A stretch of 39,783 nt of DNA. Source: Kordia aestuariivivens (GTDB lineage: Bacteria; Bacteroidota; Bacteroidia; Flavobacteriales; Flavobacteriaceae). The stretch spans positions 1 through 39,783 of the forward strand of contig NZ_JACGWS010000024.1 in NCBI RefSeq assembly GCF_014397005.1, given 5' to 3'. A model generated the notes under the pieces. That model ran no database searches. It was not told the origin of the DNA and saw nothing but the letters and a program-made list of their open reading frames with translations. Within the stretch, counting starts at the first letter, position 1. Every line of letters begins with the position of its first letter. Made by a program: the position numbers and the translations under genes. Shown one piece after another: positions 1 to 39,783 of the stretch.

Positions 1-55
1 CTATATAATAAGCTCCTTGCGCCAAGCAGCTTGTGTAAATTTGTTCTACTTTCAT
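1..55 (-). CDS. MBL-fold metallo-hydrolase (ETHE1/rhodanese-like), N-terminal fragment
   Basis: Only the first 18 codons lie in the window; the gene continues past position 1. The start reads MKVEQIYTSCLAQGAYYI, which I recognise as the opening strand of the Bacteroidetes MBL-fold proteins related to persulfide dioxygenase ETHE1, often fused to a rhodanese domain. No metal ligands are visible in this stub, so the family call rests on N-terminal resemblance alone. An FNR-like site and a -7 box lie upstream in the correct orientation and spacing, placing the gene in the same putative regulon as its neighbours. Sulfide or persulfide oxidation is the family role, not something shown here. Confidence 0.6.
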   Translation of the reverse strand, partial: MKVEQIYTSCLAQGAYYI

Positions 56-430
56 AACTAAATCCTTTAAAAATTAGTCACAAATGTCTATATATGTACT
101 TAAAAAAACACTGATGTTGATCAGTTTAAAATAATTAGAACGAATATTTATAAGAAAGAATTTAATACCCTGAAAGCTCACAAATGCCATGCAAAATGAT
201 CATCCTGTGTTGTTTATATTTTATAAAATAGTACAAGGTTTAAATTGGATGAATCTATTGGTTGTGCTGTGGGAAATGTGCTAGAAGATGCTTATATTAC
301 AGTCATTGATATGGCTAACACGATTAGGTAAGAATGGTGTACAAATGATGACTGTATGAGTATTATATACAGCAGGGAAATTAGCAAAATCAGTATTCAT
401 ATTTTAATAAAATATAAAGACATAAATTTA
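56..430. other. Intergenic region between the MBL gene and pta
   Basis: This 375-nt stretch carries the minus-strand promoter at 81-123. An in-frame but startless open stretch at 227-331 encodes a protein-like sequence (including ESIGCAVGNVLEDAY) and may be a gene remnant. A small inverted repeat, CTGTAT at 352-357 and ATACAG at 367-372, has no clear role. I found no FNR-like site oriented toward pta. Confidence 0.5.
81..123 (-). promoter_or_regulatory. FNR-like site plus -7 box for the MBL gene
   Basis: Read on the minus strand, the site TGATCAACATCA (112-123) has perfect 5-bp arms, CTGAT/ATCAG. It is followed by exactly 23 nt and then GACATTTG (81-88), five of six matches to TAnnTTTG. The spacing is the same as at the other sites of the window. 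The start codon is at 55. Confidence 0.65.
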
Positions 431-2524
431 ATGAACAAAGCTATTTATATTGCTACAACCGAGTCCAATAGTGGTAAATCAATTGTATCTCTAGGACTTA
501 TGCAATCGCTATTGCGAAAGGTGGCTAAAGTAGGTTACTTTAGACCTATTATTGATGATTTTGAATCTGGAGAAACCGATAATCATATTCATACCATTAC
601 CTCTTATTTTAATTTAGACCTGAAATTTGAAGATGCGTATGCTTTCAAAAGAAGTGAAGTTATTCAAAAAATGAATGCGGATAAAGACGATGAAATTATT
701 AGTACGATTATCAAAAAATATAAAGCTATAGAAAAACGCTTTGATTTTGTGATTGTAGAAGGGACTAATTTTTCGGGTCAAGGATCTATAATAGAGTTTG
801 ATATTAATCTTTTAATCGCAAGAAATTTGGGGATTCCAGCCATTATTTTGACTAGCGGTACAGGAAAAACATTAGAAGAGCTTGTTGGCGATTTACAAAT
901 TGCTTACGATTCATTTAAGGATAAGGAAGTAGAAGTTGTATCTATTATCGCAAATAAAGTTGCACCTGAAAATCAGGAGATAGTTGTTGCTGAGTTGGAA
1001 AGAAAATTACCATCAAAAGTGATCGTAAATGCCATTCCACTCAATCCAGTCTTAGCCAATCCATCGATTAATGAAATTGTTGATGCACTAGATGCTAAGG
1101 TTCTTTTTGGAAAAGAGTTTTTAAACAATCAAGTTGGAGGTTTTAGTGTTGGAGCTATGCAATTGCGAAACTATTTAACGCACTTAAAAACGAATAGTTT
1201 GGTCATTACTCCAGGAGATCGTGCCGATATTATCTTAGGCGCACTACAGGCAAATGTATCAGCAAATTATCCGTCAATATCGGGAATAGTGCTTACTGGC
1301 GGTCTCATTCCTGAAGATTCAATTGGCAAATTGATAGAAGGTTTGTCAGACATTGTTCCTATTATTTCTGCGAAAGGCGGTACGTTTTCGGTAACGAATA
1401 ATATTGGCGCTATTAAGTCTCAGATCTATGCAAAAAACACTCAAAAAATAACGGCAGCCATTAACGATTTTGAAAAACATGTACAGGTAGAAACTTTGAT
1501 TGAAAGCTTAATTACTTTTAAATCAAATGGTATTACACCTAGAATGTTTCAGTATAACTTATTACAAAAAGCAAAATCTCATAAAAAACATATTGTATTA
1601 CCCGAAGGAACCGACGAACGTATCCTAAGAGCGACCAAACAATTGATTGATTTAGATATTGTCCGTATTACTTTACTAGGTGATAAAAAGCAAATAGAAG
1701 CTAAAATTGGAATGTTTGATATTGGATTAAATCTTGATAAGGTTACCATTATTAATCCTAATGAATCTGCTGATTTTGATGCTTTCGCGGAAGCATTGTA
1801 TGAACTACGAAAGCATAAGAATGTAAATTTAGCAATGGCGCGTGATCTTATGGAAGATGTTTCCTATTTTGGAACCATGATGGTGTATATGGGGAAAGCA
1901 GACGGAATGGTTTCTGGCGCAGTACATACCACACAACATACGATTCGTCCAGCACTTCAATTTGTGAAGACCAAGCCAGGAATAGCTTTAGTTTCCTCTA
2001 TATTTTTTATGTGCTTAGAAGATCGTGTGAGTATTTATGGAGATTGCGCAATTAACCCGAATCCTACGGCTGCACAATTGGCAGAGATTGCAATTTCTTC
2101 GGCTGCTACCAGTGTAGCTTTTGGTATTGAACCAAAAATAGCAATGTTATCCTATTCATCAGGGACTTCTGGAACAGGCGAAGATGTGGAACGCGTTCGA
2201 GAAGCAACTAAATTGGTAAAGCAAAAACGCCCTGATCTTAAAGTTGAAGGACCTATTCAATATGATGCCGCTGTAGATATGCAAGTTGGGAAAACTAAAA
2301 TGCCTAATTCTGAAGTTGCCGGACAAGCCAATGTATTTATCTTTCCCGATTTGAATACTGGAAATAATACGTATAAAGCAGTACAGAGAGAAACAAAAGC
2401 ACTCGCCATCGGTCCAATTATACAAGGACTTAACAAACCTGTGAATGACCTTAGTCGTGGTTGTACTGTAGATGATATTTTTAATACAGTTATTGTGACA
2501 GCAATTCAGGCACAAGAAATTTAA
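431..2524 (+). CDS. pta: Phosphate acetyltransferase (long, multidomain form)
   Basis: Converts acetyl-CoA and phosphate to acetyl phosphate and CoA in the cytoplasm, the first step of the acetate/ATP-yielding overflow pathway. I chose the ATG at 431 (697 residues, MNKAIYIATTESNSGKS). The frame is open from 356, but the extra 25 residues are not family-like. Order: N-terminal CobB/dethiobiotin-synthetase-like P-loop domain (about 1-215, motif TTESNSGKS), DRTGG domain (about 215-330), and catalytic PTA domain (from about 375, HIVLPEGTDERILRA, with GMVSGAVHTT and SYSSGTSGTGEDVERV further on). Length matches the long enterobacterial-type Pta. ackA begins 12 nt downstream, so the two are an operon. 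I found no FNR-like site in front of it, unlike the surrounding genes. Confidence 0.95.
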   Translation: MNKAIYIATTESNSGKSIVSLGLMQSLLRKVAKVGYFRPIIDDFESGETDNHIHTITSYFNLDLKFEDAYAFKRSEVIQKMNADKDDEIISTIIKKYKAIEKRFDFVIVEGTNFSGQGSIIEFDINLLIARNLGIPAIILTSGTGKTLEELVGDLQIAYDSFKDKEVEVVSIIANKVAPENQEIVVAELERKLPSKVIVNAIPLNPVLANPSINEIVDALDAKVLFGKEFLNNQVGGFSVGAMQLRNYLTHLKTNSLVITPGDRADIILGALQANVSANYPSISGIVLTGGLIPEDSIGKLIEGLSDIVPIISAKGGTFSVTNNIGAIKSQIYAKNTQKITAAINDFEKHVQVETLIESLITFKSNGITPRMFQYNLLQKAKSHKKHIVLPEGTDERILRATKQLIDLDIVRITLLGDKKQIEAKIGMFDIGLNLDKVTIINPNESADFDAFAEALYELRKHKNVNLAMARDLMEDVSYFGTMMVYMGKADGMVSGAVHTTQHTIRPALQFVKTKPGIALVSSIFFMCLEDRVSIYGDCAINPNPTAAQLAEIAISSAATSVAFGIEPKIAMLSYSSGTSGTGEDVERVREATKLVKQKRPDLKVEGPIQYDAAVDMQVGKTKMPNSEVAGQANVFIFPDLNTGNNTYKAVQRETKALAIGPIIQGLNKPVNDLSRGCTVDDIFNTVIVTAIQAQEI

Positions 2525-2536
2525 ACTCATAAAAGA

Positions 2537-3721
2537 ATGAATATATTGGTCATAAACTCTGGGAGTTCCTCTATAAAGTTTCAACTGATACAAATGCCTT
2601 CAGAAAGCGTTATTTGTAAAGGTATGGTAGAGCAAATAGGTTCTCAGAACACTTTATTTAGCTATCAAACAGATCGTATTGAAATTGAAGAAACGGATGC
2701 TTTAGAAACACATGAAGATGGGCTACAAAAAATCGCCTCTCTATTGCTTGATGCTGAAAAAGGAGTTATCCAAAATATAAGCGATATTACGATGGTTGGA
2801 CATCGTGTGGTACATGGTGGAAATTCATTCTCAAATACAACAGTAATCAATACTGAAGTAAAGGATAAAATAGCACAATATGCAGCTTTAGCGCCGTTGC
2901 ATAATCCTCATAACCTTCAGGGAATTATACTTGCTGAGCAATTATTTCCTGCTGCAAAACAAGTAGCGGTATTTGATACTGCTTTTCATCAAACCATTCC
3001 GTTAGTCGCGAAAAAATATGCGATACCCAATACGCTTTTTACAGAAAACGAGATACAAGTATATGGTTTTCATGGAACGAGTCATAAGTATGTCTCTGAA
3101 AAGGCAATAGCGTATTTAAAACTAGAGAATTCCAAAATCATTTCCATTCATTTAGGAAATGGTTGTAGTATGACAGCTATTGTTGATGGAAAAAGTATAG
3201 ATCATAGTTTAGGTTTTACACCTTCTACAGGACTCATTATGGGTTCTCGAAGTGGTGATATAGACCATTCTATTATTTTTTATTTAGTAAACAAATTAGG
3301 GTATCCTTTAGAAGACGTTGAACATTTGCTCAATAATAAAAGTGGAATGTTGGGACTTACAGGATATAGTGATTTAAGACAGATTCAAGATGAGGTTGAA
3401 AAAGGTAATAAAGCGTGTATACTCGCTATGGAGATGAATGCGTATCGCATTAAAAAGTACATTGGTTCCTATATCTCAGCGATGAACGGATTGGATGCTA
3501 TTATATTTACGGCGGGTATTGGTGAAAATTCTAGTTTGTTGCGGAAAATGGTATGTTCAAATTTAGAGTGTTTTGGGATCGCTTTAGATGACTCTAAAAA
3601 TGACAAGAAATCTAAAGAAATAAGGGAAATTAATACTCCTTTATCCAATGTGAAAATATTGGTCATCCCTACTAATGAAGAGTTGGAAATTGCTAAGCAA
3701 GCGTATCATTTACTTGAATAA
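2537..3721 (+). CDS. ackA: Acetate kinase
   Basis: Transfers phosphate from acetyl phosphate to ADP, giving acetate and ATP; the partner of the upstream pta. The 394-residue protein is full length and carries the acetokinase motifs in order: NSGSSSIKFQLI near the N-terminus, HRVVHGGNSF, HNPHNLQG, FDTAFHQTIP (catalytic Asp), YGFHGTSHKYV (catalytic His), HLGNGCSM, GSRSGDID (catalytic Arg) and FTAGIGENSSLLR. The C-terminus has the NEELEIA glutamate region. The start codon lies 12 nt after pta stops. Together with the low-oxygen-type neighbours it suggests fermentative energy conservation when respiration is limited. Confidence 0.97.
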   Translation: MNILVINSGSSSIKFQLIQMPSESVICKGMVEQIGSQNTLFSYQTDRIEIEETDALETHEDGLQKIASLLLDAEKGVIQNISDITMVGHRVVHGGNSFSNTTVINTEVKDKIAQYAALAPLHNPHNLQGIILAEQLFPAAKQVAVFDTAFHQTIPLVAKKYAIPNTLFTENEIQVYGFHGTSHKYVSEKAIAYLKLENSKIISIHLGNGCSMTAIVDGKSIDHSLGFTPSTGLIMGSRSGDIDHSIIFYLVNKLGYPLEDVEHLLNNKSGMLGLTGYSDLRQIQDEVEKGNKACILAMEMNAYRIKKYIGSYISAMNGLDAIIFTAGIGENSSLLRKMVCSNLECFGIALDDSKNDKKSKEIREINTPLSNVKILVIPTNEELEIAKQAYHLLE

Positions 3722-3827
3722 GTTTTGATATTAAATTTCACCTAGTTTTAATCTCCATTTATATAATTTCTATCTCTTTAGATTTAATGATTGTCTATGT
3801 GTGTTTTTTATTTTTTAGGATTCTAAA

Positions 3828-4220
3828 TTAATTTCTTCTACTTCTTGTCGTTGAAGTTCTGCTCGATCTAGGACTGTTTGTATACGTTCTTCTGTGGTAT
3901 GTTCTAATATTAGTATCTCTATATCCTCTTACACGTACATATCTACTTCGATTAAGATTGATACTTCTATATCGTAACGGAAGTACATTTACACGAATCC
4001 AAACGTTATTTTCTAAGTATATATACTGTCGTAAAGAGAGGTCATAGTAGATAACATAATCTGGGAAATAGACATATCGTACAGATTCAATTCTATTTGG
4101 GTAAAACCATGCTGGTGGCGGATTATCAGGATATGGTGCTAGAATAATTGGTCCGCAGCTTTTCAAAAAAAACAGACTTAAAATTAGAATGACAAAAAAT
4201 GATAACTTATTGTTTTTCAT
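3828..4220 (-). CDS. Small lipoprotein, unknown function
   Basis: A 130-residue protein with a classic lipoprotein signal: MKNNK, a hydrophobic stretch, then FFLKSCG with the lipobox Cys at residue 22. The mature part is rich in Tyr, Pro and Arg. The segment YVYFPDYVIYYDLSLRQYIY followed by a tryptophan-containing strand looks like a short beta-rich repeat common in flavobacterial envelope proteins. The tail is low-complexity Arg/Ser/Thr (RRTYTNSPRSSRTSTTRSRRN is the extreme end minus one residue). It faces ackA convergently. Its promoter carries the best-extended inverted repeat of the window. The function is unknown; an envelope-stress role is a guess from the regulon context. Confidence 0.75.
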   Translation of the reverse strand: MKNNKLSFFVILILSLFFLKSCGPIILAPYPDNPPPAWFYPNRIESVRYVYFPDYVIYYDLSLRQYIYLENNVWIRVNVLPLRYRSINLNRSRYVRVRGYRDTNIRTYHRRTYTNSPRSSRTSTTRSRRN

Positions 4221-4239
4221 AAGGAGTTATTTTAGATTA

Positions 4240-4282
4240 CAAAGAAACTAAGTCTCAATAGTGCCTGAAATGACCCAAGTCA
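4240..4282 (-). promoter_or_regulatory. FNR-like site plus -7 box for the lipoprotein gene
   Basis: TGACTTGGGTCA on the minus strand (4271-4282) sits inside perfect 9-bp arms, TGAAATGAC (4266-4274) and GTCATTTCA (4279-4287). After exactly 23 nt comes TTTCTTTG (4240-4247), five of six matches to the Bacteroidetes -7 box. The start codon is at 4220. Confidence 0.75.
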
Positions 4283-4398
4283 TTTCAATGGTGTTGCGTT
4301 TAAAATAATTTTAGAATTCTAAGGTGTTGATAGTTCGTAGAAATAATATAAAAAAGGATAACAAGTAATACAATAGCTATAAATTCGATTATAGATAT

Positions 4399-4758
4399 TT
4401 AAAATTTATTTTGAAGAAACCTTTCTAACAATTCTACTTGGAAAGTTCCTACTATAGAAAGATTTGTGTCAGCATTTAGAAGCACTAATCCGTATCCTAA
4501 AAGCGAGAGTTTACAATCTTGAATGAGGTCTTGTTTGGTTCCACTAAACATAGGTCTAAAATGTTTTCGGATTTCTAGACCTGAAGAATTGGCTATTTTT
4601 ATAGCAGCAATAACTGCGGTATTAATTTGTTTAGGCGAAAGTCCTTTTTTTAATAAATCACTTGCCCAATACCTCATGCTTAAGGAATAATAAAGATCTA
4701 AAAAATCATCAATGCTAGACGTTAAGTCATACGTGTTTTTTTGTAATATGGTTTTCAT
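4399..4758 (-). CDS. Hypothetical protein (119 aa), last gene of a three-gene operon
   Basis: I do not recognise this family. The protein is predicted soluble, with no signal peptide or membrane segment. It looks mostly alpha-helical, with segments such as LDLYYSLSMRYWASDLL and INTAVIAAIKIANSSG. It lies 68 nt downstream of the DnaJ-like gene on the same strand, and no regulatory site precedes it, so it is probably the distal gene of the sigma-like/DnaJ/unknown operon read from the site at 6609-6620. A role in the chaperone or stress response is inference from position only. Confidence 0.7.
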   Translation of the reverse strand: MKTILQKNTYDLTSSIDDFLDLYYSLSMRYWASDLLKKGLSPKQINTAVIAAIKIANSSGLEIRKHFRPMFSGTKQDLIQDCKLSLLGYGLVLLNADTNLSIVGTFQVELLERFLQNKF

Positions 4759-4826
4759 AACTATGTCTTTTTCTAATGTTTACTACTATTGAAACATCAT
4801 TGTTTGCCATTGAATTAACTTTAATT

Positions 4827-5768
4827 TCATACGCCGTAGGTTGTGTTTTCTTTTTGCATTCTTAGTCTCTTCAATTCTTTAAACAAGGATTCTTCTTGTT
4901 TTGTTAGGTTTTTAGGTAATATGACATTCAATTTTACGAGCATGTCTCCATAAGAAGATTGTTTCCCGTATTTAGGCATTCCTTTGCCTTTGAGTCTTAA
5001 CCTTTTTCCAGTTTCACTTCCTTTTGGGATCGTAATTTTCAGGATTCCTGTAAGTGTCGAAATTTCTATTTTACCTCCCAAAATCGCAGTATATAAATCT
5101 ATTGAGGCGTTGTATAGCAGATCATCAGCTTTTCTTTCAAATCGAACGTCGGGTAGTACCTTCAAAATAATATACAAGTCACCTCTATTGCCACCACTGA
5201 CACTTGGCTGTCCCTTTCCTTTGATTTTTAATTGTTGGCCATCATAAGAACCAGGTTTTATAGTAATTCTTAAGTTTTCATTGTGAATTTCAAAAGTGCG
5301 TTTACTTCCTTGATAAGCTTCAAGTAATGTAATTGGCAATTCAGCTTGAATATCACCGCCAGAAAATGAGCTTCTCCTTTGTCTTTCTGATTGTCTACCG
5401 CCACCAAAAAATGTCTCAAAGAAACTTGAAAAATCTGTCCCATCGGTAGCATCATAAAACGCTGAAGAACCTTCTTGATGATACCGTTTTTGTTGATTCT
5501 GTTGATTTGCATAATCTCTCCAATCATCGCCTGTGTGTTGATATGCTTCCCAATTAGAACCTAATGCATCATATTTCTCACGCTTTTCCTTATCGCTCAA
5601 AACCTCATTTGCCTCATTAATTTCTTTAAACTTTTCTTCGGCAGCCTTATCATCAGGATTCTTATCAGGATGATACTTAGCCGCAAGTTTTCTGTACGCT
5701 TTTTTAATATCTTTAGCAGATGCGTTCTTTGCAACACCTAATATTTTGTAATAGTCCTTGTAATTCAT
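4827..5768 (-). CDS. cbpA: DnaJ-family co-chaperone, CbpA-like
   Basis: A 313-residue cytoplasmic J-domain protein that would stimulate DnaK ATPase and pass it client proteins. The N-terminal J domain (about 1-70) has the HPDKNPDD motif, with HPD as the DnaK-activating triad. A Gly/Phe-rich linker follows ([20 protein letters not shown]), and then two DnaJ C-terminal beta domains with [12 protein letters not shown] and [11 protein letters not shown]. There is no CxxCxGxG zinc-finger domain, so it is the CbpA type rather than true DnaJ. It begins 14 nt after the sigma-like gene ends and belongs to that operon. Confidence 0.92.
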
Positions 5769-5782
5769 TTATATAGTAACTG

Positions 5783-6547
5783 TTAGTCATACCTATTGAA
5801 AAAACTTATTTTCAACCCTTTTCTAGCATCATTGAGAAGTTGTTGTGCTTTTTCAATGGATATTTTCCTTACTTCTGCAATTTCTGCGAGCGTAAGATGT
5901 TGTTTCGTAAATAGTTCAAAAACTGTGCGCATAGCGTCTGGTAAGTTGTGTAAAACTACTTGTATGTGCCTGTCCACAGCCTCTTTATGTAAGATTTTAT
6001 CAATCTTTATTACAAGTTCCTTTTCAGTGTTTTCTATAAAAATATCATTCAAAGTATAAGGGTCTTTGTAATAAGAAATATCGTCAAGTTCTTCTTTCAT
6101 GATAAGATCGCCATCACTTTCTGCAGTAAATTTTTCATGCATTTGATCCCATTCTTTTTTAGAATATTCATCTATATTTTGAAAGAATAGATTATCGAAT
6201 TCTTCTTCAATTATAGTGTTTTCAAGGAGTTCATTGGTCTTTTTATATAACCAAACATAAAACTCATCTTCATTAGAAAAGTCTTGAATGTGATCGTAAA
6301 CCTCAATAAATAATTGGTCTATAAAATCATCAGCAGTGTATTTATTCTTTGGGAAATGCCCTTTCTGGATTGCATTACGCACTTTTTTAATAATATACCG
6401 TCTTATTTCTGGGATTATTTCTAAGAGCAATTGATTAAAGGCAATTCTATTTTCCGCTGCTTTAAGTCTAACAAGATTTGGTAGTGTCCGCTTTATAGAT
6501 ATTTGAAGCTCTTTGCGGCTCTTGTAAAAAGTAGTCTGATTTGCCAT
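5783..6547 (-). CDS. RNA polymerase sigma-70 family-like protein
   Basis: A 254-residue protein with the layout of an ECF-like sigma factor, but larger. The N-terminal part resembles region 2 (IRRYIIKKVRNAIQKGHF, then YTADDFIDQLFIEVYDHI). A long acidic middle follows. The C-terminus is a region 4-type helix-turn-helix: LHNLPDAMRTVFELF, then HLTLAEIAEVRKISIEKAQQ. The region 2 promoter-melting residues are not obvious, so it may be an active sigma factor or a DNA-binding relative. It is the first gene of an operon with a DnaJ-like chaperone and has its own FNR-like site, so it could relay the primary signal to a second tier of genes. Confidence 0.75.
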   Translation of the reverse strand: MANQTTFYKSRKELQISIKRTLPNLVRLKAAENRIAFNQLLLEIIPEIRRYIIKKVRNAIQKGHFPKNKYTADDFIDQLFIEVYDHIQDFSNEDEFYVWLYKKTNELLENTIIEEEFDNLFFQNIDEYSKKEWDQMHEKFTAESDGDLIMKEELDDISYYKDPYTLNDIFIENTEKELVIKIDKILHKEAVDRHIQVVLHNLPDAMRTVFELFTKQHLTLAEIAEVRKISIEKAQQLLNDARKGLKISFFNRYD

Positions 6548-6577
6548 AATTATAATTTTTGAGGTTTATACTAAGCG

Positions 6578-6620
6578 TAAAGATGCAAATAGTAGATTCC
6601 AAATAAAATGACAAGGGTCA
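6578..6620 (-). promoter_or_regulatory. FNR-like site plus weak -7 box for the sigma/DnaJ operon
   Basis: TGACCCTTGTCA on the minus strand (6609-6620), then 23 nt, then CATCTTTA (6578-6585), a poor match (four of six) to TAnnTTTG. Site position relative to the start codon (62 nt) is the same as at dodecin. Confidence 0.55.
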
Positions 6621-6731
6621 GTTGATAAACATTAGAACATTTAGAAGGTTTTTGAAACCAATACGAAAAGTATGAATAGTGCTAAATAAAAATTGAAAAA
6701 AGGAGATTGGCTAAGATTCATTAGTAGTATA

Positions 6732-6785
6732 AAAAACAGATTCCTAAAAGATAAGGCTTCTCAATCCATTATACTTTTAGGAATC
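6732..6785 (-). terminator. Rho-independent terminator after dodecin
   Basis: A perfect 12-bp stem, GATTCCTAAAAG (6739-6750) with CTTTTAGGAATC (6774-6785). On the minus strand it is followed directly by TGTTTTTTA. It lies 21 nt past the dodecin stop. Confidence 0.8.
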
Positions 6786-6806
6786 CTCGTCACCCAAAAT
6801 GACTAG

Positions 6807-7016
6807 TTATACTGTATCTATAATTCCAAAACAAACCTTTGTATTCACTCGGTATTCTACTATTTGGTTATTATTTACGGTTACTTGCATATCTTCCACA
6901 TAAACAGATTTAATATTTTTAACTGTTTTTGACACTTCATTAACGACGTTTTTCACAGCATCTTCGAAACTCTCGGTAGAGTTTCCTAATACCTCAATTA
7001 CTTTTAATACTGACAT
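6807..7016 (-). CDS. Dodecin family flavin-binding protein
   Basis: A 69-residue small protein. Dodecins form hollow dodecamers that store or buffer flavins. The fold signature is complete: MSVLKVIEVLGNSTESFEDA (strand, then helix), the central helix to about residue 34, then SVYVEDMQVTVNNN and IVEYRVNTKVCF strands. The aromatic that stacks on the isoalloxazine ring, Trp in many dodecins, is Tyr39 here, so flavin affinity or photochemistry may differ. It is monocistronic, with its own FNR-like promoter upstream and a strong terminator downstream, and is divergent from the hydrolase operon. Confidence 0.93.
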   Translation of the reverse strand: MSVLKVIEVLGNSTESFEDAVKNVVNEVSKTVKNIKSVYVEDMQVTVNNNQIVEYRVNTKVCFGIIDTV

Positions 7017-7046
7017 AGTTCTAAATTTTTAAAAATTAGCATTGGT

Positions 7047-7089
7047 CAAATGTAGTATGGATAGATCGGTTTTAAAATGACCTGAGTCA
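7047..7089 (-). promoter_or_regulatory. FNR-like site plus consensus -7 box for dodecin
   Basis: TGACTCAGGTCA on the minus strand (7078-7089), exactly 23 nt, then TACATTTG (7047-7054), a full match to TAnnTTTG. Start codon at 7016. Confidence 0.8.
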
Positions 7090-7151
7090 GCCAATGAATT
7101 TATTTTCAGATTTAAAAACAATGATCTAAATATTGAAGATTAATAGGTTAC

Positions 7152-7194
7152 TGATCTACATCATTGTTATACTTATGATATTGAAGTTTCTTTG
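7152..7194 (+). promoter_or_regulatory. FNR-like site plus -7 box for the hydrolase operon
   Basis: TGATCTACATCA (7152-7163), exactly 23 nt, then TTTCTTTG (7187-7194), the same box as at the lipoprotein promoter. Start codon at 7220. It is divergent from the dodecin promoter, 62 nt away. Confidence 0.75.
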
Positions 7195-7219
7195 AGTTGA
7201 AACTTAATCATTTCTAAAA

Positions 7220-7885
7220 ATGCTAAAAGAATGTACTAATAAATCGATTACCATTGGCTTAAAAGATGTTGCTTTACTTGGAGAACTATGTATTCCAAAA
7301 AATGCGTTGGGACTTATCATTTTTTCTCATGGAAGCGGCAGTAGTAGGTTAAGCCCCAGAAATAACTACGTTGCAAAAATACTTCAAAAGAAAGGGTTAG
7401 CCACATTGCTTTTTGATTTATTGACGGAAGAAGAAGACGCAATCTACGAGAACCGATTTAATATAGAACTTCTTACCAACAGACTTATAGAAGTCACTAA
7501 ATGGGTACAGGAGCAAAAAGAAACGGATACACTTCCCATTGGTTATTTTGGCGCAAGTACTGGTGCTGCATCTGCTCTAAGAGCTGCGGTCACTTTAAAA
7601 GGTGTTGTTGCAGTTGTAGTATCACGTGGAGGTAGACCAGATCTTGCAATGGAATTTTTGGAACAAGTAAGCACACCAACATTATTGATCGTAGGTGGAG
7701 ACGACACCATAGTCATTCAATTAAATAAACAAGCATACCAAAAGCTTCAATGTGAACGAAGTTTAGAGATTATACCAAACGCTACACATTTATTTGAAGA
7801 AAAAGGAAAATTAGAAACTGTGGCAATAAGTGCGGCCAAGTGGTTTGCAGAAAAGATAAACGCTAAACCCTTTGACTATGTTTAA
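7220..7885 (+). CDS. Alpha/beta hydrolase, dienelactone-hydrolase-like
   Basis: A 221-residue cytoplasmic hydrolase of unknown substrate. The oxyanion region is IIFSHGSGSSRLSPR. The nucleophile elbow is GYFGASTGAASAL (Ser), the acid is in LLIVGGDDTIV, and the catalytic His is in PNATHLFEE, so the triad is complete. The stop overlaps the next gene by 8 nt, implying translational coupling to the phosphoribosyltransferase. In the M. tuberculosis dormancy protein Rv0571c (from memory) the same two domains are fused. First gene of an operon under an FNR-like site. Confidence 0.88.
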   Translation: MLKECTNKSITIGLKDVALLGELCIPKNALGLIIFSHGSGSSRLSPRNNYVAKILQKKGLATLLFDLLTEEEDAIYENRFNIELLTNRLIEVTKWVQEQKETDTLPIGYFGASTGAASALRAAVTLKGVVAVVVSRGGRPDLAMEFLEQVSTPTLLIVGGDDTIVIQLNKQAYQKLQCERSLEIIPNATHLFEEKGKLETVAISAAKWFAEKINAKPFDYV

Positions 7886-8510
7886 AGATAGAATTGATGC
7901 TGGAAAACAGCTCGCCCAACGAATACTTAATTACAAGAATAAAGATGTTGTAGTGGTTGCTATTCCACGAGGAGGTCTTCCGCTAGGCGCTATTGTAGCC
8001 AAAGCACTCAATGCTCCTTTAGACGTAGTACTGACAAAAAAAATTGGACATCCAATCAACAAAGAATATGCTATTGGAGCCGTTAGTCTAGGAAACAAAT
8101 TTATTACAGATTCAGGCGAGGTTTCCATGAGTTATATTGAAGATGAAATCAGAAGTATTCGAGCACTATTACGTCAACGTCAAGATCAATACTATAAGAA
8201 TTCCAAACCTAAAGTTCTTAAAAACAAAATCGTCATTATTGTCGATGATGGTATAGCCACGGGAAATACAATGTTAGCTACTATACGACTTATAAAAGAT
8301 GAAGAGCCTTCAAGAATAATAGTTGCGGTTCCAGTAGCATCATTATCAGCACTCGAAAAATTGAACAATTCTCCCTTTGTAGATGAAACGGTTTGTTTGC
8401 TTATTCCAAGACATTTTAGAGCAGTGGGACAATTTTACACTACGTTTAATTCCGTAGACGATAAAATTGCAATACAAATTTTAGAAGAATCAAATAAACA
8501 ATTCAAGTAA
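7878..8510 (+). CDS. Phosphoribosyltransferase domain protein
   Basis: A 210-residue type I phosphoribosyltransferase-fold protein. The PRPP-binding loop is VIIVDDGIATGNTM. The N-terminal VVVVAIPRGGLPLGAIVA supplies the PPi-loop region, and TKKIGHPINKEYAIGAV is typical of this uncharacterised subgroup. The base substrate is unknown. I took the ATG at 7878; a TTG six bases earlier is in frame but less likely. It overlaps the hydrolase stop by 8 nt and lies 16 nt before the DUF2267 gene. It may equally be a regulator or a salvage enzyme. Confidence 0.88.
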   Translation: MFKDRIDAGKQLAQRILNYKNKDVVVVAIPRGGLPLGAIVAKALNAPLDVVLTKKIGHPINKEYAIGAVSLGNKFITDSGEVSMSYIEDEIRSIRALLRQRQDQYYKNSKPKVLKNKIVIIVDDGIATGNTMLATIRLIKDEEPSRIIVAVPVASLSALEKLNNSPFVDETVCLLIPRHFRAVGQFYTTFNSVDDKIAIQILEESNKQFK

Positions 8511-8526
8511 TAAAATACGATAAGTT

Positions 8527-8976
8527 ATGGCACTAAATTTTAATCAATACGCAGTAGAAGGGAATACATTCCTTAAAGAGTATGCAAAGGAAATTGGTCT
8601 CCCTGACAATCCAGAAAGTGCTGGACGCATACTTAGCGCTATTTTACACGGCTTACGTTCCATAATCTCCATAGAAGAATCATTACAGTTACTAGCGCAA
8701 CTTCCAATGTTTTTGAAAGCTGTTTATGTAAATGGATGGTCTATGAAAGCGAATAAGAATAAAGTAAAGGATGTAGAAGGGTTTATAGATCTCATTAGGT
8801 CGTTTGACGGTAAAACATCTTTGTACGATTTTGAATCTAATGAAATTGCTGAAGATTATATATACTCAACATTTAGAGCTTTAAGAAAATATGTGTCTAG
8901 CGGTGAAATGGAAGATATTAGAGGTGAACTTCCAAAACGATTAAAAGGGCTTATTTTTAATCACATGTTCGTTTAA
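8527..8976 (+). CDS. DUF2267 domain protein
   Basis: A 149-residue soluble protein matching the DUF2267 pattern: AGRILSAILHGLRSIISIEE, then LAQLPMFLKAVYVNGW, and a second half with FRALRKYVSSGEMEDIRGEL. The fold is two helical repeats. The function of the family is unknown; it recurs beside stress and low-oxygen genes in many bacteria (from memory). Third gene of the hydrolase/phosphoribosyltransferase operon. No terminator is visible before the next regulatory site, which begins 18 nt after the stop. Confidence 0.88.
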   Translation: MALNFNQYAVEGNTFLKEYAKEIGLPDNPESAGRILSAILHGLRSIISIEESLQLLAQLPMFLKAVYVNGWSMKANKNKVKDVEGFIDLIRSFDGKTSLYDFESNEIAEDYIYSTFRALRKYVSSGEMEDIRGELPKRLKGLIFNHMFV

Positions 8977-8993
8977 GAACAACTAAATAGTAC

Positions 8994-9035
8994 TGATTTA
9001 GGTCATTCATAACCTTAGTTTTGTCTGTTTCTTTG
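8994..9035 (+). promoter_or_regulatory. FNR-like site plus -7 box before a 15-codon ORF
   Basis: TGATTTAGGTCA (8994-9005), 22 nt, then TTTCTTTG (9028-9035). This is the only site in the window with a spacer of 22 rather than 23. It points toward the tiny reading frame at 9070. Confidence 0.6.
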
Positions 9036-9069
9036 CAAATACGTAATTCACGCAAACTTTACAGTTAAA

Positions 9070-9117
9070 ATGATGAAAGCACTAACATTTATAAGTGTAC
9101 TACTAATAATTCTATAA
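9070..9117 (+). CDS. Possible hydrophobic micropeptide (15 aa)
   Basis: The frame MMKALTFISVLLIIL starts about 22 nt after the predicted transcription start and ends 14 nt before the next FNR-like palindrome. It looks like a truncated signal peptide or a single short membrane segment. It could be a real membrane micropeptide, an upstream leader ORF, or the remnant of a lost secreted protein. There is no independent evidence of translation. Confidence 0.25.
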   Translation: MMKALTFISVLLIIL

Positions 9118-9131
9118 AAATATACTCTAAC

Positions 9132-9174
9132 TGACCTAGGTCAGTTTGTATCTAAAAAAACCGCCTTAAATTAG
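9132..9174 (+). promoter_or_regulatory. Perfect 18-bp palindrome plus -7 box, no gene behind it
   Basis: TGACCTAGGTCA (9132-9143) lies at the centre of the fully self-complementary AACTGACCTAGGTCAGTT (9129-9146), the most symmetric site of the set. Exactly 23 nt later is TAAATTAG (9167-9174), a four-of-six match to the -7 box. No protein-coding frame follows for almost 500 nt. Confidence 0.75.
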
Positions 9175-9347
9175 CAGTATAATTACAACAGCAAGTTCTT
9201 TGAAAAGATAAAAATATAGATTCTTGGATAGCAATACCCTTGAATCTTGGAGGTATCCAAAAGTATATTAAGTTTTGCCTTTTCTGTATTTCTAGCAATA
9301 GCGATACACTAAATTGCAAATAGTCTTAAACTACATTTGATATCTTC

Positions 9348-9383
9348 AAGGAAACCGGACTATTTCGGTATTTCGGTTTCCTT
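9348..9383 (+). other. Internal hairpin in the candidate small RNA
   Basis: AAGGAAACCG (9348-9357) pairs perfectly with CGGTTTCCTT (9374-9383) around a 16-nt loop containing TTTCGG twice. It is followed by seven A residues rather than U, so it is more likely an RNA structural element than a + strand terminator. Confidence 0.6.
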
Positions 9384-9530
9384 AAAAAAATAGCCTCTAG
9401 CTACTGCAAAGTGCTAAAGGCCATTGTGAAGTGACAAATGTTTTTTCCTAAAATCCATTGGTAATAACTTTCTAAAAGTAAGTTGTTTTGATCGATTGGC
9501 ATTGATGAAAGAATAATAGGATCTTCATAG

Positions 9531-9564
9531 GAAACGGGAAGTCTAGGCTTCCCGTTTCTGTTTT
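9531..9564 (+). terminator. Rho-independent terminator of the candidate small RNA
   Basis: A perfect 11-bp GC-containing stem, GAAACGGGAAG (9531-9541) and CTTCCCGTTTC (9548-9558), with loop TCTAGG, followed by TGTTTT. The U-tract is on the + strand side only. Confidence 0.8.
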
Positions 9565-9642
9565 AAAAAAGATTTGTTTTATCCACTAACTGAACATCTT
9601 TTGGCACGTTAAAATCTTCGAAATACTGATTATTAGTATGTT

Positions 9643-10128
9643 TTACATTAAATTTTCTATTGCTATTAAAGATTCTTTTTCACCTCTTATGATCAACAAG
9701 AGGTTTGCGTTTTGTAATTCTTTTATGTAACGATTAATATCACCTAATTTGATTCCAATACCTCTAAATATACCAAACAGTCCAATGGGCAATGAGCCTA
9801 GTTCTTTACCATCTATCTTGCATAAAAATGTTTCTGTTAAATGACCAACTATAAAGAGAATTCCAATTTCTGAATTATTGAAATAACCAAATTGAATATG
9901 TTTGCCTAGAAAGCCTGCTAGTTCCCATCTTATTTTCTTTATTTTTTCATCTAATGCATTTTCTTTATCTGAATAATTAGAAGCAAGTTTACCTAAGATG
10001 GATACTTGTAGCTGTAAACCATTTTTATGTTGAACAATATTTCTTATAACTTTTTCTATTTGCAATAAGTTAGGATATATTTTTATAAGAAATTGTTTGC
10101 TTTTTATTTTATCTTCTTGAGGAATCAT
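9643..10128 (-). CDS. Hypothetical protein (161 aa), regulon member
   Basis: I do not recognise this protein. It is soluble and helix-rich with many Ile and Leu. A middle part reads IRWELAGFLGKHIQFGYF, and a glycine-rich hydrophobic segment follows (GSLPIGLFGIFRGIGIKLGD). The closing part, INRYIKELQNANLLLIIRGE, resembles the recognition/wing end of a winged helix, but that is a weak impression. It lies downstream of the response regulator gene on the same strand. It has its own FNR-like promoter in the 85-nt gap, so it is probably transcribed separately. Confidence 0.7.
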   Translation of the reverse strand: MIPQEDKIKSKQFLIKIYPNLLQIEKVIRNIVQHKNGLQLQVSILGKLASNYSDKENALDEKIKKIRWELAGFLGKHIQFGYFNNSEIGILFIVGHLTETFLCKIDGKELGSLPIGLFGIFRGIGIKLGDINRYIKELQNANLLLIIRGEKESLIAIENLM

Positions 10129-10160
10129 TGTAATTATATTAATATGGAATCATTGTCCTA

Positions 10161-10203
10161 CTAAATTAGTTTTAGCATTCTTTTTTTCCAATGACGTGGG
10201 TCA
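10161..10203 (-). promoter_or_regulatory. FNR-like site plus -7 box for the 161-aa protein gene
   Basis: TGACCCACGTCA on the minus strand (10192-10203), exactly 23 nt, then TAATTTAG (10161-10168), five of six matches. It lies just past the stop of the response regulator gene. Start codon at 10128. Confidence 0.75.
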
Positions 10204-10213
10204 ATGTTTACTA

Positions 10214-11284
10214 CTATCCAAAAAGTACAATGTCCTCTAACTGCTTTTTATTTTGAATGATAATTCTTCTGCGTTCAACAATAGTGACGAGTCCTTCATC
10301 TTTAAAATCAGTGAGCATTCTAATGGCTGTCTCGGTAGCTGTACCAATAAGACCTGCTAAATCTTCTCTTGAAATATCAATTCCTTCAGACGTTGAATTA
10401 TGAAGTTTTTTGTTATCATATAGATAGAGTAGTGCTTTTGCCAATCGCTGTCTAACCGTCGCAAATGCCATACTGACTAATTGTTTTTGAACATCAATCA
10501 AATCATTGGAGATCATCGTAATGAATTTGTTAGAAATTAGTTTATTACCATAAATCAATGTTTTAAAATCTTTTTTTGGGATCTCAAATACTTCTGCTTG
10601 TTCTAAAACTGTTGCAGTGTCTGTATAGGTTCCTATATTCGAAAGTAAAGAGAGTTGCCCAATAAACTGACCTGGACCATATATACCAGTAACTAAACAC
10701 TTTCCCGATTCTGTGGTTTTATAGGTTTTTATGGAACCACTTTGAATAAAATATAGCGTATGAGCAGCGTCGCCCTCCATAAATAACGTTTCTCTTTTTT
10801 TATATGTTTTGCTATTGCGATCTTTAGATAGATGCTCCATGCCTTCGTGAGAGGACGCTTCGTCTAAGAATTGATTCACGCCTTTAATGTCTTTCGAGAA
10901 TTCTTTTTTCAAGAAAGTATGTTTATTCAGTCTGGTTGCGACAGCTTCCAAAAGTTCGTTTTCTTCAAAAGGTTTTGTCAGATAATCATCTGCTCCAAGA
11001 TTCATTCCTTTTCTAACATCTGTTCTTTCTGTTCTTGAAGTAAGGAAAATAAAAGGCGTACTCGCTGTTTTTTTATCTTCACTAAGGTTTTGTAGCACTT
11101 CATATCCATTAAGTCCGGGCATCATAATATCGCATATAATGATATCTGGTCTCGCATTTTTTGCAAGTTCTACGCCTTTTTTTCCGTTGTCCGCAGTGCA
11201 AACCTCATAATTGGCTAGTTCTAAAATGTCGGCTGTATTCTCGCGTACATCTTGGTTGTCTTCGATGATTAATATTTTTTTCAT
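10214..11284 (-). CDS. Response regulator: receiver domain fused to a CRP/FNR-type activator
   Basis: A 356-residue hybrid. The receiver domain (about 1-120) has the acidic pair E8/D9, phosphoacceptor D52 in IIICDIMMPG, T82 and K104. A cyclic-nucleotide-binding-fold domain (about 150-270, with FMEGDAAHTLYFIQSGSIK) and a Crp-type winged helix (about 280-350) follow. The recognition helix GTATETAIRML keeps the Glu and Arg that contact TGA half-sites in CRP and FNR (E318, R322), which suits the TGA-N6-TCA sites across the island. No FNR-like cysteine cluster is present, so the signal should come through phosphorylation by the adjacent kinase rather than by direct oxygen sensing. It starts 10 nt after the kinase gene. 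Confidence 0.93.
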   Translation of the reverse strand: MKKILIIEDNQDVRENTADILELANYEVCTADNGKKGVELAKNARPDIIICDIMMPGLNGYEVLQNLSEDKKTASTPFIFLTSRTERTDVRKGMNLGADDYLTKPFEENELLEAVATRLNKHTFLKKEFSKDIKGVNQFLDEASSHEGMEHLSKDRNSKTYKKRETLFMEGDAAHTLYFIQSGSIKTYKTTESGKCLVTGIYGPGQFIGQLSLLSNIGTYTDTATVLEQAEVFEIPKKDFKTLIYGNKLISNKFITMISNDLIDVQKQLVSMAFATVRQRLAKALLYLYDNKKLHNSTSEGIDISREDLAGLIGTATETAIRMLTDFKDEGLVTIVERRRIIIQNKKQLEDIVLFG

Positions 11285-11294
11285 GGGTTTATAT

Positions 11295-14132
11295 TTAGGT
11301 AGGTTTTGGTAGTTTTATTTGAAAAGTAGTTCCATTATTTTCTTCACTAGTAAAATCAATACTACCGTCCATAAGTTCTACATACTGCTTTACGATATTG
11401 AGTCCGAGACCAGTACCTTCGATATTGTACGCATTCTTTGCTCTGAAAAAACGTTCAAATAGGTTTTTTTGTTCTTCTTTAGGAATACCAATACCTTCAT
11501 CACTAATTTTTATGACAACAAACAAATCTTCTTCTTCAATATTAAAATGAATCGTTGAATTTTCTGGAGAATACTTGATTGCATTGGACAGCAAATTCAT
11601 TAATATGTGACGGATTAGTTTTGGATCAAGATTGAATGAAAGTGTATCTTCTGAAGATGAAAATATGATGCTTTGATTTGTCTTGGTTGTAGTCGATATC
11701 TCTTCCACGACGGTTTTTGCTAAACTCACAAGATCAAAATTTTCTCTATGAGCAGTAATTTTACCTTCTTCAAGCTTACTAAGCGATAAAAAGTCGTTTA
11801 AAATCACGACTAGATGTTTTACATTATTCTTTATCTGACGTACATATTTCGTTCTTTTTTCTTCTTTGCCAGGTTCATTTTGCTTGCCGATAAGGATGGC
11901 TGAGGTTTGTATAGCACTCAAAGGAGTTCTAAACTCATGCGATGCCATAGAAATAAATCGTGATTTCAATTCGTTGAGTTCTTGTTCTTTTTTTAAAGCG
12001 TTTTGTGCATCGCGTTCAATTGTTTTTTGTTGGGAAATATCATTATATACAAACAATGCGCTAGCTACGTTATTGTTTTTATCGACTAAGGGTGTCGTAT
12101 TCACAGAAAAGTATTTTTTCCTGTATTGCATCTCCAAACTAAGATGATCACCTTGCATCGTTTTTACGATATCTTCTTTTAATTTGGTCTTTTGCTTTTC
12201 AGAAAAGATTGATAAATCATCAATAGACATCCCCTCAAAAATCACTTTGTGTAACCCTAATACATAAATTGCTTGACCTTCTCCGAGAAGAATTTCAAAA
12301 TTAGCATTGAAAACAATAATAAATCCATTCGGGAAATTTTTAGCAATGGTTGACAATAATGATTTACTTGCCAAGGCAATTTTTTCGGCAGCTTCAGTCT
12401 CTAGTTTTTGATCTTCTAAGCTCAAATTTGTTGCCACTAATTGTTCAACAGTCGCAGCTACTTCTTCTGTTCGTTTTTCTACTTTTGCTTCTAGCTTTTG
12501 AGCGTAGGCTTTGAGTAGTTCTTCTTTTTCTTTTAACTTGGTTTTCGTATGATTTTTCTCAATTGCAACTTTTAGTAACTTAACAACATCAGTAATTATT
12601 TCTTTATCCTTTTTAGATATTTGTTTCTCATCTGTATAGTATATAGAAAGGAATCCTAAGTGATTTTTTTTCAAGGAGAGAATAGGGAATGACCAACACG
12701 ATTTTAAACCAGATGCTACAATTTGATCTCTTTGGTTTATCCAGTTCTTGTGATTCAAAATATTTGTAATGAGTATTGCCTTGCTGGAATTAAAAGCGGG
12801 ATGCAATAATTTTAGGTCAGGATGTTTAGTTTCATCTATAGATGTTGAGAAAGTTTCTATTGCATTAGATTCTGAAAGTCTTTCAAACTTATTTGTTGTA
12901 AGGTTTTTTATGGATATAATGGCTGCACACTCAGGAATTTGAGATTCAATAGTTTTAATGATTTTATTTCCAATGAGGGATAGTGTTGTATCTTCTGTAA
13001 TAAACTCAAGAATATCTTGCATATTCTTTTGTTGCGTTATGTCTGTAATAAAGCCTTCTAGCGTATATTGACCATTATGAACACCACAGCCTATCTCTCT
13101 AACATATTTGATAGTTCCTTTTTTGCACACTATTCTATACTGTATATCATAATGCTTTTTCTGAGACAATGCTTCCTGTATTTGATTCCATACATACACA
13201 CGATCTTCATTTAGAATAATAGTGCCAAAATGTACTGAACCATTCAAGAATTCATCACTAGTATACCCAGTAATTGCATAACAACCGTCGTTTATATAAT
13301 CCATTGTATATTCCTGATTATTTTGGCAAGAATATACGATGCCGTTCAAGTTATCAATAAGTGTTTGATGTTTTCTATTACTATCTAGAAGCTCTTTTTG
13401 TTTATTCTTCAATGCAGTGATATCTCTCATGGTACCACTCATACCAATAGGAGCACCTGTTGAATCATAATCGACATTTCCACGGGCAATTACATTTCTA
13501 ATTATACCATTAGGATGTACAATTCTTTTTTCAAAATGATAAGGTCTATTATTTTCAATAGCTTGATTCACTACCTCAATAGCCATTTTTCGATCATCAG
13601 GATGTATAAATGAAATTGCTGTTTCAGCATTTAAGCGATCATCGTCAGGTGACAATCCGCAAATTCTATAAAACTCATCGGACCAATAACGTTCGTTGGT
13701 TTTAAAAATCCAATACCAATTCCCTAGATTTCCTTCACTCTCAATATTGGATAGGCTCTTTTGACTTCCTTTTAGCGCCCATTTATAAATTAAATTATCG
13801 GTAACATCTTCAATAAATAGTACCGTGTCAAAACCTTCATTATTCGCAATAGTATTTAACTGTATGTTTATCAACGATTGAGAACCATCTTTCTTTTTAA
13901 GCCACAATTCAGATAAATGTTCATTGGAATCAGTCTCAATTTTCTTCGATAATTCAGGAATTACGGTATCTATAAATTTGTTCGCTAATTCCTTTTCGGT
14001 ATAACCAGATGCTATTTGCGCAGCTAGATTGGCTTTAAGAATAATCTTTTCTTCAGTTATAACAAATATAGCTTGAGAAGAAGCTTCAAAAATATGTTGA
14101 AATAGTTGGGTATGTTTCTGGTAGTTAGTCAT
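11295..14132 (-). CDS. Multi-PAS/GAF sensor histidine kinase (soluble)
   Basis: A 945-residue kinase with no transmembrane segment, so the signal is cytoplasmic. Order: PAS (about 10-115), PAS of the PAS_3 type (about 120-245, NWYWIFKTNERYWSDEFYRI), a second PAS_3 (about 250-370), GAF (about 375-525), coiled coil (about 530-590), a fourth PAS (about 595-700), HisKA with FISMASHEFRTPLS (H732), and HATPase with NLLSNAIKYSP, DEGIGIP and GTGLGLNIV. No heme- or flavin-specific residue set can be assigned by eye, so the ligand (redox, oxygen or other) is unknown. It forms an operon with the receiver-CRP regulator and may be autoregulated by the degenerate site just upstream. Confidence 0.94.
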   Translation of the reverse strand: MTNYQKHTQLFQHIFEASSQAIFVITEEKIILKANLAAQIASGYTEKELANKFIDTVIPELSKKIETDSNEHLSELWLKKKDGSQSLINIQLNTIANNEGFDTVLFIEDVTDNLIYKWALKGSQKSLSNIESEGNLGNWYWIFKTNERYWSDEFYRICGLSPDDDRLNAETAISFIHPDDRKMAIEVVNQAIENNRPYHFEKRIVHPNGIIRNVIARGNVDYDSTGAPIGMSGTMRDITALKNKQKELLDSNRKHQTLIDNLNGIVYSCQNNQEYTMDYINDGCYAITGYTSDEFLNGSVHFGTIILNEDRVYVWNQIQEALSQKKHYDIQYRIVCKKGTIKYVREIGCGVHNGQYTLEGFITDITQQKNMQDILEFITEDTTLSLIGNKIIKTIESQIPECAAIISIKNLTTNKFERLSESNAIETFSTSIDETKHPDLKLLHPAFNSSKAILITNILNHKNWINQRDQIVASGLKSCWSFPILSLKKNHLGFLSIYYTDEKQISKKDKEIITDVVKLLKVAIEKNHTKTKLKEKEELLKAYAQKLEAKVEKRTEEVAATVEQLVATNLSLEDQKLETEAAEKIALASKSLLSTIAKNFPNGFIIVFNANFEILLGEGQAIYVLGLHKVIFEGMSIDDLSIFSEKQKTKLKEDIVKTMQGDHLSLEMQYRKKYFSVNTTPLVDKNNNVASALFVYNDISQQKTIERDAQNALKKEQELNELKSRFISMASHEFRTPLSAIQTSAILIGKQNEPGKEEKRTKYVRQIKNNVKHLVVILNDFLSLSKLEEGKITAHRENFDLVSLAKTVVEEISTTTKTNQSIIFSSSEDTLSFNLDPKLIRHILMNLLSNAIKYSPENSTIHFNIEEEDLFVVIKISDEGIGIPKEEQKNLFERFFRAKNAYNIEGTGLGLNIVKQYVELMDGSIDFTSEENNGTTFQIKLPKPT

Positions 14133-14137
14133 ATATG

Positions 14138-14180
14138 TAAAGGTACATATAGGAAGTAGTTTTTAAAATGATATTTCTCA
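14138..14180 (-). promoter_or_regulatory. Degenerate FNR-like site plus -7 box for the two-component operon
   Basis: TGAGAAATATCA on the minus strand (14169-14180) keeps both outer triplets TGA and TCA but has G at position 4. Exactly 23 nt on is TACCTTTA (14138-14145), five of six matches. The start codon is at 14132, so the predicted transcript would be leaderless or nearly so. Confidence 0.45.
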
Positions 14181-14356
14181 TATCAGTTGCTAACATAAAA
14201 AATGATGAGTATTAACATTCAAATAATACGATTCTTTCTAAAAGCTTACTAAAGAATAATGTAAGTCATTTTCAATGAGGTAGGTGTGTAATAAATGTGA
14301 CTAATACCTATGTAACCTCAAAATGTCACATATAAGTAAGTTTGAAATACCTCTAA

Positions 14357-14399
14357 TGACCTAGATCATTTTACATGGATGAACTACTCGCTAACTTTG
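14357..14399 (+). promoter_or_regulatory. FNR-like site plus consensus -7 box for the PepSY-like gene
   Basis: TGACCTAGATCA (14357-14368), exactly 23 nt, then TAACTTTG (14392-14399), a full match to TAnnTTTG. Start codon at 14429. Confidence 0.8.
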
Positions 14400-14428
14400 A
14401 GTATTAAAAAATTTAAAACTTTAATATT

Positions 14429-14929
14429 ATGAAAAATCTAATTCTTTTTTTATTAGTTTGCGGTCTAACCACACCTGCATTTGCTCAAATAATTGAACTC
14501 GACGAAGTTGTAATCTTTCCTGTTAAATACAAATATCTTTTTGAAGTGGTGGATGGAGATATCGATGAAAACGTGAAAAAATTGCAGATGAAACTTGCTA
14601 ACTTCGATGTTACAAAAGAAGAGTATTACAATGATGAATATAATGAATATCATGTATCTTTTTATATACCAAAAGGGTATGCTTTGGCTTCCTATGATAG
14701 AAATGGTAAGTTAATCAAAACCATTGAACGCTATAAAAATGTAAAACTGCCTTCAGCAGTGAGTGAAGCACTCACTAAAAGATTTCCCAATTGGAGCGTA
14801 GATAAAGACATCTATAAAGTGGTATATTCTGAGGAAAAATGGGACTCTAAAAAAATCTATAAATTAAAATTGACCAATGGTAAGGAAACCATTAGAGTTA
14901 AAACCGATGAAAATGGTACTTTTTTATAA
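14429..14929 (+). CDS. Secreted PepSY-like protein
   Basis: A 166-residue protein with a cleavable signal peptide (MKNLILFLLVCGLTTPAFAQ, probably cut after AFA). The mature part resembles the Bacteroidetes PepSY-like/BLIP-like domain. A first strand set ends in YHVSFYIPKGYALASYDRNG, then LPSAVSEALTKRFPNWSVDK (the typical helix plus FP.W), then KIYKLKLTNGKETIRVKTDE. Such domains are thought to bind or inhibit proteins in the envelope; the partner is unknown. It is monocistronic, with a consensus FNR-like promoter in front and a strong terminator behind. Confidence 0.8.
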   Translation: MKNLILFLLVCGLTTPAFAQIIELDEVVIFPVKYKYLFEVVDGDIDENVKKLQMKLANFDVTKEEYYNDEYNEYHVSFYIPKGYALASYDRNGKLIKTIERYKNVKLPSAVSEALTKRFPNWSVDKDIYKVVYSEEKWDSKKIYKLKLTNGKETIRVKTDENGTFL

Positions 14930-15000
14930 GCTGTAATACCAACTTTACCAACGAAAAACGATTAAATAGCATACCAATTACAACGTATCTATTCCATACA

Positions 15001-15041
15001 AAAGAACATTGAATTTGTTGAAGTTCAATGTTCTTTTTTTT
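15001..15041 (+). terminator. Rho-independent terminator after the PepSY-like gene
   Basis: A perfect 13-bp stem, AAAGAACATTGAA (15001-15013) with TTCAATGTTCTTT (15024-15036), ten-base loop, then an uninterrupted T run to 15041. Confidence 0.85.
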
Positions 15042-15072
15042 ATGGAATTTCAGGAGTTCTAAACTCTATAAT

Positions 15073-15123
15073 TTAAAAACCCTTTTACCAAATATTTTGT
15101 ACGTATAGTTTTGGTAAAAGGGT
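15073..15123 (-). terminator. Rho-independent terminator after hsp20
   Basis: A perfect 14-bp stem, ACCCTTTTACCAAA (15079-15092) with TTTGGTAAAAGGGT (15110-15123). On the minus strand the stem runs into TTTTTA. It lies 34 nt past the Hsp20 stop. Confidence 0.75.
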
Positions 15124-15156
15124 CATTGTTGAAGATAATTTCCTGAAAACAATGCA

Positions 15157-15624
15157 TTAGGAAATTTCAATTCTTTTTGGATTTTTTGCTTTAGCTTCTT
15201 CTTTTTTGATAAGATCAAAACTAAGGATGCCGTCTTTATATGTTGCTTTGACATCTTCATCTTTTACTGAATCGGGAAGCTGTAAACGTTTTTCAAAAGA
15301 ATTATAACTAAACTCTTTTCTTGTGTAATTATCCTCTTTTTCCTCCTTTGATTCTGATTTTTCTGCTGAAATATTAAGGCAGCCATCATCTATGGTTACT
15401 TCAAAATCCTTTTTCGAAAACCCAGGAGCAGCCAATTCTACTTCATAAGCTTCATCTGTTTCTTTAACGTTTAAAGCAGGTTCTTGCGATTTTCCATTCC
15501 AGAAATCTTTATTGATAATGTCTGAATTCCATAAGCGATTACTAAATATGGGATCGGAATCAAAAAAATCTGAGGCAATGAGGTTTCCGAAGGGTCTTCT
15601 TTTTCCAAATTTTACTAGTGACAT
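15157..15624 (-). CDS. Small heat-shock protein, Hsp20/alpha-crystallin family
   Basis: A 155-residue ATP-independent holdase. The alpha-crystallin domain runs from about residue 48 to 145. It opens with PALNVKETDEAYEVELAAPG and contains FEVTIDDGCLNISAEK and RKEFSYNSFEKRLQLP. It ends with the conserved ATYKDGILSFDL motif, and a short PKRIEIS tail supplies the dimer/oligomer contact. Full length. It has a consensus FNR-like promoter and its own terminator, and is therefore monocistronic. Hsp20 under a low-oxygen-type activator recalls the HspX/Acr protein of the mycobacterial DosR regulon. Confidence 0.95.
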   Translation of the reverse strand: MSLVKFGKRRPFGNLIASDFFDSDPIFSNRLWNSDIINKDFWNGKSQEPALNVKETDEAYEVELAAPGFSKKDFEVTIDDGCLNISAEKSESKEEKEDNYTRKEFSYNSFEKRLQLPDSVKDEDVKATYKDGILSFDLIKKEEAKAKNPKRIEIS

Positions 15625-15660
15625 AATTTTATAATTTTAGTTTAACAATATTTTATAAAG

Positions 15661-15703
15661 CAAAATTAAGACAGTCTTTGGTCGTATAAAATGACCTGTG
15701 TCA
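15661..15703 (-). promoter_or_regulatory. FNR-like site plus consensus -7 box for hsp20
   Basis: TGACACAGGTCA on the minus strand (15692-15703), exactly 23 nt, then TAATTTTG (15661-15668), a full match to TAnnTTTG. Start codon at 15624. Confidence 0.8.
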
Positions 15704-15735
15704 CTATAAAGGATTATTGTAAGATTAAAAATTCA

Positions 15736-17184
15736 TCACTTTAAATCCCAAATAAGTGGAAGGAAGTAATAAACAATCAATGTCAAGAGAATGATGGATA
15801 CAACATTCATCCAAATTCCTTTTTTAACCATATCTTCAATTTTTAAATATCCAGCACCAAAAACTACTGCATTTGGAGGCGTTGCCACAGGAAGCATAAA
15901 CGCACAAGAAGCCGCAACAGTTGCACCAACCATTAGAAAATAAGGATGTATATTTAAAATTGTTGCCAGCGGGATTAATACAGGTAATATCATGGCGGTT
16001 GTTGCCAAATTAGAAGTGATCTCGGTTAAGAAGTTTACTGCTGTTATCAGAATGAATAGTACTAAAAAGAGTGACAATGTTTGAAGGTTTGTCATCTGTT
16101 CTCCAAGCCACAATGCCAAGCCACTAGAATCAAATCCTGATGCTAACGCCATGCCACCACCAAACAATAACAATATTCCCCAAGGTAGTTTTACCGCGTC
16201 TTCCCAAGCGATGATCTTTTTATTTTTTTCTTTACTTGGAAGTATAAATAACAAAATAGCGAAAGCAATTGCAATGATTGTATCGTCAATAGCGGGAATA
16301 AATTGTTTCAGTAAAAAAGACCTGGTAATCCAAGCAAAAGCCGTCAATGCAAAAACGATGAATACGGTTTTCTCTTCATAAGAAACTTTCCCAAGTGCTT
16401 CCAATTGTTTATCTATTTCTTCGCGGCCGCCTGGAAATGCTTTTTGTTTAAACTTAAAAGCAACGCGCGTAAGATATAGCCAACAGATGGTTAATAATAC
16501 GAGTGCTATGGGGAAACCAAAAGAAAACCATTGTGAAAACGTAATTTCAACGCCATACGTTTCTTGTACTACGCCCGCAAGGACTAAATTTGGCGGTGTG
16601 CCAATAAGCGTAGCCATTCCACCAATAGAAGCACTATATGCAATTGCCAACATCAATGCTTTGCCAAAAATTAAGTTTTCATCTTCAACGGTATTTGGAT
16701 TATCTCTTAACTGTGTTACGATTGCCATTCCTACAGGTAAAATCATCACGGCGGTTGCGGTATTTGAAATCCACATGGATAAAAAAGCAGTCGCAATCAT
16801 AAAACCAAGAATAATATTGACCACATTCGTACCTACGAGTTTTATAATAGTAAGCGCAATTCGTTTGTGAAGTTTCCATTTTTCTATCGCGATCGCTAAA
16901 ATAAATCCACCAATAAACAGGAAAATATATTTGTGTCCGTAGGAAGCTGTTGTTTCTTTTAAAGTTAATCCGCCACTTAAAGGAAACAAAACGATCGGCA
17001 ATAATGCAGTAACCGCAATAGGAATTGCTTCAGTAATCCACCAAATGGCTACCCAAACTGCGGAAGCTAAAATGGCATTCGCCGTTGCGCTTAATCCTTC
17101 GGGATGAAAGAATTGTGTAATTATGATAAATAGTGTAGGTCCTAGAACAAGTCCAATATGTTGTTTGGTGAGTTTTAATTTCAT
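15736..17184 (-). CDS. SLC13/DASS-family sodium-coupled anion transporter
   Basis: A 482-residue inner-membrane protein with about a dozen hydrophobic segments. Two inverted halves each carry a family signature, SNTATAVMILPVGMAI in the first half and TSNLATTAMILPVLIP in the second. The WWITEAIPIAVTALLPIV stretch near the N-terminus is typical of DASS/CitT-like carriers. The substrate class is di- or tricarboxylate, or sulfate; the sequence does not decide. Export or uptake of succinate would fit the fermentation genes nearby, but no FNR-like site precedes this gene, so it may not belong to the island's regulon. Confidence 0.9.
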   Translation of the reverse strand: MKLKLTKQHIGLVLGPTLFIIITQFFHPEGLSATANAILASAVWVAIWWITEAIPIAVTALLPIVLFPLSGGLTLKETTASYGHKYIFLFIGGFILAIAIEKWKLHKRIALTIIKLVGTNVVNIILGFMIATAFLSMWISNTATAVMILPVGMAIVTQLRDNPNTVEDENLIFGKALMLAIAYSASIGGMATLIGTPPNLVLAGVVQETYGVEITFSQWFSFGFPIALVLLTICWLYLTRVAFKFKQKAFPGGREEIDKQLEALGKVSYEEKTVFIVFALTAFAWITRSFLLKQFIPAIDDTIIAIAFAILLFILPSKEKNKKIIAWEDAVKLPWGILLLFGGGMALASGFDSSGLALWLGEQMTNLQTLSLFLVLFILITAVNFLTEITSNLATTAMILPVLIPLATILNIHPYFLMVGATVAASCAFMLPVATPPNAVVFGAGYLKIEDMVKKGIWMNVVSIILLTLIVYYFLPLIWDLK

Positions 17185-17612
17185 TCAAATAGTTAATTAA
17201 AAATGTGATCGACAGCATTCTGTGAAGCGATATCAAAATGATAAGCTGCACGTTCAATTATATGCAATCGTATTTCGCATGTAAATTAAGCATAGATTTC
17301 AGAATATTTACAAGACCAATTATAAGTTTTTTGTTTGACAGAATAAAAAAGAGGTTTTTAAAACAAGAAAAATCAAAAATATCCAATTCTTTAACTACTT
17401 TTTCACTCCTATAGTATCTCTAAAAAATAGCGCATAAAATCACAGATTTTGCATTTTCTTCAAAGAATATAAACGATCGCTGACAGATATGTTTTTCTCA
17501 CGACTAACATTTTAAAATCTGTTCAGAAATCATTTTTTTTCACTATTTTACGTAAGTAAAAACCATAGATAGTAGTGCCTATATGGTAATGATTTAAAGA
17601 ATAATACAGTGC
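17185..17612. other. Divergent intergenic region between the transporter and the NRPS locus
   Basis: This 428-nt, very AT-rich stretch separates the minus-strand transporter from the + strand biosynthetic run, so it must hold both promoters. I see no FNR-like site, no convincing TAnnTTTG box at usable spacing, no ORF and no hairpin with a T run. Confidence 0.4.
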
Positions 17613-18782
17613 ATGCTAACAGATCTTCTAGTTAACCGAAAAACATACAATACTCAAAATCATGAGCTTATCAGTTTAATGATCGATGATTTTATAAAAA
17701 GAGACATCCTTCCTTTTCATGCTGAATGGGAAAAAAACGGTATGGTCTCTCGGGAAATTTGGAAACTTACGGGCGAACAAGGCTTGCTCTGTATTGACGT
17801 TCCTGAAAAATATGGAGGCGTTGGATTCGATTTTACCTTTAGTGCATTATTCATAGAAAAACTAGGCTTCTACGGAATCACTGGACCTGGATTTTCGCTG
17901 CATTCAGACATTGTAGCCAATTACATTGTAAACTACGGAACAGAAACACAAAAATACACGTATTTGCCTGAAATGGCGAAAGGAACTAAAATTGGAGCCA
18001 TCGCAATGACGGAACCCAATTGCGGAAGCGATCTATCGAGCATTACAACAACGGCTGTAGACAAAGGTTCGCATTACATCATAAACGGAGAAAAAACATT
18101 TGTAACGAATGGTTTGCTGTGCGATTTTGCAATAGTAGCTGTAAAAACAACGCTGCATGCTGGACATGAAGGAATCACATTAGTACTCATAGATTCAAAT
18201 ACGGAAGGTTTCAGCAAAGGAACTTCATTCAAAAAACTTGGAATGCATGCGCAAGATACATGTTCACTATTTTTTGATAATGTACATGTAAAAAAAGAAC
18301 AAGTTTTACACGGAGAAGGCAAAGGATTTCAATTAATGATGAATGAACTCGCTCGTGAACGATTAACCATTGCAATAGCCAGTATCGGAGCTGCAAAAGG
18401 AGCCATCGAAGAAACTCTAAACTATACTGCAACACGAAAAGCATTTAAAAAACCAATTGCAGGCTTTCAAAACACACAATTCAAATTGGCAGAATGTGCC
18501 GCGCAATTACAAATACATCAGGCTTTCATAGATACCTGTACAGAATTAGAAACACGCAGAGAATTAACTCCTGAATCAGCAGCAATTGCCAAATATTCAG
18601 CATCTGAAATGAGCAACAAAGTTGTGGACGAATGTCTCCAATTATTTGGTGGCTACGGATACATGTGGGAATATCCTATTTCCCGCAGATTTGCTGATAA
18701 CAGAATCTCCAAAATTTATGGAGGTACCAATGAAATCATGAAAATACTAATCGCTAAAAAATTATACAAAGGACTCATATAA
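17613..18782 (+). CDS. Acyl-CoA dehydrogenase, LCAD-like
   Basis: A 389-residue flavoenzyme that would introduce an alpha,beta double bond into an acyl thioester. The FAD/substrate motif AMTEPNCGSD is at 131-140. The C-terminal IYGGTNEIMK (368-377) has Gly where medium-chain enzymes carry the catalytic Glu. As in long-chain and isovaleryl enzymes, the base is probably on helix G, in the EET motif at 266-268 before YTATRKAF. QLFGGYGYMWEYPISR is also LCAD-like. It is the first gene of the + strand run leading into the NRPS genes, 122 nt before the next. It could act on a carrier-protein-bound residue or simply in fatty-acid metabolism. Confidence 0.9.
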   Translation: MLTDLLVNRKTYNTQNHELISLMIDDFIKRDILPFHAEWEKNGMVSREIWKLTGEQGLLCIDVPEKYGGVGFDFTFSALFIEKLGFYGITGPGFSLHSDIVANYIVNYGTETQKYTYLPEMAKGTKIGAIAMTEPNCGSDLSSITTTAVDKGSHYIINGEKTFVTNGLLCDFAIVAVKTTLHAGHEGITLVLIDSNTEGFSKGTSFKKLGMHAQDTCSLFFDNVHVKKEQVLHGEGKGFQLMMNELARERLTIAIASIGAAKGAIEETLNYTATRKAFKKPIAGFQNTQFKLAECAAQLQIHQAFIDTCTELETRRELTPESAAIAKYSASEMSNKVVDECLQLFGGYGYMWEYPISRRFADNRISKIYGGTNEIMKILIAKKLYKGLI

Positions 18783-18904
18783 ACAATCAACAAGTAACAA
18801 AAAGTACACCTAGCATAAATTCCCCTTCAATTAAAAACTAAAAAAATAACCTTAAAACCGTCATTTTTTAATCAGACGTGAAGTCGAAGAAGAGAAAATA
18901 ATTT

Positions 18905-19798
18905 ATGAAAATAGTACAAAGTTTTTGGTCGAAACCAAGTTTGAAATTTAAAGATATAAATGATTTTGACCGTTTCAATGGTGGTTGGCTAGACAAACGT
19001 TATAACTTTATGAGTTGGACACTCAGTTGTTTGCAACTCAATACATTTTACGATCGTGTCGAATTGGTCACGGATGAAGAAGGAGAAGAATTACTAATCC
19101 AAAAACTGAAATTACCGTATAGCTCGGTAAAAATTACACTTGAAAAAGTAAATCACTATCACAACGATTTATGGGCAATTGGGAAATTGCACACATATTC
19201 CATTCAAGACGAACCATTTATGCACATTGATGGAGATGTATTTATCTGGGAGAAATTTGATGAAAAAATAAACAATGCACCTTTAATCGTTCAAAACCTA
19301 GATGCAGACTTACCATTCTACTACCCAATTCTAAACGAAGTTGAAGAAAATCTAAACTACATTCCGAAAGTTGTCAAAGAACAACGGCTCAAAAACAGAA
19401 TCGTAAAATCGTGCAATGCAGGTGTTTTTGGCGGAAATGATATTTCTTTTCTAAAAGAATACTGTAAAAAAGCTTTTGAATTTGTAGACAAAAATGCAGA
19501 CAATTTAAGCAACATAAACGTAGGATATTTTAACTGTATCTACGAACAATACCTGTTTTACTGCATGACAGATTATTACAACAAAGACGTAACTTCCGTG
19601 CTGAGTGAAGCCGAAAAAGGTGTTGAAGGTGTAAAAATTGACTTCAACGGAATTCCTTCCAAAGTAACGTATGCGCATCCTGCAAACTATGCCAAAAAAA
19701 GTCAAACAATCTGCAATCATATCGAACATCGCTTGATGATGGACTATCCAGAACACTATTTTCATATCATCGATTTGTTAAACACACATAAAATTTAA
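18905..19798 (+). CDS. DUF6734 protein, glycosyltransferase-like
   Basis: A 297-residue cytoplasmic protein matching the Bacteroidetes family I know as DUF6734: MKIVQSFWSKPS at the start, YNFMSWTLSCLQLNTFYDRV, then EPFMHIDGDVFIWEKFD. The DGD at 109-111, preceded by a hydrophobic strand, looks like the DxD metal/nucleotide-sugar motif of GT-A glycosyltransferases, although activity is not demonstrated for the family. It stops 5 nt before the LanC-like gene, so the two are coupled. A sugar or similar addition to the product is possible inference. Confidence 0.75.
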   Translation: MKIVQSFWSKPSLKFKDINDFDRFNGGWLDKRYNFMSWTLSCLQLNTFYDRVELVTDEEGEELLIQKLKLPYSSVKITLEKVNHYHNDLWAIGKLHTYSIQDEPFMHIDGDVFIWEKFDEKINNAPLIVQNLDADLPFYYPILNEVEENLNYIPKVVKEQRLKNRIVKSCNAGVFGGNDISFLKEYCKKAFEFVDKNADNLSNINVGYFNCIYEQYLFYCMTDYYNKDVTSVLSEAEKGVEGVKIDFNGIPSKVTYAHPANYAKKSQTICNHIEHRLMMDYPEHYFHIIDLLNTHKI

Positions 19799-19803
19799 CA
19801 GCA

Positions 19804-21753
19804 ATGAAGGAAATAGCACAACTCAAACAAAGTCATTCGTCTGTCAACTCGGCAATTGATTCCTGCGAAATACTCTTGGAAAAACTAAAAGATGCGAAGA
19901 CAGCAATCAATTCGGAAGAACTATTGCGAACTCTATTATTTCAGCTGGATTTGTACACCATACATTCAGATGAAAATCTGTTGAAAAGTGTTCATGAATT
20001 CATGGAATACTATCATGAAAACTGCCAAAAAAGCGATGATGATTACGCGTTCGGAACTGGGAAACTAGGATTTCTATATGTTGCAACAAGACTCTTTGAA
20101 ATTGAAAAAGACAGACATTTTTTAGACAAAGCAATAGTACTCATAGAAGAAAGAATCAACAACTTTATCATTTCGCCATACACTAACAACTCTATTCATT
20201 CAGGACGTTCAGGTTCTCTTTTAGTGTTGAATTATTATGAGGATGTGACAAACGATCCGAAAGCCAAAATTTGGATAAAAGCGCTGTTGCAACAACTAAT
20301 TTCGCAAGGACAATTCTCAGACAAAGGTGTGTTTTGGGAAGATCGTGTTGAAAAACTTCACGGATTATTAAATTTCGAATACGGAAATGCAGGAATTGGA
20401 TATACATTTCTAAAACTAGGAAATAGGTATAAAAACGATGATTTTTTAACGCTTGCTAAGCAAATTTACAAACATCAATGTCAATTTTGGAATGCAGACT
20501 TAGGCTGGAAAGCAACGAAAAAAGGAATAGCTTCTGCGCCAACATACAAAGCTGCTCTAAAAGCCATACAAGAAGAAAATAGCACGTATTTTGAACCGCT
20601 ACTTCACAACATATTTATTCAGGTTGGTGTGACAAAATTTTCGCTTCATCTCTGGAAAACTGTTCAGGATGATGCTTTAAAGTCTGCTGTGATAAAATAT
20701 CTTGCGAATTGCAAAGAAGTATATCTGAACTCAAAAGCGCAACTCTCTATTAAAAAAGCACTCATGTTGGGAACGTTGTTTCTAGAAGCTGCAAAAATAT
20801 TAGAAGACAATCAATATCTAACAGAAGCCAAAGAAATAGCCGATTTCATAAAAAATAAAGAGGTAGAAGAAACAAAAAATGATTTCGATTTCTGTGTTTT
20901 AAAAATAAAAATAGGGCACTTTCAGCTTGCGCTGGAAAACCCTCTGATAGATAATTCGTTAGTGCCAACATGTGATGTTGAAGCAAAAAACAATACAGAA
21001 AAACTCTTGAATCTTGACGTAAAAGAAAATTTACTCAAAAACACATTCAACAGAACGCTCACGTTTTTAAAAACGATTGATGAAAATCTAATCACTGAAT
21101 ATTTAGCACAACCAATAAAAGACAAAGCCGTTTTCGATTTCATTCTATTCATTAAAAAGAAACTAAGCGGATTTCCTCCAATTCAAAAAAAGCAACTCTC
21201 AGAAATATTAAAACTAGAAATCAGTCGCTACAACCTCAAAAAAGGAATTCAAAACTATGCGCACTTAGAAGCGAAAAACATTCATGCCTACCAAACGGTT
21301 CAAGCGTTATTTAACAAACCAGATGAGGAATTAGGAACTACGGTTCTTCAAATCAATAAAAATGCTAAAATGCTAACGACTGATTGGAATTGGGAAGTAA
21401 AACAAGGTGTTTTCTCAGTAGATTCCATACAAAATGAAGCGTCTAAAGCAAACGTATTCTTGCTTCCATATTACAAAAATATAGTGACGGAATACTGGCA
21501 AAATCCATACAATATCGTTTTAAATCATTTTGAAAATCAAACGGAAATAACGGCAGCGATCACTCAGATGAAACAATTCTATATAGCTAAAGATAAAATT
21601 TACATAGATAAATTTTGCCAATATATAATGGCAGAATCAACGTATGCTCTTCAACATTTAGATACGATCATCTTAAACATAATCAAAGAATACATGGCAA
21701 TTGGACTATTAGAAATAGTTCCAAATGCTGCTAAAATTACGCTAGAAAAATGA
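19804..21753 (+). CDS. LanC-like protein lacking the zinc ligands
   Basis: A 649-residue cytoplasmic protein. Residues about 40-300 have the repeating double-helix pattern of lanthionine cyclases and their relatives: DDYAFGTGKLGFLYVATRLF at 78-97, SIHSGRSGSLLVLNYY at 130-145 and NFEYGNAGIGYTFLKLGNRY at 190-209. The WCxG and CHG motifs that bind catalytic zinc in LanC are absent, and the AHG position reads EYG. So it is a degenerate or non-catalytic homologue. The last 100 residues, with YNIVLNHFENQTEITAAI and IIKEYMAIGLLEIV, faintly recall PqqD-type peptide-recognition domains. It overlaps NRPS 1 by 4 nt (ATGA). Function is uncertain; it may scaffold or bind a peptide. Confidence 0.6.
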   Translation: MKEIAQLKQSHSSVNSAIDSCEILLEKLKDAKTAINSEELLRTLLFQLDLYTIHSDENLLKSVHEFMEYYHENCQKSDDDYAFGTGKLGFLYVATRLFEIEKDRHFLDKAIVLIEERINNFIISPYTNNSIHSGRSGSLLVLNYYEDVTNDPKAKIWIKALLQQLISQGQFSDKGVFWEDRVEKLHGLLNFEYGNAGIGYTFLKLGNRYKNDDFLTLAKQIYKHQCQFWNADLGWKATKKGIASAPTYKAALKAIQEENSTYFEPLLHNIFIQVGVTKFSLHLWKTVQDDALKSAVIKYLANCKEVYLNSKAQLSIKKALMLGTLFLEAAKILEDNQYLTEAKEIADFIKNKEVEETKNDFDFCVLKIKIGHFQLALENPLIDNSLVPTCDVEAKNNTEKLLNLDVKENLLKNTFNRTLTFLKTIDENLITEYLAQPIKDKAVFDFILFIKKKLSGFPPIQKKQLSEILKLEISRYNLKKGIQNYAHLEAKNIHAYQTVQALFNKPDEELGTTVLQINKNAKMLTTDWNWEVKQGVFSVDSIQNEASKANVFLLPYYKNIVTEYWQNPYNIVLNHFENQTEITAAITQMKQFYIAKDKIYIDKFCQYIMAESTYALQHLDTIILNIIKEYMAIGLLEIVPNAAKITLEK

Positions 21754-24700
21754 ATAGTAAAGAGCTCATAAATGCACTAAAAAAAGGGGAGATTTCGATA
21801 GAAAGCTATAAGAAATTGCTAGAAAATAAAAGCAATGAAACTGCTGTCGTAAAAGAAATACCAAATCAATTAGATGTTTTAAATGCTAAATTGAAACCAG
21901 TTTCGGCAGAAAAATGCATTCATGAAGTATTTGAAGAAATAGCCGAAAAATATCCGCACAAAATCGCGGTAAGTCATAACGATGAAAGCATTTCGTATGC
22001 TAATTTGAATAAAAAAAGCAATGCGTTAGCGCAAAGCATTCAAAAACGTGGAATCTTACCCGATGCAATTATCGGAATCTACATGAATCGATCCATCGAA
22101 TCAATCATTGCAGTCTTGGGAATTCTAAAAGCAGGCGCAGCATTTCTGCCCTTAGATGTGAACTATCCAACCGCAAGAATTTCATACATCATTCAAAACA
22201 GTAAGCTAAAAATTGTTTTGACAAAAAAAGAGGTTCATGAAAAATTACAAACGGTAAAACAAGGAGCAAACATTGAAGAAATCATTCTAGAAGAAGTAGC
22301 CGAACCAGAAGTTTATAATCTTCAAAAAAACGCGACTTCAACAAATTTAGCATACATCATTTACACATCAGGAACCACAGGATTTCCAAAAGGTGTCATG
22401 GTACAACACAATGGATTTGTAACGATGATCACAGATCAAATACAAAGTTTCTCATGTACGGCAAACGATACCTTTGCGCAATTTGCTTCAATCTCATTTG
22501 ATGCTTCCATTTACGAACTATTTTTAGCATTACTAAGTGGTGGAACGCTTGTCATTATTCCTGAAGACATAAAAAAGAATGGCAAACTATTACGAGACTA
22601 TTTCATTCAAAAAGAAATCACAATAGCAACATTACCACCAACATTAGTGGCAACCATTCCGAAAGAAAAAAAATTACCACTAAAAACGTTGATCACTGCT
22701 GGAGAAGCCGCCAACATTGAAGACGTAAAACACTATTCAAAATACCTGACGTACATAAACGCGTATGGACCGACGGAAACTTCCGTTTGTGCTTCCAGTT
22801 ACACGGTAAATCCGAATACTGATATAGAAGAAATTCCCATAGGAACACCGTTGAGTAATATTCAATTTCACATCTTAGACGTTAATTTAAAGCAAGTTGC
22901 TGTTGGAATTCCAGGCGAATTATACCTTTCGGGAATTGGCGTTGCGAGAGGTTATCTAAACAATCCTGAATTGACGCAAGAACGTTTTTCCATCATAAAT
23001 GGCAAACGAAGTTACAAAACAGGCGATCGGGTTATTTGTAAACCTGACGGGAATGTGTATTTCTTGGGAAGAACAGATCATCAAATCAAAATAAGAGGAT
23101 TTCGAGTAGATCCAGAAGAAATAGAAGTCGTTTTGCAAGAACAAGAAGATGTTCAGAATGCGACAATCATCGCCAAAAAAGTAAACGGAAACTTAAGTTT
23201 ACTCGCGTATTATACGGCTGCTGAAAAAATAAAAAGTCAGGTTTTGAAATCGTTTTTACAAGATCGAGTTCCATCGTACATGCTTCCGCATTTTTTCATA
23301 TTCATAGAAAAAATGCCGTTAACCTTAAACGGGAAAATTGATCGCGAACAGTTACGCAACAAAGAACTTGCACTCGATTTAGACAATCAATATGTGGCGG
23401 CTCAAAATGAAACAGAAAAAGAATTAGTAGCAATATGGGAAGACATTTTAGGAATTGATGCTGTTGGAGTAGAAGATAATTTCTTTGATTTAGGAGGCGA
23501 TTCTATCAAAAATATTCAAGTCATCAACAAGGCTTCAAAATATGGATTGGATTTAAAAAATAAAGACCTTTTCAAACATCAAACCATTCAAGAACTTTCT
23601 AAAAATGTTGCTCTTTTCAAAAACAATGAAACTGAAACTAGCGATGTAAAACCAGCAGAAACTCTCAGTCAAGCTGAAATTGACGCGTTTATAGAAGAAA
23701 ACAATCTCGTTGATCAAAAAGAAAACATTGAAGCCGTTTTTTCGTTGACTTCCTTGCAATTGGGAATTCTATACGAACATCTAAAAGCTTCAAATACAGG
23801 TTTATATTATCTGCAATCGCTTGTTACGATAGAAGAAAAAATCAATTACGAAATTTTTGAAGAAACGATTTCGGAAGTCATTGCACGCTATGACGCGCTT
23901 CGGACAGGTGTATTTTATCAAAATATTGCAAATCCGTTACAAGTAACGTTCAAAAAATGTGAACCCACTATTGAAATTTTAGATTGGCGAACAATTGAGC
24001 ACAAAGAGGAAAAACTAAAACAAACGATTGCTTCTAGAAGGCGACACAGTTTTAACTTAAACAATCCGCCGTTATTTAGAATTTGTTTCATAGAATACGA
24101 TGATACTACTGTAAAACTATTAGTAGAATCGCACCATATCTTAATGGACGGTTGGTCTAACGGAATCTTGCTGAAATATATCTTTAATAGCTATTCAAAA
24201 AAGAAATATCAAACACCATTCAATCCTGTTGCGCCTACTTTATACAGAAATTATGTAGCGCAATTAAAGCATACTCAAAACAAAACACAGGAAAAAATAT
24301 TTTGGGAAGAACACTTAAAAGGATTTGATGAAATTACGCCCTTACCTTTAGAAAACTTAGACAACAAATTACAGCTGAAAAATGCGGTCATGCATAAAGA
24401 AACGAAGTTTTATAATGATTTAACAAACGCTGCAAAATTTACTTCTTTCTCACAATCGAACAGAATTACGCCAAACACAATTACGCTCACAGCATTCTTT
24501 ATCTTACTGAAAAAACTAACCAATAAAGATGATATTTTAATTGGTGGAATCAGCTCAGGGCGATCGCTGCGCGGAATTGACACCAAAGATTCTGTCGGAT
24601 TGCACGTAAATACAACGCCATTTCGTGTGTCTATGCAAGATTCACAACTGATTGATGATTTCCTAAAAAACATCCAAGAAACAAGCTTACAACGCTTAGA

Positions 24701-27700
24701 ATACGAACACACTTCCATTGCAGATATCTATTCCTATTGCGATTACAAATCGCCCGAAGGTTTATTTCAGATTCTATATGGTTTTCAGAATTTTCCAAAA
24801 TATCAGGTTAAAAATCAGGAAACTAAAATTAAAATTTCCAAATTAGAAACCATCGAGCAAGATCATTATCCGTTGGGATTTGCGTTCTCGTTTAGCGACA
24901 ATTTGGAAGTAACTGTAAATTATGATACAAATCGATATTCCGAAAAAACAATTGATACATTCATCTACTATTTCAAAAATATCATTGCATCAATCTTGCA
25001 AAAAGTAGAAAACGAAACCGTTGCGACACTTCCAATTCTCAAAGAAAAAGACATTCAACAAGTAGTCTATGATTGGAATGCAAACGCGTCGCCGATTCCA
25101 ACGATGTGCATGCATGAAGCGGTGGAAAAATACGCAAAGCAAAATCCAAATGCAATTGCGGTTCAAGATGCTTTCAAAAGTATTTCGTACAGTGAATTAA
25201 ACACAAAGAGCAATCAACTCGCAACCTACTTACAAGCGCAAAACATCAAAAAAGGAGATTCGGTAGCAGTTTACCTAGAACGTTCTGTAGATGTCATCAT
25301 TGCTATCACTGGAATCATGAAAGCTGGTGCCGTATATGTTCCGATTGCGATTGCTACGCCTGAAAAACGAATTGCGTATATCTTGGAAAATGCGAACGCA
25401 AAAACACTCATTACACAAGAAAATCTTCAAGAAAAAACACAAGCTTTTCAAAAGGATTTGCAGCACATTATTACGTTTGATTCTGATAGAATTAACGAAT
25501 ATGAAAACAATAATTTAGAAGCTGTTTTGCCTACGGACATTGCATACATCATTTACACATCAGGTTCTACGGGCGTTCCGAAAGGTGTTCCGATTGCGCA
25601 TCGATCATTTGTAAACATGATTGTAGATAAAATCAAGCGATTCGACGTTCAACAAAAAGATGTATTATCGCAAATTACTTCATTATCTTTTGATGCTTCG
25701 CTGTCTGAAATATTTCTAGCATTATTTGCAGGTTCAAAATTGGTGATCATTCCCGAAAACGTCAAAAAATCAGGGACAGAAATTATAGCATATCTAAAAA
25801 CACATCAAATTACGGTGAGTACATTAACACCAGCGTACATTTCGGTATTAGATAAAAAAGAAAAATTACCGCTCAGAACGTTGATTTCAGGAGGCGAAAA
25901 AGCGAAAACGGAAGATGTTGCACATTATACCAAATACCTAAATTACATCAATGCGTATGGACCAACGGAAGCGTCGATTTGTGTGTCTTGTTATAAAGTA
26001 AAATCTGAAAATATTGGACAAAACATCCCGATTGGAAAACCATTGGCGAACACAAAATTATATGTATTGGATAAGCATGAAAACCCGCAACCAATTGGTG
26101 TTCCGGGCGAATTATATATTGGTGGAGTTGGATTAACGAATGGTTATTTAAACAAAAATGAACTCACGAAAAAAGCATTCATAAAAAGTCCTTTTGCAAA
26201 TGCTGAAACGATCTACAAAACAGGAGATCTTGTAAAATGGTTGCCAGATGGAAATTTATTGTTCTTAGAAAGAGCAGATTTTCAAGTGAAAATTAGAGGA
26301 CATCGCATCGAATTGGGCGAAATTGAAAATACGCTACAAAAACATGCTGACGTAAAAGAAAATGTAGTCATTCATAAAACATCGAATACTGAATCCTTTT
26401 TAATCTGTTTCTATTGTGCTGAAAATAATGCAGAATTGGATAGCTTGAAGCTAAAGTCGTTCTTAAAAACGCATCTGCCAGACTATATGATTCCTGCAAA
26501 ATTCATCAAACTAGAAGTGTTGCCATTGACGACCAACGGGAAAATTGATCTTAAAAAATTAAAATCATATCAAGTTACGTTTGCTTCATCCAAAGAAATT
26601 GTTGCGCCGACAAACGAAACAGAACGCAAACTTGCTGAAATCTGGAAAAATGAATTAAAAATAGCGCAGTTAAGTATACACGATAATTTCTATGAACTTG
26701 GTGGCGATTCTATCAAAATCATGAAAATCTTAGGACAGATTCAACACGAATTTGGTCAAAAAATTGAAATCAATGTATTTTCAGACAATGCAACAGTTGC
26801 AATGTTGGCAAGCGTGCTCAGTGCTCATAAAAATAGTGATAGCCAACAAATTCAACCTGCGCCAGTTGCGGAATATTATCCAATGTCCAATACGCAATTA
26901 CGATTTTGGATGCAATACCAAATGGGTTTAAAAATCGTAGCAAACAGCATCAGTGTTTTTAACCTGAATGAAGAAATAGATAAAGAAACTTTTGAGTTGG
27001 CAATTAATCTTTGCATTCAGAAACATGAAATCTTAAGAACTGCTTTTATTGAAATCGAGAAAACTCCAAAACAAAAAATACTTCCCGCAACTGCTTTTGA
27101 ATTTTTCTTGTCTTCGCAAGATATAACTCGGAGTGAAGACTGGAAAAAGGAAGTGATTCAATTGGCAAATAAAGTGTCTTCTGAACCATTTGATTTGTCA
27201 AATCCGCCATTAATAAAAGGACAATTACTAAAAGTAAAACAGGAAAAATATGTTTTCTTATTAACCTTACATCACAGTATTGTTGATGGTTGGTCTATAA
27301 AATTACTATTTGAAGAAATCACAGAGAACTATAAAAAACTACGCGAACAAACAACGTACAAACCAACTCCTTTGCGAATTCATTACAAAGATTACAGTGT
27401 TTGGTTACAATCGCAATTGGCTGGAGATTTAGGAGCAAAAGCATTGGGTTTCTGGAAGAACCAGTATTCAAATGGTGTGAAAGATTTTCACTTTCCAACA
27501 GATTACGAACGAAAAAAAGAAAAAACGACCGAAGGCAAACGCATCGCTTTAGAAATACATCAAGATAAATTTTCTAAACTGAAAGAAATTGCAGAAACTG
27601 AAAATGCAAGTTTATATATGGTGCTTTTAAGTCTCATAAATGTCAGTTTGGCGCGGCACACAAATAGCAATGAAATTACGGTAAGAACACCAGTTCATGG

Positions 27701-28244
27701 ACGTTTTCATTTGGATTTACAAAATCAGATTGGTCCGTATATCAATAGTATTCCTGTGCGTACGGAAATTCGCGGAGCAGAAACGTTTCAAGGATTGATA
27801 AAAGCGAATAAAGAATTTATGTTGCAAGTGTTCAATTATCAATTCTATCCGATTGATAAACTTGCCAGTGACTTAAATGTAAAACGATATTACGATCGAA
27901 TGCCTTTTTCGGATGTTGTGGTTGTGATGCAAAACAAAGATATGATCGATACCAATTTGCAAGAAGATGATGTTTCTGCTGCAGATTTAAGTGATTCAGG
28001 AATCATAAGCATGGTTGATTTACGAATTGAACTCAATGAATTGGAAGATTCACTTCAGATTGCACTCGATTATAATAGTGATTTATTCAAACCAAGTACG
28101 ATACAGGAACTTGCAGATACGATCATTTTACTAACCGATGAAATTATTAAAAACCCTACGATTCAGATTGATGCATTAAAAAAAGATACAAGCAATCAAG
28201 AAATTAAAAAATCATTTGATTTTGATTTCTTCTTTGACAATTAA
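21750..28244 (+). CDS. Nonribosomal peptide synthetase, A-PCP-C-A-PCP-C
   Basis: A 2164-residue synthetase with two modules. A1 has YIIYTSGTTGFPKG at about 202 and YKTGDR before PCP1, whose carrier Ser is S585 (LGGDSI). C1 has HHILMDG at 795-801. A2 has YIIYTSGSTGVPKG at about 1266, then PCP2 with S1654 (LGGDSI). C2 has HHSIVDG at 1841-1847. The N-terminal 30 residues are helical and may dock a partner. No C domain precedes A1, so it loads the first residue. Aligned by hand to GrsA, A1 reads DAYTIAAVCK, very close to Phe codes, and A2 reads DASTIGAICK, close to a Tyr code. There are no epimerisation or methylation domains. The terminal C probably passes the dipeptide to NRPS 2. Confidence 0.95.
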   Translation: MNSKELINALKKGEISIESYKKLLENKSNETAVVKEIPNQLDVLNAKLKPVSAEKCIHEVFEEIAEKYPHKIAVSHNDESISYANLNKKSNALAQSIQKRGILPDAIIGIYMNRSIESIIAVLGILKAGAAFLPLDVNYPTARISYIIQNSKLKIVLTKKEVHEKLQTVKQGANIEEIILEEVAEPEVYNLQKNATSTNLAYIIYTSGTTGFPKGVMVQHNGFVTMITDQIQSFSCTANDTFAQFASISFDASIYELFLALLSGGTLVIIPEDIKKNGKLLRDYFIQKEITIATLPPTLVATIPKEKKLPLKTLITAGEAANIEDVKHYSKYLTYINAYGPTETSVCASSYTVNPNTDIEEIPIGTPLSNIQFHILDVNLKQVAVGIPGELYLSGIGVARGYLNNPELTQERFSIINGKRSYKTGDRVICKPDGNVYFLGRTDHQIKIRGFRVDPEEIEVVLQEQEDVQNATIIAKKVNGNLSLLAYYTAAEKIKSQVLKSFLQDRVPSYMLPHFFIFIEKMPLTLNGKIDREQLRNKELALDLDNQYVAAQNETEKELVAIWEDILGIDAVGVEDNFFDLGGDSIKNIQVINKASKYGLDLKNKDLFKHQTIQELSKNVALFKNNETETSDVKPAETLSQAEIDAFIEENNLVDQKENIEAVFSLTSLQLGILYEHLKASNTGLYYLQSLVTIEEKINYEIFEETISEVIARYDALRTGVFYQNIANPLQVTFKKCEPTIEILDWRTIEHKEEKLKQTIASRRRHSFNLNNPPLFRICFIEYDDTTVKLLVESHHILMDGWSNGILLKYIFNSYSKKKYQTPFNPVAPTLYRNYVAQLKHTQNKTQEKIFWEEHLKGFDEITPLPLENLDNKLQLKNAVMHKETKFYNDLTNAAKFTSFSQSNRITPNTITLTAFFILLKKLTNKDDILIGGISSGRSLRGIDTKDSVGLHVNTTPFRVSMQDSQLIDDFLKNIQETSLQRLEYEHTSIADIYSYCDYKSPEGLFQILYGFQNFPKYQVKNQETKIKISKLETIEQDHYPLGFAFSFSDNLEVTVNYDTNRYSEKTIDTFIYYFKNIIASILQKVENETVATLPILKEKDIQQVVYDWNANASPIPTMCMHEAVEKYAKQNPNAIAVQDAFKSISYSELNTKSNQLATYLQAQNIKKGDSVAVYLERSVDVIIAITGIMKAGAVYVPIAIATPEKRIAYILENANAKTLITQENLQEKTQAFQKDLQHIITFDSDRINEYENNNLEAVLPTDIAYIIYTSGSTGVPKGVPIAHRSFVNMIVDKIKRFDVQQKDVLSQITSLSFDASLSEIFLALFAGSKLVIIPENVKKSGTEIIAYLKTHQITVSTLTPAYISVLDKKEKLPLRTLISGGEKAKTEDVAHYTKYLNYINAYGPTEASICVSCYKVKSENIGQNIPIGKPLANTKLYVLDKHENPQPIGVPGELYIGGVGLTNGYLNKNELTKKAFIKSPFANAETIYKTGDLVKWLPDGNLLFLERADFQVKIRGHRIELGEIENTLQKHADVKENVVIHKTSNTESFLICFYCAENNAELDSLKLKSFLKTHLPDYMIPAKFIKLEVLPLTTNGKIDLKKLKSYQVTFASSKEIVAPTNETERKLAEIWKNELKIAQLSIHDNFYELGGDSIKIMKILGQIQHEFGQKIEINVFSDNATVAMLASVLSAHKNSDSQQIQPAPVAEYYPMSNTQLRFWMQYQMGLKIVANSISVFNLNEEIDKETFELAINLCIQKHEILRTAFIEIEKTPKQKILPATAFEFFLSSQDITRSEDWKKEVIQLANKVSSEPFDLSNPPLIKGQLLKVKQEKYVFLLTLHHSIVDGWSIKLLFEEITENYKKLREQTTYKPTPLRIHYKDYSVWLQSQLAGDLGAKALGFWKNQYSNGVKDFHFPTDYERKKEKTTEGKRIALEIHQDKFSKLKEIAETENASLYMVLLSLINVSLARHTNSNEITVRTPVHGRFHLDLQNQIGPYINSIPVRTEIRGAETFQGLIKANKEFMLQVFNYQFYPIDKLASDLNVKRYYDRMPFSDVVVVMQNKDMIDTNLQEDDVSAADLSDSGIISMVDLRIELNELEDSLQIALDYNSDLFKPSTIQELADTIILLTDEIIKNPTIQIDALKKDTSNQEIKKSFDFDFFFDN

Positions 28245-28258
28245 AAAAAAGCAATGTT

Positions 28259-29995
28259 ATGAAACCAAAAAAGAAAAAGTATGACGTTATCATTTGTGGT
28301 GGTGGTTTAGCTGGACTTACCTTGGCAAGACAACTAAAAGTAACGTTTCCAGAACTCGCTACCTTAGTGATTGAAAAACAGTCATTTCCAAAACCTATTG
28401 CGACGTTCAAAGTAGGAGAGTCTACGACCGAAATTGCTTCTTTCTACTTAAAAGAAGATTTGCAATTGGACTCTTATTTTAAAAATGCACACTATAAAAA
28501 ACTAGGTTTTCGATTTATTTTGGGCGATAGCAATCAAAAGTGGACAGACCGACCCGAAATAGGATTGTCTGACTTTCCACCGTACGATTCGCTTCAGATG
28601 GATCGCGGCGTGCTGGAAAACGATCTATACAGCATCAACAAATTAAGTGGTGTTGAAATTATTGATGCAACAGCGATCAAAGACATATTAATTCATGAAG
28701 ATGCGCAAGATAATATTGTGCAAATCAAAACCGAAGACCAAGAACTCGATTTGCATTGTCGTTGGGTAATTGACGCAATGGGAAGACGTTTATTTTTTCA
28801 CGAAAAATTCAAGCTCACCAAAAAAATGGAAATCGCGCACAATGCGGTGTGGTTTCGTGTAAAAGGCAGGTTTGATATGGATGATATTGTCAGTAACGAA
28901 AACAGAACCTATCACAATCATGTGCCTAACAAAAACAGGTTTTACTCTACGTTTCACATTATGGGACCAGGGTATTGGGTTTGGCTCATTCCGTTAAGTT
29001 CCGGACATACAAGTATTGGTATTGTAGCTTCGGAAGCGTATCACGAACAAAGTACATTTAGTACAAAAGCAAAAGCAACGACTTGGTTAGAAACATACGA
29101 ACCTGATGTGGCGAAACACTTAGAAAACTTCAAAATGGAAGATTTCCTGCGCAATAGAAATTACAGTCATTCTGCCACCGAAGTTGCGTCCATAAATAGA
29201 TGGGCGTGTACGGGAGAAGCTGCCGTTTTTGCTGATCCATTATACTCTGTCGGTTCCAATATGATTGCGTATGAGAACACCTGTATAGTGGATTTAATCA
29301 GAAAAGATTTAAACAATTCATTAGAAGAAAATCATGTGCAACGATTGAGTCAATTTGTAATTTCTCAAAATGAATGGCTCATTGATCACATTCAAGGTTC
29401 GTATCCGTATTTAGGACATCCACAAGTATATACGCTAGCGTATTTATGGAGTGTTGTCATTGGTTGGTCGTTAGATTGTCCGCAAATGTTCAACAAAACG
29501 TTCTTGGATTTGACTGTGAAAACGCAATTAGACAAAGAAAATGCCAACATAATTTTTGCGCTTGGGCGGATGAAACAGCTCTTTAAAGATTGGTACAATG
29601 TGGCAAATAATACGTTCACCTTTGACTATATCGATTACTTGAAAATTCCGTTCATTCTGGAAATCTTCAAGAAGAACTTGGAACCTAATAAATCGCTGGA
29701 AACCTTAATCGCAGACAGAATTCACACAGTAGAATTATTAGAAGAATTTGCGCAAGTAATCTTTTTAATTGTTGTGAAAGATGTCATGCCTGAGAAATTA
29801 CACCTATTTCAAGAACCAGTTTGGTTAAATGTCAACGCCATCAGTTTAGATGCAGATTCTTGGGAGAAAGATGGTTTGTTTGAACCGAAAACAACGCCAA
29901 GAAACTTGAAAAATATTGAAAATCAAATCCTTGAAGTCATTCAATATAAAAGTCAAACCAAAGAAAAAATCGATTTAGACATCTCTATATTTTAA
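28259..29995 (+). CDS. Flavin-dependent halogenase-like monooxygenase
   Basis: A 578-residue FAD enzyme of the tryptophan-halogenase superfamily. Landmarks are the dinucleotide fold CGGGLAGL at 13-20, KVGEST at 51-56, a Lys pair K80/K81 followed by LGFRFILGD where halogenases have the catalytic Lys, GYWVWLIP at 238-245 (the WxWxIP signature with Val between the tryptophans), and the FAD-binding ADPLYSVGSNMIAYE. These support chlorination or bromination of a phenolic or carrier-bound aromatic residue; CmlS of the chloramphenicol pathway is a comparable case. Some members of the family hydroxylate rather than halogenate. It lies 14 nt after NRPS 1 and 21 nt before NRPS 2. Confidence 0.85.
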   Translation: MKPKKKKYDVIICGGGLAGLTLARQLKVTFPELATLVIEKQSFPKPIATFKVGESTTEIASFYLKEDLQLDSYFKNAHYKKLGFRFILGDSNQKWTDRPEIGLSDFPPYDSLQMDRGVLENDLYSINKLSGVEIIDATAIKDILIHEDAQDNIVQIKTEDQELDLHCRWVIDAMGRRLFFHEKFKLTKKMEIAHNAVWFRVKGRFDMDDIVSNENRTYHNHVPNKNRFYSTFHIMGPGYWVWLIPLSSGHTSIGIVASEAYHEQSTFSTKAKATTWLETYEPDVAKHLENFKMEDFLRNRNYSHSATEVASINRWACTGEAAVFADPLYSVGSNMIAYENTCIVDLIRKDLNNSLEENHVQRLSQFVISQNEWLIDHIQGSYPYLGHPQVYTLAYLWSVVIGWSLDCPQMFNKTFLDLTVKTQLDKENANIIFALGRMKQLFKDWYNVANNTFTFDYIDYLKIPFILEIFKKNLEPNKSLETLIADRIHTVELLEEFAQVIFLIVVKDVMPEKLHLFQEPVWLNVNAISLDADSWEKDGLFEPKTTPRNLKNIENQILEVIQYKSQTKEKIDLDISIF

Positions 29996-30016
29996 AAATT
30001 AAAGCCCTTAATTGCT

Positions 30017-33000
30017 ATGAATACAAACAGTGCTTCAGAATTCTCAAAAAATACATCATGGACAGCCGAAGAAGAAGTCCACTTTTCATTTAAACAAAAA
30101 AATAGTACGGATCAAAACGAAAAATCAACGTTTGCATTTGAAATCGATGCCGCAAAGCATCCAGCTTTTTTCAAACTGGCAAAAACGAATGAAACCATCT
30201 CGTTGGTGGTACTTTTTTCGGCTTTTTCAATGTTGATGCGAAAATATACGTTTCAGGAAAATATCGTGATTAACACGCCACATTTAGAGGGCGTTGAAAA
30301 TGACCCGCTTCACATTCCAGTCTCATTACATGTTGATACCAACAGAAGTTTCAAAGAACATTTAAAAATGTGTCAAGAAACCTTGAAAGACTTATATAGC
30401 AAGCAAAAAAGCGATCTTCTCAGTAAAGGTTCTACCAGTAATGTGTTATTTATCTATGAAAATGTACATGACAAACCCTTGCAAAATGGTGTTGATTTTA
30501 TGTTTGCATGTGCGATAAAAGATGACAAATTGCGTGTGAACATAAACTATGATTCATCTTGTTATGAAGCGTATTTTATTGAAAACATAATAACACATTT
30601 TAATGCGTGTTTAGAAATATTTCAAAAGCCAGATACATTCCTAAATCAGGTTGATATTGTTTCTGGTGAAGAAGAAAACACCATTATCAATCTATTTAAT
30701 AATACAGCAAAAAAGTACGATTCAGATAAAACACTCATTGATTTATTTGAAGAAAAAGTAATTTCAAATACTGATACACACGCAGTTATTTACAAAGGAA
30801 CTAAACTTAGTTACGCGCAATTGAATAATCGTGTAAATACACTAGCTGACTTCTTAATAGAAGACTACGATTTAAAAGAAGGCGAATGTGTAGGATTAAT
30901 GTTAGAACGTTCGGATTTATGGTTAATTTCACTTTTGGCAATTTGGAAATGTGGTGCTGTATATGTTCCTTTAGACCTTAAATTACCTGTGGAACGTAGA
31001 GATGCAATACTTTCCAAAACGAACGCTAATTTTTTAATTACAGACAGCGATTCCATGTTTGAATTGCAAGAATTCACAGGGAATTTTATTGCTGTTGATA
31101 TTCAAGTTGAATTTGATGATGCTGCAGAAGTTGTATTTGAAAATAAATCGAATAAAGAGCAAACGGCGTACATCATTCATACGTCGGGTTCCACTGGAGA
31201 ACCAAAAGCGATTCCAATAAAACACAAAAGCATTTCAGACAGAATGCTATATCATGTAGATTATTTGGAGCTTACGAATCATACAGTGTTGCAATTTGCA
31301 TCCATTTCGTTTGATGCGTCTTTAGTGGAAATATTTATGGCATTAATTGCAGGAAACACACTTGTCATTGCTTCCGAAAGAGAAAAAAATGACACCAATG
31401 TATTGACTAAATTACTAGAAACACACGATGTAAATGTGGTTATTTTTCCGCCGTCGTACCTTAAAATTCTAAACAAAAGAGAATTACCAACCTTACAAAA
31501 AATAATTACCACAGGCGAAAAAGCGTCTATAAACGATTGTATTCATTACTCGCAAACAAAAGATGTGTACAATGGTTATGGACCAAGTGAAACCTGTATT
31601 GGAGCGAGTTTTTATAAAATTTCGTACGACAAAAAAGACTTCTATGAAAACAATAGTGTTCCGATTGGAGAACCGTTTGCAAACACGACTATTTTATTAC
31701 TGAATGAAGATGCGAAGTTAACGCCAATTGGATTGCAAGGAGAGATTTGTGTGGCAGGTGTAGGATTGTCTGATGGATATCTGAATAATGACGATTTAAC
31801 CGCGGAAAAATTTATCACAACGTCCTATTTGAATGGCGCTAGAGTCTACAAAACGGGAGATTATGCAACATTCTCCAACGATGGAACGCTGAATTTTAAC
31901 GGTCGTATGGATTCGCAAGTGCAACTGAACGGAATTCGTGTAGAATTGCATGAAATTGAAGAAGCAATCACGACACATAACGCAGTTAAAAATGCAGTTG
32001 TGATTGTACATGAAACTGTTGGCAAAAAGCAATTAATCGCTTTTGTGGAAACGGTTACCGAAATAAATTCAGAAACGCTAAAATCGTATCTGTCTAAAAT
32101 AATTCCGCCGTACATGCTTCCGAATACATTTATGTATTTCGCTGCTTTTCCTGTTAATAATGCTGGGAAAGTAGATGTCAAAACATTAAAAAAGCAAATT
32201 AAAACGTCTTCGAAAACAACGGTTTCAAAAGAAATTATAGAACCTACCACTGAATATGAAAAGCATATCACAACTATTTTTGAAGAAGTTTTGTTAGAAA
32301 AACCTTTTAGTATAACGGGGAGTTTTTTCGAATATGGTGGAAACTCTCTAAAAGCAATTCAGGTAGTTTCGGAAGTCTACAAATTAACAGGAATTACAAT
32401 TGATGTGCGTGATGTTTTTGATTACTCTACACCGCAATTGCTCGCCAAACACACCGAAAATTACAACAAAAAGGAGGAAATCATTTCACCTGTTTCTAAT
32501 GATACGAGCATATATGATATTTCCTTTAATCAGAAACGTTTCTTAGGATTTGAAAAAAGCTTTAGAGCGATGAGTAAAGGCGCGCCAAACAATGCTTTTC
32601 CAGGTTCATTCAAGCTTATTGGAAATTTGAATGTCACTGCATTTGAAAAAGCGTTGTACCATATTGTGCAAAGACACGAAAGTTTACGAACCTTATTTGT
32701 GGAAATGGAAGACGGAGAATTAAAACAGCAAGTTTTTGACACCGCCGAAAAGACGTTTAGCTATAACTATCATGATTTAACAGATGAAGCTGCTCAAAAA
32801 GAAAAAATTGAGGAACTTCTAGATGTAGAAGACAAAACGTCTATCGATTTATTTAATGGACCGTTACTACGCATCCGATTAATCAAAAAAAGTGCTGAAG
32901 AACACTTACTTATTTTAGTCATACATCATATTGTTTCAGATGGTTGGTCCATGAATGTTTTATTCGACGAATTATTTGATACCTATAACAATTTTTGTCA

Positions 33001-33844
33001 AAACAAAGATGCGACGCTAAAACCATTGGACATTCACTACAAAGAATTTGCCTATTGGAAAAACGATAAAATCAACAAAGGCGAACTAGAAAATTCTAAA
33101 GAATTTTGGTTTTCATACCTGAAAGATCTAACACAAGCACTAGACTTTCCGCACACAGTAGAAGCCACGTCTTTTGAAATTTACAATGGTTTTGATCATG
33201 AAATTCTATTAGATGAAACATTTACACAAACACTCAGAAAACAAGCGGCAAGCTACAACACCACGATTTTTACACTGTTAGTAGCTGGACTCAAGTTATT
33301 AATTCATGGTGTCACCAATAAAAAAGATGTTGCCATTGCCAGTGTAAATGCGGGAAGAGAGCATAAAGCGTTGAACAATCAAATTGGGTATTACGCAAAC
33401 GATACTATTTTTAGAACGAACATGGATGCGTCCCAAACGGTTTCAGAATATGTGCACAGCATCAAGAAAAATATATTAGATGTATTTTCACATCAAAACT
33501 ATCCGTACAGTCTTTTAGTAGATCAACTAGAATTTGCAGAATGTCCTATCGGGATCGGAATTGAAAATTTCACCAAAGTTGGCAACAATGTACAAATGGA
33601 AGGAATCTCTTTAACTACTGAAACTACATCTGTCTATAAATGGTTTGGACGCAGTTTTTCTTTCAATTTTACAGAACACGAAGACACAATTACGCTCAAA
33701 GTGGTTTACAATTCAAGTAGATTTACATTGCAAGATTCTAAAGAGAAAGCGAATCAGTATGTCCAAATACTAAATTTATTATTAGAAGATGATCATCAAG
33801 TCTTAAATGACATTATTAACACAGTAAATACAGCTTCATCATGA
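30017..33844 (+). CDS. Nonribosomal peptide synthetase, half-C-A-PCP-C
   Basis: A 1275-residue synthetase. Residues about 20-215 align with only the C-terminal lobe of a condensation domain (VVLFSAFSMLMRKYTFQENIV and following); there is no HHxxxDG motif. Next come an A domain (YIIHTSGSTGEPK at about 385), a PCP with carrier S777 in YGGNSL (Asn in place of the usual Asp), and a complete terminal C domain with HHIVSDG at 970-976. The A code read by hand against GrsA is DAVIITGIGK, which matches no code I know. No thioesterase or reductase follows, so the terminal C domain may release the product. The stop overlaps the CmlA-like gene by 4 nt. Confidence 0.95.
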   Translation: MNTNSASEFSKNTSWTAEEEVHFSFKQKNSTDQNEKSTFAFEIDAAKHPAFFKLAKTNETISLVVLFSAFSMLMRKYTFQENIVINTPHLEGVENDPLHIPVSLHVDTNRSFKEHLKMCQETLKDLYSKQKSDLLSKGSTSNVLFIYENVHDKPLQNGVDFMFACAIKDDKLRVNINYDSSCYEAYFIENIITHFNACLEIFQKPDTFLNQVDIVSGEEENTIINLFNNTAKKYDSDKTLIDLFEEKVISNTDTHAVIYKGTKLSYAQLNNRVNTLADFLIEDYDLKEGECVGLMLERSDLWLISLLAIWKCGAVYVPLDLKLPVERRDAILSKTNANFLITDSDSMFELQEFTGNFIAVDIQVEFDDAAEVVFENKSNKEQTAYIIHTSGSTGEPKAIPIKHKSISDRMLYHVDYLELTNHTVLQFASISFDASLVEIFMALIAGNTLVIASEREKNDTNVLTKLLETHDVNVVIFPPSYLKILNKRELPTLQKIITTGEKASINDCIHYSQTKDVYNGYGPSETCIGASFYKISYDKKDFYENNSVPIGEPFANTTILLLNEDAKLTPIGLQGEICVAGVGLSDGYLNNDDLTAEKFITTSYLNGARVYKTGDYATFSNDGTLNFNGRMDSQVQLNGIRVELHEIEEAITTHNAVKNAVVIVHETVGKKQLIAFVETVTEINSETLKSYLSKIIPPYMLPNTFMYFAAFPVNNAGKVDVKTLKKQIKTSSKTTVSKEIIEPTTEYEKHITTIFEEVLLEKPFSITGSFFEYGGNSLKAIQVVSEVYKLTGITIDVRDVFDYSTPQLLAKHTENYNKKEEIISPVSNDTSIYDISFNQKRFLGFEKSFRAMSKGAPNNAFPGSFKLIGNLNVTAFEKALYHIVQRHESLRTLFVEMEDGELKQQVFDTAEKTFSYNYHDLTDEAAQKEKIEELLDVEDKTSIDLFNGPLLRIRLIKKSAEEHLLILVIHHIVSDGWSMNVLFDELFDTYNNFCQNKDATLKPLDIHYKEFAYWKNDKINKGELENSKEFWFSYLKDLTQALDFPHTVEATSFEIYNGFDHEILLDETFTQTLRKQAASYNTTIFTLLVAGLKLLIHGVTNKKDVAIASVNAGREHKALNNQIGYYANDTIFRTNMDASQTVSEYVHSIKKNILDVFSHQNYPYSLLVDQLEFAECPIGIGIENFTKVGNNVQMEGISLTTETTSVYKWFGRSFSFNFTEHEDTITLKVVYNSSRFTLQDSKEKANQYVQILNLLLEDDHQVLNDIINTVNTASS

Positions 33845-35448
33845 ACGATAATGTATACCTAAAGCCAAATGTAGTTATTGAACCTTTATTAAATAGATGG
33901 TATTGTTGGTCGCACTTAATATCGCCAGCTACTGCGTCAAAAATTGTAAAAGAACGGAATCTGAAAATACTAAAATCCTATATTCAGTCACCTCAAATAC
34001 ACAAAGCAGCCACTAAAAATCCAAAACTATTAGGCGGACCTTTTATGGATTATCCAACAAATCGAAAGGAAGATATTATAAAACTAAAAGAAAAAACAGA
34101 AACCAAACAAGGACAAATGATTCTTCTAGCGGATGCAATAACCGATTTAGAAGAACTCCTTAAAAATGAAGCGGACGGACATTCTTTAGATGATTTATAT
34201 GCCAAAATTCCCGCGCCTTTAAAAGGTTATGTCGAATTGGTGTATGATTTAAACAACAATCCTTCGTATAACATCTTTGAAAGTTTACTCTACAAAAGTG
34301 ACTATTACGATGACAACATGCAAAGTATTGCACTTTGGATTACCGATAACGACGACAGACCATTTGTACTAAGTACGCCAAGATTGGATGAAGAATACAT
34401 TACACACTTGGAAATTCCGTTTGCAGACAAAGCAATTGATAAACTGTGTAAAATGAAAAAAGAAGCAGGATCTTTCACGGAAATTGCCGAATTGTTAAAC
34501 CGTACAAAGGATTCGCTTTTTGCTTCTTTCTTTACAGAAGATGAACCTCCGAAATATCAAAAATATGAAGGCGATCACATTCGGATGCGCTACTTTGGAC
34601 ACGCGTGTATCTTAATAGAAACCAAAGAAGTAAGCATTTTGGTTGATCCTTTAATCAGTTATTACGGTTATTTATCAGAAGTTGATCATTTTTCAGATGT
34701 AGATTTGCCCGATGAAATCGACTATGTTTTAATCACGCATAATCATCAAGATCATGTAATGCTAGAAACATTATTGCCGTTACGACACAAAATCAAAAAC
34801 ATTGTCATTCCGCGTGGCGGAAACGGAACCTTACAAGATCCAAGCCTAAAAATGATGTTTCAAAACATAGGTTTTCATAACATTGTTGAAGTAGACATTA
34901 TGGAAAGTTTTACGTCCGAACATTGTACAATTACGGGAGTTCCATTTTTGGGTGAACACTGTGACTTAAACATTCCGACAAAACTGTGTTTTCATGTTGA
35001 AATCGCAAATTTCTCGATGCTTTTTGTGGCGGATTCGTGCAATATAGAAAACGAAATCTATAAAAAAGTACACGAAATCATAGGTGATACAGACGTTATC
35101 TTTCTAGGAATGGAATGTGAAGGCGCACCATTATCGTGGATTTACGGACCGTATTTAACAGAGAAAATTCCTAAAGAAATGGATCAATCCAGAAGACTCT
35201 CAGGTTCCAATGCGGAACGCGGAATGGGCTTGGTCAATATCTTCAATCCATCCGAAGTATATGTCTATGCAATGGGAATGGAGCCGTGGTTAAAATATAT
35301 CAGTAGTATAAAATACACGGAAGAATCCATCCCGATTATCGAATCGAATGCCTTAATAAAGCAATGTCAAGACAAAGGAATCATCTCGGAAAGACTCTTT
35401 GGCGAAAAAGAAATCTTATACGATAAAAAAGGGAACACGAATTCTTGA
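33841..35448 (+). CDS. CmlA-type diiron beta-hydroxylase (MBL fold)
   Basis: A 535-residue protein. The N-terminal domain (about 1-240, with WYCWSHLISPATASKI and YVELVYDLNNNPSYN) is characteristic of CmlA relatives, and the MBL fold follows. The metal motif is H300xH302xD304H305, then E372 in FLGEHCDL and D398 in FVADSC. Hydrolytic MBL enzymes have His where E372 stands; the Glu is the mark of CmlA. The spacing equals that of CmlA H305/H307/D309/H310/E377/D403 as I remember it, shifted by five. CmlA beta-hydroxylates an aromatic amino acid held on an NRPS carrier, which suits the Phe-like and Tyr-like modules here. Confidence 0.88.
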   Translation: MNDNVYLKPNVVIEPLLNRWYCWSHLISPATASKIVKERNLKILKSYIQSPQIHKAATKNPKLLGGPFMDYPTNRKEDIIKLKEKTETKQGQMILLADAITDLEELLKNEADGHSLDDLYAKIPAPLKGYVELVYDLNNNPSYNIFESLLYKSDYYDDNMQSIALWITDNDDRPFVLSTPRLDEEYITHLEIPFADKAIDKLCKMKKEAGSFTEIAELLNRTKDSLFASFFTEDEPPKYQKYEGDHIRMRYFGHACILIETKEVSILVDPLISYYGYLSEVDHFSDVDLPDEIDYVLITHNHQDHVMLETLLPLRHKIKNIVIPRGGNGTLQDPSLKMMFQNIGFHNIVEVDIMESFTSEHCTITGVPFLGEHCDLNIPTKLCFHVEIANFSMLFVADSCNIENEIYKKVHEIIGDTDVIFLGMECEGAPLSWIYGPYLTEKIPKEMDQSRRLSGSNAERGMGLVNIFNPSEVYVYAMGMEPWLKYISSIKYTEESIPIIESNALIKQCQDKGIISERLFGEKEILYDKKGNTNS

Positions 35449-35492
35449 TCTAAAAGTAAAAACTCATATTTAACGTATCATAAAAAAATAAA

Positions 35493-37289
35493 ATGGCCGA
35501 AAAAAAATCAACTGAAAAGCCTTTGAAGAAAAAGAAAACTTCATCGAAATATAATTTTTATACGTTTATCAAACCGTATCGTTTTGTATTTGCGGCGGGA
35601 ATGTTCTTTTTGCTACTTTCCAGTATTACAATGATGTTATTTCCATATCTCATAGGACAATTATTAGGACAAGACGTTGGGAATTCTGTGGAGAGTTCAA
35701 CAGCTTTTGTAAACCTAGATGACACAAGTACCTTAGTCACGGTACTATTTGTCGTTTTTGGCGCGCAAGCAATTTTTTCCTTTTTCAAAATCTACTTATT
35801 TGGATACTTTACCGCAAATACGCTCAAAGACATTCGGATCAAATCGTTTACAAAAATGATTACGTCGCCGCTTCAATTTTTCAATGAAAACAAAGTAGGA
35901 GAGCTGACGAGTAGAGTTGCGACGGATATTGAATTACTCCGAGAAACCTTCAACACTACCTTATCCACTTTCGTGGGACAAATCATAACCGTAGTCATCA
36001 GCTTGATGATTCTGTTTTTTATGTCGCCTAAACTGTGTCTCATTACACTTGCGGTCGTGCCTGTAGTTGCGTTGTTTGGAATGTTTTTTGGGAAATTTAT
36101 CAAAAAAGTATCGATGGAAACACAGGATTCCGCAGCAAAATCGAATGCTATCTTAGAAGAAAGTTTAGTCGGAATCTCCAATGTAAAATCGTTTGTCAAT
36201 GAATTTTTTGAAATCATAAAATATAAAAAAACAGTATTGGAAGTACGAGATAAAACCATGAAAATTGTCACTTGGCGCGGAATATTCGGAACCTTAATTA
36301 CTTTCTGTATGTTTGGCTCAATTGTATTTGTCATTTGGCAAGGAAAATTGATGGTTGAAAGCAATCAAATCAGTGGAAAACATTTCATTAGTTTTATATT
36401 GTACACCATTTTTGTGGGCGGATCTATTGGGAGTTTACCAGACTTATATGCCAAAATACAGCAAGCGCTTGGCGCGACGGAAAGTCTCATGAAAATCTTA
36501 GATGGAACTACCGAAAAATTAGCGCTTCAACACATAAAAAATCCATTAAACCTAAAAGGAAATGTAACCTTTGAAAATGTAAACTTTGCCTACGATTCCC
36601 GATTGGATATTGAAGTCATCAAAAACATTTCGTTAAACGTAAAAGAAGGACAACAAATTGCGTTGGTTGGACCATCGGGTTCTGGGAAATCGACTTTATC
36701 TTCATTGCTATTACAATTTTACAAACCGAGTTCGGGAAGTATTCTTTTTGACGGAAAACCTGCGGATCAATTTGAATTGAGTAAACTCAGAAACGAAATG
36801 GCGCTCGTTCCACAAGAAGTTATTCTATTTGGCGGAACTATTGAAGAAAACATCATTTACGGAGACTTAAATGCTTCCAAAGAAGAAATCATCAAAGCTG
36901 CAAAAGACGCGAATGCACATGACTTTATCATGAGTTTCCCTGATGGTTATGAAACCTATGTGGGCGACAGAGGCATTCAACTTTCTGGAGGACAAAAACA
37001 GCGAATTGCCATTGCGAGAGCGATCTTGAAAAACCCTTCTATCTTAATACTAGACGAAGCAACAAGTTCACTCGATTCTGAATCAGAATTACTCATACAA
37101 GATGCTTTAGATCGATTAATGATTGGACGAACTTCATTCATCATTGCACATCGCCTTTCAACCATTAAAAATTGCGATACCATTTTAGTCTTAAAAAATG
37201 GACAAATCCACGAAACTGGAACACATGATGAATTAATTAATATCGAAAACGGTTTGTATAAAAATTTGAGTGAATTGCAATATCAATAG
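35493..37289 (+). CDS. ABC exporter, fused permease and ATPase (MsbA/LmrA type)
   Basis: A 598-residue half-transporter that works as a homodimer in the inner membrane. The lysine-rich N-terminus is followed by six hydrophobic segments (about 25-330), then the nucleotide-binding domain with Walker A GPSGSGKST (393-401), the signature LSGGQKQRIAIARAI, Walker B ILILDEATSSLD and the switch His in FIIAHRLSTI. No C39 peptidase domain is present, so it would not itself cleave a double-glycine leader. It is the last gene of the biosynthetic run, 44 nt after the CmlA-like gene, and probably exports the peptide and gives self-protection. Confidence 0.94.
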   Translation: MAEKKSTEKPLKKKKTSSKYNFYTFIKPYRFVFAAGMFFLLLSSITMMLFPYLIGQLLGQDVGNSVESSTAFVNLDDTSTLVTVLFVVFGAQAIFSFFKIYLFGYFTANTLKDIRIKSFTKMITSPLQFFNENKVGELTSRVATDIELLRETFNTTLSTFVGQIITVVISLMILFFMSPKLCLITLAVVPVVALFGMFFGKFIKKVSMETQDSAAKSNAILEESLVGISNVKSFVNEFFEIIKYKKTVLEVRDKTMKIVTWRGIFGTLITFCMFGSIVFVIWQGKLMVESNQISGKHFISFILYTIFVGGSIGSLPDLYAKIQQALGATESLMKILDGTTEKLALQHIKNPLNLKGNVTFENVNFAYDSRLDIEVIKNISLNVKEGQQIALVGPSGSGKSTLSSLLLQFYKPSSGSILFDGKPADQFELSKLRNEMALVPQEVILFGGTIEENIIYGDLNASKEEIIKAAKDANAHDFIMSFPDGYETYVGDRGIQLSGGQKQRIAIARAILKNPSILILDEATSSLDSESELLIQDALDRLMIGRTSFIIAHRLSTIKNCDTILVLKNGQIHETGTHDELINIENGLYKNLSELQYQ

Positions 37290-37443
37290 TCAAATGGTTT
37301 TTCTTCAAGACATATAAATGCGCATCTTTTTGAAAAACAATAATTTGGCCGTTATCACAAGGGGAATCATAGCGTATAATGCCCAATTCATTATAGGCTA
37401 GGCCTAAATAAAATCTAAACGAATTAAACTTTAGAATAAATTT
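37237..37443 (-). pseudogene. Protein-like open frame without a start, possible gene remnant
   Basis: A 68-codon frame between a TAG and a TAA encodes a convincing-looking sequence: FRFYLGLAYNELGIIRYDS, then CDNGQIIVFQKDAHLYVLKK. There is no ATG or GTG. It overlaps the last 53 nt of the ABC exporter gene on the opposite strand. I do not recognise the family. It may be the leftover end of a gene once present downstream of the cluster. Confidence 0.3.
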
Positions 37444-37658
37444 CTAAGCATTACACTGGGTTTAGTTAAAAGACGAAGATTTATTCTATAGAAGAGTTCA
37501 AACTTTCTCTTATAAGATAGCTAATGTGCTTGTGATGAGCGGAATAAAAAGTGCAGCAGATATGACGAATGTTTTATGAAATGTAGTTGATTTCATTAAT
37601 TAATATAAAATAATCATTATATTTATTCTAATTTATTTTAACCAAAAATACTAAAATC

Positions 37659-37835
37659 ATGAAAAAATCACTTTTAAATTTGAAAGGCGCTCAAGAACTA
37701 TCTAAAAATGAGCAAAAAGGTATTGTTGCAGGTATACGTTTATCTCGCGGATGTGGTGGAGATGGCTCATTTATATTCGTTAATGGTCAGAAAGTTTGTT
37801 GTTATATACCATGGAGTGGTTATTATATCTGCTAA
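37659..37835 (+). CDS. Double-glycine-type leader peptide precursor (58 aa, four Cys)
   Basis: A short gene starting MKKSLLNLKGAQELSKNEQK and continuing GIVAG. The first 25 residues are the Bacteroidetes bacteriocin-like leader: the basic N-terminus, the LxxxxELSKxEQKxIxGG pattern, and VAG in place of GG at the cleavage site. The predicted core of about 33 residues has Cys at 32, 47, 48 and 58 and is rich in Gly and aromatic residues, including GCGGDGS and YIPWSGYY. Such leaders are cut by a C39-peptidase ABC transporter on export; the exporter upstream has no such domain and lies 369 nt away. Disulfide-bonded bacteriocin, signal peptide or RiPP substrate are all possible. Confidence 0.75.
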   Translation: MKKSLLNLKGAQELSKNEQKGIVAGIRLSRGCGGDGSFIFVNGQKVCCYIPWSGYYIC

Positions 37836-37888
37836 CATTTCTTTAATTAAATCTTAAGAAATTAAAATTCTAATTGAATTTTTATAGT

Positions 37889-37924
37889 AAACCGCTTTAA
37901 AAATATTTTTAAAGCGGTTTTTTT
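37889..37924 (+). terminator. Terminator after the leader-peptide gene
   Basis: AAACCGCTTTAAAAA (37889-37903) is perfectly complementary to TTTTTAAAGCGGTTT (37906-37920) and is followed by TTTT. The inner A/T pairs probably open into the loop. It is nearly symmetric and could work on both strands. Confidence 0.8.
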
Positions 37925-38000
37925 ATAATATAAATTCTCAGTCTTTAAAGTTTTATAGCTAGTGTATGCCTTTAAACGATATCTAGAGGATCATTTATAG

Positions 38001-38191
38001 CAGACTATATTAAATGAATTAGACGAAACTAATGACGCAGGATAGTTAGTAACAAAAAACCTTTTATCACACAAAGAAATTGCAAACCTTACCAAAATAC
38101 TTCACGACAAACGGTTAGTAATGTATTAAGCACGATGCGAAAAGATGGAATCATAAATTATGATGTTCAATTCATTTCAGGCATTCAATAA
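38001..38191 (+). pseudogene. Remnant of a Crp/Fnr-family regulator DNA-binding domain, frameshifted
   Basis: Two frames together spell the C-terminal winged helix of a Crp-type regulator. One carries LVTKNLLSHKEIANLTK, with in-frame stops further upstream. After a frameshift near 38094 the other reads NTSRQTVSNVLSTMRKDGII and then NYDVQFISGIQ before a stop. The helix-turn-helix (HKEIANLT, then TSRQTVSNVLS) is unmistakable. The ligand-binding domain is missing, so this is a decayed fragment, not a working gene. Confidence 0.65.
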
Positions 38192-38285
38192 GAATATTAT
38201 AAAAGCGTCCTTTTAAAGAATTCGTAATATTTCTCTAACTTTTGATGAGTTTATTGCAGAATTCGCAATAAAATAGTTTCCGAAA

Positions 38286-38405
38286 CCTTCTCGCAGCAAC
38301 GCAACATGCTTTCGGTGAACTTCGGAACCTTCTCGCAGCAATGCGGCAAGCTTTCGGGGAACTTCGGCACCTTCTCGCAGCACTGCAGCAAGCTTTCGGG
38401 ACGTT
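38286..38405. repeat. Tandem repeat, 42-bp unit, nearly three copies
   Basis: Copies begin at 38286, 38328 and 38370 with CCTTCTCGCAGCA and contain a CTTTCGG segment; the third breaks off after about 32 bases. The period of 42 is a multiple of three, so several frames stay open; on the minus strand they spell a 14-residue repeat like RKLAALLREGSEVH. It is more GC-rich than its surroundings. I treat it as a non-coding repeat. Confidence 0.85.
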
Positions 38406-38547
38406 TGAATAACGTCAATACCATTTAAAAACACATAAAATGTCGCCTGAAGTAACTATCCACTATTTAAGTCTTTTCTGCCTTTCAGAATAGGTTAACT
38501 TTCCTATTCATACAATGATTTTGAAGAGTATTTCTGCTACTTTGAAG

Positions 38548-38569
38548 TGCTTTTTTTATTAAAAAAGCA
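38548..38569 (-). terminator. Weak hairpin downstream of the T9SS gene
   Basis: TGCTTTTTT (38548-38556) pairs with AAAAAAGCA (38561-38569) around a four-base loop. There is no T run beyond the stem on the minus strand, so terminator function is doubtful. Confidence 0.25.
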
Positions 38570-38635
38570 TTACATAAATGTTCCATACCTTTAAAATATA
38601 GAATGCTCGTATGTTTTTTATTTCTTCTGTTTAAA

Positions 38636-39783
38636 TTATCGCTTCAATGTAAAATGATTGATAAACTCTTTTGGATTCCCATCAAATGGATCTACATATT
38701 CTACTCTAAACCAGTAATCTGCTGATGGCATTGGCGTTCCGTTGTAGGTTCCGTCCCATCCTTGTCCTGCAGGACTAATCTGTTTGAGGAGTTTTCCATA
38801 ACGATCAAAGATGTAAATCTTCGCTGCTGGCTGATTCTGTAATCCGATGATATTCCATGTTGGATTAAACGCATCACCGTTTGGTGTGAAGAATTCCATA
38901 AAGTCTATCAGTCCAATGGTTCTTACCAGTTCACCACAACCATTGGTATCTCTCACCGTAATGGTATGCTGTCCTGGTTGTAAATCAAAGAACTCTCCTG
39001 TGGTTTGCCACTGTCCATCATCCAATTGATATTCATAGTTCCCTGAACCACCTGTTGCCGTTGCCACCACATTGTGTGTATCTGAAAACGCGGGTGTGGT
39101 TACTGCAATATCAAGCGTGCTTGGCGCTGAAGATGCGGTGTAAGTTACACTATCACTAGAGTTACAATTCGTTGGATTGTTCTGATCGGTAACTATTACC
39201 GAATACGTTCCTGCCTGATCTACTGTTACTGTTGCACTGGTTTCAGTTCCACTTGGTGTGGTCCACTGATAGGTGAATCCTGCGCCAAAGTCTACTCCGA
39301 TGGTTCGTGGGTCTAAGGCTTGTCCTGTAGTTGCATCCACACATAAGATATCATCTTCTGGCAGGCTAAACACAGGTAATGGATTGACTTGTAAATTCAC
39401 TAAGATCGGATCTGAAAGACAACCTGTAATGGCTTGTCGAACGCGTGCAAACAAAGTCTGCGGATTCGATGTGTTCGTATACGTTGTTGTGTTTGCAATC
39501 GCATTGCTATCTGCATCTGCATCAGCGGCTGTTTCATAATACGATACTGCCATATCTGCTTGTCCATTTATGATGGTCACATCAAGTGAAGTTAAATCAA
39601 ATACGGCTGTATCCTGATCTGCCTCATTTGTTGCACATTCTTCATACGTTGGTGGTGCTGTCGCTGTTGGAATTGGTTCTACAATGAGTTCTAAACTTGC
39701 AATGTTATTGGTGTTCACACATCCAGTAATGGTATTCTCCACACGGATAAAGACCGTTTGTGGATCGATGGTGTTTTCAAAAC
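38636..39783 (-). CDS. T9SS type B sorting domain protein, C-terminal part
   Basis: The frame is open from the window edge, so the start lies beyond 39783; 381 residues are visible. The protein is a large secreted, adhesin-like product. Repeat units each include a short VFIRVENTITGC or LFARVRQAITGC motif, followed by Asp/Thr/Ala-rich stretches. An Ig/PKD-like segment follows (TYQWTTPSGT, AGTYSVIVTDQNN), then a SprB-like repeat (ATGGSGNYEYQLDDGQW, TITVRDTNGCG). The final 90 residues are the gliding-motility-type C-terminal domain: FFTPNGDAFNPTWNI, KIYIFDRYGKLLKQI, GWDGTYNGTPMPSADYWF and FTLKR. This signal directs export by the type IX system. The base composition is clearly more GC-rich than the NRPS genes. 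Confidence 0.93.
   Translation of the reverse strand, partial: FENTIDPQTVFIRVENTITGCVNTNNIASLELIVEPIPTATAPPTYEECATNEADQDTAVFDLTSLDVTIINGQADMAVSYYETAADADADSNAIANTTTYTNTSNPQTLFARVRQAITGCLSDPILVNLQVNPLPVFSLPEDDILCVDATTGQALDPRTIGVDFGAGFTYQWTTPSGTETSATVTVDQAGTYSVIVTDQNNPTNCNSSDSVTYTASSAPSTLDIAVTTPAFSDTHNVVATATGGSGNYEYQLDDGQWQTTGEFFDLQPGQHTITVRDTNGCGELVRTIGLIDFMEFFTPNGDAFNPTWNIIGLQNQPAAKIYIFDRYGKLLKQISPAGQGWDGTYNGTPMPSADYWFRVEYVDPFDGNPKEFINHFTLKR

Follow-up and report, generated by a model that had tools for sequence, protein, structure and literature searches.

In Escherichia coli, FNR and CRP carry out class II activation from dyads centred at −41.5. Other systems that invite comparison are the FixL–FixJ–FixK cascade of rhizobia and DosR/DevR, a LuxR-type regulator that recognises the DosR box. 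For Bacteroidota, a full-text literature search with few subscription journals returned, in titles and abstract openings, no description of a receiver–CRP regulon or of the geometry reported here. The window, meaning the whole 39,783-nt stretch of Kordia aestuariivivens contig NZ_JACGWS010000024.1, carries a series of TGA-N6-TCA dyads set at a fixed distance from a TAnnTTTG-like box, together with the genes for a receiver–CRP regulator (type A, as distinct from the type B receiver–CRP proteins and from FNR) and a sensor kinase (Table 1). Taken as a whole, the findings are best explained if these sites are class II operators of that regulator, a reading to which we give a probability of roughly 0.8.

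The composite sought was a TGAY-N4-RTCA dyad (TGAYNNNNRTCA) followed by a TAnnTTTG-like box scored over six bases. The window holds ten exact dyads against a chance expectation of 3.58 (sd 2.11), a number reached in 1 of 100 shuffles. All ten lie within its first 15.7 kb and all are intergenic, although only 2606 of 15,735 bp are intergenic in that part. In the direction faced, eight of the ten have a box matching at five or six bases at exactly N23; with 20 directions available, the probability of finding that many lies between 3e-11 and 3e-10. The shared dyad with fixed spacing to a box, which the sequence-only reading had judged beyond chance, is thereby confirmed, as are its three full-consensus boxes. 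Its count of eleven sites holds for ten: the remaining one, 14169, reads TGATATTTCTCA, or TGAG-N4-ATCA from the opposite strand, which lies outside TGAY-N4-RTCA. Similarly, its division into ten sites at 23 nt and one at 22 nt is right for 8994 and for the spacing of the other exact dyads, but the box of 6609 matches at only four bases and 14169 breaks the pattern. Dyad 4271 has a second 5/6 box at N23 on its opposite side, where no gene starts.

Table 1. Composite sites and principal genes in the window (box score out of six; N, nucleotides between dyad and box)
Feature	Position	Strand	Dyad	Box	Gene faced or remarks
Site	112..123	−	TGATCAACATCA	GACATTTG, 81-88, 5/6, N23	metallo-beta-lactamase start
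Site	4271..4282	−	TGACTTGGGTCA	TTTCTTTG, 4240-4247, 5/6, N23	lipoprotein-like gene 3828-4220
Site	6609..6620	−	TGACCCTTGTCA	CATCTTTA, 6578-6585, 4/6, N23	sigma-region-4 protein and DnaJ genes 4827-6547
Site	7078..7089	−	TGACTCAGGTCA	TACATTTG, 7047-7054, 6/6, N23	dodecin 6807-7016
Site	7152..7163	+	TGATCTACATCA	TTTCTTTG, 7187-7194, 5/6, N23	hydrolase/phosphoribosyltransferase/DUF2267 genes 7220-8976
Site	8994..9005	+	TGATTTAGGTCA	TTTCTTTG, 9028-9035, 5/6, N22	no sizeable ORF downstream
Site	9132..9143	+	TGACCTAGGTCA	TAAATTAG, 9167-9174, 5/6, N23	no ORF >30 codons downstream
Conserved 161-aa protein	9643..10128	−			family members with N23 site 7/8
Site	10192..10203	−	TGACCCACGTCA	TAATTTAG, 10161-10168, 5/6, N23	conserved gene 9643-10128
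Receiver–CRP regulator, type A	10214..11284	−			Response_reg + cNMP_binding + HTH_Crp_2, 356 aa; proposed site reader
PAS/GAF sensor histidine kinase	11295..14132	−			945 aa; 10 nt upstream of regulator gene
Site (imperfect dyad)	14169..14180	−	TGAGAAATATCA	TACCTTTA, 14138-14145, 5/6, N23	kinase gene
Site	14357..14368	+	TGACCTAGATCA	TAACTTTG, 14392-14399, 6/6, N23	gene 14429-14929 (no Pfam match)
Hsp20	15157..15624	−			N23 operator in 10/10 type A regions holding the family
Site	15692..15703	−	TGACACAGGTCA	TAATTTTG, 15661-15668, 6/6, N23	Hsp20 gene 15157-15624

Most sites face genes, as had been claimed for every site but one, which was assigned to a candidate RNA. Site 112 faces a metallo-beta-lactamase gene to its left, of which an ATG at about 55 and only the first 18 residues precede the contig end. 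By eye, the sole ORF that site 8994 faces has 15 codons, and no plus-strand ORF of more than 30 codons was found facing site 9132. An untranslated RNA is possible downstream of the latter, where a terminator-like hairpin follows at 9354-9369; Rfam gave no credible match in this region, its one hit being to a miRNA family, far below the gathering score and taken as chance. Only 5 nt separate the end of the 14169 box from the kinase ATG, which would make the promoter weak or leaderless; the site is possibly a weak autoregulatory one.

The regulator encoded at 10214-11284 is most likely the protein that reads these sites. The aspartate pocket, phospho-acceptor aspartate, Thr/Ser and Lys of response regulators (D9, D52, T/S82 and K104) are kept in all 31 aligned receiver–CRP proteins, 11 of type A and 20 of type B, and a kinase gene adjoins the type A regulator gene on the same strand in 11/11 type A genomes. 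Neither type has the N-terminal cysteines of FNR; the separate FNR on contig C10 and that of genome G107 carry the four cluster cysteines (C4, C7, C29 and C106). The arginine of the phosphate-binding cassette through which CRP binds cAMP is not at the aligned position in any of the 31 proteins (by eye). Type A did not resolve as a single clade, and no full-length receiver–CRP structure was among the matches listed (60 of 256 PDB sequence matches). A, B and FNR have recognition helices that differ little (GTATESAIR vs GTATETAIR), with E and R at the contact positions of CRP/FNR, and this likeness makes cross-binding likely. Composite counts track FNR or receiver–CRP regulators: the median per genome is 8, and none is zero, in the 123 genomes with an FNR-query match, against a median of 0 in the 26 without; counting against the link, three genomes without a regulator match (G048, G147, G138) still have 5 to 9. 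The best reading of these sequences is that the geometry is common to three regulators whose recognition helices resemble one another, 10214-11284 representing one of three parallel branches.

Such sharing raises the question of whether it is mainly FNR (or type B) that reads the window's sites, with a minor part left to the neighbouring regulator and a CTAG-like centre being tolerated variation. Dyad, spacing and the near-identical helix would all fit, as would the 57 genomes with an FNR-query match and no receiver–CRP match, all of which have at least one composite. The central bases make this improbable. Operators near a type A gene have a GC-rich, CTAG-like centre, and those near FNR or type B an AT centre: in type A genomes, at least two G/C are found in 38/68 sites near A versus 1/74 near B or FNR (Fisher 1e-14). 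By neighbourhood, such centres occur in 57/126 sites of type A regions, 2/63 of B-only and 0/30 of FNR-only ones, and in 9/9 counted in the window (one dyad being counted in both directions). Genome-wide, they account for 10/25 exact sites in this genome versus 7/133 sites listed for 15 genomes lacking type A. Congruent with this, Hsp20 promoters have GC-rich centres in 10/15 sites of genomes with type A versus 4/24 of those without. The four genomes concerned in the latter group (G032, G103, G126 and G025) count against the reading, as does one B subclade with such centres in 5/27 surrounding sites; and because 69/126 sites of type A regions have fewer than two G/C, the regulons are mixed. 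FNR was rejected as the main reader since GC-rich centres are nearly absent around it. Binding by 10214-11284 is supported indirectly, as the CTAG-like variant clusters around its orthologs and not its paralogs. The two operator classes may serve as an example of paralogs insulated by the bases at the operator centre.

The sequence-only reading had placed the dyad centre near −41 and proposed a genome scan. In this genome, 25 of 35 exact composites are at N23 and ten spread over six other spacings, with 1 in the reversed control, so that N23 stands well above background. In the 11 type A regions, 126 boxes of at least 5/6 stand at N23, whereas the 59 other spacings average 3.6 and reach at most 13; 122 of these 126 dyads are intergenic, and an ATG lies within 200 nt downstream of 114, at a median distance of 31. 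At 29 other named-genome loci the figures are 161 against 5.1 (largest 17), with L203, L215, L231 and L233 in no group of the comparison and L169 left out as sharing a contig with G037. Composites occur in 134/149 sampled genera. The local regulon first described is therefore too narrow, and a purely local one is rejected; the data support a genome-wide regulon and a family-wide architecture. Motif, fixed spacing, class II position and the stress-gene targets (Hsp20, dodecin, lipoprotein, DnaJ/sigma-like and hydrolase-PRT) survive the whole-genome scan, the spacing controls and two comparative sets. In other Bacteroidota, outside Flavobacteriaceae, the operator is a tandem pair of dyads 22 bp apart, the second upstream and in the same phase; it accounts for an N45 signal there that had looked like an artefact. 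A smaller peak of 10 boxes is seen there at N27.

Repressor sites usually scatter. Repression from dyads that overlap the promoter is very unlikely: polymerase might also be blocked by an operator centred at −41.5, but the keeping of one helical position across hundreds of promoters points to activation, as does the second dyad upstream in other Bacteroidota. Chance, repeats or terminator hairpins happening to precede genes can be dismissed, for although the intergenic DNA is AT-rich and the dyad palindromic, the N23 peaks of 126, 63 and 30 compare with means of 3.6, 2.5 and 1.8, and reversed controls are flat. The position itself is taken from a relative: the published map (PMC9723704) has the Flavobacterium psychrophilum box at −12 to −5, which through N23 puts the dyad centre at −41.5, the class II position, with starts inferred from that map.

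The signal may differ between branches. In the window kinase, alignment found neither a LOV nor a FixL-like PAS domain, the photoactive cysteine of LOV photosensors (GxNC..LQ) being absent. It has no recognisable ligand-binding sensor, a point against the favoured reading; a PDB search with its sensor half gave six PAS matches, none a heme sensor, four of them blue-light receptors matched weakly. By alignment, the LOV cysteine is kept in 9/11 type A genomes (6/11 by the strict GxNCR[FM]L motif, which undercounts) and at 12/30 named loci, and in 0/10 B-only and 0/10 FNR-only neighbourhoods. The type B kinase of this genome has DosP and FixL as its best PAS matches, and at B-only loci the heme axial His is aligned in 10/10 and the distal Arg in 8/10, as in FixL-type sensors. 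In the FNR and type B branches, oxygen makes a good candidate for the signal; it is a less secure one for the window kinase, whose relatives mostly carry LOV domains. This family-wide switching system would respond to oxygen and, in relatives, perhaps to light, with sensors (heme-PAS, LOV, other PAS/GAF) being exchanged while the output module stays the same.

We infer that the kinase at 11295-14132 would phosphorylate the adjacent regulator, whose dimer would then bind TGAC-CTAG-GTCA-like DNA centred at −41.5. There it would stand in for the −33 contact and recruit sigma-A polymerase to the TAnnTTTG box, in the manner of class II activation by CRP and FNR. Its targets would comprise the stress genes named above and more genome-wide, notably where contig C45 ends. 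No overlap was found that would link contig C17 to C45 or C20. Fe-S FNR and type B would act from the same position on cbb3/heme genes and on those of universal stress proteins, mostly through operators with an AT centre. A wider reading, more tentative, has three parallel class II regulons in Flavobacteriaceae sharing one promoter position: oxygen would act via FNR and via a heme-PAS kinase with receiver–CRP B, and blue light via a LOV kinase with receiver–CRP A, a different PAS/GAF signal taking the place of light in cases such as the window. What keeps branch A apart would mainly be the four bases at the operator centre (CTAG rather than AT). For sister orders, this reading has the same regulators working from paired dyads at −63.5 and −41.5. 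The class II geometry is indicated to hold with a TAnnTTTG box, and the fixed −41.5 rule can be scanned for in flavobacterial genomes, where it immediately picks out promoters that are candidates for control by oxygen or stress, in a phylum whose sigma-A box is unusual.

Among known systems, the DevR/DosR dormancy regulon of Mycobacterium and OsdR of Streptomyces (PMC5069765) likewise have two-component control, and genes for universal stress proteins, heat shock proteins and PPDK cluster around that of the regulator; here the output domain is CRP-type (HTH_Crp_2) and the TGA-N6-TCA motif unrelated, the likeness being one of gene content only. The Myxococcus NmpRSTU oxygen regulon (PMC11841059) shares two-component control, oxygen limitation and a hemN target, but uses an NtrC-type regulator at enhancers (GCGCA-N5-TGCGC). 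E. coli CRP/FNR class II promoters share the dyad, the −41.5 centre and the HTH_Crp recognition helix; they differ in having a −10 box rather than TAnnTTTG and Fe-S or cAMP control rather than a receiver domain, and the CTAG-centred variant also sets the operators here apart. The FixL–FixJ–FixK cascade is matched by the FixL/DosP-like PAS with axial His of type B kinases and by FNR-type operators preceding cbb3 and hemN-like genes; since receiver and CRP module form one protein here, FixJ and FixK would correspond to a single step.

The window holds ten exact TGAY-N4-RTCA dyads, every one intergenic and all within its first 15.7 kb. In the faced direction, a perfect TAnnTTTG box stands exactly 23 nt from three of the ten and a box matching five of the six scored bases from another five; the probability of eight such boxes by chance is 3e-11 to 3e-10. 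One of these eight, site 9132, faces no ORF of more than 30 codons. The sequence-only reading had listed eleven sites with fixed spacing; ten are these exact dyads, and the eleventh, 14169, departs from the pattern given. The two dyads not among the eight, 6609 and 8994, are tabulated below with it. The composite of dyad, spacer and box recurs throughout the genome, which spans 5.46 Mb in 46 contigs: 35 composites have a spacer between 20 and 26 nt, 25 at exactly 23 nt versus 10 over the six other spacings together, a search fixed at 23 nt (N23) again gave 25, and a reversed-pattern control gave 1. The earlier claim that such geometry exceeds background holds in a genome scan. Among the 20 of the 25 examined for gene context, 19 lie outside ORFs of more than 100 codons, and at 16 an ATG begins 14 to 55 nt past the box; the other four are at L009, L011, L038 (ATG at 136 nt) and L016. 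By their first residues, the downstream genes encode what we take to be HemN, universal stress protein, FtsH and BON-protein look-alikes. One contig end (C45) carries 13 further sites with boxes of at least 5/6, nine of them with a GC-rich centre.

Features of the window, by position
Feature	Position	Strand	Observation
254-aa protein	5783-6547		sigma-70 region 4 match solely at C terminus; upstream of DnaJ gene; six other genomes have homologs in their type A regions
Site	6609		box 4/6
Site	8994		box 5/6, spacer 22 nt
Site with box facing ~460 nt	9132-9640		no ORF >30 codons; possible regulated small RNA
Terminator-like hairpin	9354-9369		inside the stretch faced by site 9132
161-aa protein of unknown function	9643-10128		no Pfam match; near the regulator in eight genomes; N23 operator in 7/8 family members
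Regulator	10214-11284	-	receiver domain fused to CRP-type cNMP-binding and helix-turn-helix module
Sensor histidine kinase	11295-14132	-	PAS and GAF domains
Site	14169		outside TGAY-N4-RTCA
Gene run	17613-37289	+	acyl-CoA dehydrogenase, DUF6734, LanC-like protein, 2164-aa ORF; no dyad in the exact search of the window; perhaps a biosynthetic cluster

The phosphorylation residues of the regulator are conserved. In a family sample of 149 genomes, one per genus, it and its orthologs (type A; 56 to 65% identity besides the window's own) occur in 11, a second receiver-CRP (type B) shares about 40% identity, and one or the other is present in 66. The window's own genome encodes one type A, one type B and one FNR with N-terminal cysteines, as well as two other HTH_Crp_2 proteins with unlike helices. 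A tree of 33 proteins recovers B as one clade (99/100) and does not resolve A as a single clade. A kinase gene adjoins the type A gene on the same strand in 11/11 type A genomes; in six of them an N23 site lies 19 to 164 nt upstream of the kinase ATG, which suggests that the kinase gene is autoregulated. We infer operator binding by type A, as well as activation, phosphorylation and the signals.

The spacing is conserved across genera. When spacers of 0 to 59 were compared in regions of ~39 kb around type A genes (the window and ten relatives), 157 dyads gave 126 boxes of 5-6 matches at N23 versus a mean of 3.6 (largest 13) per other spacing. The corresponding figures are 63 versus 2.5 in ten B-only regions, 30 versus 1.8 in ten FNR-only regions, and 161 versus 5.1 in a second set of 29 named-record loci, among them Formosa, Winogradskyella, Polaribacter, Maribacter, Arenibacter and Flavobacterium. 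In a start-site mapping study of F. psychrophilum, TAnnTTTG occupies -12 to -5 (PMC9723704); if the same box position holds here, the dyad would be centred at -41.5.

Composites accompany FNR-type proteins. Their median count is 8, with none at zero, in 123 genomes with an FNR-query hit (hits that include receiver-CRP proteins), versus 0 in 26 genomes without (Mann-Whitney 5e-13), and p is 1.5e-6 against the nine hit-less genomes of at least 2.6 Mb, small comparators having been removed by a hand-made list. Genomes with B and no close FNR hit keep composites (nine each in G101, G027 and G143). The operators fall into classes by their four middle bases. The FNR-only logo approximates AAACATGAYAAATRTCATRTTTTA and the B-only logo resembles it; in type A regions a CTAG-like centre appears in addition. 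The subset selected for a GC-rich centre (133/283 distinct sites) gives CTGACCTAGGTCATTTT. At least two central G/C occur at 57/126 sites in A regions, 2/63 in B-only and 0/30 in FNR-only. Within type A genomes the count is 38/68 near A versus 1/74 near B or FNR. It takes in neither contigs C45 and C20 nor four of the A regions (G037 and G011, where B is present too; G056 and G119, whose genomes contributed no B or FNR region). For the seven genomes represented on both sides of the same listing it is 38/68 versus 0/63.

In type A regions 122/126 dyads are intergenic, and an ATG follows within 200 nt of 114 (median 31 nt). Hsp20 has a site in 10/10 of the regions that hold the gene. The other target families were assigned by Pfam from one representative each, 18 of 20 scanned having a match: universal stress protein, patatin, YtxH, carboxymuconolactone decarboxylase, WG-repeat, PPDK/PEP synthase, outer-membrane efflux protein, BON, peroxiredoxin, PfkB, M50-CBS protease, pyridoxamine-oxidase-like, lysine-decarboxylase-like, baeRF, CheB/CheR, erythromycin esterase, ribosome hibernation factor and radical SAM. 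Named by first residues, genes after a site in the ten FNR-only genomes are CcoS-like in 9, CcoI-like ATPases in 7 and HemN-like in 4; in B-only regions, universal-stress-type proteins follow 20/63 sites and hibernation-factor-like proteins 4/63; two Hsp20-like genes and a few cbb3/hemN-like ones occur there too. Genomes lacking type A have an N23 site at the Hsp20 promoter in 24 of 30 loci (30 returned of 91 matches), 20 of the 24 with fewer than two central G/C; those with type A have one at 15 of all 27 loci, 10 of the 15 with at least two. Among the same 30 of 91, GC-rich Hsp20 centres appear in four genomes lacking type A (G032, G103, G126 and G025; L234-L236, L261; L291-L301), the first three being members of one B subclade (100/100).

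Beyond Flavobacteriaceae the arrangement changes. N23 composites are present in 84 of 198 genomes sampled from the phylum. The family shows the highest counts; they range from 0 to 11 across the remaining members of the class, and elsewhere are mostly zero and at most 6. At 33 loci around distant regulator relatives (L184-L218, L230), recorded under the names of other families or simply as Bacteroidetes, there are more boxes of at least 5/6 at N45 (40, 20 perfect) than at N23 (23, six of them in L230), and spacer 27 shows a smaller excess, with 10 boxes. The 39 distinct N45 dyads, from 23 loci, have a second, often degraded dyad 22 bp downstream at -41.5, which matches on average 4.46/6 bases versus 0.6 to 2.2 at other offsets and is perfect in 13/39. 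Class-level genomes behave likewise (47 listed hits; mean 4.28/6, perfect in 19/47). Outside the family, operators often consist of two tandem dyads 22 bp apart, at -63.5 and -41.5. Flavobacteriaceae sites have on average no upstream partner (matches average 1.65 to 1.73 of the 6 bases, the background level), and 8/379 reach 5/6. Both groups therefore have the -41.5 position in common, and what varies is the upstream partner.

The PAS domain of the own-genome type B kinase (L043:3769-5070) matches the DosP and FixL heme sensors, and kinase PAS domains at B-only loci (L094-L113) have the axial His in 10/10 and Arg in 8/10; type B kinases are likely oxygen sensors. Type A kinases contain a LOV domain with the photoactive Cys in 9/11 genomes (kinase genes in L074-L092), as do 12/30 named loci (L159, L163-L166, L169, L172, L173, L177, L178, L180, L182), two further LOV-like domains having lost the Cys; none was found in the 10 B-only and 10 FNR-only neighbourhoods. 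The placement of these blue-light domains in kinases beside the type A regulator suggests that in many flavobacteria a stress regulon is under light control. The G063 kinase carries a PAS of FixL-like type. The window kinase shows neither a LOV nor a FixL-like signature, so for the window oxygen is one candidate signal among others.

Judged by titles and abstract openings, no description of a receiver-CRP regulon or of this geometry in Bacteroidota was found among the papers that full-text searches retrieved, nor was one found in the available portions of PMC4844311 and PMC8199190; a MalR matrix has been applied to a Flavobacteriales MAG (PMC8510549). Under oxygen limitation, F. psychrophilum raises its cbb3 oxidase and heme-synthesis genes (PMC9723704), a response that fits the FNR branch.
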